Source: Microcaldota archaeon (GTDB lineage Archaea; Micrarchaeota; Micrarchaeia; Micrarchaeales; CABMGC01). Taken from it: a stretch of 46,165 nucleotides of DNA. The position numbers were made by a program, and so were the translations under genes. The number at the start of each line of letters is the position of its first letter. The stretch's first letter is position 1. The notes beneath the pieces are model-generated. The model had not been told where the DNA came from and searched no databases. It worked only from the letters and a program-made list of their open reading frames with translations. Positions 1-46,165 of the stretch are shown here, in pieces. Location: assembly GCA_021803945.1 (NCBI GenBank), contig JAJZKW010000008.1, forward strand, positions 1 through 46,165, read 5' to 3'.

Positions 1-10
1 AAAAAACATA
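1..10 (-). terminator. T-rich terminator of tRNA-Pro
   Basis: Immediately after the discriminator base of the tRNA, the minus strand reads TATGTTTTTT. A T-run right after a structural RNA is the usual archaeal termination signal. It is cut by the window edge, so its full length is unknown. Confidence 0.5.
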
Positions 11-83
11 CGGGGAGTCCGTGATTTGAACACGGGTCTTGAACTCCCAAAGCTCAAAGCCTACCAAGCTAGCCTAACTCCCC
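11..83 (-). tRNA. tRNA-Pro (anticodon UGG)
   Basis: The minus strand folds into a standard cloverleaf. The acceptor stem GGGGAGT/ACTCCCC is 7 bp. The D stem GGCT/GGCT has two G-U pairs, and the D loop carries GG. The anticodon stem TGAGC/GTTCA encloses the loop TTTGGGA, giving anticodon UGG with G37, as expected for proline. The variable loop is 4 nt, and the T stem CCGTG/CACGG encloses TTCAAAT. CCA is not encoded and there is no intron. It reads proline CCN codons. A TATA-like box lies about 29 nt upstream and a T-run follows, so it is probably its own transcription unit. Confidence 0.95.
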
Positions 84-106
84 TTAAAGGATTATATGAT
101 TCAGGC

Positions 107-118
107 ATTAATATAAAA
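107..118 (-). promoter_or_regulatory. TATA box of tRNA-Pro
   Basis: On the minus strand the AT-rich box TTTTATATTAA is centred about 29 nt upstream of the mature tRNA 5' end (base 83). That is the expected archaeal spacing for initiation at or just before the tRNA. Confidence 0.5.
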
Positions 119-213
119 TGGTGGCAGCCTTGCCCTGCGGAAATATCCGCATTCAGATAATGGACCGTGGACCGCCAGTTTCGGCTTGGGCTTTCCGCCC
201 TGTTTATCTGGCT

Positions 214-1119
214 CTACTGCTTCTTTTTCTTCTGGCCTGGCATCCTTCCCTTCGGCTTCGGTATCTTCAGGCCTGGGAACATATCCATCAGCGTGTCTAT
301 GCTTACCTCGAGGTCTACCTTTATGTTCTGCAGCATCCTGCTGAATAAGTATATTATGGCTGCGTCCCGTAGAGACTGGTCCCCTCCGCATGCTTCATCT
401 ATCTCTTTCTTGGCCTCAGGAGAACATAGCAGTAGAGTTGCCTTCTCAAGATTCGCTGCGCTCTTCCTCATGTTTTCAGTGGCGCTGGAAGCGAATATGT
501 CTAGATTCGCTGTGTTAATGCCAAGTATCTGCGCAATCTTCCTGTCCGTAGCCATCCTTATAGACGATAGGTGGGCTGAGATCTCCTCGGGCTTGGTATC
601 TTCATGTATGGAAAGCTTCTTTATTGATATCCAGTCCCTGTACTTTGCCATGAAAGAGATGCCTTCTGATGCAAATGGGACAGAAGCGCTCGGCTTCGGG
701 CTTGCCGCCTTTCCTCCGAATGCCTTGTTGTCCTTTGTTATGCACCACAAAAGCCCGAGCCTTCTCGCTGATGCCCTGAACAGGTACGCCTTTGCAAAAG
801 GCTTAAGCTCTTCCCTACCCTGCGCTGCCTTGCTTATCTCCGGCTCGGCCTCAGCGGATCCAAGGGTCTTGTAAACTGCAACAAGCGAGGAATAGTCCCC
901 CTTGCTCAATGATCTTGAAAACCTTTCAGAATAAGCGTCAAGCGACTTCGTATCTATGCCGAGAACAGTAAATGCCCTGAGCGCGACATCGTCCCTTACG
1001 TCAACAAGGTATGCGGATACCTCCTTTGGAGATGTGGATTCGGTGCAACTTATGCTCCTCGCAACCACCCAGTCCTTGTACCTTGCGAAGAAATCAAGTG
1101 AATCCTGACTCTCTGCCAT
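214..1119 (-). CDS. Unknown protein with an internal tandem duplication
   Basis: A soluble 301-aa protein with no recognised family. The first half (about residues 8-130) and the second half (about 155-280) look like diverged copies of one module. Each starts with an F-x-A/M-x-Y-K/R-D-W segment (FFARYKDW and FMAKYRDW). Each then has a P-K/E-E-V/I-S-A-Y/H-L stretch and a G-I-N/D-T-x-x-L-D motif. The protein ends in a lysine-rich tail (QKKKKQ). No signal peptide or membrane segment is seen. It is the last gene of a minus-strand run with the winged-helix gene (16 nt upstream) and L40e, which hints at an RNA- or DNA-related role, but the function is unknown. The C-terminal basic tail could bind nucleic acid (inference). 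Confidence 0.75.
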   Translation of the reverse strand: MAESQDSLDFFARYKDWVVARSISCTESTSPKEVSAYLVDVRDDVALRAFTVLGIDTKSLDAYSERFSRSLSKGDYSSLVAVYKTLGSAEAEPEISKAAQGREELKPFAKAYLFRASARRLGLLWCITKDNKAFGGKAASPKPSASVPFASEGISFMAKYRDWISIKKLSIHEDTKPEEISAHLSSIRMATDRKIAQILGINTANLDIFASSATENMRKSAANLEKATLLLCSPEAKKEIDEACGGDQSLRDAAIIYLFSRMLQNIKVDLEVSIDTLMDMFPGLKIPKPKGRMPGQKKKKQ

Positions 1120-1135
1120 AGGATCACTTCTTCTG

Positions 1136-1357
1136 CTATTTAGGAGCAGTGATGTAGTATCCAGATGCCTTCTCTCTTGCGACCCGTTTTATCACTCCCT
1201 TGTCGGATAGGGAGACCAGCGCGTTGTTGACCATGCTCTTGGGCCTGTTGCACTTCTTCGCTATGTCATCTGCGGTCTTCTTCTTCTCATCGCTGAGTGC
1301 GCCGAGTTCCCTCATTGACTGCACTACCAGTGTTTCCAGTGGGTTCAAATCTACCAT
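1136..1357 (-). CDS. Small winged-helix DNA-binding protein
   Basis: A 73-aa protein that is almost entirely one winged helix-turn-helix. It has an N-terminal helix (LETLVVQSMRELG), a T-A-D-D-I-A-K-K-C helix, a recognition helix around KSMVNNALVSLSDKG, then a beta wing with VIKRVAREKASGYYI. The length fits a minimal wHTH regulator. It sits between L40e (22 nt upstream) and the duplicated-domain gene (16 nt downstream), so the three are probably co-transcribed. A ribosome-associated wHTH of the S25e type is an alternative reading but the match is weak. Confidence 0.7.
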   Translation of the reverse strand: MVDLNPLETLVVQSMRELGALSDEKKKTADDIAKKCNRPKSMVNNALVSLSDKGVIKRVAREKASGYYITAPK

Positions 1358-1379
1358 ATGATCACTTTGAAAGCTTGAA

Positions 1380-1532
1380 TTATTTCTTTACTCTCTTGTC
1401 CTTCCGCTTGGGCCTGAGGTACGGCGATCCGCACTTCCTGCACTTCGGCGCGCCTGCCCTGTTCCTGGCCTTGCACTTCCTGCATATTGCCATGCTGACA
1501 AGGACTTCGTCCGCAAGCGAAAACTTTCCCAT
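1380..1532 (-). CDS. rpl40e: Large ribosomal subunit protein L40e
   Basis: A 50-aa zinc-ribbon ribosomal protein, short enough to be missed by ORF length filters. The minus-strand translation starts MGKFSLADEVLVSMAICRKC. Two C-R-K-C knuckles are separated by 10 residues (C-x2-C-x10-C-x2-C), followed by GSPYLRPKRKDKRVKK, the basic tail typical of archaeal L40e. An internal ATG (residue 14) could also start translation, but the longer form matches family length. It is a structural component of the 50S subunit. It is divergent from cdc48 and heads the run with the small wHTH gene and the 301-aa gene. Confidence 0.93.
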   Translation of the reverse strand: MGKFSLADEVLVSMAICRKCKARNRAGAPKCRKCGSPYLRPKRKDKRVKK

Positions 1533-1584
1533 AGAGATACCAGAATTTTGTAATGTCGGATATGCACAGATTCATTAAGGATAT

Positions 1585-1670
1585 TGATATAAGCCAACGA
1601 TTTCTGTATATATTGGATTTAAAGATGCCAAAGAAGATTTATAACCTTTGCCATTTTCATTTATATAAGG
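1585..1670. promoter_or_regulatory. Divergent promoter region between rpl40e and cdc48
   Basis: About 150 nt separate the divergent starts (1532 minus, 1681 plus). The plus strand has TTTATAAC at about 1638-1645 and TTTATATAAG at 1660-1669, upstream of cdc48. The first gives the more plausible start site, about 13 nt before the ATG. The minus strand has GGCTTATATC at about 1587-1596, upstream of rpl40e. Assignment rests only on TATA-like sequence and spacing. Confidence 0.4.
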
Positions 1671-1680
1671 CTGATTGTTG

Positions 1681-3840
1681 ATGCCTAATTCTATAGAACT
1701 TACAGTGGCAGATGCGCTTGTGACAGACTCAGGGCGAAGCATAGCCAGGATAGACTCAAAGTCGAGGAACGCGCTTGGGCTTGGGACAGGGGATGTCATA
1801 GAGATAAAGGGCAAGGTAAAAAGCACTGCAGCAGTGGCATGGCAGGCTCACCCTAGCGATGAAGGGCTGGGATTCATAAGGATAGACGGTTACCTCAGGC
1901 AGAACCTAGGAGTTGGTATTGGCGACAAGGTCTTCATATCCAAGGCGATAGCCAAAGATGCAGAGAGGGTTGTCATCGCTCCTCCCCCAGGGCAGAGGCC
2001 TCCACTCTCCCCGGATTTTGCGGAGTACGCCAAGAGGAGACTAGACGGAAGGCCTCTGGCAAAGGGAGACTCAGTGCCCATACCGATGTTCGGTATCGTA
2101 TTCAATTTTGTAGTCATACAGGTGCTTCCGCACGGCATAGTGAAGGTGACAAACACAACGAACTTCGTCGTAAGGACAGAGCCAGTACCTGAATCCTCCA
2201 TAAAGATAGGGGATGTGCATTACGAGGATATAGGTGGTCTCGACGATGCAAAGCAGAAGGTCAGGGAGATGGTTGAGCTTCCTATAAGATATCCGCAGCT
2301 GTTCGAGAGGCTGGGGATAGAGCCTCCTAAAGGGGTGCTGCTCTACGGATCACCGGGAACAGGGAAGACACTCCTTGCAAAGGCCGTGGCGAATGAGAGC
2401 GATGCCAACTTCATATCCATCTCCGGGCCAGAGCTTGTCAGCAAATTCGTTGGCGAGAGCGAGGAGAAACTCAGGGAGATATTCAAGTCTGCCAATGAAA
2501 AGGCACCATCGATAATATTCATGGATGAGATAGACGCCATCGCTCCGAAGAGGGAGGATTCCACCAATGAAGTGGAGAGGAGGATGGTGTCGCAGCTTCT
2601 TACGCTTATGGACGGTATGGGCCAGCGTGGGCAGGTTATCATACTGGCTGCTACGAACAGGCCCGATGCCATAGACCAGGCCCTCAGGAGGCCTGGGAGA
2701 TTCGACAGGGAGATAGAGATAGGAGTGCCAAACCGCGATGCGCGCAAGATGATACTCCAGATCCATACAAGGAACATGCCGCTTTCCAAAGACGTGAACC
2801 TCGACGAGCTTGCGAACATAACGCACGGATATACTGGCGCTGACCTAAGCGCCCTTGTCAGGGAGGCCGCGATGTCAACGCTGAGGTCGATATTGCCGCA
2901 GATAACAGACGATCCAAAAATGCTGAACAGTATAATAGCAGGGCTGGAAGTGGTCAGGAACAATTTCTTCGACGCTATGAAAGGTATAAGGCCAAGCGCG
3001 CTAAGGGAAGTCTTTGTAGAAAGGCCGAACGTGCACTGGGCAGACGTGGGAGGGCTCGACAGGGTGAAGAACGAGCTTAAGGAGGTGGTGGAGCTTCCGC
3101 TGAAGGAGCCAAGGAAATTTGAGAGCATGGGGATAAGGCCTTCGCGCGGAGTGCTGCTGGTAGGGCCTCCGGGAGTCGGGAAGACGCTCCTTGCAAAGGC
3201 CGTGGCCACTGAAAGAGAGTCCAACTTCATATCGATAAAGGGACCGGAGATACTGAGCAAGTGGGTGGGGGAGAGCGCGATGAGGATGAGGGAGATGTTC
3301 AACAAAGCAAGGCTCGCCTCGCCGTGCATAATATTCATCGATGAGATAGACGCATTGTCGCAGACCAGGACTGACGGCAGCGATGGAAAGGTGATGGTCT
3401 ACCAGGAGGTGCTGTATACACTTCTGGCGGAGATGGACGGGCTGCAGGAGCTCAAGAATGTGATAGTGCTGGCAGCGACCAACAGGCCTGAGGATATGGA
3501 TCCTGCGCTCCTGAGGCCTGGGAGATTCGACAGGATAATAGAGATACCTATGCCTGACTACGAATCAAGGCTCAACATATTCAAAGTACACACCAAGAAG
3601 ATGCCGCTCGACAAGGATGTGGACATCGAGATGCTCGCCAAGCAGACCGAGAACTACACCGGGGCTGAGATAGAGAATGTATGCAGGGAGGCAGGCATGA
3701 ATGCGATAAGGCATGACAGAGATATAGCCAACAGGAAGGACTTCGAGCTGGCACTTGAGGAGATCAAGCCAGCGATACCGAAAGATGTAGCTGAAAGGAT
3801 AAGCAGGTTCAAGGACGAGCCTCAGAGCATGTACAGGTAA
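1681..3840 (+). CDS. cdc48: Cdc48/VAT-type AAA+ unfoldase
   Basis: A double-ring AAA+ ATPase of 719 aa that unfolds proteins for degradation and remodels complexes in the cytosol. The order is an N domain (about 1-185, double-psi barrel plus following lobe), the D1 ATPase with Walker A GSPGTGKT near residue 225 and Walker B IIFMDEIDA, then D2 with GPPGVGKT and IIFIDEIDA. Both domains have the arginine-rich RRPGRFDRE/LRPGRFDRI second region. The C-terminus is Met-Tyr-Arg, which fits the hydrophobic-Tyr-X signature used by proteasomal ATPases to dock on 20S rings. Two TTG codons precede ATG 1681 in frame, but the ATG start gives the canonical N-terminus MPNSIELTV. Full family length, nothing missing. 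Confidence 0.97.
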   Translation: MPNSIELTVADALVTDSGRSIARIDSKSRNALGLGTGDVIEIKGKVKSTAAVAWQAHPSDEGLGFIRIDGYLRQNLGVGIGDKVFISKAIAKDAERVVIAPPPGQRPPLSPDFAEYAKRRLDGRPLAKGDSVPIPMFGIVFNFVVIQVLPHGIVKVTNTTNFVVRTEPVPESSIKIGDVHYEDIGGLDDAKQKVREMVELPIRYPQLFERLGIEPPKGVLLYGSPGTGKTLLAKAVANESDANFISISGPELVSKFVGESEEKLREIFKSANEKAPSIIFMDEIDAIAPKREDSTNEVERRMVSQLLTLMDGMGQRGQVIILAATNRPDAIDQALRRPGRFDREIEIGVPNRDARKMILQIHTRNMPLSKDVNLDELANITHGYTGADLSALVREAAMSTLRSILPQITDDPKMLNSIIAGLEVVRNNFFDAMKGIRPSALREVFVERPNVHWADVGGLDRVKNELKEVVELPLKEPRKFESMGIRPSRGVLLVGPPGVGKTLLAKAVATERESNFISIKGPEILSKWVGESAMRMREMFNKARLASPCIIFIDEIDALSQTRTDGSDGKVMVYQEVLYTLLAEMDGLQELKNVIVLAATNRPEDMDPALLRPGRFDRIIEIPMPDYESRLNIFKVHTKKMPLDKDVDIEMLAKQTENYTGAEIENVCREAGMNAIRHDRDIANRKDFELALEEIKPAIPKDVAERISRFKDEPQSMYR

Positions 3841-3867
3841 TGGGTTCGTTTTGTATTTAGTGGTTTT

Positions 3868-4257
3868 ATGAAACTAGTATTTTCTGACAAGAAGAGCGGG
3901 AAGACGGCGCAAGTGGACATACCAAAGGACAGGGAGGGGATGCTCATAGGAAAGATGATGGGAGAGGTCGTGGACGGGACGGCCGGAGGGCTCGACGGGT
4001 TCAAGCTGCAGATAACAGGCCTGAGCGACAATGCGGGATCGCCGTCAAGGCCGGAGATAGAAGGTACGAGGAAGGCGAGCCCCCTCATAAGCAGCGGGCC
4101 TGGTATCAGGCACCCTAAAAAAGGATTCAGGTCAAGGAGGGTGGTGCGAGGAAACACAGTGAGCACAGACACAGTTCAGATAAACACAGTAATAACTGAA
4201 TACGGAGCGAAGCCTGTGGCAGAGCTGTTCAAGCCAAAGGAGACAAAGGCTGAATGA
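3868..4257 (+). CDS. rps6e: Small ribosomal subunit protein S6e
   Basis: A 129-aa structural protein of the 30S subunit. It carries the S6e core: the start KLVFSDKKSGKTAQVDI, the glycine-rich turn FKLQITGLSDNAGSPSRPEI, then the basic RSRRVVRGNTVS stretch and VQINTVI. This is the archaeal short form and lacks the long eukaryotic phosphorylated tail. It sits 27 nt after cdc48, and its stop overlaps the aIF2-gamma start by 4 nt. The S6e/aIF2-gamma pairing is a classic archaeal arrangement. Confidence 0.96.
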   Translation: MKLVFSDKKSGKTAQVDIPKDREGMLIGKMMGEVVDGTAGGLDGFKLQITGLSDNAGSPSRPEIEGTRKASPLISSGPGIRHPKKGFRSRRVVRGNTVSTDTVQINTVITEYGAKPVAELFKPKETKAE

Positions 4258-5489
4258 GCGAGCATAAGCGTATGATTTTTATGGATAAGCAGAGCGAATT
4301 CAACATAGGAACCCTGGGCCACGTGGACCACGGCAAGACCACCCTTACCTCTGCGATAACACATGTGTGGACCGATACGCACAGCGAGAGCGTAAAGAGG
4401 AGCATGACGATAAAGCTGGGCTATGCTGACGCCACTATAAGCAAATGCGAAGGCAAGGACGGGCCGTCATACACCACTGCGAGCACATGCTCCGACGGTA
4501 GCGAGGCGGTCCCTGTAAGGAAGATATCCCTCCTGGATTCGCCGGGACACGAGACCCTCATGGCCACTGCGATAGCGGGATCGAGCATAATAGATGCTGC
4601 GCTGTTCGTGATATCGTCTGCCGAGCCGTGCCCTATGCCGCAGACCAAGGAGCACCTGATGATAATAAACGCGCTTGGAATAGACAAGATAATAGTCGTG
4701 CAGACTAAGATAGATGTGGTTGGCAGGGAGAAGGCCAAGGCAAGCTACAACCAGATAAGGCAGTTCCTCAAGGGCAGCAGGATAGAGAATGCGCCGATAA
4801 TCCCAGTCATGGCCAACAAGAACGTGAACGTTGACGCGGTTCTCGAGGAGATAATAAAGCTGAAGATACCTGAGCGCGACGTAAAATCCGATCCGATAAT
4901 GTATGTTGCAAGGTCTTTCGACGTCAACAAGCCTGGCACAGCGATAAGCAGCCTCAGAGGAGGAGTCATAGGCGGCTCGATAATAAGAGGCAGGTTCAAG
5001 ATCGGGGATGAGATCGAGATAAGGCCAGGGATAAACACCGCCAAGGACAAGCAGAAGAAGGAATACTACGAATCCATCTACACCAAGGTCGAGAGCCTGT
5101 CTGCAGGCAGCGAGAAGCTCCAGGAGGCTAAGGCTGGTGGGCTGGTGGCAATAGGCACAGAGATAGATCCTGCACTTACCAAGTCCGATGGCCTTGTTGG
5201 GCAGGTGGTAGGCCTTGCGGGCAAGCTCCCCGAGGCGCTGCAGGCTGCAGAGATGACATACATATCCCTCAACAGGGGCGATATACCTAAACAGGCATTC
5301 AAGGACGGCGAGCCTGTGCTCCTCGGCATAGGCACAGGTACAGTAGTAGGGTATGTTAAGAAGGCAAGGAAGGACCGGCTACAGGTGGAGTTCAAGCACA
5401 GCGTCTGCATAGATAAATACGCAAAGATATCGGTGCTGAGGAACTTCACGCAGAGATGGAGGCTATCAGGATACGGAGTCCTGAAATGA
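4254..5489 (+). CDS. eif2g: Translation initiation factor aIF2 subunit gamma
   Basis: The GTPase subunit that carries Met-tRNAi to the small subunit (411 aa, normal length). It has G1 GHVDHGKTT (about 22-30), switch 2 DSPGHE, then two beta-barrel domains. Two oddities: the G4 motif reads QTKID instead of the usual QNKID (codon ACT). The family's four-Cys zinc knuckle is reduced to two Cys (CEGK ... CSDG). The start is the ATG that overlaps the S6e stop (ATGA), implying translational coupling. Its stop abuts the stop of the convergent DHH gene with no spacer. Confidence 0.95.
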   Translation: MSEHKRMIFMDKQSEFNIGTLGHVDHGKTTLTSAITHVWTDTHSESVKRSMTIKLGYADATISKCEGKDGPSYTTASTCSDGSEAVPVRKISLLDSPGHETLMATAIAGSSIIDAALFVISSAEPCPMPQTKEHLMIINALGIDKIIVVQTKIDVVGREKAKASYNQIRQFLKGSRIENAPIIPVMANKNVNVDAVLEEIIKLKIPERDVKSDPIMYVARSFDVNKPGTAISSLRGGVIGGSIIRGRFKIGDEIEIRPGINTAKDKQKKEYYESIYTKVESLSAGSEKLQEAKAGGLVAIGTEIDPALTKSDGLVGQVVGLAGKLPEALQAAEMTYISLNRGDIPKQAFKDGEPVLLGIGTGTVVGYVKKARKDRLQVEFKHSVCIDKYAKISVLRNFTQRWRLSGYGVLK

Positions 5490-6473
5490 TCAGCCGCTCA
5501 GCCCTAGCTTGCTCATCCTCTCCTCAAGGTAGTCAGCAAGAGCAGCCCTTCCGGATTTGCTCCTGAAGTACCCGAACTTCCTAGGGTCTATAGAGAAGCC
5601 TGACGCGCGCGGGTGGCCTCCTCCGCCAAGTGACCTTGACAGAGGAGTTATGTCCGCCTTCAGGCTCCTTATATGGGCTATGCCATTCTTTACGTTGACA
5701 TATATACCTATGGGCTTCCCGCTCCTTGCTATTATCGCCATGCAGCCACCTGTAGACTGCACTGCCCTCGAGAAGCCCAGCGCAAAGCCCTTCCTCACTT
5801 CCATGCCAGCGAGCATGCGCTCTATCCTCCTCTCGTTCGTCTTGCCGAATCTGATTGCGTCGTCCTTTATCCTCTTGTCTATTAGGCTGCCTCCGCTTAT
5901 CACCTTTGCTATGTGGCGCAGTCTCCTTGTGATATATTCCCTGGACCTGCTCATGTTGTACGAGGTTATGCAGAGGGCGTAGAAGCCCACCATCTCCCTG
6001 GTCCTGATGTCCTTTGGCCGTATGTTAAAATCCGAGTAGTGTACTATGCCTACGAACCTTTTGGCGAAGGCGCCTCCGACCTTCAGCCTCTTGTATGTGA
6101 TCTCCGTAGCGCAGTACCTTTCATTCTCCCCAACCACAGCGATGTCGCATCTTGAAGCCAGCTCTTCTATCCCTTTCTGAGTCCATGGGTGATGGTCGAA
6201 CCAGAAGACCCTTCCTCCTCCTTTGCGTACTCCGTCTATTATGGTTCTATAGCTACCTATGAGTGCGTCATTCACCCCAAGGTCGGCTATGAACAGGGTG
6301 ATGCCTTCTCTGTAAAACCGCGCAATCTTCCTTCCGGCGTATGATATGCCCTCCTTCGAATAATCGGAGAAGAAGAGCCTTGAGGTAGGAACGCCGTATT
6401 TCATGCGTATAAGCGCTGCGCTTCCCACGCCGTCTATATCACTTGCGTGCGAGAGCACGAAGACCTTCTGCAT
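5490..6473 (-). CDS. DHH/DHHA1 family phosphoesterase
   Basis: A 327-aa metal-dependent phosphoesterase or nuclease of the RecJ/NrnA superfamily. The N-terminal DHH domain has S-D-I-D-G (residues 11-15, metal-binding Asp), an IADLG segment (about 62-66) and the F-D-H-H motif (92-95). The C-terminal DHHA1 domain has GGGGHPRASG at about 283-292, which binds the substrate phosphate. The likely substrates are short oligonucleotides or cyclic dinucleotide products; the exact one cannot be told from sequence. It is convergent with aIF2-gamma, stop codon to stop codon. Confidence 0.9.
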   Translation of the reverse strand: MQKVFVLSHASDIDGVGSAALIRMKYGVPTSRLFFSDYSKEGISYAGRKIARFYREGITLFIADLGVNDALIGSYRTIIDGVRKGGGRVFWFDHHPWTQKGIEELASRCDIAVVGENERYCATEITYKRLKVGGAFAKRFVGIVHYSDFNIRPKDIRTREMVGFYALCITSYNMSRSREYITRRLRHIAKVISGGSLIDKRIKDDAIRFGKTNERRIERMLAGMEVRKGFALGFSRAVQSTGGCMAIIARSGKPIGIYVNVKNGIAHIRSLKADITPLSRSLGGGGHPRASGFSIDPRKFGYFRSKSGRAALADYLEERMSKLGLSG

Positions 6474-6530
6474 GCTCCATATTTTGGATACGAGAATATT
6501 AAATTACCACGGATGTCTGCGGACGTGGAA

Positions 6531-7514
6531 TCATTGGGTAGGATAGGCGCTTGTCGAAGACAGGTTATACGCAGTTCCGGTGTTCCCGTTCCCGCTGTAG
6601 TCGACAGCGTCGCCGTTGAGCGGCCACCAGCCGACCAGGTTGTATATTGAGATGGGGTCCCCTCCTATCCCTTCCAAATAGAGCTGGCTCAGGTCTGCGC
6701 CTGAAAGGGGAGTGTTGTATAGCTGCACATTGGTCATTAGGCCATTGAACGAGTATACATTCGAGTTTGGCCATATTATTGCGCCTATCGTCGTGTCGTT
6801 AGTAGACGAGAAAGACCTTGGCGAGATCTCCGAATGCGAGAAGAGGTTGTTGTTCACGTATACTGCGGCTGTGCCGTTGCTATAATTGTATATTGCAGAG
6901 ATGAAGATCCACTCGTTGGTAGGTATTGAATTGTTTACATCGGGCCATTTCACGTAGGAGCCGTTTATCCACAGCGGGCCGCAGGCGCCGTCATTCCCTC
7001 CGAAAGCATACAGGCCTATGCCTGAGCTCTGGCCTGGAACGCTGCCGAATATCCCCTGGCACTTGGAGTTTGCTACTCCGTACCAGTATACCCATGAAGT
7101 AAGAGTGAATCCCTGGGGCTGTGAGCTGCCCTGCTGAAATTGGAGGGGATTTGGTATCTCTATGAAGCTTGGATAGGAGATTCCTCCGTTGCCGTTTGAA
7201 CCGCCGCTTCCGGAAACAAAGATCCGGCCGAAATCCGCTACTGTCTCTGGCGGAAGGTTCTTACAGAAACCTACGATGCTGAGGAATTGCGTTGTGTAGG
7301 GGCCGTTTGGCCTGAAGACCTTGCATGAGCCTGGGACCGCCCTGAGCCCGTTGTTTGAGAATAAGTTCAGGTTGAAAAAGACCAGGAATATGGCAGCTAT
7401 GATAAGCAGGGCCCAACCGTATGTCGTAAGGTACTCTATGGCGCTCTGGAGATGGGACCTCTTCCCTCCAACGGCTTTCCTGCCTGCATGGCCTCTCTGC
7501 CTTCCGCTTCCCAT
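6531..7514 (-). CDS. Type IV pilin-like protein with a LamG domain
   Basis: The protein has a short basic N-terminus, then QSAIEYLTTYGWALL followed by a run of hydrophobic residues. That is the class III (prepilin-like) signal/anchor common in DPANN pilins. The rest is an extracellular beta-sandwich of the LamG/concanavalin type with N-glycosylation sequons and a closing LVGWWPLNG-DYSGNGN signature, shared with the giant surface protein at the right end of the window. An in-frame ATG at 7607 would add 31 residues. I prefer 7514 because it gives a normal pilin leader and a TTTAAA box lies about 25 nt upstream. The residues before QSAIEY (SHL) deviate from the usual G/A cleavage position. It is probably processed and exported by a pilus machine such as the one at 34.0-38.1 kb (inference). 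Confidence 0.8.
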   Translation of the reverse strand: MGSGRQRGHAGRKAVGGKRSHLQSAIEYLTTYGWALLIIAAIFLVFFNLNLFSNNGLRAVPGSCKVFRPNGPYTTQFLSIVGFCKNLPPETVADFGRIFVSGSGGSNGNGGISYPSFIEIPNPLQFQQGSSQPQGFTLTSWVYWYGVANSKCQGIFGSVPGQSSGIGLYAFGGNDGACGPLWINGSYVKWPDVNNSIPTNEWIFISAIYNYSNGTAAVYVNNNLFSHSEISPRSFSSTNDTTIGAIIWPNSNVYSFNGLMTNVQLYNTPLSGADLSQLYLEGIGGDPISIYNLVGWWPLNGDAVDYSGNGNTGTAYNLSSTSAYPTQ

Positions 7515-7682
7515 ATGTAGCATTTGCGCATCAACGTTTAAATGGGTTAACATCAAGTTTGCCGAAAACTGCACTCCGCTGAAGGATGTGGACTTCCTTG
7601 TCAACATTGGATGATAGTGCAGAATGGATTCTGGGTGAGAAGAGACAAGGAGGCGCTAACCACATCCGTTATAAATAGAAAG

Positions 7683-7709
7683 GGCCTGTATTTGGGGAAA
7701 CTACAGGCC
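7683..7709 (-). terminator. Strong hairpin after the coiled-coil wHTH gene
   Basis: The 8-bp perfect arms GGCCTGTA/TACAGGCC (7683-7690 and 7702-7709) enclose an 11-nt loop. The outer AAGG/CCTT can extend the stem past a bulge. On the minus strand it starts 10 nt after the stop of the 175-aa gene and is followed by TTTCTATTTAT, which suits termination. The same TATTTATAAC could also serve as a TATA box for the next gene. Confidence 0.5.
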
Positions 7710-7718
7710 GCCCTTCCT

Positions 7719-8246
7719 TTACTGTGGAGGTGATATGATTAGCGCCTTGGTCGCCTTGCCAGCATCAAATCTGTAGTAAACCCTGTGACCTAGTTGGAAT
7801 TTCTGGAGGAACCCGGACTTGCACAGGTTGTTGAGCCTTGCGCATGCCGCATTCCTACCCTTGTAATTCATGAACTTCATAAGCTGGTCTGCGCATATCA
7901 TCTGCTTTTCGCTTGATTTTATGAAGTCTATTATCGTAGCGTCAAGCGCTGATACAGGCACCTCGAACTGCATGTTCTGTGCGGCGTCCTGATCCGCCTC
8001 TTCATCGAAGCTGCTGATCCTGCGCTCCATCTGGGATATCTTCTCTGTAAGGCCGACCAGCATCCTGTTTGTCCTCTCTCTCTCCTCCACCAGGTATTTC
8101 AAGTAATTCAGGAGAGCAGGCTGGGAAGAATCTTCAGGCACTCTTGAACCCCTCTGCGTGATCTCCTTTATCTCCTCCTTGAGCTTTTGGATCTCCGCCT
8201 CTATCTGGTCCTTCTTAAGCGCCATACCCAACCACTTTGCCGTCAT
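7719..8246 (-). CDS. Coiled-coil plus winged-helix protein
   Basis: A 175-aa cytosolic protein. Residues 10-90 are heptad-rich (KKDQIEAEIQKLKEEIKEI, later VEERERTNRMLVGLTEKISQ) and predicted coiled coil. Residues about 105-165 look like a winged helix (IIDFIKSSEKQMICADQLMK, then a helix with NAACARLNNLCKSGFL and a YYRF wing). This suggests a dimeric DNA-binding regulator, but no family is recognised. The start could be Met 8 (8225) instead of 8246. It is transcribed divergently from the KH gene, with AT-rich TATA-like boxes in the 140-nt spacer, and it ends at a strong hairpin. Confidence 0.7.
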   Translation of the reverse strand: MTAKWLGMALKKDQIEAEIQKLKEEIKEITQRGSRVPEDSSQPALLNYLKYLVEERERTNRMLVGLTEKISQMERRISSFDEEADQDAAQNMQFEVPVSALDATIIDFIKSSEKQMICADQLMKFMNYKGRNAACARLNNLCKSGFLQKFQLGHRVYYRFDAGKATKALIISPPQ

Positions 8247-8450
8247 GAATCGTTCATGCAGCCTTCAGGAAGGCATCATGCAGGAATCATGAGTGAATCA
8301 TATATGTAAGGATAATCATATTTAAATCTTTCTATCCTCTTCGTGACTTCCACTGTTGAGCCATAGGATAAGAGGGTTATAGCGGATATGCTATATCTTT
8401 ATAGGCATAGCACAACAAAGAATAAAAATGCTTGGCCCAGGATGAGGAGC

Positions 8451-8960
8451 ATGGAATATATACTCATACCCAACGAAAGGGCAGCGCTTCTGGACGAGAA
8501 GGCGCTGAAGAAGCTTATGGAGAGGCTGAACTGCAGGATAGAGGTAGAAGGCAATGAGGTAAGGGTGGATGGCGCATCTTATGATGAGTATAATGCGAAA
8601 AACGTAATACAGGCATTCGCAAGGGGATTCGAGCTCGAGAAGGCTTATAGGCTGCTTGAGGAGGGCGTCTTCTTCCAGTCCATAAACATAAAGGACTTCT
8701 TCAAGAGCAGGGACCAGCTTATGAGGGTCAAGGCGAGGATCATAGGGGAGAAGGGTAGGGCCAAGACATACATAGAGGATACGAGCGGTGCAGATATGGC
8801 AGTCTATGGCGGCACTGTGAGCACCATAGGAAGCGTTGACGAGCTCAAGATTGCAGATGCTGCCATACAGATACTGCTGGACGGCGGCATGCACAAGACG
8901 GCATACAAGATAATGGAGATGGAGAAGAGGAAGATAAAGGAGAGGGATATGAATGCCTAA
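8451..8960 (+). CDS. KH-domain RNA-binding protein (Dim2/Pno1/Krr1-like)
   Basis: A 169-aa protein. Archaeal members of this family bind pre-rRNA or the initiation factor and help small-subunit maturation. The first KH-like half has MEYILIPNERAALL and RCR-type residues. The second KH has the G-x-x-G loop in RIIGEKGRAK, then IEDTSGADMAVYGGTVSTIG. An in-frame ATG at 8388 would add 21 aa. I prefer 8451 because GAGGAG precedes it closely and the N-terminus matches the family. The KH-top6B order is common in archaea. The stop overlaps the top6B start by 8 nt, so the two are coupled. Confidence 0.88.
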   Translation: MEYILIPNERAALLDEKALKKLMERLNCRIEVEGNEVRVDGASYDEYNAKNVIQAFARGFELEKAYRLLEEGVFFQSINIKDFFKSRDQLMRVKARIIGEKGRAKTYIEDTSGADMAVYGGTVSTIGSVDELKIADAAIQILLDGGMHKTAYKIMEMEKRKIKERDMNA

Positions 8961-10584
8961 CGTAGTGGATGCCGATACAATATTCAAGGAGCTGAAGACG
9001 CATTCCATCTCGGAATTCTTCAGGAAGAACAGCCAGATGCTAGGCTACTCCGGAAAGGTGCGTTCGCTGACAACTGTAGTGCATGAATACGTAACCAACT
9101 CGCTCGACGCATGCGAAGAGGCGAACATACTGCCGTACATATCGGTAAGGATAAGCGAGATCTCGGATAGCAAATACTCTGTGGTGGTCTCAGACAACGG
9201 GCCTGGCATACCTGAAAAGATGATGGGAAGGGTCCTTGCGACTGTGCTTTCCGGCACTAAGTTCCATAGGTATGTGCAGCAGAGGGGGCAGCAGGGCATA
9301 GGCGGATCCGGATGCACGCTCTTTTCCCTGATCACTACAGGGAAGCCGATACACGTAAAGTCAGGGACCGGAAAAGCGGCATACGAATGCGACCTCACAA
9401 TCGACATAAAGTCCAACAAGCCTCTAATAACGAACATGGCAGCTATAGACAAATCGTTCAGGGGGCTGGAGATATACGGTGAGTTCGGAGACGTGAAGTA
9501 CGAAAACAGCGACCATGGGGTCTACGAATATCTGAGGAGGACTGCGCTCTCGAACCCGCATGCCACTATAAAGCTGGTAGACCCTGAGAACAAATCATAC
9601 GATTTCGCCAGGGCCGTGGATGAGCTCCCTAAAAAGCCCAAAGTCACAAAGCCGCATCCCCTGGGAATAAGCACCAACGACCTGATAGAATTTGCGCACA
9701 TGAGCGAGAGCAGGAAGATATCGTCATTCCTGGTTGACACTTTTTCGAGGCTAAGCCAGAACAAGGTGGATGAGCTCAGGGGGATCGTCAGTGACCTCGA
9801 TTTCGACAAGGACCCGAAGCGCATGACATGGGATGAATCAGACAGGCTTGTGAAGGCCTTCAAGCAGGTGAAATGGATCGCTCCGGACCTGGATTCCCTT
9901 TCCACGATAGGCGAGAGGCAGGTGAGGGCCACTATAAAGAACATCCTGAATCCGCAGTTCATGAGCGTCATCGAGAGGAGGCCGAAGGTGTTCAGCGGAG
10001 GCATACCGTTCAGCGTGGAGGCCGGCATAGCATACGGGGGAAACGCAGGCAAGGAGACCGGAGACGGATCGCAGGGAGTGCTTATAAGGTTCGCCAACAA
10101 GGTGCCGCTGCTCTTCGACGGCTCTATATGCGCGATAACCAGCGCTGTCAACGGAGTGGACTGGAAGAGGTACGGGATAAAGGAGTTCGACAAGGAGCCG
10201 ATAAGCGTCATGGTCAACGTTTCCAGCATCTATGTCCCGTATTCGGGGGTAGGAAAGCAGGCGGTTTCGCAGGAGGCTGAGATAGTCGAGGAGATAAAGC
10301 TTGCGGTGATGGAATGCGCAAGGGAGCTCCAGAGGTACATGAGCGGGGAGAAGAACAAGAGCATACAGTCGTCAAGATACAACACGATAATGAGGTACGT
10401 AAGCCAGCTCGCCTCCAACCTGAACGAGATAACCGGGGTGAAGAGGGAGGAGATAGAGAAGGACCTGAAGTCTCTCATATCCAGCAGGTACAAGAAGCTG
10501 CTCGAGGATGAGGCTGCCGACAATGCGGCTGAAGACGAGGCGGAAGAGGGCACTGACGAGCCGGAGGGGGAAGGGGAGGAATAA
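8953..10584 (+). CDS. top6B: DNA topoisomerase VI subunit B
   Basis: The ATPase subunit of the type IIB topoisomerase that decatenates and relaxes DNA. The GHKL Bergerat fold is intact: the N box HEYVTNSLDA (44-53), DNGPGIP (81-87) and the ATP lid GQQGIGGSG (112-120). The transducer domain follows, then an acidic low-complexity C-terminus rich in E/D. The length of 543 aa is normal. Topo VI also needs subunit A (Spo11-like nuclease), which often lies directly downstream in archaea. Here a toxin-antitoxin pair follows instead, and no top6A is visible in the window. Confidence 0.96.
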   Translation: MPNVVDADTIFKELKTHSISEFFRKNSQMLGYSGKVRSLTTVVHEYVTNSLDACEEANILPYISVRISEISDSKYSVVVSDNGPGIPEKMMGRVLATVLSGTKFHRYVQQRGQQGIGGSGCTLFSLITTGKPIHVKSGTGKAAYECDLTIDIKSNKPLITNMAAIDKSFRGLEIYGEFGDVKYENSDHGVYEYLRRTALSNPHATIKLVDPENKSYDFARAVDELPKKPKVTKPHPLGISTNDLIEFAHMSESRKISSFLVDTFSRLSQNKVDELRGIVSDLDFDKDPKRMTWDESDRLVKAFKQVKWIAPDLDSLSTIGERQVRATIKNILNPQFMSVIERRPKVFSGGIPFSVEAGIAYGGNAGKETGDGSQGVLIRFANKVPLLFDGSICAITSAVNGVDWKRYGIKEFDKEPISVMVNVSSIYVPYSGVGKQAVSQEAEIVEEIKLAVMECARELQRYMSGEKNKSIQSSRYNTIMRYVSQLASNLNEITGVKREEIEKDLKSLISSRYKKLLEDEAADNAAEDEAEEGTDEPEGEGEE

Positions 10585-10625
10585 GGCGTTGTAAAAGAAA
10601 CCGGATTTTTGTACAGGGCAGGAAA

Positions 10626-10635
10626 GTATAAATAG
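10626..10635 (+). promoter_or_regulatory. TATA box of vapBC
   Basis: The box GTATAAATAG is centred about 36 nt before the vapB ATG (10667), predicting a start near 10656 and a short leader. A GGTAAG-like stretch precedes the ATG. Autoregulation by VapB is expected from the family but no operator palindrome was identified. Confidence 0.5.
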
Positions 10636-10666
10636 CTAATCTTACATATTCCTACTTGATGGTAAG

Positions 10667-10903
10667 ATGGAACTAGAGCGAACGGTAAGTGAAAAAGGGC
10701 AGATAGTCATACCAAAAGATATCCGGGATTATCTGGGTTTAAAGGAGGGCTCTGGGATTGTTTTTGAGGTAAAGGGAAATGAGATAATAGTGAGGCCGCG
10801 CACAGGGCCGAAAGAATTCGTGGAAAAGTTCCTAAACACCCAGAAAAAAATTAGGAAACTGGATATGAACAGGATCAAGAAGGTCATCGAAGATGAGTAT
10901 TAG
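10667..10903 (+). CDS. vapB: AbrB/MazE-type antitoxin VapB
   Basis: A 78-aa antitoxin. The N-terminal swapped-hairpin AbrB domain shows the family pattern VSEKGQIVIPKDIRDYLGLKEG (about 7-28) and the second strand pair IVFEVKGNEIIVRP. The basic C-terminal tail (about 50-78) would occupy the VapC active site. It binds its own promoter and neutralises the adjacent toxin. The gene overlaps vapC by 11 nt, as usual for coupled TA genes. Confidence 0.93.
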   Translation: MELERTVSEKGQIVIPKDIRDYLGLKEGSGIVFEVKGNEIIVRPRTGPKEFVEKFLNTQKKIRKLDMNRIKKVIEDEY

Positions 10904-11324
10904 GTATGTCGACTCCAATGTTTTCATTTATGCAATCGTTGCGGATGAAGCCTCGGAGAAGAAGGCATTGTACTGCAAAAAGATACTGTTGAAGATAGCT
11001 GAAGGAGAGTTAAATGCTGCAACATCGTCACTGACCTGGGATGAAGTCGTGTGGAGCGTAAGGAAACTCCTTGATGCTAAAACGTCGATGAAGGAGGGTA
11101 GGGAACTGCTGGAGTTTCCGAACTTAAGAATCCTGAATGTCGATCACAAGGTCCTGGGAAAAGCACAAAAGGCACTGGAGAGATACAGTCTAAAACCTAG
11201 GGATGCGATCCATGCCGCATGCTGTCTTGAAAATAACATAGGCGAATTGATAAGCGACGACCCGGATTTCGATGCGGTAAGCGGCCTGAGCAGGATAAGG
11301 CTTGAGGAAGCTGCGCGTTCCTGA
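10893..11324 (+). CDS. vapC: PIN-domain ribonuclease toxin VapC
   Basis: A 143-aa PIN-domain RNase whose family usually cleaves tRNA or rRNA. The acidic catalytic set can be traced: Asp 7 in YVDSNVFIYA, the Glu in TWDEVVW, the Asp in KPRDAIHAA, and the D-D-x-D-F-D near the end (ISDDPDFD). All the expected acidic positions are present, so it looks active. It is co-transcribed with vapB and lies between top6B and the convergent end of the 21-kb secretion locus. Confidence 0.93.
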   Translation: MSIRYVDSNVFIYAIVADEASEKKALYCKKILLKIAEGELNAATSSLTWDEVVWSVRKLLDAKTSMKEGRELLEFPNLRILNVDHKVLGKAQKALERYSLKPRDAIHAACCLENNIGELISDDPDFDAVSGLSRIRLEEAARS

Positions 11325-11338
11325 GGATAGCTGGCGGG

Positions 11339-13807
11339 TCAGAGCTTCAGCTCGGAGAGGTCGTCGGAGTCGACAAGCCTCACGTTGCCGTAGTCTATAG
11401 CCATTTTCAGTATCTCTGCGTTGTTGCCATACGACATGTAGAGCCTGTCGAGGAACTGGAGCCTGGCCTCCTCGTCTATGAAGATTATGAATGACTTTAC
11501 CTTAAGGCTTATCTCTATGTCCTTCATTTTGGTTGAGCTTGAGTATATCTTGACATAGTTCTGCGCGCCCTTGTTCGTCACTATCACGTCGGCCTTGTTG
11601 GAGGAGTCCATCTCTGTTAGCAGCATTGCATTAGCTATGCAGTAGTCGCGCATCTTGCGGTATATGACCAGGTAGTCTATGCTGTGGCCCGATTCTGCAA
11701 TCCACTTGGACGGGGCGAAATAATCCCCAGCGGTGGCAACCTGCCCCTTGCTGACCAGGAAATTGAGTATTGAGTACGTGTTCCTGAGGGTTATCGACAT
11801 CCTGGTGTTCCCGTATCTTATGTTGTTGCTTATCCCGGACCTCAGCTCGTCAGGAGTCAGGGGGAGGCGGTTCCAGTGATAGAAGGAGTTCACCTTGTCG
11901 AATACGGAGATTATGGAATCAGCTGTTTCGGCCGCATGCTCCATCTTCGACGGCTTTATGTCAGGCACGTCTATATAGTATTCGTCTATGTTTACCGGGA
12001 CGAGCACCTTATTCAGCGTTATTATTATCACTGCGGCTATTGCGAATTCTATGTATAGCGGCGGTATGTTTATTCCGTTGGTCTTGTACGGATAGGGTAT
12101 GAGATAGCTGCTCCCTAGCATGCTGACATTGAATACCGCGTTTCCGTAGTTCAGGAGCGCGCCTTTGGGAAGAGTGTAGTTTATCCTTCCGTCCTGAACA
12201 GTTCCAGTGGCATTGTAGGCGCCGTTTATGCTTATTGAATATGGAGCACCAACTACATTATGGCCGTTGCTTGAGACATAGAATACGAAAGATCCGTTCC
12301 TGAAGTCCATGGAGACTGGCTGAACGGAGGAGTTGGCGACATAGAAAAGCGCAGACGAGTATACGGATCCGCGCTGGTCCTGGAGGGAGGCTATGTAATA
12401 GCCGCTAGGTAAGGAGAATGAGGAGTAGGTGTATATTGCCGTGGACCCTATCTGCCCTATCCTGATAGGATTAACGGTCATCTGCGTGAGGTTCTGGTTA
12501 TACAGAGGCACTGAGGCTATCACTACCCTGTTTGAGGCGTTGTACACCTGCGCGCTTATCTGCACCTGCTCTGTCTGGCCAACAATTGAAGGAAGGCCTA
12601 TCAGGCCGTTCTGCGTAAGCCTGAACCTAAGCGGCATTTCATATTCCCGTGATCCAGTGCTGTTTGACAGCATTAGCCTGACAAGCCCGTAGGAGCCGTT
12701 TATCTCTGCAGATATGCCTGGCGAGTACTGTATCATCGAATTGAGGGTGAATAACGTCGCCTCACCTGAGGAATTATGGATGACCACCGGGGAGCTGGCT
12801 GCTATGGCCTGGATCCAGAACCTTGACTCTATGACCTTGGATATGTCAGAAGCAAGAAGCCCTGGGCTGTTATCCCATCCTGATGAGGGATAGTTGCTAA
12901 GCGCTATCAGGGTGCCGTTGAATATGGAAGCTGAGCTGACCGGGCCGAATCTTGCTCCGGGAGAGAGGAAGAAGGTAGGGCTATTGAAGAAGAGCGTGCT
13001 GTTGAATGACGTCGAGTTTGCTGAGCTTGAAGAGTTGGTGGAATTGAAGGAACTGACATATTGGGATATTGCGGATGTCTCAGGGCCGGTGTCCTGCGCT
13101 ATCTGCCCGGTGCATGACACTGATCTGGAGAAGTTCCTGCCTGCGTATATCACAGTATCGCCTGCATTTAGCAGGCTTATTATAGTCGTGCTTGAGTATT
13201 TCGGGCACAGCTCGGTGTATGTCATGTTCGGCAGGAGTATGTTCGGGATAAGGCCGGAGGGCAGTATGACTATCGAGCCAGGAGGTATTGCGCCCATGCT
13301 GTTTATGTCCACTGCGCTTATCTTAGCTCCTGGCTGGAGTATCCCGTACTTCCGCAGCGATGAGTTCAGCGCAGCGAGCAGGCTGGAGCTGATGAAGCAC
13401 TGGACGCAGTATCCGCCAGTGTTTATGAAGTATATCTGGGGGGACGGGTTGGACGGATAGATGGTGAGCGACAGGCTGGCGCTTGAGGCATTGTGCTGCG
13501 AATATTGCAGCCTGGAATACGCAACAAGATAATTCGAGTAGTTGTAGGTAAGCATCCCGTCGGAGATGGATGATAGGTTACCTGATATGGGGCCTATTGA
13601 GGCTGTCTCGTGCTGGCTTAGGGACAAGGCTATCTGGGATTTTGCGTAGAAAAGGAGAGCTGCTGTGGCCAACACCACAATCATTGCGAAAAGGGCGGCT
13701 ATCCTGAGCGTCTTCGCATGGCTTGCGGCAAGCGGGATTGATGGTCGCGCTGGATTTGCAGGCCTGCCTGCAGGCTGCCTTTGGTTTTCCATCGGGCTTC
13801 CTCTCAT
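11339..13807 (-). CDS. Large membrane-anchored ectodomain protein of the secretion locus
   Basis: An 822-aa protein. A first membrane helix lies at about 33-54 and a second near 580-598. Between them is a roughly 525-residue Ser/Thr/Asn-rich, beta-rich extracellular region with many N-x-S/T sequons. The last 220 residues are cytosolic and mixed alpha/beta (NIDEYY ... DDLSELKL). No family is recognised. It is the last gene of the minus-strand operon that starts near 18605. Its ATG overlaps the stop of the 49-aa gene by 4 nt, so it is translated with the machine. A role as an envelope-spanning scaffold or adhesin of the apparatus is inferred only from topology and position. Confidence 0.7.
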   Translation of the reverse strand: MRGSPMENQRQPAGRPANPARPSIPLAASHAKTLRIAALFAMIVVLATAALLFYAKSQIALSLSQHETASIGPISGNLSSISDGMLTYNYSNYLVAYSRLQYSQHNASSASLSLTIYPSNPSPQIYFINTGGYCVQCFISSSLLAALNSSLRKYGILQPGAKISAVDINSMGAIPPGSIVILPSGLIPNILLPNMTYTELCPKYSSTTIISLLNAGDTVIYAGRNFSRSVSCTGQIAQDTGPETSAISQYVSSFNSTNSSSSANSTSFNSTLFFNSPTFFLSPGARFGPVSSASIFNGTLIALSNYPSSGWDNSPGLLASDISKVIESRFWIQAIAASSPVVIHNSSGEATLFTLNSMIQYSPGISAEINGSYGLVRLMLSNSTGSREYEMPLRFRLTQNGLIGLPSIVGQTEQVQISAQVYNASNRVVIASVPLYNQNLTQMTVNPIRIGQIGSTAIYTYSSFSLPSGYYIASLQDQRGSVYSSALFYVANSSVQPVSMDFRNGSFVFYVSSNGHNVVGAPYSISINGAYNATGTVQDGRINYTLPKGALLNYGNAVFNVSMLGSSYLIPYPYKTNGINIPPLYIEFAIAAVIIITLNKVLVPVNIDEYYIDVPDIKPSKMEHAAETADSIISVFDKVNSFYHWNRLPLTPDELRSGISNNIRYGNTRMSITLRNTYSILNFLVSKGQVATAGDYFAPSKWIAESGHSIDYLVIYRKMRDYCIANAMLLTEMDSSNKADVIVTNKGAQNYVKIYSSSTKMKDIEISLKVKSFIIFIDEEARLQFLDRLYMSYGNNAEILKMAIDYGNVRLVDSDDLSELKL

Positions 13808-13953
13808 TTTACATCTGCCTTCTTGAGCAGGTACTTCTTTATCAGGGAATCAACCTTCATAGAGAAGGCGTTGGTATTCCCTCTCACGCTCTTCTTGATC
13901 GAGTATATCCTGACATTATTGAAAGGCCTGTTTATGTGTACCGAATATATCAT
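13804..13953 (-). CDS. Small basic protein, 49 aa
   Basis: A short ORF starting MIYSVHINRPFNNVRIYSIK and ending KKYLLKKADVK. It has many Lys/Arg residues and no membrane helix. It fills the only gap in the operon: 7 nt after the coiled-coil wHTH gene and overlapping the next start by 4 nt (ATGA). Tight coupling on both sides argues that it is real. The family is unknown; it could bind nucleic acid or help assembly. Confidence 0.6.
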   Translation of the reverse strand: MIYSVHINRPFNNVRIYSIKKSVRGNTNAFSMKVDSLIKKYLLKKADVK

Positions 13954-13960
13954 GCAACCA

Positions 13961-14731
13961 CTAGCTCTTCAGCTCTATGTATCCCAAGGACACCATCTTG
14001 TCCAGTATCTGCTCCGTCCTTGTAGGAGATATGCTGTGCGCCTTTGAGAACTCTACAACATCTATGGAGCTGTTATGGACTGTTATCCATTCATCCACAA
14101 GAGCCATGAGCGACTCGTCGCTGTATTTCTGCAGGGAAGAGAGCTTCTCCTTGAGCACCTTGTTCTCCTCGGTGAGCTGCGCTGACTGAAGGGTGAGGTT
14201 CCTGTTTGAGGCGGAGATCTCTATGTCCAGCCTCTTGAGCTCCCTGTATTCCGTGAGTATAGAGTCGTACCTGTTGTACAGTGACGTGTATGTCTCCGAG
14301 AGGCCGGTTATCAGGCTCTCGAGGACCGAGTCTATGTACTGTATGAATTTTGTCTGGTTTACTGTGTATTTTTCCGCGAGGATCGAAAGCACGGCTGACA
14401 GCTCCTTGAGCACGTAGGCCCGCCTCAGGTTCACGCTCGAATCCGGTATGAGGGAATACACGACGCTTATCCCGTCAGGCCTTACCTTTATTATGTGGAA
14501 GAGGTAGGGCTTCTTGCCTATGTTCCTGCTCTCTACTTTTATCATGTCAAGTTCGTCGCCGTCAGCCTTCAGGAGGTAGAATGGCAGCTTTCCAAGGGTG
14601 TCCTTGACATCGGCCATGCTGCCATTCAGCTTTCCGTCAATCCTGAATTCCTCCACTTTAGGCTGTGAGGAAATCAGGGCATTTGAAGGTGAAGCGGTAT
14701 CGGGCAACGGACCACCATAGGGTATTGACAT
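13961..14731 (-). CDS. Coiled-coil protein with C-terminal winged helix
   Basis: A 256-aa cytosolic protein. Residues about 25-110 form an alpha/beta domain (KVEEFRIDGKL ... LFHIIKVRPDG). About 115-205 are helical with a long coiled coil (ILTEYRELKRLDIEISASN ... LTEENKVLKEKLSSLQ). The last 50 residues resemble a winged helix (DVVEFSKAHSISPTRTEQILDKMVSLGYIEL). No named family is recognised. It lies 5 nt after the zinc-ribbon membrane gene. Candidate roles are locus regulator or cytosolic adaptor that brings DNA to the channel (inference). Confidence 0.7.
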   Translation of the reverse strand: MSIPYGGPLPDTASPSNALISSQPKVEEFRIDGKLNGSMADVKDTLGKLPFYLLKADGDELDMIKVESRNIGKKPYLFHIIKVRPDGISVVYSLIPDSSVNLRRAYVLKELSAVLSILAEKYTVNQTKFIQYIDSVLESLITGLSETYTSLYNRYDSILTEYRELKRLDIEISASNRNLTLQSAQLTEENKVLKEKLSSLQKYSDESLMALVDEWITVHNSSIDVVEFSKAHSISPTRTEQILDKMVSLGYIELKS

Positions 14732-14736
14732 TGGGC

Positions 14737-15117
14737 TTATTTATTGCTTGTGTTTTTTGTGGCGGGCTTGGCTGCGTCTTTGATCGAAAGCGCAGGAGTG
14801 TAATTCAGCAGCGAAAGCCCGTACAGGGCGATAAGCAGCAGGATCCCGACCATCACTGTCTGTGCGGTAAGCCGTATAGCTGCCCCGAGGACCAAGAATA
14901 TCGCTCCGAGTATTACGTATATGGCCTGCCTTGACGTGTACCTGTCCCTCCTCTTCCTGTATTCGGGATAGCACTCCCTGCATATCGCGAGCCTGTTGCC
15001 CTTCTCGTTATGCGTGACGTTCCTCTTGAACCATCTTATCGCCTCGAGCACCCTGTCGTCCTTTATAGGTATGCCTTGCTTCTGCTTCCCGCATATTATG
15101 CAGTATGTTGCCTTCAT
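14737..15117 (-). CDS. Zinc-knuckle protein with two membrane helices
   Basis: A 126-aa protein. Two C-x-x-C pairs (Cys 6/9 in CIICGK and Cys 46/49 in CRECYP) can bind one zinc in a cytosolic head. Two hydrophobic segments follow (about 65-82 and 86-105), then a short Lys/Thr-rich tail. The family is unknown. The gene is 4 nt after the 98-aa gene in the same operon. It is probably a small inner-membrane part of the secretion machine that could touch DNA or the ATPase. Confidence 0.7.
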   Translation of the reverse strand: MKATYCIICGKQKQGIPIKDDRVLEAIRWFKRNVTHNEKGNRLAICRECYPEYRKRRDRYTSRQAIYVILGAIFLVLGAAIRLTAQTVMVGILLLIALYGLSLLNYTPALSIKDAAKPATKNTSNK

Positions 15118-15121
15118 GACA

Positions 15122-15418
15122 TCAATCCACAGAGAGCTCTATGAGCCTCCCGAACGTGTTCTTTATCCTTTCCTCCTCGAGGACGTCGAATATGTTTGAT
15201 ATGGTGACGTCGTCTATCCCGGTGCGCCTAAGCATGTTGATTATGTCATTGTGCCTTATGCCGGCTTTCTGCAGCATGTCTGCGAGCATTATGACATTGA
15301 CATGCCTGTGCATCTTGTCCAGCTGCGCCAGGAGCGCCTCTATGTTCTTGTCGCTCACCTTGAAGCTGGAGAGCATCCTCTTCAGTTCAATCCTGTTCAC
15401 AGCGAAAGATCCTGCCAT
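15122..15418 (-). CDS. Stand-alone copy of the ATPase C-terminal helical domain
   Basis: A 98-aa all-helical soluble protein. Residues about 27-80 align without gaps to the last 50 residues or so of the VirB4-like ATPase encoded just upstream. Matching features are I-x-x-L/I-L-x-x-L-D, then a V/L-x-x-x-L segment, then I-x-x-L/F-L-R-x-x/T-G-I-D/S-D and a final I-x-x-x/S-F. Inference: a duplication of the ATPase tail that became a separate subunit, perhaps forming helical contacts with the hexamer. It starts 8 nt after the ATPase stop. Confidence 0.7.
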   Translation of the reverse strand: MAGSFAVNRIELKRMLSSFKVSDKNIEALLAQLDKMHRHVNVIMLADMLQKAGIRHNDIINMLRRTGIDDVTISNIFDVLEEERIKNTFGRLIELSVD

Positions 15419-15426
15419 AAGACCAA

Positions 15427-16932
15427 CTATTCACCGTAGCTGAACGACCTCGTTATTATGGAGTCGGATATGCCTATGCTCCTGAGGAACGATATCACTG
15501 CGTCGCGGCTCAGCTTTGCTGCAAGAAGCACCCTGACGAACTCCTTCAGGTCCACTATCCTGTTCTTCGAGTCCAGGACTGACAGTATAGAATCTATTGC
15601 GTCTGTATTTATATTGCTGTCTATGAACTTCGACTTGAGGAACGGCTTCTCGAAGGAGTACTCCTTTAGTATGGTTAGGTCCCTCATCTCTGATTCGTTC
15701 AGCATGTCAGCGAGTGTTATCGTGTAAACGTCAAGCGGCACCTCCCCTATGACCCTGTTTATTATGAATGTCGACGGGAACTGCGATGACGTCTGGAACG
15801 CCATGTCTATGGCAGCCTGTCCGACGCCGAGCTTGCCTATCTCGCTCCTTATGAACTGCGAGAAGTTCAGCGATCCCTGCAGGTAGTCCATGAACTTCTG
15901 GAACTTTATCTTGAGTATTATGTTCGTGCCGACGTTTGAGAATATGGCCTCGTTTATATCCGTCGGATTCTGCGACGCCACTATCAGCCCGAACTGGTAC
16001 TTCCTCCCCTCCCTGATTATTGTTATCGCATCGCTTCTCTCGTCGCTTGCGACCTTCCACGCCTCGTCCAGGACTATGAGGGCCTTCAGCCCTTTCGCAG
16101 CGCTCCATCCCTCGGACCTCATCTTCTCCTTGAGGGTCTGCAGCATGAACAGCGCGGCAAGCGCCCTGAACTTCTCGTCAGGCAGTCCTGACAGGTCAAG
16201 GTCTACAAGGCCTGAAGATATGATCTTGTCCAGGTCTATGGTGCTCTTTCTTGCAAAATAATCCTCGCCCTCCCTTGAGAACTGCCTGAGCCTGTATATG
16301 GCGTTCTCAAGCTCTGCGGGATATTCGTAGGTGCCCTCTGCGAGCTTCTCGTCAAGCAGGTGCGCAACATCCTTTAGCGTAGGGGCCTCCTTGCCAGGGA
16401 CCGGAGCGCTCGCAAGGATGAACCCTGCATTTAGATATGCCTGTTCCAAGGCCTCAGAGGTGATCCTCCTCTGCTCTGGGAAATTCGATATGTCAGTTAG
16501 TATGTCAAGCGAATTCATTATCTGCTTGGACCTGTCTATTGGTTTCATGCCGGAAAGGTCCATTATGTTGAGGTAGTCCCCCTTCCCGAACGATATTATC
16601 GTCCCTCCGCTCTGCTTCACCCAGGCCTTGTACTCCCCTGCCCAGTCCAGTATTATCGCGCTTGTGCCCCATACATAGCTCGCCCTTATCAGGAAGGTCT
16701 TTACGAAGAAGCTCTTTCCTGACCCGGTTATCCCTACAACGGATATGTGGGGGTTGGTGAGTATGTTGTATGTCCATGTGAACGGCACTCCGAACCTCCT
16801 TGTTATGCCTATGAAGACCGAATCAGTGGGGTCGTTCAGCAGGAATCCTGCAGGTGGCTCTGGAGGCCTGCTTATGAAAGTCCTCTTGGCGAGCTCATTG
16901 CTCATTATCTTCTGCACTTTTATAAGGCTCAT
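15427..16932 (-). CDS. VirB4/CedB/HerA-like secretion ATPase
   Basis: A 501-aa ASCE-type ATPase. Walker A is GITGSGKS (67-74). An ILDWAGEY segment (about 94-101) follows, typical of the HerA/VirB4/TraC group. Walker B is ALIVLDEAW (284-292), and the ASQNP sensor lies at about 319-323. In place of the roughly 200-residue N-terminal domain of VirB4 there are only about 60 residues before Walker A. Two upstream neighbours may supply it. The last 60 residues form a small helical domain that is also encoded separately next door. This is the motor that would power pilus assembly or DNA transfer at the inner face of the membrane. HerA-type DNA-repair ATPases are an alternative, but the context of pilin and VirB6-like genes favours secretion. 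Confidence 0.85.
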   Translation of the reverse strand: MSLIKVQKIMSNELAKRTFISRPPEPPAGFLLNDPTDSVFIGITRRFGVPFTWTYNILTNPHISVVGITGSGKSFFVKTFLIRASYVWGTSAIILDWAGEYKAWVKQSGGTIISFGKGDYLNIMDLSGMKPIDRSKQIMNSLDILTDISNFPEQRRITSEALEQAYLNAGFILASAPVPGKEAPTLKDVAHLLDEKLAEGTYEYPAELENAIYRLRQFSREGEDYFARKSTIDLDKIISSGLVDLDLSGLPDEKFRALAALFMLQTLKEKMRSEGWSAAKGLKALIVLDEAWKVASDERSDAITIIREGRKYQFGLIVASQNPTDINEAIFSNVGTNIILKIKFQKFMDYLQGSLNFSQFIRSEIGKLGVGQAAIDMAFQTSSQFPSTFIINRVIGEVPLDVYTITLADMLNESEMRDLTILKEYSFEKPFLKSKFIDSNINTDAIDSILSVLDSKNRIVDLKEFVRVLLAAKLSRDAVISFLRSIGISDSIITRSFSYGE

Positions 16933-16936
16933 TGTA

Positions 16937-17758
16937 TCACTTTTGCACCTGGAAGCTCCCCATCAGCTCTCCCATGCTGGGTATTATGTAATTCATCCTG
17001 AACAGCAGGTACAGCTCGCGCCCCATCACCCTGGTTATGCTCAGGTCGAATATGTTGAATATCGTCTGGAGCTCGTTCAGCTGGTTGGATAGGTTGTCGT
17101 TCGCCTCCTTCAGGCTTACCCCCACAGCGGTTGACTCTATGTACATTATGTTGTTTATCGGCTTCTCTCCCTGTCCTATCTTGTCTATGCTCGTCTGGAG
17201 TATGTTCATCTGCCTCTGCATGTTCTCCAGCCCCATAGAATTCGGGGAGGATGACTGCATCTCCTTTGAGTACTGGAACTCGAGGAGGCCCCGCTTTGTC
17301 TCGAGCTCATCCCTGTACCTCTGTATGTCCTCTGATGCGGAAACGAGGTTGAACTTGAATGGGAAGTGTATGTTCATTATCGCCTTCTCCCATTTGTCAG
17401 GCGCGGATACGAGCGCCTCTTCGTCTTCGGTTCCCCTTTCCGCAGCGAATACGTAATTGTATATGTTCGCGGTTAGGTACCCAGTCGCGTAGTATATGCC
17501 GTTTGTGTACTTCACCACCGCCTCCTGTCCGCTCGTTATGACATAGTCCTTTGCAGGCACCTGTGTTATGTTCAGCGCCTTCGTGAACAGAGGGACTATT
17601 AGGAAATCGGCGAATGCGAGGAGCAGGATGACCAACATCGTTACAAGCGAGAGCACGGTCATGATTATGCCTATGGCACCGAACCTGGAGGCGCCGAGAA
17701 GAACCAGCAGCGCTATGAAGAGCGAAATGACGAGGTATATGATTGTGTTTTCGTCCAT
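16937..17758 (-). CDS. Membrane protein resembling a VirB3 plus VirB4 N-domain unit (copy 2)
   Basis: A 273-aa protein. Two N-terminal membrane helices (about 5-22 and 29-55) precede a soluble alpha/beta domain. The soluble part has a strand segment NGIYYATGYL, a long helical middle (SEDIQRYRDELETKRGLLE), and then a VGVSLKEANDNLSNQL-type stretch. RVMGRELYLLFRMNYIIPSM closes it. Topology and pattern parallel its upstream neighbour, and both recall the N-terminal domain of VirB4/TraC ATPases preceded by VirB3's two helices. Sequence identity is low, so this rests on pattern and context. It sits 4 nt before the ATPase gene. Confidence 0.65.
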   Translation of the reverse strand: MDENTIIYLVISLFIALLVLLGASRFGAIGIIMTVLSLVTMLVILLLAFADFLIVPLFTKALNITQVPAKDYVITSGQEAVVKYTNGIYYATGYLTANIYNYVFAAERGTEDEEALVSAPDKWEKAIMNIHFPFKFNLVSASEDIQRYRDELETKRGLLEFQYSKEMQSSSPNSMGLENMQRQMNILQTSIDKIGQGEKPINNIMYIESTAVGVSLKEANDNLSNQLNELQTIFNIFDLSITRVMGRELYLLFRMNYIIPSMGELMGSFQVQK

Positions 17759-17762
17759 AGCA

Positions 17763-18605
17763 TCACTCGGCCTGACCTGACTTGTACTTCATCATCTCTG
17801 TTATCGTTGCAGGAGGTATCATGTAGTCAGGCTCTATGAACACCAGTATGTCGTTGCCCGTGGCAATCGTTGCCGTGACTCCTAGGGTCGCGCTTATGCC
17901 TGCGGCTACCTCCTCTGCCCTGAGGGACGAGAGGTTGATTGCCTCGTCTTCAGTATTCCCCACAGCAGTTATGCTCGCGTAGAGGTTGAGCTCCTGCGAA
18001 TTGGACCTCGAGACGTTGTCAAACATGTTGCGCCACATCGTGACCTCGCCCTTCACCCTGTCAAGCTCCTTGGCAGGCGTGGCCTTGTCGTTCTGCAGGG
18101 TGTTGTACCTCTGCTCAGACTCGTTCAGCTTTGCGGTTATCCTTGACATATACTCGTCCTTGTTTATCGAATTCAGCTGTGACGAGAGCCTTATGGGATT
18201 CTTGCTTATGCTCACGAGCCTGGCGAAGAGCGAAGTGAAGTTCAGCTTCTCCTCGTCGCTCATCTCTGTGGAGGAGCTGTAGACAGGCACCTTTATGAAT
18301 GAGGTGGCATACACCTCGTTCTCATCCCTCACTATTATCGAATTGCCGTTTGGGGACATGTAGAAAGGCTCGCCAGAGTCTATGACTGCAGTCATGTGCT
18401 TCATGCGGACGATCGGATTGAACATGTAATAGTAATCCTTTGCCGCGAAGGCCAGCACGGAGGCTGCAAGTGCCAATATTGCAAGAACCAGGGCTACGAG
18501 GGACAATGAAGCAGGCACAAGGCCCATGAGGACAGTGAAGAGGAAGCCTACCGCGGCGATGATTATGAAGGCCACTCTCTTCTTTCCGCTATCCAAGCAT
18601 ACCAC
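17763..18605 (-). CDS. Membrane protein resembling a VirB3 plus VirB4 N-domain unit (copy 1)
   Basis: A 280-aa protein and first gene of the ATPase operon. Two membrane helices lie at about 11-30 and 34-55. The soluble domain contains SIIVRDENEVYATSFIKVPV, a helical region with EYMSRITAKLNESEQRYNTL, then YASITAVGNTEDEAINLSSL and a closing IEPDYMIPPATITEMM. This is the layout of a VirB4/TraC N-terminal domain and is shared with the next gene. The start is GTG at 18605; a TTG at 18596 is possible. TATA-like boxes at about 18621-18638 on the minus strand favour a very short or absent leader. The stop is 4 nt before the next gene. Confidence 0.65.
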   Translation of the reverse strand: MVCLDSGKKRVAFIIIAAVGFLFTVLMGLVPASLSLVALVLAILALAASVLAFAAKDYYYMFNPIVRMKHMTAVIDSGEPFYMSPNGNSIIVRDENEVYATSFIKVPVYSSSTEMSDEEKLNFTSLFARLVSISKNPIRLSSQLNSINKDEYMSRITAKLNESEQRYNTLQNDKATPAKELDRVKGEVTMWRNMFDNVSRSNSQELNLYASITAVGNTEDEAINLSSLRAEEVAAGISATLGVTATIATGNDILVFIEPDYMIPPATITEMMKYKSGQAE

Positions 18606-18620
18606 TGATAGTATAGATGC

Positions 18621-18639
18621 TTATAAACTATTTTATAGC
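18621..18639 (-). promoter_or_regulatory. Promoter of the ATPase operon (18605 to 11339)
   Basis: On the minus strand two TATA-like boxes, CTATAAAA and TTTATAAG, lie 20-35 nt upstream of the first start codon. They drive an eight-gene run in which every spacer is at most 9 nt or an overlap. Confidence 0.45.
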
Positions 18640-18781
18640 TATACCTTGGATATTTCTGCAATTACTGTGCGTCTTTTGGTATTTCGCATGTCTCCAGTAC
18701 CCGTGTTTTTGGAGCTTCAGGAAAGTATCTACAAAGCGAGTTGCAAACATAGCTCATAACTGGACCGCGAAGTTAGATAGG

Positions 18782-18790
18782 CTTAAATAT
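18782..18790 (+). promoter_or_regulatory. TATA box of the plus-strand gene 18824
   Basis: CTTAAATAT is centred about 38 nt before ATG 18824, predicting a start near 18812. The surrounding 18640-18780 stretch of the 218-nt divergent spacer shows no gene. Confidence 0.4.
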
Positions 18791-18823
18791 CATTTAAATC
18801 ATAATAAATAATGGGACGATTTT

Positions 18824-20302
18824 ATGGCTAGGCCAATAAACCGAGGCAAAGAGAGTAAACTTTTTGAACCAGCTGCAGGAGAGCTAATAAAGAGGGCAAC
18901 GAAGTTGGCTGAAAGTGCCGCAGTAATGATAGAGGAAAAGCGGAGGAAAGCAGAGAAGTCATTATCAGTATTAGCAGAGGAAGTGTTTCCTGCACTGATA
19001 GGATCCTTAAAGGACAGACTTGAACAGATGCAAAAACTAAATGCAGATACTAAGGAATTGGAACAGATCAAAAAGATGATTGAAGATTTAGAATTGCAGA
19101 AAAATAGGACAGAAGAGATGCTGGACTTTTTTAAAAAGCCTGACGGAGTGAACGGGGCGCTGGAATCAGGAGACGTAGCTGCTAAGGAACGGTTGAAAGA
19201 AATTGCAGATAAATTAACTCAGGCAGGCCCTGAGGCTTCTATCAAATTAGTTATGGAGATGCTAGACGAAGACAGGGCAGTAGTGCAGGGATTTGGAAGG
19301 AGAGGCACGCAGATAGACGCTTTTGGCGAAGCGTTAGAGAGTATAGAAAGGTTTAATCTGCTGATCACTGGAAGGCTTTCTGATAGACTTGACGTAAGAA
19401 CATGGTATAAGGGAAAAATGGTGTTTGGAGCAGGCATAGACGAGCAGCAAGAAAATGTTAGCGAAATGCTTACTGCAATTGGCATAAACGACCTGGCGGA
19501 TGAATTGAAAGGATTTGAGAGGGCGGTTGTTGAAATGTATGTGCTGGCTGGAACTCGCGAGGCGATGAAAAAGGAGACTGGCATAGACGTAATCAAGGCT
19601 GGAAGAGACTTCATCACTAAGATAATTGATCCTGACAGCTCAGGGTCGCTCAACGGCGACGTCTACTCTTTCGGACTTAGAGACGCAATTAGCAAAGAAA
19701 AAAAGATGGATGAACTCGTTGAAGATACAGTAAACGTAGTATTAATACAGGAATTTGAAAAAGAGAGGGATTACATAATAAATAAGTGCGAAGGGATCAC
19801 TAAACTCGAGCTTGTAGAAATCAATCCAACAATAGCTGAATTAAATGAGAGAAATAAAAGATTGCATATACTAGTGAGAGTGTTTGAGAAAGGCCAAAAT
19901 GAAGCGACAATGAAAATACTTGAAGGACTATTGAATGAGACGAACAAGGCAATGGCTAAGACCGCGGAAAAGCTTGGCAGAGATTCTGAAGATGTACCTA
20001 TAGACAGGATGATAAATGACAGCCATATAGACAGCCTGAGGGAAGCGGCTATGGAAAAAGATTATGAATTAGTAGAGGCCAGGTTCCGCGACATATATGT
20101 GTTTTTCCAGAAGATAGGGGTGGATTTGGAACCGTTGCATGAAGCGCTCAGGAAAATGCAGGAAATTGAAGGACTAAGACGTGCTAGCGCTGAAAATGAG
20201 AGAACGTCACGGGAAGCAAAAATTATAAGTGAGGTTGCCTCGGATAGACCTGGAAGACCTACACAAAATGGCCCTGAAAACCCAGATAATAAAAGCAGTT
20301 AA
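18824..20302 (+). CDS. Unknown soluble helical protein on the opposite strand of the secretion locus
   Basis: A 492-aa, highly charged, mostly helical protein with no signal peptide or membrane helix. The N-terminal 130 residues are predicted coiled coil (AEEVFPALIGSLKDRLEQMQ and following). The C-terminal 30 residues are polar and disordered (DRPGRPTQNGPENPDNKSS). Codon use is more AT-rich (AAA, GAA, TTA) than in the flanking ATPase operon, shared with the convergent gene 20360-21568. No family is recognised. Being in the locus but independently transcribed, it could be a regulator, a chaperone or a secreted substrate; none of these is demonstrated. Confidence 0.7.
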   Translation: MARPINRGKESKLFEPAAGELIKRATKLAESAAVMIEEKRRKAEKSLSVLAEEVFPALIGSLKDRLEQMQKLNADTKELEQIKKMIEDLELQKNRTEEMLDFFKKPDGVNGALESGDVAAKERLKEIADKLTQAGPEASIKLVMEMLDEDRAVVQGFGRRGTQIDAFGEALESIERFNLLITGRLSDRLDVRTWYKGKMVFGAGIDEQQENVSEMLTAIGINDLADELKGFERAVVEMYVLAGTREAMKKETGIDVIKAGRDFITKIIDPDSSGSLNGDVYSFGLRDAISKEKKMDELVEDTVNVVLIQEFEKERDYIINKCEGITKLELVEINPTIAELNERNKRLHILVRVFEKGQNEATMKILEGLLNETNKAMAKTAEKLGRDSEDVPIDRMINDSHIDSLREAAMEKDYELVEARFRDIYVFFQKIGVDLEPLHEALRKMQEIEGLRRASAENERTSREAKIISEVASDRPGRPTQNGPENPDNKSS

Positions 20303-20359
20303 TCGGGCCTTAACAGATATTGGTTTGGTTATTTTCCTTATGACTTGGCTCTCTTGCTA

Positions 20360-21568
20360 CTATTCTCCTGGATTTTGGTTTGGTTCGGTTGTATCTGATT
20401 GATCCTTAGCCTTTAGAGCCTTGGCTCTTTTTTCTGACTTGGCTTTTAGCTTGGCTGCCTCCTCTTTTAGCCTGGCTGCCGTCTCAAGCTTTTCCTTGTC
20501 CTCTGCGCTGCGCATTTCATCGATCGGCTGGCCCTTTGCCTGATCTGCCATTTTTGCGCTTGACTCTGCTACTTCTTTCTCAAGTTGTGCCGCTCTCTCT
20601 TGGATGAGACTAGCCTGTTGAGCCTCTGTTGTAGCTTCGCGGATTTTTTTCTTAGTGATTAATTCCTCTTTCTTTTTTGGAACAAGTCCCGGGAAGAGGG
20701 CGTTAGGTCTGAGGGTAAAGAGGTAACTAGAGTCTTTCTTTAGTTTTTCCAGTTCTTCTGCAGCATGCTGCTTCGAGAATTCGCGGGAAGCCGCTCGTTC
20801 TATCTCTCGTTTCTCGGCTCGCCTTCTGAGAACTTGGTCTCTTGCCGATTCTCCATTTGGAGTTGGTCTTTCGGCAATATTTGCAGCTGTTGCCTTAGCC
20901 GCACGCAATGCAGCGCCATATGCTCCTATATTGTTCTCTACCTGAGATTTGATGAATTCCATTGATTCATTATGCTCTGAGATAAGGGAACTGGTAGGAG
21001 AAAATAGAGAAAAACTTGTTTTCCCCCATTTCTTGGATGTGGATTCCTTCCACGTCTTGAATGCGTCTTTGGTCTTGGAACCAGTATCCTTCTCTCTCCT
21101 GATTTGTGTTGCGCCAGTTGTTTTTTGTGTATTGCCGCTAGCTGTTTTTCTCTTCCCAATCGTTGTAGATACTCTTACCCTGCCGCCTTCTGCGGATGCA
21201 GCGCCTGAAACTGCCAGTGACGCGGCCACTTTGCCTACTTTGAGCGTGTGTATGAAAAATCCAGGTCTCGACGCAAGGAATTTGCGCTTAGAAGATTCAC
21301 CAATGGATTTGACGATCCTCTTATGTGTACCTGAACCTGGGAGATACCCAGCTCCTGCAAAACCGAATCCTGACTTTCCTGCTATTGATGCCTTGCCCCC
21401 GGGGTTTATGCCTGCCAGAGTGGCCAGGCCGAAGAAGTTGAATAGGCTGTAGCCCCTGTTAAGCCCTGCAGCGGCCACAAGGAGAGTTATTATTATCAGT
21501 ATAGGTATGAGGGCATTTATTGCGCCCAGCGAAAACAGGACCATGGCTATGAAAACCAACATTCCCAT
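20360..21568 (-). CDS. Membrane-anchored basic coiled-coil protein
   Basis: A 402-aa protein. Two hydrophobic segments lie in the first 40 residues. A Gly/Ser/Lys-rich linker follows, then long charged helices rich in Ala/Glu/Lys (about 230-385) and a polar tail ending TEPNQNPGE. A TTG lies one codon upstream of ATG 21568. The ATG is preferred because a TATAAATA box (21592-21599) predicts transcription starting at that base. The bulk of the protein should be cytosolic. The family is unknown. It follows the six polytopic membrane genes on the same strand but has its own promoter. Confidence 0.7.
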   Translation of the reverse strand: MGMLVFIAMVLFSLGAINALIPILIIITLLVAAAGLNRGYSLFNFFGLATLAGINPGGKASIAGKSGFGFAGAGYLPGSGTHKRIVKSIGESSKRKFLASRPGFFIHTLKVGKVAASLAVSGAASAEGGRVRVSTTIGKRKTASGNTQKTTGATQIRREKDTGSKTKDAFKTWKESTSKKWGKTSFSLFSPTSSLISEHNESMEFIKSQVENNIGAYGAALRAAKATAANIAERPTPNGESARDQVLRRRAEKREIERAASREFSKQHAAEELEKLKKDSSYLFTLRPNALFPGLVPKKKEELITKKKIREATTEAQQASLIQERAAQLEKEVAESSAKMADQAKGQPIDEMRSAEDKEKLETAARLKEEAAKLKAKSEKRAKALKAKDQSDTTEPNQNPGE

Positions 21569-21591
21569 CAATAATATTGTGCATTTTCAGA

Positions 21592-21599
21592 TATAAATA
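21592..21599 (-). promoter_or_regulatory. TATA box of gene 20360-21568
   Basis: On the minus strand the box TATTTATA is centred about 27 nt upstream of ATG 21568, which predicts a leaderless mRNA. Confidence 0.5.
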
Positions 21600-21611
21600 C
21601 TAATATGTATG

Positions 21612-22691
21612 CTATACCAGCGACCTTAGCTTCGAGGAGGTCTTGCCCATTCCCCCCAAAATCTCCGCTATCTGGGTTATTAGCATATATGTCATTGCAA
21701 GTATCAATACTGGAAAGAAGAGTATGGAAAGCCAGTAAGCGCTCATTGCGCTCTTTGCCCTTGTAAGCGTTGTCACCAGAGGAGCCCCTGGAGATGCGGC
21801 CTGGTAGACCGAATCCTGCAAGTTACCACTGTATTTATTAAGAACTGCATTTGTCTGGCTCAGCTGCGACTGTATACTGGTTGACGTGAAGTAATATGCA
21901 ACGGAGAAGAGCAGAGGCATTATGAAATAGAAGCCTATGGCAATAGCCATCATCATCCCGCCTAGGTTGCGTGTAGGTATGAGCGCCCTGAATATGACTC
22001 CAGGTATCAGGAATACCGGAATTGCGGCATACATGAAGAACGTTATCAGGTAGAACTGCGTGTAGAATGATATCAAAGCCTCGAACATGAAGCCAAGTAT
22101 GGAAAATGCAGGCCAGAAGAAATAATAATAGAATGGCGCTTCAAGAAGACCCAAGACGCTTGGTATCAACACACCGAATGCATTTCCAGAGATGGAAAAC
22201 GAAGTAAAAGCGCTATCTATAGCAGCGAGATAGAATAAGCTGGACATTGTGGAATAGGTAGTATTTATCGTAGTGGAGATATATGCCAGTGAAGTGTCAT
22301 AGGGATTTATCGTGCCAGTAGTCATCGATGGGAGTAGGCCAAACATCACTGCGGCTATGAACGCGAAGAGTATTGCCATTATTGCTGTAGCAGTTGCTTC
22401 GTACAGTTCGCCTGTTCCGAAGGTCCTGAGCCTATCGTTTCTCAGGGCGACGCCGAACATGAAGAGCACTGCGGCTATAGTATACGAAAACGTAACGGCC
22501 AGGAACAGTATGGGAAAATAATGCGCCCACTCGTTTGTTATGAACGGGTTTATGTCAGTGCAATACCATGGGGCATATGTGTTTATAGATCCTGAAGCTT
22601 GGCTGCAATACTGTGCAACAGGAGACTGTGAGTGCACTATACCTACGATGATCGCAAATGCAAAAGAGACCATTAAGATTTTGTATTGCAT
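21612..22691 (-). CDS. VirB6/CedA-like polytopic membrane protein, paralog 6
   Basis: A 359-aa membrane protein with an N-terminal signal-like segment (MQYKILMVSFAFAIIVGIV) and about seven hydrophobic helices. It carries all three motifs of the local family: block 1 FGTGELYEAT (91-100), block 2 with Arg 235 in FRALIPTRNLGG followed by an alanine/glycine helix ending in Pro, and block 3 near the C-terminus (IAEILGGMG ... LRSLV). The likely role is one of the channel-forming inner-membrane subunits. It is 10 nt downstream of paralog 5 and the last of six consecutive paralogs. Confidence 0.75.
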   Translation of the reverse strand: MQYKILMVSFAFAIIVGIVHSQSPVAQYCSQASGSINTYAPWYCTDINPFITNEWAHYFPILFLAVTFSYTIAAVLFMFGVALRNDRLRTFGTGELYEATATAIMAILFAFIAAVMFGLLPSMTTGTINPYDTSLAYISTTINTTYSTMSSLFYLAAIDSAFTSFSISGNAFGVLIPSVLGLLEAPFYYYFFWPAFSILGFMFEALISFYTQFYLITFFMYAAIPVFLIPGVIFRALIPTRNLGGMMMAIAIGFYFIMPLLFSVAYYFTSTSIQSQLSQTNAVLNKYSGNLQDSVYQAASPGAPLVTTLTRAKSAMSAYWLSILFFPVLILAMTYMLITQIAEILGGMGKTSSKLRSLV

Positions 22692-22701
22692 AGGCAGCGC
22701 C

Positions 22702-23805
22702 TCATATTATCCTTGTAAGTATCGAAAATAGATCCATTCTTTCTCCTATGGCCTTCGAGAAATCAACAATGAAAGCATCCACTACTATTAAGTTGAGAAG
22801 AGGTATAAATATCAACCCTGCGCTTACAAGACCTCCGAAGATTATGAGCGGAGTGAATATTCCTGCGAAGTTGCTAAGGACGAGTGGCGCTCCGAGTAGA
22901 GGACTGATAATCAACGCCACAGATGTCAAAGCATTGTAGAAATTTAATAGCATATGCGTAGAAACAGCATTTGTCATTACGACATCTATGAACCCGTAAG
23001 TCATGCTTGCCATCAGTGGAAATACGAATCCTAGACCCAGTCCAAAAGCTATCATTGCGCCTCCGAAGCTCTTGGTCACTCCAAATGACCTTGCTATAAG
23101 CCCCAGTATAAGGAAGATTGAAAATAGGAGCGCAGAGGAGCTAAGAAGGATCTGGAGTAGTTGCGATGTGAGCACAACAAGGAAATACGCGCCTAGTGCC
23201 GGAACTATATATTGGTGCACCAGGACTATTGGAAAAGCATTAAATACCAAGGCAGCACCTATTCCGGAAACTGGGACGGATTCCGCGATTGGATAACCAA
23301 CAACTCCTCCTGGTGGAGGAAGTTTTAGAACCGAGGAAGGATTAAGGCCGCCGACAAGTGAGAATAGGTATATGCCTTCGCTGAATATCCCGACGTACTG
23401 ATTAAACTGGTACATATCGCAGAGTGATATGCCATAAATGTCGTTTATGTTACTTGAGGATGGGATATTTGTAGCGATGCTTGGGTTGCATAGCTGAGGC
23501 AGCAGCCCTGCCGAATTGTATGCACTAGCAGGATTCACTGAGACAAGCAAGGTCGAGAAGCTTAGGAAAATTATGGCCAGAATTATTGTGACAAACGCAT
23601 CGTATATCTTGGCCCTAGCCCAGACCCGTATATCATTCCTGCCGAGCAATGGACTGAGCTGGTATATTATTGCGACCACAGCTATGATTGCAAGAACTGC
23701 GGCCATTACTATTGGGAACCATATATTCGGGCCTGCAGAAAGGAAGCATACTATGCTGTTTAAGCTTCCTGGGCAGAATGCATTAAGCATTATATTTTGT
23801 ATCAT
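22702..23805 (-). CDS. VirB6/CedA-like polytopic membrane protein, paralog 5
   Basis: A 367-aa protein without a clear cleavable signal; the first helix is at about 29-50. Block 1 is WARAKIYDAF (62-71), where the usual Glu is replaced by Lys-Ile. Block 2 has Arg 239 in ARSFGVTKSFGGAMIAFG. Block 3 is FSKAIGERMDLFSILTRII at the C-terminus. It has about seven hydrophobic helices. The start overlaps the stop of paralog 4 by 4 nt, so translation is coupled. Confidence 0.75.
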   Translation of the reverse strand: MIQNIMLNAFCPGSLNSIVCFLSAGPNIWFPIVMAAVLAIIAVVAIIYQLSPLLGRNDIRVWARAKIYDAFVTIILAIIFLSFSTLLVSVNPASAYNSAGLLPQLCNPSIATNIPSSSNINDIYGISLCDMYQFNQYVGIFSEGIYLFSLVGGLNPSSVLKLPPPGGVVGYPIAESVPVSGIGAALVFNAFPIVLVHQYIVPALGAYFLVVLTSQLLQILLSSSALLFSIFLILGLIARSFGVTKSFGGAMIAFGLGLGFVFPLMASMTYGFIDVVMTNAVSTHMLLNFYNALTSVALIISPLLGAPLVLSNFAGIFTPLIIFGGLVSAGLIFIPLLNLIVVDAFIVDFSKAIGERMDLFSILTRII

Positions 23806-25073
23806 AGTATCCTACTCAACGCCCTTGAACCCTGCAATGATGGGGCTCCTAACAGTCCCCCGATCTTTTCAACCAGTTCATATGAGATCAGCAATCCTAT
23901 TATAAGTCCGACCAGATTTATTCCTACGGTCTCTAATCCCTGAACGAATGCAAAGACATTGGCATAGAAAAGATCTCCTAGATTGAATGTAATTATACTG
24001 GAATATGCAGACCATGAACCTGAAACGAAGTTTGGCACACTGCAGAGGGTGCTGAATTTTGAAAATGTTCCTGTCTGTCCAGACGTGGATGTGCCAATAT
24101 TACAGAAGCCTCTTCCAGCATTCGTACCTGACGCTGGATTATTCACTGAGAATGGATATATCAACGCTGGAAATATGATATAAAAGGCTATGAAAAGGGC
24201 TATCAGGGAGCCTCCTGCAGGCCTTGTCCACGGAAACGACCTGAGGGCGATGCCAATATACAGGAATAGCGGGAACAAGAAATAGATCATAACTAGGAGC
24301 ATTATAATTGATATACCTAGGAATATACTGCCGAAATACGTAGTCTGCTCATCCCACAGGAGGGCTGTCATCACAGATATACCCTGAAACGGAGTAAATG
24401 CGATTCCGGCAGAATTTGGTATAAGATAGAATGTGAGGCCTCCGAGGCCTGGCGGCGCGTTTGAAGCAAATATGTTTGTCACATAAAGATTAAGGAAAAC
24501 TCCAAACCAATTCGTGAAGCTTGTTATTACCACGTTGTTCTGTATATTGTTGCAAAGGGAGACGTACATTGCGGATGCGCTGCTGGAAGCCACGGCAGAG
24601 CCGCCCTGTAGCGCTGCGAAATTGACAAAGAAATTTATCGCTCCGCCTTCCCAGGCCAGTGTTATTCCGACAACGGTTATTATCGCCACGTTTATCATAG
24701 ATTCAAGCAGCTCTGCCTTTGCGAAATTCAGCAATGTCTCTATATGGAACGTATATCCAAAGGCATACACCAACCCTGCGACAAGCATCATTGCCAATAT
24801 TATGAGCAGAGAGATTGATACTATGGATCCGTAGTTTGTTGCCTTTGCCAGGGCGGGGTCGTAAGAGCTACTTGAGCTGAATATTGACGTACATTGGATT
24901 ATCGGCTGCGATAACGTTTGCCCTTTTGCAGGGCTCAAAGGACATCCTGATCCGAAGCGGGCACAGGCAGGAGATATCGAACTTGAAGGCACTTGAGCTG
25001 AAGCAACGCTTGTAACTGAAGCTGCAATAACTAGAAGCATAGCCAATTGGAATAATCTCAATTTATATGCCAT
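23802..25073 (-). CDS. VirB6/CedA-like polytopic membrane protein, paralog 4
   Basis: A 423-aa protein. A signal peptide (MAYKLRLFQLAMLLVIAAS, cleavage near VASA) precedes a Cys/Ser-rich segment and about seven helices. Block 1 is FAKAELLESM (117-126). Block 2 has Arg 278 in ALRSFPWTRPAGGSLIALF. Block 3 is VEKIGGLLGAPSLQGSRAL. The frame is open to 25106, which would add 11 residues and overlap paralog 3. I prefer ATG 25073 because it puts the signal peptide at the very N-terminus. Confidence 0.75.
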   Translation of the reverse strand: MAYKLRLFQLAMLLVIAASVTSVASAQVPSSSISPACARFGSGCPLSPAKGQTLSQPIIQCTSIFSSSSSYDPALAKATNYGSIVSISLLIILAMMLVAGLVYAFGYTFHIETLLNFAKAELLESMINVAIITVVGITLAWEGGAINFFVNFAALQGGSAVASSSASAMYVSLCNNIQNNVVITSFTNWFGVFLNLYVTNIFASNAPPGLGGLTFYLIPNSAGIAFTPFQGISVMTALLWDEQTTYFGSIFLGISIIMLLVMIYFLFPLFLYIGIALRSFPWTRPAGGSLIALFIAFYIIFPALIYPFSVNNPASGTNAGRGFCNIGTSTSGQTGTFSKFSTLCSVPNFVSGSWSAYSSIITFNLGDLFYANVFAFVQGLETVGINLVGLIIGLLISYELVEKIGGLLGAPSLQGSRALSRIL

Positions 25074-25083
25074 CCTTTTCAAC

Positions 25084-26811
25084 TCATATGAACCTACTAA
25101 GCCCAATTAAGGTGGTTTCTCCTCCCATAAGGGCAGAAAGCCCTGTCATTGCGGAGATCATCATAAGCAAATTAATTATCGGGACTATGAACCCTGAAAC
25201 TGTGATTATGCCGTACATGTTTACCAAAGCAGTGTATGCAGCTACAAGGTTGTGAGGACCTACTTGAGCTATGCATGATCCTCCTCCGGATCCAAAGAAT
25301 GGGCTGAAAAGTTGAGAGCCTTGTGAAGAGGCACTGTTCGAGAATAACAACGAAAAGATAATTGAAGTTGGTCCGAGGAAGTTGGATACTTCAGTTGTTG
25401 TGAGTATACCCAACTCCGTTAAGAAGATATAATTCCCTCCGGAAGGATAGCAGGAGTAAAGATTAATTATGTCTGCAGCGCTCGGAAAAACATAAAAGCT
25501 TAGGTTCTTTTTCACATAGCATATGGGCTCATTGGAAAATGGATTGGATGTTTGAGTTGTGGATGAAGATTGAGAAGGAGGACAGGAGCGAGCCGTTGGA
25601 GGGCATTTTGTAGAGGTAGCGGGTGTGGACTGGCTCGTAGACTTGTATTGGTTTTCAGCTTGCGCGACTGTTTTGCATGCTGAGATTGATGAGGTATATG
25701 AAGGTGGCTGGAGGCCTTTGTATATGTAGCTTGTCTGCAGATTGTTTGCGCTGGTGTAACAGAAAAGCACGCTGTTGCTTCCACTTCCCGACACTGGGCC
25801 GAAGCCGCACAAAGCCATCCCAGGCACAAGGCTAGAGCCTATGAACGGCTGTGATTGCAGGTTATTGAGAGCTCCGTATTCTATTAGATATATTGTTGGC
25901 AATAGGATTATTCCAGCTATGGTGGCTGCAGTTATGAGACCTCCGGCTCTCCTTGTGAAGGGTATTGTCCTGAGGATTATACCTGCGGCAAGGAGATACG
26001 GCCAGCCTATCAGCAGGATTATTATGACAGTCAATTCTATTATCTCCATGTAGAGCGTCATCGTCGCCTGTATCACTATTGATGGAGCAATCAGCCTCTG
26101 CAGCACATATCCATTATATGGTTTGTAGCTTATCTGAAGTTTTGTCATGAGGGAGGAAGGAGACCATGGAACTACGCAATCGCCAGGTGTGCAAAATCCT
26201 ATGAATGGTGCCATGTTCCTAAGGAAGAATACTAGGCTATCAAAATTATACATAGCATTAAGCTCCATTGTAGACTGGTTAGTCATGTTTGCGATTATGA
26301 CGTACATTGAAGCTAGGCCGTAGTCAATGTGGGAAGTTACTCCGCCTTTTGGGCCTGTCGGCCCTATAAGGTTCTGGCATACTGCTGCGGTAGGTTCTGG
26401 CAGGCCTGCAGCTGCCTTTTTGCTATTAAGCAGGTTTACCTGCGAATTGGATAGAGAAGTTGTGCATATGTTCGATATCTGCGAAGCGCCATTGGGTCCG
26501 AGTATCGTTGAAAAGCTTATGTCAGAGGTGCCGATCATGTACAGCACGCCTATTATTATGATGACAAGAGCTATGCTCCCGAGGGCCTGCTCGAATTCCG
26601 TTATCGCGGAGCTTTTTATTCTTGAATTATTCAGCAGGTACCCAATCATGTAATATACTCCGGCCAACAGGGTAGCTAGCAGCGAAGCGATTATTATAAT
26701 AGGGAACCAGTTGGTAAATGCAGAATAGTGAGAGGATATTGGAGTTGGGGCAGAATGGACTAGAGGGATTAGTACTAATGCAAGAAGCATATAGATGATT
26801 TTGTAGTTCAT
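25084..26811 (-). CDS. VirB6/CedA-like polytopic membrane protein, paralog 3 (with large loop)
   Basis: A 575-aa protein, the largest of the six. It has a signal peptide (about 1-20, cleavage near VHSA). Block 1 is ITEFEQALGS (70-79). A long first extracellular loop (about 97-240) carries Cys residues. Block 2 has Arg 281 in LRTIPFTRRAGGLITAA. Next is a second, Ser/Thr/Cys-rich extracellular insert (about 315-470). Block 3 is LSALMGGETTLIGLSRFI. The loops could form the external part of the channel. It overlaps the stop of paralog 2 by 4 nt. Confidence 0.75.
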   Translation of the reverse strand: MNYKIIYMLLALVLIPLVHSAPTPISSHYSAFTNWFPIIIIASLLATLLAGVYYMIGYLLNNSRIKSSAITEFEQALGSIALVIIIIGVLYMIGTSDISFSTILGPNGASQISNICTTSLSNSQVNLLNSKKAAAGLPEPTAAVCQNLIGPTGPKGGVTSHIDYGLASMYVIIANMTNQSTMELNAMYNFDSLVFFLRNMAPFIGFCTPGDCVVPWSPSSLMTKLQISYKPYNGYVLQRLIAPSIVIQATMTLYMEIIELTVIIILLIGWPYLLAAGIILRTIPFTRRAGGLITAATIAGIILLPTIYLIEYGALNNLQSQPFIGSSLVPGMALCGFGPVSGSGSNSVLFCYTSANNLQTSYIYKGLQPPSYTSSISACKTVAQAENQYKSTSQSTPATSTKCPPTARSCPPSQSSSTTQTSNPFSNEPICYVKKNLSFYVFPSAADIINLYSCYPSGGNYIFLTELGILTTTEVSNFLGPTSIIFSLLFSNSASSQGSQLFSPFFGSGGGSCIAQVGPHNLVAAYTALVNMYGIITVSGFIVPIINLLMMISAMTGLSALMGGETTLIGLSRFI

Positions 26812-28016
26812 ACATTACCCCAGAACGGCCCTGCGCCTATTATCTTTCCTGTTGAATTTAACCCTTTTGTAAGTCCCTGGGCGAACGCAAGGGTTATCGC
26901 CAAATCTATGCCTATCAGGACTATCCCTTCAAAAGCGTATTCCGCAGTGGAGATAGAGAGATTTACTATGACACCTGGTGCCTGCAGCATAGTCTGAATG
27001 AGCTGCTCTATTATTGTGAATATTCCCCCATACTGCGAAAGGGGAGATGAGAAGAACGATGACAATGAGCCTATTTGGGAAATGGGAGATCCGGAGTGCG
27101 GGAAGGCGCTAGTCTGCTGATTGAATAATTGCGAAGTTGGAATCGAAGAAAGGGCATAAGGCGCATTGTATTGGCCGTATGGGTTGCATATGACAGAAGA
27201 CGCGCTGCAAGGTGTATAAATCCATGAGATTATATATCCATTCATTAGTATTGCTAGCGGCAGTATGAAATAGAAGCCTATGGCTAATGCCATTATGGAA
27301 TCTGCAGATTCTCTGAGTTTCGGCCCAGCAAATGGTATTGACCTCATTATCAGAGAAAGCGGCACTATTACCGTTAGTGCGAGCGCCTCTATTACAGGCA
27401 GAAGCAGGTAGATCATGAAGATGATTCCGAATGACACAACTATTAAGGGCTCGAACGCAGACCCGAGCGCACCGCTCATCCCGAAGATGAAGCCGACAAG
27501 GTCTGGGGAGGTTGAGTATCCAATGGCGCTAGAAAAGAAGTCTTCTAGGGTGCTTATGGTGTTTGCAGTTATGGCAAGCAATACAGACTCGGAATATATT
27601 TGGGTGAAAAGGCCAAGGCCTTTTGAGAACATGAGATTACCAAGATAAACCTGCGAATACTGCATTGGATCACTGTATACTGTCTTCGTTATTGAGGTTG
27701 ATGATGATACAAGGGTCTGGCCGATATTGCAGGTTATGGCCGAAAATGCCATCAAGACCATGATTATGCCTATGCAGACTACTCCCTGAAATGCCTCGTA
27801 CTTTGCAGCGGATTTCATCTTTTCGCCCATTGAAGCCGGGAAAACGTTGCTCAGGGCATAGACAAGCGCAGCTATCGAGAATGAGAGGAGTATGACTAGG
27901 AGGTTTATCTGTATCCACCCGTAGGTGTTCAGGGTATTCGTTGATGTTGTGGTGCCGCCAAAAACACACGTAGTGCTATACGCGTTATGAACTGCGGAAA
28001 GTATTATTGGTAGCAT
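26808..28016 (-). CDS. VirB6/CedA-like polytopic membrane protein, paralog 2
   Basis: A 402-aa protein. A short N-terminal Cys-containing external stretch is followed by about seven helices. Block 1 is SAAKYEAFQG (69-78). Block 2 has Arg 225 in MRSIPFAGPKLRESADSIM, where the usual Gly-Gly is replaced. Block 3 is diverged (LTKGLNSTGKIIGAG). Extracellular loop at about 265-330 is Ser/Tyr/Pro rich. It lies 11 nt after paralog 1. Confidence 0.75.
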   Translation of the reverse strand: MLPIILSAVHNAYSTTCVFGGTTTSTNTLNTYGWIQINLLVILLSFSIAALVYALSNVFPASMGEKMKSAAKYEAFQGVVCIGIIMVLMAFSAITCNIGQTLVSSSTSITKTVYSDPMQYSQVYLGNLMFSKGLGLFTQIYSESVLLAITANTISTLEDFFSSAIGYSTSPDLVGFIFGMSGALGSAFEPLIVVSFGIIFMIYLLLPVIEALALTVIVPLSLIMRSIPFAGPKLRESADSIMALAIGFYFILPLAILMNGYIISWIYTPCSASSVICNPYGQYNAPYALSSIPTSQLFNQQTSAFPHSGSPISQIGSLSSFFSSPLSQYGGIFTIIEQLIQTMLQAPGVIVNLSISTAEYAFEGIVLIGIDLAITLAFAQGLTKGLNSTGKIIGAGPFWGNV

Positions 28017-28027
28017 ATTAATCAGGT

Positions 28028-29287
28028 TTAAGCCAGTTTCAGTTTGTTTCCTAAGGACAGCCTTATAGAACCTCCCATTGCCTTTGCGATGGCATCAACG
28101 AGCGGATACATTATTATTAGATCAAAAACGAACAATAGCATTTGTATTATGATGTAGAACCCGATGACAAATATTTGATTTAGGTAGGTGTATATTGCAC
28201 TTAAGGAGAATACTGGAAAAGCCGCCCATATAGAATAAAATAGGTTTGTAGGAGCTACGGAGCCCGGAGAGAATATTGAAGCTAGACACAAAAATGATCC
28301 GATAATACCTGCTCCTGCAGAGGAAGATACGGCTGTGCATGATTCTGATGCGAAGAGAAATGGCACTGGAACTGATATTGGTAATGCACTTGCGATTAAA
28401 GTTGTTACTTGATAGTTGAAGAGTATGAATGTCGCAGGTATTACAAGACATAGCGCCACGCCTATAGCTATGATGGTACCCCCAATCCCACGGATGAATG
28501 GGAATGCCCTGAACATTATCCCAAGAGGGATGAAGAAGGTTAACCCTATGTATGCAAATGACGGCAGGGTGGTTAGGAACCCTATTATGAGTGCAGTGAA
28601 TGGGAAGAGCATGAAGTTTACAAGATCCCCTATTATAGAGCTGAACGGAGATATAAAGTAATTGCCAGTCTGCAGCATCCAGTTTGCGAACGGGAGGAAC
28701 TGCACGCCGAAAAACAGTGTTACATATTCCAATATTGGTATTGGTATATAGAACCCTAGCTGCACGCTGGACCAGAAGCCAGTGCCTGCTGACATTATCC
28801 CTACTTCGCTCCATATGTTTGTCAGGTTGCTGTTCACATTGCATAGGTACCCTTCAGCTCCGGCTACTAGCGGGGTTATGTCAGCAAAGGCTGACGTGTG
28901 TATCCCTGTAGCTATTGAATTGGGCACTAGCGCATATGAAAGATTTCCGATGAACATTATCGCTCCGTATATGCTAACTATTATTATCGCGGATTTAGCG
29001 ATTTCCCAGTATTCGTTTTGGATCCAGTTCCTTATCCCAGTATTGGGGAACAGCCTGCTTATTACAAATGCAATCGCAACAACATCGAAGGATACGGTCA
29101 GCGCTATCAAAGCCAATCCAACTCCAGCCCCGGAATTTGTAATAGGAGTAGTATAACCAGATACGCAAACCTGAGGTATGGGCGAGCCGTTGGGATAAGA
29201 TATGGCACCTGGAGGAGTGGAAGCATATATGACATTCGAAAGCGCTAGCAGTAGAAACGCAAAGAGAACCGATAACCTTAGTCGCAT
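28028..29287 (-). CDS. VirB6/CedA-like polytopic membrane protein, paralog 1
   Basis: A 419-aa protein. A signal peptide (MRLRLSVLFAFLLLALSN, cleavage near IYAS) is followed by seven or eight helices. Block 1 is IQNEYWEIAKSA (89-100). Block 2 has Arg 260 in FRAFPFIRGIGGTIIAIG. Block 3 is IAKAMGGSIRLSLGNKLKL. It is the first gene of the six-gene run. A TATA box about 25 nt before a predicted start just upstream of the ATG suggests that the run to 21612 is one operon. Confidence 0.75.
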   Translation of the reverse strand: MRLRLSVLFAFLLLALSNVIYASTPPGAISYPNGSPIPQVCVSGYTTPITNSGAGVGLALIALTVSFDVVAIAFVISRLFPNTGIRNWIQNEYWEIAKSAIIIVSIYGAIMFIGNLSYALVPNSIATGIHTSAFADITPLVAGAEGYLCNVNSNLTNIWSEVGIMSAGTGFWSSVQLGFYIPIPILEYVTLFFGVQFLPFANWMLQTGNYFISPFSSIIGDLVNFMLFPFTALIIGFLTTLPSFAYIGLTFFIPLGIMFRAFPFIRGIGGTIIAIGVALCLVIPATFILFNYQVTTLIASALPISVPVPFLFASESCTAVSSSAGAGIIGSFLCLASIFSPGSVAPTNLFYSIWAAFPVFSLSAIYTYLNQIFVIGFYIIIQMLLFVFDLIIMYPLVDAIAKAMGGSIRLSLGNKLKLA

Positions 29288-29318
29288 GAATATACTTGAC
29301 GTACAGAAGTTTAAAAAT

Positions 29319-29329
29319 CTTTATAAAAA
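29319..29329 (-). promoter_or_regulatory. Promoter of the six-paralog operon
   Basis: The minus strand reads TTTTTATAAAG about 37 nt upstream of ATG 29287. This predicts initiation near 29298 and a leader of about 11 nt. A second AT-rich box (TTTTTAAAC) overlaps downstream. Confidence 0.5.
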
Positions 29330-29413
29330 CTCGTTGTATATGACGAACTTTGATCGCAGCGTGTCATTGGATGAGGTTAAATCCAGAACGAGCAATTGCA
29401 TCTCGGAGGCATG

Positions 29414-30151
29414 TCAGTGCCTGAGCAGCCTGAATCTGTCCATATACGCCTCGGCTATGAATATAATAAAATACGGGACTACGAAGAGCGAGTTGAGGAC
29501 AAGGACAACGTACCTGGACCAGAATGTGCCGAGCAGCGATATGGACACCGTGTCCAGGACAGAGACTACGATGGTTATAAGCACAAGCCATAAGAGGAAG
29601 TACTGAGGCTCGCGGAGCACCAGCCTTGCGCTATCCTTTACAGCACGCATGATCTTCTTATCGTCAACCACTACCGCGCTCGGAGCATAGAATATTATCG
29701 CGAACCCGAAGAGCCCTACCACTGCTGTGAGCAATGTTGATATCCCGAACGAATAGCCTATGATGTTTGCGGCAGTCATTATTATGGCATATACAAGGAA
29801 TATCACGAATACCTTGCCTATGTATGCCTCTATGTTCTTGAACGTCCTGCTGCCTATTGTTGAGTGCGTCCTCTTCGACTTCACCAGTATGCTTATCAGC
29901 ACAAAGGCGAAGCTCAGGAAGAGGAGGGAGAATATTGTGGAGGCAGTTATGACTGCGAGGCTCAGCAGATTAATGTTCCCGTTCACGAATACGCTCGCGC
30001 TCCGCAGGAAGATCGCTCCTGCAGAGATGTACGTGGGGAGCGGAGCCAGCATGGGTATGGCGAAGGCTATAAGGAAAGGTATTGAAAAGATCACAGCAAG
30101 GCTTATCTTATCCCTGTAAAGCTCAAAAGACTCCTGGATTACTCCGGCCAA
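29414..30151 (-). CDS. Six-helix membrane protein of unknown function
   Basis: A 245-aa integral membrane protein with about six hydrophobic helices, including a long first one (SLAVIFSIPFLIAFAIPML). Cytosolic charged links include VKSKRTHSTIGSRTFKN and DDKKIMRAVKDSARL. The overall look is that of DUF4013-like membrane proteins, but I cannot assign a family. The start is TTG at 30151, since no in-frame ATG or GTG is better placed. A TTTTAA box lies about 25-30 nt upstream. It is between the six-paralog operon and the glycosyltransferase-like gene. Confidence 0.65.
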   Translation of the reverse strand: MAGVIQESFELYRDKISLAVIFSIPFLIAFAIPMLAPLPTYISAGAIFLRSASVFVNGNINLLSLAVITASTIFSLLFLSFAFVLISILVKSKRTHSTIGSRTFKNIEAYIGKVFVIFLVYAIIMTAANIIGYSFGISTLLTAVVGLFGFAIIFYAPSAVVVDDKKIMRAVKDSARLVLREPQYFLLWLVLITIVVSVLDTVSISLLGTFWSRYVVLVLNSLFVVPYFIIFIAEAYMDRFRLLRH

Positions 30152-30302
30152 AGGCTTGCACCTGTCATCTATGAGGGATTAAAAGTTAAAAAGATATGCC
30201 TATTTTGGATAGGTCATTAAAATGCGGTTTTTATTAAAATTGTACACAATACCTAGTACAAAAACTGCTGCGTTATAGCACTATTGCAAGCGATGGAGTA
30301 AA

Positions 30303-32180
30303 CTAGCGGTATTCTATTGGATGCGACCTGTAATAATAATCTTGATTGTATAGCACAGCGGAGAAATATGCTGGCTTTATTATATTCCCAGAAATAGTTG
30401 CGGAAATATTGTAGTTCCCAGATGAAGGAAGCATTATTTTGTTTACATTCACAGAACATGGAAAACTGCAGTTAAGAGAACCTTTCATTATGCTGGAATT
30501 ATATAGACCGTAGTACATGTCGCTCCCATTGCTCATGACTTCTATGAGAAGTGACACATTGGCATTGCTTTCAGGCACTGCAGATAGCCTTGATGCATAT
30601 ATGAAGTTGCCTGAAGATGATCGTACAATGGATTGGTTTTGAATAGATATGCCAAGGTTGTTTGTATATGCTAGATGTCCTGCATAAATTACAGCGATAA
30701 TTAATACTACTGCCGCCGCAATTATGCCAAAAAAGGCAAAGGCATAATCCTTATTTTTGTTCAGTGCAGAACGCATGGAATTCTTGCTGTCATCTTTGAT
30801 GCCAGACTCGGAAATGAATGCGAATGCGGCAAATGGAAGCAGGTAATATATAGCGAGGCCGTGGTTCAAGAAGAGAAATGGGATTATACTCAGGAGAGGC
30901 ACAAGCTTTTTCTTGTTCGTGTACAGGAGGATTGCGATTGTAAGCGCTAAGGAAAGCAGGAATAGATACACGAATGTGTGGAAAGGCACCGGATACACTG
31001 AGACTAAAAAGTAGCCTATTGGGGCTAGGCTGTTTGGAAGGATGTTTGAAGCGACAGTTAGGAGATTATGGACATATATTGCAGGGTCGGCAGATATGAA
31101 ATAGCCGTTTATCAAAAGAAACACTGAAAGCGATCCAATAGCATCAGCAATGCCTTTCTTGAATCCGTAGCTGTTGAACGAGTATACTATGAACAGAATC
31201 ACTATCACCCATAGCTGTTCCTGCAATGAGAGCGCAATTCCCAGAATCAGCCATGAATATTTATCTCCGAATCTTGAGTACATAAGGAGGATTACTGCCA
31301 TCATCAGGAAGATGACAAGCGATGACAGCGAGAGTATTAGCATTCCTAGCAGGAAATATGCTGGAAAGTTAGATTTCATCTCCTTCTTATTCCGCGCGAT
31401 AAGAAGATAGGAGAAGATGAATACTAGAAAGAATATTGCTCCTTGTGACTTCATGAAGCTGCCGGTGAGGGCCTGCATTGATGGATTGAATATAAGGAAG
31501 AAAGGTAGTTGCACTAGGAAATAAAGGGCAGGATAGCCAAGCATGTCCATTATGCCGCTATTCGAATTAATAGTGAGCCCCACATTGGTAGATTGGTGAT
31601 AATTGTATAGGATATTTGCAATTGAAACTGAATACGGATTGATGCCTCCTAAAAAGCTCTTGATTGCGTAGAAGGCTATTACAGTTTCATCGTCTGCTAC
31701 GAAAATTAGATATGTGAAATATATTGCAATGATAAGCACAATCAGTGCCATTAAGGCAATTTTAACCTTTTTGTTTTTTATGTACAGGTATAGCTGAAGC
31801 ATGAAGAATATCGGAATAAACAGTAAGAAGTGGATAAAGGTGTACTGCGCGTAGCTGAGCTGAGACAGTCCGGCAGCTCCGTTGACTATGAGGAGACAGG
31901 TGGCTATGATGAAAAGGACAGCGGAAAGAAGGAAAAGATAACTTAATGATCTAGATTCGTTATTTTGTGCGTTTTTTTGAAGTCCATATACCATCATGTA
32001 TGCGATGATTACCATTGAGTATACGGCCATTACTGCTGCGCCGATATTTGAGAAATACGCGATACTGAAAGTCAGGGAAATTGAGAATAATATGAGAGAA
32101 ATTACCAGGCGCCTTGGCTCTTTTGCAAAAAAGAGCCGCAAGTTTTTCCTCTGGTAATTTCCAGTGTTTGGATTACCCAT
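30303..32180 (-). CDS. GT-C type membrane glycosyltransferase-like protein
   Basis: A 625-aa protein with a dozen or so hydrophobic helices and a C-terminal extracellular domain of about 120 residues. After the fifth or so helix comes an acidic loop ADDETVIAFYAIKSFLGG followed by INPYS, then a GYPALYFLVQLPFF segment. This layout is typical of GT-C enzymes of the PMT/GT39/GT87 kind that use lipid-linked sugars on the outer face. The C-terminal part has several N-x-S/T sequons and two Cys. It sits 67 nt after the VirB2-like pilin gene, so glycosylation of the pilin or other surface proteins is a reasonable inference. Confidence 0.65.
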   Translation of the reverse strand: MGNPNTGNYQRKNLRLFFAKEPRRLVISLILFSISLTFSIAYFSNIGAAVMAVYSMVIIAYMMVYGLQKNAQNNESRSLSYLFLLSAVLFIIATCLLIVNGAAGLSQLSYAQYTFIHFLLFIPIFFMLQLYLYIKNKKVKIALMALIVLIIAIYFTYLIFVADDETVIAFYAIKSFLGGINPYSVSIANILYNYHQSTNVGLTINSNSGIMDMLGYPALYFLVQLPFFLIFNPSMQALTGSFMKSQGAIFFLVFIFSYLLIARNKKEMKSNFPAYFLLGMLILSLSSLVIFLMMAVILLMYSRFGDKYSWLILGIALSLQEQLWVIVILFIVYSFNSYGFKKGIADAIGSLSVFLLINGYFISADPAIYVHNLLTVASNILPNSLAPIGYFLVSVYPVPFHTFVYLFLLSLALTIAILLYTNKKKLVPLLSIIPFLFLNHGLAIYYLLPFAAFAFISESGIKDDSKNSMRSALNKNKDYAFAFFGIIAAAVVLIIAVIYAGHLAYTNNLGISIQNQSIVRSSSGNFIYASRLSAVPESNANVSLLIEVMSNGSDMYYGLYNSSIMKGSLNCSFPCSVNVNKIMLPSSGNYNISATISGNIIKPAYFSAVLYNQDYYYRSHPIEYR

Positions 32181-32247
32181 ACTCTAGCCATTTCACTGTA
32201 GGCGTATCTGTAGACGCGCTTGTATACGCATCAGCAGGCCGGGAAAA

Positions 32248-32607
32248 TTATGGGCAAGTTGGAGAAGTTATACTTGATCCGCCAGCACTTGCTATCATAC
32301 CGATCAATGACGGGGCTATTATTACTATTATAAGGCCCACTATTCCTCCGACAATCATGCCAAGCGACCATCCCTGAAGGTTTCCCTTGAGGTTGCCTGC
32401 TGCAGGAAGCATGTGTGCAACTGCGTATAGCGCTCCACCTAGTATGAAGAGTGCAAGTGCCAATATCCCTACAACCGATCGAATGCTGCCGATTATTCCG
32501 CAAAGGCTGCTGCTTATTGCTGTTGAAGCTTGAGCTGTTACGAATTGTATCGCAATCGTTCCTGCAAAAACCAGTACCATCAGGTAGAATCTGTTTATAT
32601 AAGCCAT
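32248..32607 (-). CDS. VirB2/TrbC-like pilin
   Basis: A 119-aa small protein. A signal peptide (MAYINRFYLMVLVFAGTIAI, cleavage near VTAQA) is followed by two hydrophobic helices. The first is in SVVGILALALFILGGALYAV and the second in GMIVGGIVGLIIVIIAP. A short polar loop between them holds GNLKGNLQGW. That hairpin, plus small size after processing (about 93 aa), is the VirB2/TraA/CedA1 pilin plan. Two Cys, at the start of the mature part and at the extreme C-terminus (SPTCP), could form a disulfide. The frame is open to 32640. I chose ATG 32607 because the TATA box at 32648 predicts a start at about 32625. It is the first gene of the minus-strand locus. Confidence 0.78.
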   Translation of the reverse strand: MAYINRFYLMVLVFAGTIAIQFVTAQASTAISSSLCGIIGSIRSVVGILALALFILGGALYAVAHMLPAAGNLKGNLQGWSLGMIVGGIVGLIIVIIAPSLIGMIASAGGSSITSPTCP

Positions 32608-32646
32608 ATTCTCAACTTTTTCGTGAATAGCTATAGACAATAGCTG

Positions 32647-32810
32647 GTATAAATATCTTTCGGGAGCAACCGCGTTTAGGGCCTTTGGCGGTTTCTGTAG
32701 CTTGTAGCCTTTTGAGCGACTGCAAGTTATGTCTCTGGCGAGCCCTGCATGAAATTTTGCGTGGAGCCATAAAGCGCTTAAGTAGTTAATAATATAAGCT
32801 TAAATATAGA
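32647..32810. promoter_or_regulatory. Divergent promoters: pilin (minus) and pilus operon (plus)
   Basis: TATAAATA at 32648-32655, read on the minus strand, lies about 26 nt before the predicted pilin mRNA start. CTTAAATATA at 32799-32808 on the plus strand lies about 25 nt before 32829, so the pilus operon mRNA starts almost at its ATG (32832). No gene is seen in the spacer. Confidence 0.5.
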
Positions 32811-32831
32811 ACTAATCAGTATCGTGTTTAT

Positions 32832-33995
32832 ATGGCAGACCAGGAGATAAAGACAGGAATCGATGCTTTAGTGGCCTATCTCAATGAACACGGAGAGACC
32901 AACATATCAGAAGTGGCAGGCGCTCTAGGTGTTGGGGAATCGGCAGTGCTCGAGTGGGCGAACGTGCTTGAGAAGGCGAATGTGATAAGCGTGGTCCACA
33001 AGGCAGGGAAGCTCTTCCTCCTTCCAGGGGGAGGCAGCGCTGCGCACGCAAACGAGCTGAAGCAGACCGAACAGATAACGGTCGAGGAGCTCGTATCGTC
33101 CGACCTTGCAGCAGTTGACCAGGTGTCGTCAAGCCTAGAGGAGTTCACGAAATCCCTCTCTTCCATAGACACGCTGTTCGATACTAAGTACAAGAACGTG
33201 AAGGTGCTGCTCGACAAGCTAAACAGCATAGATGCCGCTCTGGCGAAGGCGGAGAACGAGGTCGTCGCGAAGACGAACCACGTGAAGGAAGTTGCTGACA
33301 AGTCTAGATCGCACTACGAGTCAGCGCAGAAGTACCTTGCGAACCTTGCGGGATTCAACATAGACACTAACAATGCAAGGGCTGTCGCTGCTGAGCTCAA
33401 GGACGCGCTCAAGGCCTATGAGAGGAACATTGCTGACCTTACAAAGAGCCTGGAAGCTGTCATATACCAGTACAGGAAGAACGCGCTGGAGCTCTCCAGG
33501 AGCATAAAGGAGAAGCACGCCCAGCTCGTCGAGGTCATGAGCTACGATGAGAGGCAGATTCGCGAGTACGAGAAGCTGGGCAAGGACACCAAGAGGGAAT
33601 ACGCAGACCTCACCAGGAAGGCCCAGGAGATAGGCAAGCATGTGCTTGACGAGATAGCAAAGGACATGGAGGAAGTTGACAGGATATCGCGCGCGTCGAG
33701 CGCGCAGGTGGCTGCGATAAGGCCTAAGGTGGACGAGATGAGGAAGGACTTCGGGCAGATATCGGAGCTCAACGCAAACCTGGTCAGCATAAGGAACAAG
33801 GTAGATGCGATAATAAAGCAGAGGGACGCACTGGTAGCGGAGCTCAAGAAGATCCAGGGCGAAGCCAGGTCAGGCAACCCATCCAAGGAGATGCTTGACA
33901 GAGCTAACGAGATAGCAGACAATGTGGCTTCGCTAAGGAACGATGTCGAATCGGTAAGGAAGGAATTCAAGGATATGGGCAAGGGTAAGGGATGA
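32832..33995 (+). CDS. Winged-helix plus long coiled-coil protein heading the pilus operon
   Basis: A 387-aa cytosolic protein. Residues 5-65 form a winged helix (IDALVAYLNEHGETNISEVA, then GVGESAVLEWANVLEKANVI and a KLFLLP wing). From about 95 to the end it is almost continuous coiled coil, rich in Lys/Glu/Ala, resembling SMC-like coils. No ATPase motif. It is the first gene of the operon, 6 nt before the pilus ATPase gene. A cytosolic platform or regulator of the pilus motor is inferred from position. Confidence 0.75.
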   Translation: MADQEIKTGIDALVAYLNEHGETNISEVAGALGVGESAVLEWANVLEKANVISVVHKAGKLFLLPGGGSAAHANELKQTEQITVEELVSSDLAAVDQVSSSLEEFTKSLSSIDTLFDTKYKNVKVLLDKLNSIDAALAKAENEVVAKTNHVKEVADKSRSHYESAQKYLANLAGFNIDTNNARAVAAELKDALKAYERNIADLTKSLEAVIYQYRKNALELSRSIKEKHAQLVEVMSYDERQIREYEKLGKDTKREYADLTRKAQEIGKHVLDEIAKDMEEVDRISRASSAQVAAIRPKVDEMRKDFGQISELNANLVSIRNKVDAIIKQRDALVAELKKIQGEARSGNPSKEMLDRANEIADNVASLRNDVESVRKEFKDMGKGKG

Positions 33996-34001
33996 TTTTT
34001 G

Positions 34002-35510
34002 ATGGCTGAACCAGAGAACAAGCAGGAAAAGGAGTACGCTTCGTACGAACTGAACGCCAACGGGATAAAGGCGCACATACACATAGTGGATAACGGGGGG
34101 TTCGTGCTTTCGTACAGGGTAAGCCTTCCGGGGCTCGGAGATGCCACAAGGATACTCATAACGTCTCTCAGGCAGGAGCTCCTCAGGCTTGTGCCAATAG
34201 ACACAAGCAAGATATCCAGCCAGGAATACGTAGACGAGCTCCACAAGAAGTATACTGAAGCGGCATCTGTGGTCATAGACAGGTACCTGCCTGGAACCAG
34301 CAAGGAGACAAAGGGCACGCTTGTCGCATATATAATAAACATAATGCTCGGCCTGGGGGACCTCGAAGTGCTTCTTGCAGACGACAACCTCGAGGAGATA
34401 GCTGTGAATTCCTCGAGGGACGGGATATGGGTCTTCCATAAGAAGTTCGGATGGTGCAAATCTGACCTCAAGATGATAAGCGAGGAGGCCATATATGACG
34501 ACGCGGAGCAGATCGGAAGGAGGGTGGGGAGGCAGATAAGCACACTGGCCCCGCTTATGGACGCAGAGCTGGGCGACGGGTCGAGGGTCAATGCCACCCT
34601 CTATCCAGTATCGCAGGGAGGGAACACCATCACGATAAGGAAGTTCGCGAAGAACCCGTGGACAATGCCTGCCCTTGTGGCGAACGGCACAGTATCCGCG
34701 GAAATAGCCTCGCTTGCGTGGCTGTGCATACAGAACGAGATAAGCATGCTTGTGTCAGGAGGCACTGCGAGCGGGAAGACGAGCTTCCTGAACGCGATGA
34801 GCGTATTCATGCCTTCGAGCCACAGGGTGATATCGATAGAGGAGACGAGGGAGCTCACGCTGCCCAGCTTCCTGCAGTGGGTGCCCATGCTTACGAGGCA
34901 GGCGAACTCCGAAGGGAAGGGGGAGATCAGCCTGTACAACCTCATGATAAACGCCCTCAGGCAGAGGCCTGACATAATACTTGTAGGGGAGATAAGGAGC
35001 AAGTGGGATGCACAGACGCTCTTCGAGGCCATACATACGGGCCATGCGGTGTACGGGACAATGCACGCGGACAATGTGCAGGACACAGTGGTGAGGATGA
35101 CAAACCCGCCGATAGAGCTTCCGAAGGTGATGCTCAACTCCATAGGAGGGATAATGACGCTCTTCAGGCACAGGAGGCTTGGGATCAGGAGGGTCCTCGA
35201 GACAGGGGAGCTGACCAGCAGCGGGGACGCGAACGTGCTTTACAGGTGGAACATGAGGAACGACAACTTCGCACAGATATCCAACATGACCAGGCTTGCG
35301 GAGGTGATATCGCTATACGGCGGATACACGTACAACGAGATAATCGACGATATAAAGGAGAAGAGCAGAATACTTTCGTGGATGGTGGCGAACAAGGTGA
35401 CAGGAGTGGATGACGCAGGGTACATAATAGCGAAGTACTACAAGAACAAGGATGACGTGGTGAAGATCGTAGATGACAACGCACCCTTCACCCCGAACAT
35501 GCTGAAATAG
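34002..35510 (+). CDS. GspE/ArlI/TadA-type pilus assembly ATPase
   Basis: A 502-aa secretion ATPase that powers assembly of type IV pilus-like filaments at the cytosolic membrane face. The N-terminal domain is at about 1-190. Walker A is GGTASGKT (about 253-260), an IEETRE Asp-box-like stretch follows, then the RQRPDIILVGEIR Walker B region and the GHAVYGTMHA His box. All the family's catalytic boxes are present. A TTG lies directly before ATG 34002; the ATG is the likely start. It is followed after 3 nt by the 207-aa gene and then by two membrane subunits. Confidence 0.93.
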   Translation: MAEPENKQEKEYASYELNANGIKAHIHIVDNGGFVLSYRVSLPGLGDATRILITSLRQELLRLVPIDTSKISSQEYVDELHKKYTEAASVVIDRYLPGTSKETKGTLVAYIINIMLGLGDLEVLLADDNLEEIAVNSSRDGIWVFHKKFGWCKSDLKMISEEAIYDDAEQIGRRVGRQISTLAPLMDAELGDGSRVNATLYPVSQGGNTITIRKFAKNPWTMPALVANGTVSAEIASLAWLCIQNEISMLVSGGTASGKTSFLNAMSVFMPSSHRVISIEETRELTLPSFLQWVPMLTRQANSEGKGEISLYNLMINALRQRPDIILVGEIRSKWDAQTLFEAIHTGHAVYGTMHADNVQDTVVRMTNPPIELPKVMLNSIGGIMTLFRHRRLGIRRVLETGELTSSGDANVLYRWNMRNDNFAQISNMTRLAEVISLYGGYTYNEIIDDIKEKSRILSWMVANKVTGVDDAGYIIAKYYKNKDDVVKIVDDNAPFTPNMLK

Positions 35511-35513
35511 GCA

Positions 35514-36137
35514 ATGGACATGGATTACAACGAATGCGTAGACATGATAAATTCAGCAGAGGCGCACGACACAGAGGCGCGCTCTGTCATAGCCGACATA
35601 TACGACCTTGGGAATGCTGTGGAGATAAGGCAGTACAGCGAGGCCGAAGCTGCTGAGGCCATTGAATATGCGGACTCTGCAGTTGAGGCCGCCGCGGGGA
35701 CTAAGAAGGAGCAGGTGCAGCAGCCGCAGAAGCAGATACTGCAGAAGACCTATGTAAGGCTTCGGGAGAAGAGCCCGGCGCGAGGCGCCGGAAGGGAGAT
35801 GGACGCGGTGGCAAAAGAGCTCGAAGCTGCGATATCGAATGCGACAAAGGAGCTCAAGGAGCGCGTCGGGGAGAGGATGAAGCAGGTGCAGCAGCCGGCG
35901 GAGAGTGCGGGTCTCGTGATGGTGACTCTGTCGCTGCAGGACCAGATAGGCGAGCTTGAGAAGATCAGTGCAGGAATTGACAGCGGTGCGTTCACAACGG
36001 AGCAGATGGAGATAATAAAGATTGAGATAAGGGGGCTTATGAAGGCGAGGGGCTCGGCCCCTGATGCCTTCCAGGCGAATCTTTTAAAGATACGCGATGA
36101 CAGGCTAAGGGAGGTATCGAAAAAACTGGGAGTGTAG
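35514..36137 (+). CDS. Coiled-coil protein of the pilus operon
   Basis: A 207-aa hydrophilic protein without signal or membrane helix. The first 60 residues are acidic (EAEAAEAIEYADSAVEAAAG). A Gln/Lys/Pro-rich linker (about 62-80) follows, then helical coils (VAKELEAAISNATKELKERV). No family is recognised. It lies between the ATPase and the first membrane subunit with 3-nt and 0-nt spacers, so a cytosolic adaptor of the pilus machine is likely (inference). Confidence 0.7.
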   Translation: MDMDYNECVDMINSAEAHDTEARSVIADIYDLGNAVEIRQYSEAEAAEAIEYADSAVEAAAGTKKEQVQQPQKQILQKTYVRLREKSPARGAGREMDAVAKELEAAISNATKELKERVGERMKQVQQPAESAGLVMVTLSLQDQIGELEKISAGIDSGAFTTEQMEIIKIEIRGLMKARGSAPDAFQANLLKIRDDRLREVSKKLGV

Positions 36138-37109
36138 ATGGCGAACCAAAAAGGGATTGACAGGCAGATAATCGGGTTCACGAAAGCCAGGAAGATACTG
36201 TTCTTCACGATAAAGCCGAAGCCGATATACAAGAGCGTGAAGGAGATCGAGGCTGCGAAGCCAGGCGCGACAGGGGCTGCGCCTGCAGGCGCGCATGCGA
36301 AGGCAAGGAGGAGAATGGTAATCAACCCTGAGCTTGCGCCTGCGCTCATAGACCTGGGCATAAGGCTGACTCCGGAGCAGTATATAGAATCGTGCAAGAA
36401 GAAGGCCGCAGTCATTGCTGTTGTAGTAGGTATACTGAGCGCTGCAGGGCTCTTCATCATGTCTCCGAACCTGTTGGTGCTCGGAGTGCTTGTGGGCCTG
36501 GCCGCATACATCATGTCTCTTGGAGCGCTCAAGAACCAGCCCATGGCAAAGATAAGCGCAGCAGGCAACAACGTAGAGAACGACATACTGTTCGCAGCCA
36601 GGGACATGATAGTGAGCATGAGGTCCGGCCTTCCGCTCTTCAATGCCATGATGACTGTTAGCACAGGCTACGGAGATGCGAGCAGGGAGTTCAAGAAGAT
36701 CATAGACAGGGTGCAGCTCGGCATGCCTATGGACCAGGCGATAGACGAGGTGAGCGCGAAGAGCAAGTCAAAGACCTTCAAGAGGCTCATGCTCCAGGCA
36801 GAGACGAGCATAAAGGTAGGGGCTGACGTTGTGGGCACTATACAGGAAGTGATAAGCGACGTGAGCCAGGAGAGGGTGATAGAGCTCAGGAGGTACGGCC
36901 AGAGGCTCAATGCAATAGCCATGTTCTACATGCTCTTCGGAGTCATATTCCCAAGCATGGGTCTTGCGATAGCCGCGATAATGTCAACATTCATAAGCTT
37001 CTTCCCGATAGACAACGACACGCTCATAATAGCCGTGTTCGGCATTGCAATACTGCAGTTTATATTCCTGAAGCTGGTTACAGCCTCGAGGCCTTCATAT
37101 GCAACTTAA
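36138..37109 (+). CDS. TadC/ArlJ-type pilus membrane subunit 1
   Basis: A 323-aa integral membrane protein of the GspF/TadC/ArlJ class that anchors the pilus motor. A basic cytosolic N-terminus leads to two helices (about 92-112 and 115-135), then a large cytosolic helical domain with the family segment ARDMIVSMRSGLPLFNAM. Two C-terminal helices close it (AIAMFYMLFGVIFPSMGLAI and following). It begins right after the previous stop and overlaps subunit 2 by 11 nt. Confidence 0.88.
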   Translation: MANQKGIDRQIIGFTKARKILFFTIKPKPIYKSVKEIEAAKPGATGAAPAGAHAKARRRMVINPELAPALIDLGIRLTPEQYIESCKKKAAVIAVVVGILSAAGLFIMSPNLLVLGVLVGLAAYIMSLGALKNQPMAKISAAGNNVENDILFAARDMIVSMRSGLPLFNAMMTVSTGYGDASREFKKIIDRVQLGMPMDQAIDEVSAKSKSKTFKRLMLQAETSIKVGADVVGTIQEVISDVSQERVIELRRYGQRLNAIAMFYMLFGVIFPSMGLAIAAIMSTFISFFPIDNDTLIIAVFGIAILQFIFLKLVTASRPSYAT

Positions 37110-38121
37110 TAAAATGTCTCCGAAGCTTCCTCCGATAGTGTTCGAGAGGCTCGTGGGCAGGAACGTCTCCAGGTTCATATCGCGCAAGCTGGACCTTGCG
37201 GGATGGAAAACCACGGTGAATGCTGTTGCAGGCGCAGGCATTGTGGGAGGACTGGTCATAACAGTGCTCGCATCTGTTGTAAGCGTAGTCATGCTTAGGA
37301 TAGAGTTCCTTATAGCGTTCCTGATGGGAGTCGGGCTGACTGCGATATACGAAGCCGTCATATACTCACTTCTCGAGCTCAGCATAGACAGGAGGAGGGA
37401 CTTCGTCGAGGGCGTGCTGCCTGATTACCTTCAGCTTACTGCAGCCAACATGAGGAGCGGGGTCACGCTCGCGAGGGCCATGGCCCTTGCCGTCAAGCCC
37501 GAGTTCAAGTACTTCGGCGATGACATAAACATAGTCGGCAGGCAGCTGTACGCAGGAGACACCATGGCAAACGCGTTCAGCCAGCTCTCCAACAAGTACA
37601 GGTCAGCTGTGCTGGGCAGGACGGTCAGGGTAGTGCTCGAGGCGAACCAGTACGGAGGCGGCATGGCAGACCTCCTGAACCAGATCGCAAAGGACCTGAG
37701 GGCGCAGCAGATGGTGCAGAAGGAGGTGTCAGGGCAGCTCTTCATGTATACTATATTCATAGCCTTCGCCGCGATAATAGGCGCGCCTACGCTGTATGGG
37801 CTAACGAACCAGATGATTGGCGTAACTACGAAGGTATGGTCACAGATCTCCCTGGGCAGCCTGACAAGCACGCCTTCGCTCGGGGCGTCGTTCATAAAGC
37901 TCTCCAAGCCGCTCATAACGCCTAACGCCTACTTCCTCTTCTCGCTAGGGGCAATAATAATAATAACAGGCTTCAGCGCCTTCATAATATCCGCGATATC
38001 CACAGGCAACGCGTTCAGGGGCATAAAGTACATGCCTGTCTTCATAGTCGCCGGGCTGCTGATATTCTTCATAGTCTCGATAGTAATGGGTTCGCTCTTC
38101 TCCTCTTTCGGGACAGTATAG
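37099..38121 (+). CDS. TadC/ArlJ-type pilus membrane subunit 2
   Basis: A 340-aa paralog-like partner of the preceding gene. It has a basic N-terminus and two early helices (about 37-60, 65-85). The F-domain contains LPDYLQLTAANMRSGVTLAR and NQYGGGMADLLNQIAKDLRA. Three helices follow at the C-terminus. The two-subunit TadB/TadC-like layout is typical of many pilus systems, including those of DPANN archaea. It is the last gene of the operon. Confidence 0.88.
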   Translation: MQLNKMSPKLPPIVFERLVGRNVSRFISRKLDLAGWKTTVNAVAGAGIVGGLVITVLASVVSVVMLRIEFLIAFLMGVGLTAIYEAVIYSLLELSIDRRRDFVEGVLPDYLQLTAANMRSGVTLARAMALAVKPEFKYFGDDINIVGRQLYAGDTMANAFSQLSNKYRSAVLGRTVRVVLEANQYGGGMADLLNQIAKDLRAQQMVQKEVSGQLFMYTIFIAFAAIIGAPTLYGLTNQMIGVTTKVWSQISLGSLTSTPSLGASFIKLSKPLITPNAYFLFSLGAIIIITGFSAFIISAISTGNAFRGIKYMPVFIVAGLLIFFIVSIVMGSLFSSFGTV

Positions 38122-38232
38122 ACGCTAATAGAAGCAAAAGGCCATTTAGTACGTGTCACAATAATTTCAATCAATAGATTATGAATGCTAACTGAAAAAG
38201 AACCAGCTAATCACTAACTGCTGCAACACAGA

Positions 38233-38248
38233 CCTTGCTTTTGCAAGG
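38233..38248. terminator. Bidirectional hairpin between pilus operon and ATPase gene
   Basis: CCTTGC (38233-38238) and GCAAGG (38243-38248) enclose TTTT, followed by GATTTT on the plus strand. It sits between the pilus operon end (38121) and the convergent ATPase stop (38253). The spacing suits termination for either side. Confidence 0.4.
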
Positions 38249-38252
38249 GATT

Positions 38253-39512
38253 TTACTCCGCCTGATTGAGCAGCCATTTCCAGATAGGCACGAATTTCAC
38301 GTCTCTTCTTATCCCAAACCAATCCGCTTCCTCCTCGCTTTCGTAGTCTTCTGTCAGTATTGTTAGGTTGTTGCACCCTGATTCTGCGCTTGCCTTTAAC
38401 AATGCCCTGATCTCCCGGCTCCTTGTCTTCTGTTCCTCGAGGCTGGAGCAGACCTGTATGAGTTCGGATATTTCCCTGTCGCCCGCGATGACGAAATCGA
38501 CCTCTTCCTGCTGCTGGTTTTTCCAGTAGTAGAAATTGAAATGGCTGGTGGCCGCTCTCCTTTTAAGTTCTATTGCAACAAGGTTTTCGTATAGCCTTCC
38601 CTTCTCCTGGCTTGTCTTGAACGCCTTTGCAAGTACAAATCCGTTGTCTATGCAGTAAATCTTTTTGTTGCGCTTTATCTGCTCCTTCATCTTCCTGGAG
38701 TACATGCTCACTTCAAAAAATATGAATGCCTCCTTCAGGTAGTTGACATACGCCTTCGCCGTATGCGGACTTTCACTAGACGTCATTTCGGCAAGATTAT
38801 TGTAGGAAAACTCCCTGGCAGTATTTGATATCAGGTACGAAGCCAATTCCTCTACGGTTTTTGGTTTCCTTATCCTGTATCTTTTTACTATATCCTTGTA
38901 TATTATGGATTCAAAGAGCGTTGACAGGTATTCTCTGTAGTCCAGACCTTTCACCAATGGTTCAGGATAGCCTCCGTGCTCAGAATATTCAAAAAACCTT
39001 GCCATTATCTCCTGCGTGGTTAGTTCCTTGCCCTCAGATGAGATAAATTCCTTGAACGAAAGCGGCATTATGTCCGTTATTGTATGCCTGCCTGTAAGAT
39101 GGGTGGACAGTTCCTTGCTCAGCAGATTTGAGTTGCTGCCTGTAATCACTAGGTTATAACCCTGCCTCTGGAGCCTATTCACAAATAACTCCCATTTCTT
39201 TAGGTTCTGCACTTCGTCAAAAAGAACGTATTTGGGCTTGTTGTAGATGGAATCCAGCTCGGTAATTATTTCATTGTAGTCCTTTGCATCGGCAAGCGTT
39301 TCGTCATCGAAATTTGCATATCCAAAGCTTCCGGCATTGCCGATCTGATTCATTGCAAAAAAGGATTTTCCTGCCCTTCTGGGACCTATTATGACTTTTA
39401 TAATGTCGCTCGCAATCCCATGTATCTTTGCGTCCCGAATTATGTACTTCTGCCCCAGCCTTCTCTCAAGCTCTCTCTTTTGAAGGATTAATGCTTCCCT
39501 AATAGCTGACAT
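38253..39512 (-). CDS. AAA_14/DUF4143 ATPase, copy 1
   Basis: A 419-aa protein of the archaeal/bacterial multi-copy AAA_14 plus DUF4143 family. Walker A is GPRRAGKS (43-50) and Walker B is YVLFDEVQNL. The sensor is VITGSNSNLL, and the C-terminal DUF4143 half ends with a PD-(D/E)xK-like YYWKNQQQEEVDFVI. The cellular role is unclear; these genes are often mobile or selfish. It is flanked by a truncated surface-protein copy (39639-40050) whose 3' flank lies just upstream. An AT-rich TATA-like box lies about 40 nt before the start. Confidence 0.9.
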   Translation of the reverse strand: MSAIREALILQKRELERRLGQKYIIRDAKIHGIASDIIKVIIGPRRAGKSFFAMNQIGNAGSFGYANFDDETLADAKDYNEIITELDSIYNKPKYVLFDEVQNLKKWELFVNRLQRQGYNLVITGSNSNLLSKELSTHLTGRHTITDIMPLSFKEFISSEGKELTTQEIMARFFEYSEHGGYPEPLVKGLDYREYLSTLFESIIYKDIVKRYRIRKPKTVEELASYLISNTAREFSYNNLAEMTSSESPHTAKAYVNYLKEAFIFFEVSMYSRKMKEQIKRNKKIYCIDNGFVLAKAFKTSQEKGRLYENLVAIELKRRAATSHFNFYYWKNQQQEEVDFVIAGDREISELIQVCSSLEEQKTRSREIRALLKASAESGCNNLTILTEDYESEEEADWFGIRRDVKFVPIWKWLLNQAE

Positions 39513-39638
39513 ATCGGCACTGGGTATATTATAATGCCTAAAAAGTTATATATTTATGCATTATACTGCCATATTAAATTGTTCTAAACAACCCGACTAT
39601 ATTTAAATAGATTTAGAATAAGCCATGCTATTTATGCA

Positions 39639-40050
39639 TCACGGCGGGACTATCTGCACCGCACTCAGTCCGGGAGCGCACTCGTTGGCCCAGTCAATCG
39701 CTATGTTGTACAGGCCCGAGCTGAAGGCATATGTATAGGAAGCTGTTGTTCCTCCTGGTGCGCCTCCAGGGTTTGGTGTTATCGAAGTCCATGTGGAACT
39801 GCCTGAAGGCTTCTCGAATATTAACGTCTGGTCATCCACAAAGGTATTGAAGGTGTACGTTCCACTGAGGTACATTGTGGCATTGGCAGCATAGGCTTCG
39901 CTATCACAAGGGCTGGCGCAGGCCACGCCGTTGTTATTCAGCTGGTTCAGTGAAGCAGGGAATGGTATCGTAAGCGAGTTGAAGATATCATGTCAGAAAT
40001 ATCCGCTTGTGCCGTAATTCCACTGCTGCACCAGTTGATCGGACCGCCGG
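39639..40050 (-). pseudogene. Truncated 3' copy A of a PA14-like surface gene
   Basis: About 410 bp that matches the last domain of the giant surface gene (43902 onward). The end of the reading frame translates to NNGVACASPxDxEAYAANAT-like sequence, YLSGTYTF and the terminal VQIVPP. The reading frame is broken by a TGA at 39993-39995, where the intact gene has GGA (Gly in GYFGHDYF). Homology ends near 40050, inside the GIWFGGP region. No start codon precedes the domain, so it cannot be expressed as a whole protein. The only open frame (39639-39926) begins at an internal Met. Confidence 0.8.
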
Positions 40051-40133
40051 AAGCAAGAAGGTGTAGACACTAACAATGGACGGATTCAGGAAGAGGATGG
40101 AAGTAGTGGGACGCGTTTGTGAACGGGAGGAAG

Positions 40134-40143
40134 GTATAAAAAT
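40134..40143 (+). promoter_or_regulatory. TATA box of the antitoxin-like gene
   Basis: GTATAAAAAT is centred about 33 nt before ATG 40172, predicting a start near 40163 and a short leader. Confidence 0.45.
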
Positions 40144-40171
40144 CTGGATAGCGATAATATAAGCGAGTGGA

Positions 40172-40438
40172 ATGGAAACTGAAACTGTTTTATTGCAGCT
40201 GCAAAGGGAGTTCAAGGACATGAAGCAGGAGATCAAGATGCTAAAGAAAAAAGTAGGCTTCCAGTCCGTGGAACCAGTAATCATAGAAAGGATATATGAA
40301 CGGGACCTGACGCCTGCACAAAAAAGGCGCCTGCGCGAAGTCGATGCAGATGTAAAGGCGGGAAGGACTGATAGGTTTATTACACTGGAAGAATTCGGAA
40401 GAGAAATCGCAAGACGCAAGGCTCATCCTTTGGAGTAG
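40172..40438 (+). CDS. RelB-like antitoxin candidate
   Basis: An 88-aa charged helical protein. The C-terminal half carries the pattern LTPAQKRRLREVDADVKAGR followed by FITLEEFGREIARRK, which resembles the toxin-binding region of RelB/ParD-type antitoxins. The N-terminal half is a coiled-coil-like helix. The gene is convergent with the RelE-like toxin and overlaps its 3' end by 16 nt instead of preceding it in tandem. Confidence 0.65.
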   Translation: METETVLLQLQREFKDMKQEIKMLKKKVGFQSVEPVIIERIYERDLTPAQKRRLREVDADVKAGRTDRFITLEEFGREIARRKAHPLE

Positions 40439-40680
40439 CTCACTCCTCCGCGTGTTTCTACTTCGGCTATTACAATTAGGTCTTGTTCCTTGTATACCTT
40501 GAATATCAGTCTATAACTGCCGATTCTCATTCTGTAGATGCCTTCACCGAGTTTTTTGAGGTCTGCACGTATCATGGGATACTGTTCCAGGAGTTCTGCG
40601 GCTGCATATACTTTTTCGCTGACATAGACTGGCATCCTATTTAGGTTCTTGGTTACTTTAGAATCAATCGTGACTCTCAT
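40423..40680 (-). CDS. RelE/ParE-like toxin
   Basis: An 85-aa protein starting MRVTIDSKVTKNLNRMP. It has a helix, then the KKLGEGIYRMRIGSYRLIFKV strand pair and the VETRGGVSYS end, all characteristic of the RelE/ParE toxin fold. Families of this kind cut ribosome-bound mRNA or poison gyrase; which applies cannot be told. The frame stays open upstream to 40818, but ATG 40680 matches the family start. A TTTAAAAAG box about 30 nt upstream predicts a leaderless mRNA. Confidence 0.8.
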   Translation of the reverse strand: MRVTIDSKVTKNLNRMPVYVSEKVYAAAELLEQYPMIRADLKKLGEGIYRMRIGSYRLIFKVYKEQDLIVIAEVETRGGVSYSKG

Positions 40681-40934
40681 AGAGTAATATGGGAAGTAGG
40701 TCTTTTTAAACGCGAAGTTGAAAAGCTTACTGAAGAAAATTAGGTAGAATCCCATATATTCCTTACAGACATGATGCACAAAACCCTGAATAATTGCCAT
40801 CAGGTGGCATATCATCATGCTGACAACACTGGCAGCTGGCTTGATGGCGTTTTGGCGGGCTTCTTCGATTCTTATCAGGATTCATTGCTTCATGCTATGA
40901 CATCAAAATTCCCATCCTTTCCGACAGGTTGTTT

Positions 40935-41029
40935 CATCACGGCGGGACTATCTGCACCGCACTCAGTCCGGGAGCGCACTCGTTGGCCCAGTCGACAGCG
41001 ACGTTGTATAGTCCTGCCGAGAATGTGAA
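40935..41029 (-). pseudogene. Short 3' remnant B of a PA14-like surface gene
   Basis: About 95 bp that is nearly identical to the 3' end of copy C (42567-42661). It covers only the final ALSxGLYNVAVDWANE-type segment and the terminal VPP-stop. Homology stops abruptly after the GAATGTGAA stretch. The remaining 41030-41175 and 40681-40934 stretches hold no recognisable gene. Confidence 0.7.
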
Positions 41030-41175
41030 AATTTGCTGTTCCCGATGGAAATCCATAAGACCACAAAGGGAATAATGACAGAAAGGGTTTATGGCATTCC
41101 GTACGCCGGCGCATGGGTTTCAGGGTGTGTTCGGTTATAATTGAAAGGCGTCGGTCAACTTGATCCCCTAAGAAG

Positions 41176-42456
41176 CTAACCGTGGGGTTGGCCGTGAAAG
41201 AGACAGTATTCCCACAATGGCATGACTGTTATGCCTTTGGTATTCTCATTCGCAGTGTCGGTAAGCAGCAATAATTCCTTTACCTTATCCCCATGCTTTT
41301 CTTTGAACTTAAGCAACTGCCCCACATCGATGCCGGATGACTTTACCTCTATGCCTATAAGGCTGCGGCCTTCTTGCAGCACAAAATCGACTTCAAAAGA
41401 ATTTCTGTAGAAGAACTTTGCTTTTGTTACTGAAGCCACAGAATTCTCATACATCTTGGGTAGGAGCGAGGTGATGTTTTCGCCTGATGCAAATGCGATG
41501 TTTGGAGTCTGGAGATATGCCTTCTTCAGTTTCCTTCGGCTTGATACTGGAGATCCTCTGAAGTTAAATACAAACATTATTATCATGCCGAATTCAAGGT
41601 ACTCGAAGTAGTTAGCTATCGTTCTTTGGTCCTTTCCAAGATCTCTTGCGATTGACGCGTAATCTACTATCATTCCGGGATTCCTTGCCACCATATCCGC
41701 AAGTGTCTTCAACAGACCCACGTCCGCGATTCCGAAACTCTCCTGGAGGTCCTTGTAGACTATCTTTTCCATCACGTCCTCATTGATATATCTTCTAGCG
41801 ACCTCTTCGTCTTCAATATTTACAAGCTCCGGAAATGCGCCGTATTTTATATATTTATCGAATAGGGGCAGTAGATTGGATTGCCATAGCCTCGGGTTGC
41901 CTTTTATTTTTACAGTGTCCATGCCCTGCATTTCTAAAAACTCGGGAAAGCTCAGCGGGTCCAATACAAAATCGAATATCCTTCCGGCAAGGCTCTCCTT
42001 TGCGGCTTTTCTAAGGGCTATCGATGCTGAGCCGCTAAGTACGAACTTGACATTAGGATACAGGTCATATACCACCTTTACTTTGCTTTCCCAGTCATCT
42101 ATTTTCTGCACCTCGTCAAGGAATACATAAACTTTTTCCTTTGAATTCTCGAAGGTATCCTGCAAGACATATCTCTGATAGGTATAAAGTATGTCATCAA
42201 GCACATATCGCTTGTCATCAAATGAAAAGTATAGTATATTGGTTGGTTTTGTTTCTTTAAGAAGCTCACTGACCAACTGGAAAAGCAGTGTGCTCTTGCC
42301 CACGCGCCTAAGCCCATATATCAATATGGCCTGCCTCATCTTGACGTACTTTTGTATGCTTGCAAAAAGGTGTCTTCTGTATGTTGGCAGCAGTTCGTCC
42401 CTTACCTTACCGGTGCGCCACCACGTATTAAACCGCTCTAAGAGTTCAGGCTCCAT
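41176..42456 (-). CDS. AAA_14/DUF4143 ATPase, copy 2
   Basis: A 426-aa protein of the same broad family as the gene at 38253 but of a different subgroup. Walker A is GLRRVGKST (48-56), Walker B is YVFLDEVQKIDDW and the sensor is VLSGSASIAL. A wHTH-like middle (YASIARDLGKDQRTIANYF) follows, and the nuclease-like end is EVDFVLQEGRSLIGIEVKSS. A TATATAAA box at 42478-42485 predicts a leaderless mRNA. It again lies just downstream of a truncated surface-gene copy (C). Confidence 0.9.
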   Translation of the reverse strand: MEPELLERFNTWWRTGKVRDELLPTYRRHLFASIQKYVKMRQAILIYGLRRVGKSTLLFQLVSELLKETKPTNILYFSFDDKRYVLDDILYTYQRYVLQDTFENSKEKVYVFLDEVQKIDDWESKVKVVYDLYPNVKFVLSGSASIALRKAAKESLAGRIFDFVLDPLSFPEFLEMQGMDTVKIKGNPRLWQSNLLPLFDKYIKYGAFPELVNIEDEEVARRYINEDVMEKIVYKDLQESFGIADVGLLKTLADMVARNPGMIVDYASIARDLGKDQRTIANYFEYLEFGMIIMFVFNFRGSPVSSRRKLKKAYLQTPNIAFASGENITSLLPKMYENSVASVTKAKFFYRNSFEVDFVLQEGRSLIGIEVKSSGIDVGQLLKFKEKHGDKVKELLLLTDTANENTKGITVMPLWEYCLFHGQPHG

Positions 42457-42526
42457 GTTTTTATTAGAATAATTAGATATATAAATGTTATCTCAGTACG
42501 ATGTTATAAAACAGGTATTTTTATTA

Positions 42527-42541
42527 CATTACTATGTAATG
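42527..42541. repeat. Palindrome upstream of ATPase copy 2
   Basis: CATTAC-TAT-GTAATG forms a perfect 6-bp inverted repeat. It sits between copy C and the ATPase promoter (about 70 nt upstream of the ATG). It could be an operator, but no matching copy was seen upstream of the other ATPase. Confidence 0.4.
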
Positions 42542-42568
42542 ATTTAAAATCTACATGCTATTTATGCA

Positions 42569-42987
42569 TCACGGCGGGACTATCTGCACCGCACTCAGTC
42601 CGGGAGCGCACTCGTTGACCCAGTCGATCGCGACGTTGTATAGTCCTGCCGAGAATGTGAACGGATATGATCCTGGAGCCTGCGTAATCGTCGCCCATGT
42701 GGGGTTTCCGGCAGGCTTCTCGAATATGAATACCTGGTCATCAGCCTGGGTATTGAAGGTGTACGTTCCACTGAGGTACATTGTGGCATTGGCAGCATAG
42801 GCCTCACTGTCATAAGGGCTGGAGCAGGCCACGCCGTTGTTATTCAGCTGGTTCAGTGAAGCAGGGAATGGTATCGTAAGCGAGTTGAAGTAATCATGTC
42901 AGAAATATCCGCTTGTGCCGTAATTCCATTTCTGCTCTCCGTTGAGCGGCCCTCCGAACCAGATGCCGCTGCCCTGATAAGTCGCGC
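42569..42987 (-). pseudogene. Truncated 3' copy C of a PA14-like surface gene
   Basis: About 420 bp related to copy A and to the 3' end of the intact gene. It shares with copy A the same TGA in place of Gly (42899-42901) and the same 3' flank ATGCTATTTATGCATCACGG on the plus strand. Its 5' boundary is close to copy A's (within the GIWFGGPP region). Open frame remains only for 87 codons (42569-42832). It ends next to the promoter of the DUF4258-like gene. Confidence 0.8.
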
Positions 42988-42992
42988 GAAAG

Positions 42993-43003
42993 GCTTTTAA
43001 TTT
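42993..43003 (+). promoter_or_regulatory. TATA box of the nuclease/DUF2283 pair
   Basis: GCTTTTAATTT is centred about 26 nt before ATG 43024, predicting a leaderless mRNA. Confidence 0.4.
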
Positions 43004-43023
43004 GCAATTAACCAAGCCTGAGT

Positions 43024-43329
43024 ATGATCGGCATTGCTAATTCAAAGAACAACATCAAGATAAGGCTCACCGAAGAACGCTGGTTCCATATCTCGGAATC
43101 GCATGACGACCTTGCAGGCCATACGTTCGATGTGCTTGAATGCATAGAAAATCCAGACTATATAGTAAAAGGAACAGAAGACGAAGTGATAGCATGCAGG
43201 AAATACGGCGATAGGTATATAATATCTATTTACAAAGAACATAGTACAGAAGGTTTTGTAATAACAGCTTACTTCACAAAGGAATTGAAGAAATTGCTGA
43301 AAAGGGGCATATTATGGAAAAAGAAATGA
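43024..43329 (+). CDS. DUF4258/PBECR-like putative RNase toxin
   Basis: A 101-aa protein. It shows the pattern LTEERWFHISESHDDL, a nPDYIVKG turn, then YGDRYIISIYKE and GFVITAYFTKELKK. This resembles the small barrel-fold RelE/EndoU-like nucleases that pair with DUF2283 proteins. The conserved His, the Arg/Lys set and the Thr-Ala-Tyr are present, so it may be active. The stop lies within the start of the DUF2283 gene (16-nt overlap), as expected for a coupled pair. Confidence 0.75.
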   Translation: MIGIANSKNNIKIRLTEERWFHISESHDDLAGHTFDVLECIENPDYIVKGTEDEVIACRKYGDRYIISIYKEHSTEGFVITAYFTKELKKLLKRGILWKKK

Positions 43330-43565
43330 CTGTTGAAAGGAAGTTCATAACCAAGTTAGAGAAGCCATTGGTCCAATTGCTAAAACTATCAAACCATACC
43401 TGGATAGACTATGACAAAGGCGCTGACGTCGCATACGTTTCCTTTGACAAGCCTCAAAGGGCAACAGACAGCGAGCTTCTTGATAACGGCGTCTTGGTCA
43501 GGAAGCGCGGCAGGAGGATAATCGGATTAACCATCTTAAACGCAAGCAAGATATTGGGAATCTAG
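43314..43565 (+). CDS. DUF2283 protein, probable antitoxin
   Basis: An 83-aa protein. WIDYDKGADVAYVSF and the later GVLVRKRGRRIIGLTILNAS are the hallmark strands of DUF2283. Such genes often follow DUF4258-like toxins and are thought to be their antitoxins. Overlaps the toxin gene by 16 nt. Confidence 0.85.
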   Translation: MEKEMTVERKFITKLEKPLVQLLKLSNHTWIDYDKGADVAYVSFDKPQRATDSELLDNGVLVRKRGRRIIGLTILNASKILGI

Positions 43566-43901
43566 ACCCTTTTTTGAGAGAAAATTCTGGCATCTTCGAT
43601 TCTGCGGCTGAGTGCAGCCGCTCATCCGCGTGCTGTTCCATGCAGCGTCCGTTGCGGTTCCCCGGTTTCCGTTCCCGAATAATCCTGCGCGTTTCAGTTC
43701 AGGTGCATTATCCCGTACTTGTTGGTAGCTCCCTCCAACGGCTGAAGGCCGTTGGCTTCCCTGAACCACGCATGGACTGCATTTGCGGAGTATGTTTTCA
43801 GTTCCTCGACATACTTTATATGCTAAGGACCTATGCCCCAAAAACCTACGCTCTGATGAAGTGAAGGGATAAAGGGAATAAAGGAGGTCCTTGACGCTGT
43901 T
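43566..43901. other. 336-bp intergenic stretch without a supported gene
   Basis: It lies between the DUF2283 gene and the 3' end of the giant surface gene. A plus-strand frame (43574-43864) is open but shows no domain, promoter or ribosome-binding signal. It contains one perfect hairpin (see separate entry). It may be debris of earlier insertions. Confidence 0.5.
43735..43755. repeat. Perfect hairpin in the intergenic stretch
   Basis: CCAACGGC (43735-43742) and GCCGTTGG (43748-43755) enclose TGAAG. It lies about 150 nt downstream of the giant gene's stop. There is no T-run next to it, so a terminator role is uncertain. Confidence 0.4.
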
Positions 43902-46165
43902 TCACGGCGGGACTATCTGTATCGCGCTCACCCCCGGACCGCATGCATTGGTCCAGTCAATCGCTATGTTGTACAGACCTGCGGAGAAGGTATAAGTATA
44001 TGAAGATGGATTCGAAGCTTCCGGAGATCCTCCAGGGACTGGAGTTATCGAAGTCCATGTGGAACTGCCTGAAGGCTTCTCGAATATGAATGTCTGATCA
44101 TCTACCCAGATATTGAATGTGTACGTGCCGCTGAGATACATTGTTGCGTTCGCAGCATAGGCCTCGGTGTCGAAAGGGCTGGCGCAGGCCACGCCGTTGT
44201 TATTCAGCTGGTTCAGTGAAGCAGGGAATGGTATTGTAAGCGAATTGAAGTAATCATGTCCGAAATATCCGCTTGTGCCGTAATTCCACTGCTGCTCCCC
44301 GTTGGGCGGCCCTCCGAACCAGATGCCGCTGCCCTGGAATGTCGCTCCCCAGCTGTTTCCTGAATTAGTTGGATTGGCATTCGCCGTAGCATAAGGAAGA
44401 GTCTGCTCGCTGCTTGGTAGCATCCATGCAGTGACATTCCACTGCTGCGAAACGACTTTGGACATTGAGAAGTCGCTCAGGCCCCTACCGCATGAGTTGC
44501 TTCCCACCACTGCGAACTGGTAGCTCTGCGGTGCGAAGCTCACATATACAGGCCCGGATACCGGAGGGTTCTTTATGCCCCATGCAGAGGCCATGAAGAC
44601 TGACGCCCAGTCTATGGCTACCGGGCTTGACTGTACAGGCCTGTAGAATACTTCAGTCTCATTGTCGGACCCGAGCCAGAAGGCGTATGTGCCTGAAAGG
44701 TACTGCGTAGTGGATGCGCTGTACCCTGTCGTATTGTAAGAGGATCCGCACAGCGTGTTGGTTGAAAGAGCATTGGTCTGCTGCGGGAAGGGCTCGTTTG
44801 GAGACCCGAGATAGGCGGTGGTGTAACCGTTTATGGTGTATCCAGGGTTTAAGTAGTCATAGGCAGGCGTGCCGAAATTCCACGCCTGGTTGCCTCCGAA
44901 TATCCCGGAAGACCATACTCCGCCCTCCTCGAAGATTGTGTTAGCCGGATCTATCGGATTTGCAAGGGAATTGTTGTACTCTATGCCTTTCGTCTCTCCG
45001 TTTGGATACTGGGAGCTGCATGTATATGAAGGGCCTGGACATGCCCTCCACACAGTAACATTCCACAATACCTGAGGCACTGATTTAGCTCCGAAGCCGA
45101 GGGTCTGCCATTCTCCGTTAACGCTGCCCAATGTCTGGCCCAGCATCGAATTCCCCGAAGGATTCAGATAAAGATACTGATATGACGAAGCGTTAGGCAG
45201 TCCGAAGTTCTGGTAGCCGCTATAATCGTTTGTATTCCCATTCAGCGGCCACCAGCCGACCAGGCTGTTTCCGGGAATCGGAGCTCCTGTTATTCCTTCC
45301 TGGTATAAAGACTGGATGGCTGACTGCGAGAGGGGAGTATTGTAGATTTGGATGTTCGATATTGAACCTTTATAAAATCCGCCATCACAACCAGCTCCGG
45401 ATCCGCAAAGTGCTGAGCCAATCATTAGTGGACTTGTTGCTGTGCCAGTCGTCTGTGTCGCTTGGGATACATATTGGCCGTTTAGATAGATACTCATTAC
45501 TCCTCCTGAATATACGCCCGTAACGAAATACCAAGTATTAGTTGAAAGTACTGCAATGTCAGGCCCACCACATCCTGAGGCGCATGTATCAAAATAGAGT
45601 GCACCACTGGGCCAAAATTCAAAACCCCAATTCCATCCCGTAAGTCCGGGCTGTGTATTTGACAGTACCATGGTACTAGAACTTCCTTTATTCCCACCCA
45701 ATGTAGTGGCCTTCATCCAAAATGAAGCAGTATATGTAGAACCACTATAAAGTGAAGATGCTGGAGTTTGTATGTAGCTGCTTACTCCGTTGAAGTACGC
45801 AGCAGATAGCCCTGCACTTCCTATTCCAAGAGGCATGTCGTTTAGATAAACATGGGCCAATGACTGGTTTGCGCATTGGGCTACAGTATTGCAGTTCAAT
45901 ACTCCTGGCACAGGATAGGAATACTGCGAAAGGTTTCCGGTAAGTATGCTATCACGGTTATATCCTGAGGGGAGAGAGTAAAGCACGTTTGTTGCCTGGC
46001 CGTTGTTGTTATATCCTGAATAATCTTGTGCGTTCCCGTTCAGAGGCCACCAGCCGACCAGGCTGTTCCCTGGAATCGGCAGCGCGCTTATGCCTTCCTG
46101 ATAAAGGGTGTCTATCTGCGTCTGCGACAGGGAAGTGTTGTAGATTTGGACGTTTGAAATTGAGC
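43902..46165 (-). CDS. Giant LamG/PA14-like surface protein (5' part outside the window)
   Basis: The frame is open from the stop at 43902 to the right edge, giving more than 750 residues with the N-terminus missing. From the edge it ends one LamG-type unit (LVGWWPLNGNAQDYSGYNNN). A complete LamG follows, ending LVGWWPLNGNTNDYSGYQN. Then come two tandem PA14-like domains, each starting QWNVT/LWNVT and carrying a G-x-W-x-G-G, WNYGT/WNFGT stretch and YLSGTY(T/A)F. The protein ends IQIVPP. The first visible Met or GTG (45986) is not the start. It resembles the pilin-like LamG protein at 6.5 kb, so the missing N-terminus may be a pilin-like anchor (inference). Probable adhesin or cell-surface filament protein. 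Confidence 0.85.
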   Translation of the reverse strand, partial: SISNVQIYNTSLSQTQIDTLYQEGISALPIPGNSLVGWWPLNGNAQDYSGYNNNGQATNVLYSLPSGYNRDSILTGNLSQYSYPVPGVLNCNTVAQCANQSLAHVYLNDMPLGIGSAGLSAAYFNGVSSYIQTPASSLYSGSTYTASFWMKATTLGGNKGSSSTMVLSNTQPGLTGWNWGFEFWPSGALYFDTCASGCGGPDIAVLSTNTWYFVTGVYSGGVMSIYLNGQYVSQATQTTGTATSPLMIGSALCGSGAGCDGGFYKGSISNIQIYNTPLSQSAIQSLYQEGITGAPIPGNSLVGWWPLNGNTNDYSGYQNFGLPNASSYQYLYLNPSGNSMLGQTLGSVNGEWQTLGFGAKSVPQVLWNVTVWRACPGPSYTCSSQYPNGETKGIEYNNSLANPIDPANTIFEEGGVWSSGIFGGNQAWNFGTPAYDYLNPGYTINGYTTAYLGSPNEPFPQQTNALSTNTLCGSSYNTTGYSASTTQYLSGTYAFWLGSDNETEVFYRPVQSSPVAIDWASVFMASAWGIKNPPVSGPVYVSFAPQSYQFAVVGSNSCGRGLSDFSMSKVVSQQWNVTAWMLPSSEQTLPYATANANPTNSGNSWGATFQGSGIWFGGPPNGEQQWNYGTSGYFGHDYFNSLTIPFPASLNQLNNNGVACASPFDTEAYAANATMYLSGTYTFNIWVDDQTFIFEKPSGSSTWTSITPVPGGSPEASNPSSYTYTFSAGLYNIAIDWTNACGPGVSAIQIVPP

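Follow-up and report, generated by a model that had tools for sequence, protein, structure and literature searches.

Positions 11339-32640 of the window, which is the whole 46,165-nucleotide stretch analysed and a contig of a Micrarchaeota chromosome, hold a machine of the type IV secretion (conjugation) type. Its parts are a VirB2/TrbC pilin, six polytopic VirB6/CedA-like paralogues, a VirB4/CedD-like ATPase, the membrane proteins mA and mB and conserved partners. On balance, we think it probable that they make up an archaeal translocation machine of the type IV secretion type, domesticated and fixed in the Micrarchaeota chromosome, which would work by the mechanism proposed below. No earlier report of a type IV secretion system (T4SS) in Micrarchaeota was found in the literature searched.

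Gene content and genomic setting

Read along the minus strand, the cluster starts with the pilin gene (32248..32640), whose product shows in alignment and Pfam searches a signal peptide with an A-x-A site and two hydrophobic helices. It is followed by m625 (30303..32180), a probably accessory polytopic membrane protein of variable presence and without a family match, which lies within the cluster only in the window's own family, and by m245 (29414..30151), a conserved polytopic membrane protein found at the same position in almost all genomes of the order and, in family f7, close to the array as well. The six VirB6/CedA-like paralogues occupy 21612-29287 and are numbered by position: C6 (28028..29287), C5 (26808..28016), C4 (25084..26811), which has an enlarged extracytoplasmic loop, C3 (23802..25106), C2 (22702..23805) and C1 (21612..22691). 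Next is p403 (20360..21571), with an N-terminal hydrophobic segment and an Ala/Lys-rich tail, which occurs in near relatives only and, like m625, is lineage-specific.

The remaining minus-strand genes encode mB (17763..18605), with two transmembrane (TM) helices and an alpha/beta domain, its paralogue mA (16937..17758), likewise with TM helices and an alpha/beta domain, the ATPase (15427..16932), the small protein s98 (15122..15418) and three members of the class-wide core. These are Znk (14737..15117), a cytosolic C-x2-C...C-x2-C zinc-binding domain with C-terminal TM helices, the coiled-coil protein cc256 (13961..14731), with a C-terminal winged-helix-like domain, and bigA (11339..13807; 822 aa), for which the alignment shows an N-terminal TM segment, an ectodomain of ~500 residues, a second TM segment and a conserved cytosolic C-terminal domain of ~210 residues. 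Every part that the earlier note had named was recovered where it had been placed. Its statement that all of them lie on one strand holds for the machine parts but not for cc492 (18824..20302), a coiled-coil ORF inside the cluster on the plus strand, which had 0 relatives in the loci searched and is probably not a machine part.

The cluster adjoins the genes for topoisomerase VI-B (TopoVI-B) and KRR1. The GC content of 20000-32000 is ~45%, below that of the flanks. Just past the cluster end, type II/IV pilus genes at 33999-38121 form a separate module.

Conservation and co-inheritance

Synteny across the order is almost perfect, as the whole cluster is syntenic in 18 of the 19 genomes inspected, which excludes a chance assembly. 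It lies next to TopoVI-B/KRR1 in 18/19 genomes, and in one an array is split off. An orthologue of the ATPase is present in ~108 of 118 relatives at 60-85% identity, and with mA as the marker the system extends to the whole class/phylum (213/246 genomes). The three parts tested are all missing together in 12 genomes that lack the system. In ARM-1 and in other families the parts are dispersed, with two to four loci per genome, but are still retained or absent jointly. The earlier note had asked whether the locus is syntenic in related genomes, which it is across the order, and had named parts scattered with unrelated functions as the finding that would speak against it; what we found instead are parts that are kept or lost as a unit.

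The six VirB6-like genes

The VirB6-like genes occur as complete tandem sets of exactly six, in 21 arrays from nine other families and ~50 arrays from the window's order, and no array has five or seven. Arrays that appeared to do so were re-read: four contained ORFs hidden by overlaps and one a frameshifted C3. In HMM searches C1, C2, C3, C4 and C6 cross-match heavily and C5 more weakly. When each family in turn was left out, 155 of 155 proteins were assigned to their own position, and the trees, which also support the placement of C6, required 13 and 8 label changes, compared with minima of 6 and means of 110.7 and 52.8 after shuffling. Each of the six positions is a separate ancient lineage. 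Many families possess two complete sets, and whole six-gene sets are duplicated in eight genomes. These proteins have large outer loops and reach lengths of up to 1143 aa.

Six distinct, positionally conserved and always complete paralogues are what a hetero-hexamer would call for. Such an invariably complete set of unlike genes points to a ring in the membrane that consists of six different parts, and the membrane core is best read as heteromeric and probably as a hetero-hexamer. Bacterial VirB6 is pentameric in the R388 structures, so the hexamer is not predicted from homologues. We give roughly even chances to the fuller proposal that the channel is a pseudo-six-fold hetero-oligomer of six VirB6-like subunits, derived from a one-gene ancestor resembling the minimal operon described below, indivisible as a set since before the radiation of the class and in many families duplicated only as a whole. 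Alternatively, the six genes could encode six separately used subunits.

Pilin, ATPase and the minimal operon

The pilin of the window matches TrbC weakly (E 0.087), but Pfam assigns ten of its 19 orthologues to TrbC/VIRB2 (best 9.7e-8) and seven to T4SS_pilin. The cysteines C47 and C129 are nearly invariant in the alignment, and against the ORFs of R388 and pNOB8 the top match of the pilin profile is TrwL/VirB2 (8e-6). The pilin HMM also matches the N-terminus of C5 (1.4e-7; hhalign 89.7%, 1.9e-6), whose N-terminal hairpin is thus homologous to the pilin. We counted this in favour of a T4SS, because it is the same relation between pilin and polytopic protein as reported for CedA1/CedA and VirB2/VirB6 (Beltran 2023; PMC9905601). 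Sequence searches of the PDB with the pilin, mA and C5 profiles gave no useful matches.

The locus contains the VirB2-type pilin and VirB4-type ATPase of T4SSs in general, and the ATPase is also of the CedB/CedD/TedB type of Ced/Ted systems. Its best matches are CedD, TraC and CedB; the best NCBIfam family is CedD (1.2e-22), with CedB at 6.5e-17, both far below the equivalog cut-offs. It lacks the VirB4 N-terminal domain and carries a C-terminal winged-helix-like domain of the MCM_C type, of which s98 is a free-standing paralogue (MCM_C 9.7e-5; hhalign 98.6%). The missing N-terminal domain is probably supplied by mA and mB (together 16937-18605; paralogous by hhalign, 98%), which are candidate VirB3-VirB4N halves. 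The top five Foldseek matches of the mA model are without exception R388 structures of VirB4/TrwK or of the inner-membrane complex to which it belongs, at a weak level below usual significance (best E 0.06, prob 0.94, TMq 0.26-0.29), and a sequence-profile test for VirB3 and the VirB4 N-terminal domain was negative.

A separate minimal operon, consisting of a pilin, one VirB6-like gene, VirB4N and VirB4 in the same gene order as the large cluster, coexists with the six-gene system in 47 of 60 relatives. Its ATPase is matched by a DUF87 protein of pNOB8. Contig C30 of genome G010, which carries this operon, was checked for circularity and no overlap was found.

Proposed mechanism

In the machine as we propose it, where the hetero-oligomer, the substrate and the direction are what we infer, the ATPase, mA and mB would constitute a membrane-docked VirB4 made up of three separate chains. 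This would provide the power for extracting pilin, for moving the substrate or for both. The pilin itself would assemble a two-helix pilus of the VirB2/CedA1 type, and a ring or stalk of six unlike VirB6/CedA-like subunits, one per gene, would provide the channel and the base of the pilus. The enlarged outer loops of these subunits and the bigA ectodomain would point at a partner cell, and a macromolecule would be moved across the envelope upon cell contact. We slightly prefer nucleic acid as the putative substrate, with protein export as the alternative, since the VirB4/CedD/HerA ATPases are kin of DNA translocases and more than one of the cytosolic parts carries a winged-helix-like domain. 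The machine may be a symbiont-side device at host contacts, for example the 21-nm barrel of ARM-1.

Alternative readings and known systems

Contact-dependent secretion or exchange on a host cell, either as effector export or as metabolite exchange, is a possible function that we hold to be somewhat doubtful. It would suit an obligate-symbiont lineage, the large VirB6-like outer loops and the big ectodomain protein, and ARM-1, in which all parts are present, shows the envelope barrel at its host contacts (PMC11329633); however, that barrel is not assigned to any protein, and no effector or coupling protein was identified. Nor is the presence of the system associated with PurL (6/12 genomes without the system, 16/27 with it) or HisD (2/12 and 7/27), which served as rough indicators of biosynthetic independence; this speaks neither for nor against a connection with feeding on a host. 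Parallels exist in the rvh T4SS of Rickettsiales, likewise obligate symbionts, with tandem VirB6 paralogues bearing enlarged domains, four in Anaplasmataceae and five in Rickettsiaceae (PMC7648143), whereas the Micrarchaeota have a strict six; the rvh system belongs to diderms, has outer parts and is of independent origin. The T4SS of Patescibacteria is also near-universal and chromosomal in a reduced episymbiotic lineage, with most clusters lacking a relaxase (PMC12102498), but its pilin is multiplied, its VirB4 is full length and a six-gene VirB6 set is not reported. The SPEARE-type giant proteins of Nanohaloarchaea (VirB4/TraG domain) share a VirB4-type ATPase in DPANN and a proposed host-directed secretion (PMC10266531), but there the ATPase is fused to a giant adhesin and no VirB6 set is described.

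We consider it rather unlikely that the locus is simply a Micrarchaeota version of Ced (Sulfolobales) or Ted (Thermoproteales), importing or exporting DNA in chromosomal exchange and differing by a simple elaboration, the additional VirB6-like genes. In Ced, DNA damage induces this import. The minimal parts are the same, namely a VirB2-type pilin, a polytopic CedA/VirB6-like protein with an N-terminus related to that pilin, and a VirB4/CedB/CedD-like ATPase, both systems are chromosomal and relaxase-free, the VirB4 split resembles that in CedB/CedD (PMC11868833), and the recurrent winged-helix-like domains would fit. However, Ced and Ted have one or two CedA-like proteins instead of six in fixed order, belong to a different phylum and lack both the two membrane proteins that here probably supply the VirB4 N-domain and the additional conserved core of bigA, cc256 and Znk. 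The C proteins have no family-level match to Ced proteins, and there is no consistent linkage to repair or Ups-like genes. The one-VirB6 minimal operon is compositionally closer and the better-fitting Ced/Ted analogue; its presence in most relatives implies that the six-gene machine probably has a different or an additional task. The label "Ced/Ted-like" of the earlier note suits this operon, and the six-VirB6 machine less well.

That the six C proteins are an unrelated transporter or envelope family, whose linkage to an ATPase and a pilin of the T4SS type is coincidental, seems distinctly unlikely to us. It would account for the lack of any structural or profile match to VirB6: the C proteins tested had no sequence match to the VirB6/TrbL or CedA families, C1, C5 and C6 had none in NCBIfam, hhalign of the C profiles against R388 VirB6 and the pNOB8 proteins was negative, and pNOB8 contained no relatives. 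A C5 model of good confidence (pLDDT 85.6, pTM 0.80) had no significant Foldseek match in the PDB (R388 VirB6 at rank 22, E 0.89). TTYH was rejected as a structural relative of C5, its Foldseek TM-scores of ~0.2 not being meaningful. Against an unrelated family stand the order pilin-C-VirB4N-VirB4 of the minimal operon, the homology of the pilin and the C5 N-terminus, and the observation that the C proteins are kept or lost along with mA and VirB4, also at unlinked loci. C1-C6 are accordingly called VirB6-like from gene context and pilin similarity, with a putative VirB6 function. With R388/VirB conjugation machinery the locus shares the VirB2-type pilin, the VirB4-type ATPase and probably VirB3-VirB4N, whereas R388 has a single VirB6 gene, and VirB5, VirB7-VirB11, VirD4 and a relaxase were not found, the missing VirB8, VirB9 and VirB10 counting against the proposed machine.

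An integrated conjugative element, plasmid or remnant, to which the mating-apparatus parts and the lower GC content might point, is extremely improbable and for the extant locus refuted by the fixed position beside TopoVI-B/KRR1, the near-universality of the ATPase orthologue at 60-85% identity, and the absence of an integrase, of any relaxase in the window, of the relaxase family PF03432 in the genome and of any TrwB/VirD4-type match above cut-off, PF10412 staying below its curated cut-off genome-wide with only a HerA-like protein (on contig C15); it could be revived only as a very ancient origin. The view of the earlier note, a chromosomal machine without relaxase or VirD4 rather than an integrated plasmid, is borne out by the same results.

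Implications

Among type IV secretion systems of any kind, so strict a rule of six paralogues would count as a new architecture, its logic being comparable to the change from homo- to hetero-hexameric MCM helicases. How DPANN archaea and their hosts exchange material is an open question, for which the locus offers a specific candidate machine, present across the class and with its genes named. As these genes are present in two cultivated co-cultures, those of Ca. M. harzensis A_DKE and ARM-1, direct tests are possible.

Organisation of the locus

The window corresponds to contig C17 of a 0.90 Mb genome that is 94% complete, and the named relatives that share its ATPase comprise Micrarchaeota MAGs, Ca. 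Micrarchaeum sp. A_DKE and ARM-1. Scans of the window for ORFs and for Pfam and NCBIfam families bore out the parts list of the earlier note. Read upwards from the cluster's 3' end, the minus strand carries the ectodomain protein bigA, the coiled-coil protein cc256, the zinc-binding membrane protein Znk, the winged-helix protein s98, a VirB4-type ATPase, the membrane proteins mA and mB, (p403), the polytopic proteins C1-C6, m245, (m625) and the pilin. A 492-aa coiled-coil ORF (18824-20302, +) lies on the opposite strand within the cluster and was not found in the relatives' loci searched. Housekeeping genes (S6e, an eIF2-gamma-type GTPase, KRR1 and TopoVI-B) are located on one flank. On the opposite flank, a type IV pilus-type cluster (32832-38121) encoding a coiled-coil wHTH protein, a T2SSE ATPase, a 207-aa protein and two T2SSF proteins adjoins the pilin; such a cluster is also close to the pilin in the genome G010 and in G048, while in ARM-1 it lies at a distance of about 10 kb from mA, and it could be an Ups-like partner. 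Beyond it, a low-GC variable stretch (38253-42456) contains a ParE-like toxin and two AAA_14/DUF4143 ATPases.

The window pilin (32248-32640) matched TrbC/VIRB2 of Pfam weakly (E 0.087), and among its 19 orthologues 10 matched this family (best 9.7e-8) and seven matched T4SS_pilin; when R388 and pNOB8 ORFs were compared with the pilin profile, R388 VirB2 was the top match. The residues C47 and C-terminal C129 are nearly invariant and both expected on the hairpin's outer side, where a disulfide could hold the two ends of the pilin to each other. At two loci the pilin domain forms the C-terminus of proteins with long N-terminal regions (L127:4723-6786 (-), 687 aa; L133:11879-12721 (-), 280 aa), which are possible tip adhesins.

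The ATPase (15427-16932, 501 aa) is nearest to CedD (1.2e-22), followed by TraC and CedB, and it lacks the VirB4 N-terminal domain, because the ATPase domain begins nearly at residue 1. Its end carries a winged-helix-like domain, of which s98 is a stand-alone version (hhalign 98.6%). The proteins mA and mB (16937-18605) are paralogous (hhalign 98.2%), and the top five Foldseek matches of the AlphaFold model of mA (pLDDT 79) are all R388 VirB4, yet with E values of just 0.06-0.2. These matches and the missing N-terminal domain of the ATPase suggest that VirB4 may be divided over three chains, namely the ATPase, mA and mB; a split of VirB4 was in part already described for CedB/CedD (PMC11868833). 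The ectodomain protein bigA (11339-13807) gave no family match and has a highly conserved cytosolic tail; within its ectodomain, the conserved sequence ILPSGLxP...GDTVIYxGRNF resembles a glutamine-amidotransferase-like fold.

The C family and its six-gene arrays

The proteins C1-C6 (21612-29287) are polytopic paralogues, of which C1, C2, C3, C4 and C6 strongly cross-match in HMM searches, while C5 is linked to the others chiefly via C6 and C3. The pilin is homologous to the N-terminal hairpin of C5 (HMM 1.4e-7; hhalign 89.7%, 1.9e-6), and the same relation of pilin to polytopic protein was described for CedA/CedA1 and VirB6/VirB2 by Beltran et al. (PMC9905601). Since neither Foldseek with the C5 model (pLDDT 85.6, pTM 0.80) nor the comparison of the C profiles with R388 VirB6 gave a VirB6 match, we infer the VirB6/CedA-like character from position, topology and the C5 hairpin.

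Outside the taxonomic order of the window, 21 complete arrays were read in a sample of 13 genomes from nine families, and all 21 consist of six genes, with junctions usually of a few bases or overlapping; eight of the 13 genomes contain two complete arrays. Within the order, a clean C6-C5-C4-C3-C2-C1 array was present at 44 named loci, in addition to four arrays with one gene masked by ORF overlap and one with a frameshifted C3. No five- or seven-gene array occurred among those read, and shorter ones stop at contig or locus ends. When each family was left out in turn, the position profiles placed 155/155 proteins at their own position. On a tree of 166 rows the position label takes 13 changes, against a minimum of 6 and a mean of 110.7 after shuffling; on a tree of 78 rows it takes eight, against a shuffled mean of 52.8. 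Weak deep branches and some long rows make single branchings untrustworthy, while clustering by position is robust. Judged from these assignments and the low numbers of changes, the array positions are real sequence lineages. The simplest reading is that six unlike C subunits form one stoichiometric complex; certainty decreases from VirB6 homology through the split VirB4 to this hetero-hexamer, all of which we infer.

Full-text searching of openly accessible papers turned up no description of a Micrarchaeota T4SS, and the terms 'VirB', 'secretion' and 'conjugat' are absent from the main text of a phylum-level comparative study from 2025 (PMC12892359). Because Rickettsiales are known to have four or five tandem VirB6 paralogues (PMC7648143), multiplication of VirB6 as such is no novelty; what is new is the strict number of six in an archaeon.

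A minimal second system

Many relatives possess a separate minimal operon of a pilin, one C-type gene, an mA/mB-type gene and a shorter CedB-like ATPase, behind which a winged-helix protein and a HerA/TrwB-like ATPase of 730-750 aa are often encoded. It was found in 47/60 relatives, mostly with 30-60% identity to the query, and not in the window's own assembly; loci are L119, L185, L203-L206 and L212 (G039, ARM-1, G076, G001, G010, G073, G043), the one in G001 adjoining, by look, NusG-like and ribosomal protein L11-like genes. Compared with the large system, its single C profile matches each of the six positions (>=99.8%), the pilin profiles match each other at 98.1% and the VirB4N profiles at 99.5-99.6%. 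It is the nearer analogue of Ced/Ted, whereas the window locus is less alike. As a one-C-gene operon exists, expansion of one C gene to six is the likely, though unrooted, history. Divergent one-gene forms of the system are possible intermediates: G142:C11 (L200) and G145:C14 (L207) combine the ATPase and mA with one VirB6-like gene, and G161 has another ATPase-mA locus on C15 as well as a pair of pilin and VirB6 genes on C11 (L208, L209).

Conservation and joint loss

An ATPase orthologue is present in about 108/118 relatives (60-85% identity), and the synteny called for by the earlier note was found, a 40-kb region being collinear in 18/19 genomes of two families. The genomes compared are nearly all MAGs. 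The mA profile was positive in 213/246 genomes of the class, including 88/96 high-quality ones, and the ATPase in 39/40 genomes of a phylum-wide draw whose members all belong to the window's class. In genomes outside the order, bigA-cc256-Znk-ATPase-mA forms the invariant core and most C arrays lie at other genome sites, and ARM-1 carries the set in three places (array 342.7-350.5 kb, ATPase 426.9 kb, mA-mB 451 kb). In 12 genomes that lack mA, the ATPase orthologue and all C proteins are absent as well. The earlier note had regarded scattered parts with unrelated functions as fatal to its reading: the parts are scattered in ARM-1 and in the C arrays outside the order, but co-retention and the 12-genome co-absence speak against unrelated functions. 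That unlinked parts are either all retained or all missing is the best evidence for their working together.

Possible functions

The machine may transfer DNA in a Ced-like manner, or it may exchange protein or metabolites with a host; the two crude autonomy markers PurL and HisD do not track with its presence. Ordinary conjugation as the present role is strongly argued against, since the locus is chromosomally fixed and the genome contains neither a PF03432 relaxase nor a TrwB/VirD4-type match above cut-off, in agreement with the chromosomal device proposed earlier; a cryptic relaxase may still be present. LamG-domain proteins, which have been tied to host contact in Mia14 (PMC5498576), flank the cluster on either side (6531-7607 and 43902-45986). 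Cryo-ET of ARM-1 revealed thin filaments and, where host nanotubes meet the envelope of the symbiont, an unassigned 21-nm barrel in that envelope (PMC11329633), and contact-site filaments, for which a host origin was suggested, were reported for Ca. M. harzensis (PMC8975820); for the window locus, these structures are leads and not evidence. In several families, represented by G202 (L192), G133 (L202) and G118 (L187), one of the two arrays has very large insertions at positions 2-5, with proteins of up to 1143 aa, which suggests that the insertion-rich array is specialised in outside contacts.

Follow-up and report, generated by a model that had tools for sequence, protein, structure and literature searches.

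The systems that most closely resemble the locus described here are the Ced system of Sulfolobales (CedA, CedA1, CedB, CedD and CedE), the Ted system of Thermoproteales and the type IV secretion systems (T4SSs) of bacteria. CedA and TedA are relatives of VirB6 (PMC9905601). In bacteria, VirB6/TrbL (for example, R388 TrwI) is a polytopic channel protein encoded by one gene beside a VirB4-type ATPase and a VirB2-type pilin, and it is a homopentamer (PMC12624023, PMC12857230), whereas the bacterial inner-membrane complex is hexameric (PMC12624023). An initial annotation of this DNA took it that bacterial T4SSs use a single VirB6 and that archaeal Ced uses CedA. The first statement is not general, as Rickettsia carries five tandem virB6 paralogs beside virB4 (PMC2653234). 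Saccharolobus has a second CedA paralog, CedE, and a CedA-CedE hetero-oligomer has been proposed (PMC11868833). Tandem channel paralogs are already known from Rickettsia and Saccharolobus, and the Micrarchaeota array described here is notable for its strictness and depth; no report of it was found in a literature search that lay mostly outside subscription papers.

The window (the whole stretch of DNA analysed, 46,165 nucleotides) comes from a Ca. Micrarchaeota genome (G000) of 902 kb in 26 contigs. Six consecutive minus-strand ORFs, all encoding polytopic proteins and called A to F in order of position, were all present at the coordinates originally reported: A (28028..29287, a CedA-like polytopic protein of 419 aa), B (26808..28016, 402 aa, with an N-terminal hairpin that also resembles the pilin-like protein W130 described below), C (25084..26811, 575 aa, with a large insert), D (23802..25073, 423 aa), E (22702..23805, 367 aa) and F (21612..22691, 359 aa). 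The gaps between consecutive genes are 11, -4, 10, -4 and 10 nt, so that the six genes form a tight operon and are probably translationally coupled. A central residue that had been proposed to be shared by all six (260, 225, 281, 278, 239 and 235 in A to F, respectively) was Arg in every one of the window proteins. Across orthologues this Arg is nearly invariant except in C: it was found in 53 of 53 sequences for A, in 54 of 54 for each of B, D and F, and in 52 of 53 for E, while 45 orthologues of C carried it and 7 others were listed as Ser, Glu or Gln. The two further motifs reported for the set held in part only. Only A, D and F have the whole early E-x-x-E block, which has a single Glu in B, reads E-x-x-Q in C and is variant in E. 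The C-terminal GG...L..R tail can be seen clearly in four of the proteins (A, C, D and F) and is weak in the other two.

Kinship among the six proteins was assessed by profile-profile comparison (hhalign), with alignments of about 54 orthologues per array gene. All 15 pairs were aligned at 97.2-99.5% probability (E 4e-11 to 4e-22), while controls, consisting of nine other families from the same loci and of reversed profiles, stayed below 27% with two exceptions, namely B against W130 (86.7%, the alignment spanning the hairpin) and D against its own reversed profile (82%). E and F were already linked by plain phmmer (approximately 1e-10). A to F are true paralogs and their likeness is not due to chance, and the observation of a six-gene run was borne out in a stronger form than first made. 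Membership in unrelated transporter families was rejected, as no significant match to any Pfam or NCBIfam family was obtained for any of the six window proteins.

The VirB6/CedA-like identity originally assigned to the proteins stood for CedA, by distant HMM matches, and failed for VirB6/TrbL as a direct match. The CedA HMM (NCBIfam NF041796) produced 21 matches at E<=1e-3 in 20 of 98 related genomes, the best of them at 27.9 bits (E 4.9e-7 per genome) and below the curated cut-off of 330 bits, and gave no match in the window genome itself. Fourteen of the 21 matches fall in fetched loci, where all but one (in A) are to gene D, and by coordinates the other seven lie at D's distance from F. Among orthologues, D is the member that this NCBIfam model (Ced_CedA) detects most often. 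Since the scores are far under the curated cut-off, the array proteins are CedA-like rather than CedA, and the homology is distant. PF04610 (TrbL) gave few and weak matches in the related genomes, none of them at the array places, a nine-sequence bacterial VirB6 profile scored below 1% against A to F, and a recognisable VirB6/TrbL domain was not found in the array copies. A fold search with an AF2 model of F (pLDDT 75.8) gave no significant match, the R388 TrwI/VirB6 stalk entry being ranked 22 (E 0.85). As the direct match failed, kinship with VirB6 is indirect, by way of CedA/TedA (PMC9905601). The array differs from bacterial VirB6/TrbL in having no profile link to it as well as in gene number.

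A bacterial parallel in arrangement is found in Rickettsiales (rvhB6a-e; virB6-1 to -4), a host-dependent lineage of reduced genome size in which tandem, strongly diverged channel paralogs with large inserts lie beside virB4 (PMC2653234). The Rickettsiales arrays are bacterial and have an outer membrane complex, comprise five or four copies, with virB6e missing in some, and retain a recognisable TrbL/VirB6 domain, which the Micrarchaeota array does not. The locus shares with them tandem diverged channel paralogs accompanied by a VirB4-type ATPase, a likeness of arrangement only.

The genes flanking the array resemble those of a Ced/T4SS-like machine. Directly upstream of A, on the same (minus) strand as all genes of this locus, lies a polytopic protein of 245 aa (29414..30151), and further upstream is the VirB2/CedA1-like pilin candidate W130 (32248..32640, 130 aa, TTG start uncertain), with an apparent signal peptide and two TM helices. 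On the other side, F is followed by an accessory protein of 403 aa (20360..21571, TTG start uncertain) with a hydrophobic N-terminus and a long charged tail, found in 21 of the loci only, and then by two two-TM proteins, one of 280 aa (17763..18605, VirB3/VirB4-N-domain-like) and one of 273 aa with a soluble domain (16937..17758, VirB4-N-domain-like), which are paralogs of each other (97.9%). Next come the motor ATPase of CedD/CedB/VirB4/HerA type (15427..16932, 501 aa), a small conserved protein of 98 aa (15122..15418), and three genes conserved in this engine locus: a protein with a Cys-rich motif and TM helices (14737..15117, 126 aa), a coiled-coil/wHTH-like protein (13961..14731, 256 aa) and a large surface protein with a TM anchor (11339..13807, 822 aa). 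Being similar to the C-terminal end of the ATPase, the 98-aa protein may be a detached regulatory domain.

The locus does carry a VirB4/CedB/CedD-type ATPase: it matched NCBIfam CedD (1.2e-22), TraC (5.5e-17) and CedB (6.5e-17), all below the equivalog cut-offs, as well as HerA and VirB4 in the PDB. It has no TM helix and no N-domain, the locus encoding the two separate N-domain-like membrane proteins instead, which is a difference from Ced. For the 273-aa protein (AF2 model pLDDT 76.6), the five best Foldseek neighbours were inner-membrane chains of the R388 T4SS (E 0.07-0.2, not significant singly), which agrees with a VirB4 N-domain that has been split off, as has been described for CedB/CedD (PMC11868833). 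W130 gave weak matches to TrbC (E 0.1) and TrwL (E 0.17), and its homologue in locus L208 matched Pfam T4SS_pilin at 2.8e-5, just under the cut-off. The W130 profile also matches several array-adjacent large proteins (470-980 aa) at loci L087 and L090, which suggests either the fusion of a two-helix pilin domain with large surface regions or an expanded pilin family. The window yielded no recognisable relaxase or coupling protein.

A CedA-like polytopic channel protein, a CedD/CedB-type ATPase and a candidate two-TM pilin are shared with Ced, in which CedA-CedE is already a two-paralog channel, while six paralogs in fixed order, in place of one or two, and a very low sequence similarity set the array apart. 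A further likeness is that a type IV pilus-like operon adjoins the array in divergent orientation (32832-38121, +), comprising a GspE-type ATPase (33999-35510, +) and two TadC/T2SSF membrane proteins (36138-37109 and 37099-38121, both +). GspE also adjoins in about ten related loci. In Sulfolobales, Ups is the partner of Ced, and the arrangement seen here recalls that Ups-Ced pairing. Beyond this operon the window contains two ATPases of DUF4143-type appearance (38253-39512 and 41176-42456, both -); a possible RelE-like toxin (40423-40818) and a short ORF of 101 aa (43024-43329, +) are nearby.

Within Micrarchaeales, 53 of 54 loci have the genes in the order A-B-C-D-E-F, and the remaining one (L054) is truncated at the edge of its contig. 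All six genes were seen directly in 52 loci, the window included, and a further locus (L085) makes 53: an apparent lack of E in it was rejected, E being intact under an over-extended F ORF. The surrounding order also recurs, as pilin-like, [625 aa], 245 aa, A to F, [403 aa], 280 aa, 273 aa and ATPase, continuing into the engine part as 98, 126, 256 and 822 aa, and the full order from pilin to the 822-aa gene recurs across two families of Micrarchaeales. The array-adjacent ATPase was found in 97 of the 98 related genomes (E<=0.001), about 90 of which have an orthologue of 63-85% identity and the rest only weak HerA-type matches. In two Micrarchaeales genomes, G070 (L202/L045) and G077 (L205/L081), the array lies away from the ATPase and the six genes are still together. 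The array is also present (L047/L155) in Ca. Micrarchaeum harzensis A_DKE, which is in culture; no mention of pili, type IV or secretion was found in the A_DKE co-culture paper. One genome of the window's genus (G011) has F-type and D-type matches on more than one contig (C2, C11 and C18), perhaps reflecting a duplicated array or a mixture of strains.

The search for the same six-gene run in other genomes, which the initial annotation had proposed, was made within Micrarchaeota. Of 295 genomes from the phylum, 253 contained relatives of F by a profile search, and a scan of viral contigs with the same profile found none. Genomes of other families mostly hold 7-18 matches to the profile, because their arrays contain six genes and many genomes have two arrays (40 regions read). 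Of 36 further arrays, 34 were exactly six consecutive genes, one (L229) had seven, the additional copy being 278 aa long and without the first helix block, and one (L232) was cut by a contig end. The 34 include the two relocated Micrarchaeales arrays (L202 and L205), and the others belong to 13 further families. One array (L220) had six genes with one of them weak. A four-gene interpretation of L208 was rejected, as a spurious GC-rich ORF masks A and B, which are read in a different frame. Where two arrays occur, they are of two types, type I and type II, the latter with a long third gene (627-1,409 aa). Type II arrays (L196, L198, L201, L211, L212 and L220) are often near or before proteins of 850-1,640 aa with few TM helices, which are possible surface adhesins or tip proteins.

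The position-specific profiles of types I and II matched one-to-one along the diagonal at all six positions (hhalign). Against A to F, type I followed the diagonal at five of six positions and type II at positions 2, 3 and 6, with a tie at position 1; D and E were not cleanly matched between Micrarchaeales and the other arrays, although single origins are allowed by the tree. In a FastTree phylogeny of 175 proteins, which has long branches and in which exact clades are unsure, position labels required 11 changes (minimum 5) compared with 159 for array identity, and position groups plus the compact group described below required 13 changes against a shuffled mean of 115.7. Gene C was the only position that formed one side of a branch. 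Since the tree groups proteins by position and not by array, the six subfamilies are older than the radiation of the phylum, within the sampling used here, and their order has been kept.

Copy number and order were constant in 87 complete arrays from 15 families, with the single exception of seven. This bears on the possibility that each paralog builds a homo-oligomeric channel of its own, with its own substrate or partner, or that the set provides for host-range or antigenic variation. The inserted parts are strongly divergent, and amplified VirB2 pilin paralogs of intracellular bacteria have been explained by immune evasion and host-surface adaptation (PMC12102498), but gain and loss would be expected of variation systems, and these genes overlap or almost touch and keep number and order; we regard such a function as very unlikely. 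That the six subunits are essentially never lost or amplified and keep their order is best explained by co-assembly in one complex.

Arrays and cognate ATPase also co-occur. Both were present in 16 of 16 genomes of other families that were searched, neither was present in G110, G118, G121 and G123, and genomes of family f17, which have only a more distant compact-type ATPase, gave 1-2 CedA-like matches; these counts leave out a few fragmented genomes and G132 (family f12). In most other families the arrays are not adjacent to the ATPase, which stays clustered with the 126-, 256- and 822-aa genes, a single 273/280-like protein and, in some cases, pilins, the arrays lying elsewhere. The array might be a membrane complex with no role in secretion whose only tie to CedA is common ancestry, since outside Micrarchaeales and family f11 it has no adjacent ATPase or pilin and is often near the 850-1,640-aa proteins. 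Little probability is given to this, as arrays in Micrarchaeales and family f11 share their locus with pilin, N-domain proteins and ATPase, and wherever both could be resolved in a genome, array and cognate ATPase occur together.

Simpler relatives exist in the phylum. Eight loci (L203, L204, L209, L234, L245, L247, L248 and L251) have one CedA-like gene each, in most cases accompanied by a pilin, a single 273-like protein and an ATPase, one such ATPase being closest to CedB (2e-29). Four of these (L203, L204, L209 and L251) follow the compact pilin-channel-ATPase logic of Ted, which has one TedA only and no array. A profile of seven compact CedA-like proteins matched the six array families at 99.0-99.8%, F best, and G070 and G077 hold both a compact system and a six-gene array. 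As the compact relatives are homologous to all six, the six-gene form can be interpreted as an expanded version of a Ced-like system that had one such gene. The proximity of F to the single gene of compact systems could also mean that the six belong to one machine without forming one ring, one or a few (for example, F or D) forming the pore and the others having taken over scaffold roles of bacterial VirB8, VirB10 or VirB3. The inserts differ greatly, position 3 reaching 1,409 aa in other families, and no VirB8 or VirB10 was recognised by family scans of cluster proteins. Set against this division of labour are the same core in all six, the central Arg that is near-universal in five and present in most orthologues of C, and a count fixed at six rather than variable, and we consider it unlikely.

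The reading that we favour, at a probability of roughly 55%, is that A to F assemble into a single hetero-oligomeric channel of a Ced/T4SS-like machine in Micrarchaeota, and that this channel is probably a ring of six subunits. A hetero-oligomeric channel had been suggested from the window alone and is still the best reading of paralogs that are kept together beside T4SS/Ced-type neighbours, while the assembly itself we infer from conservation. The six would be ancient, non-interchangeable CedA-like subunits of a cell-to-cell transfer machine that co-assemble into one membrane channel. The CedD/VirB4-type ATPase, hexameric by analogy, would drive this channel, the 273- and 280-aa membrane-anchored VirB4-N-domain-like proteins would couple motor to pore, and a VirB2/CedA1-like pilus, a filament of the two-helix pilin above the pore, would reach the partner cell. 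By analogy with Ced, the substrate would most likely be DNA. A ring of six would match a hexameric motor, but the known stalk has five-fold symmetry, bacterial VirB6 being a homopentamer, and six different subunits do not fit it. More tentatively, and with rather less confidence than in the channel itself, the array may be an obligate hetero-hexameric translocation pore, built of six fixed-order paralogs older than the Micrarchaeota radiation, through which these host-dependent archaea would exchange DNA or other cargo with partner cells.

The hetero-hexamer, if true, would be a secretion channel in which a symmetric homo-oligomer has been replaced by a full set of dedicated subunits. The six channel paralogs make the symmetry mismatch between the bacterial VirB6 pentamer and the VirB4/VirB3 hexamer testable, and a Ced/T4SS-like machine with six kinds of channel subunit, kept across a phylum of reduced genomes, is a concrete candidate for the exchange of material between DPANN archaea and their hosts.
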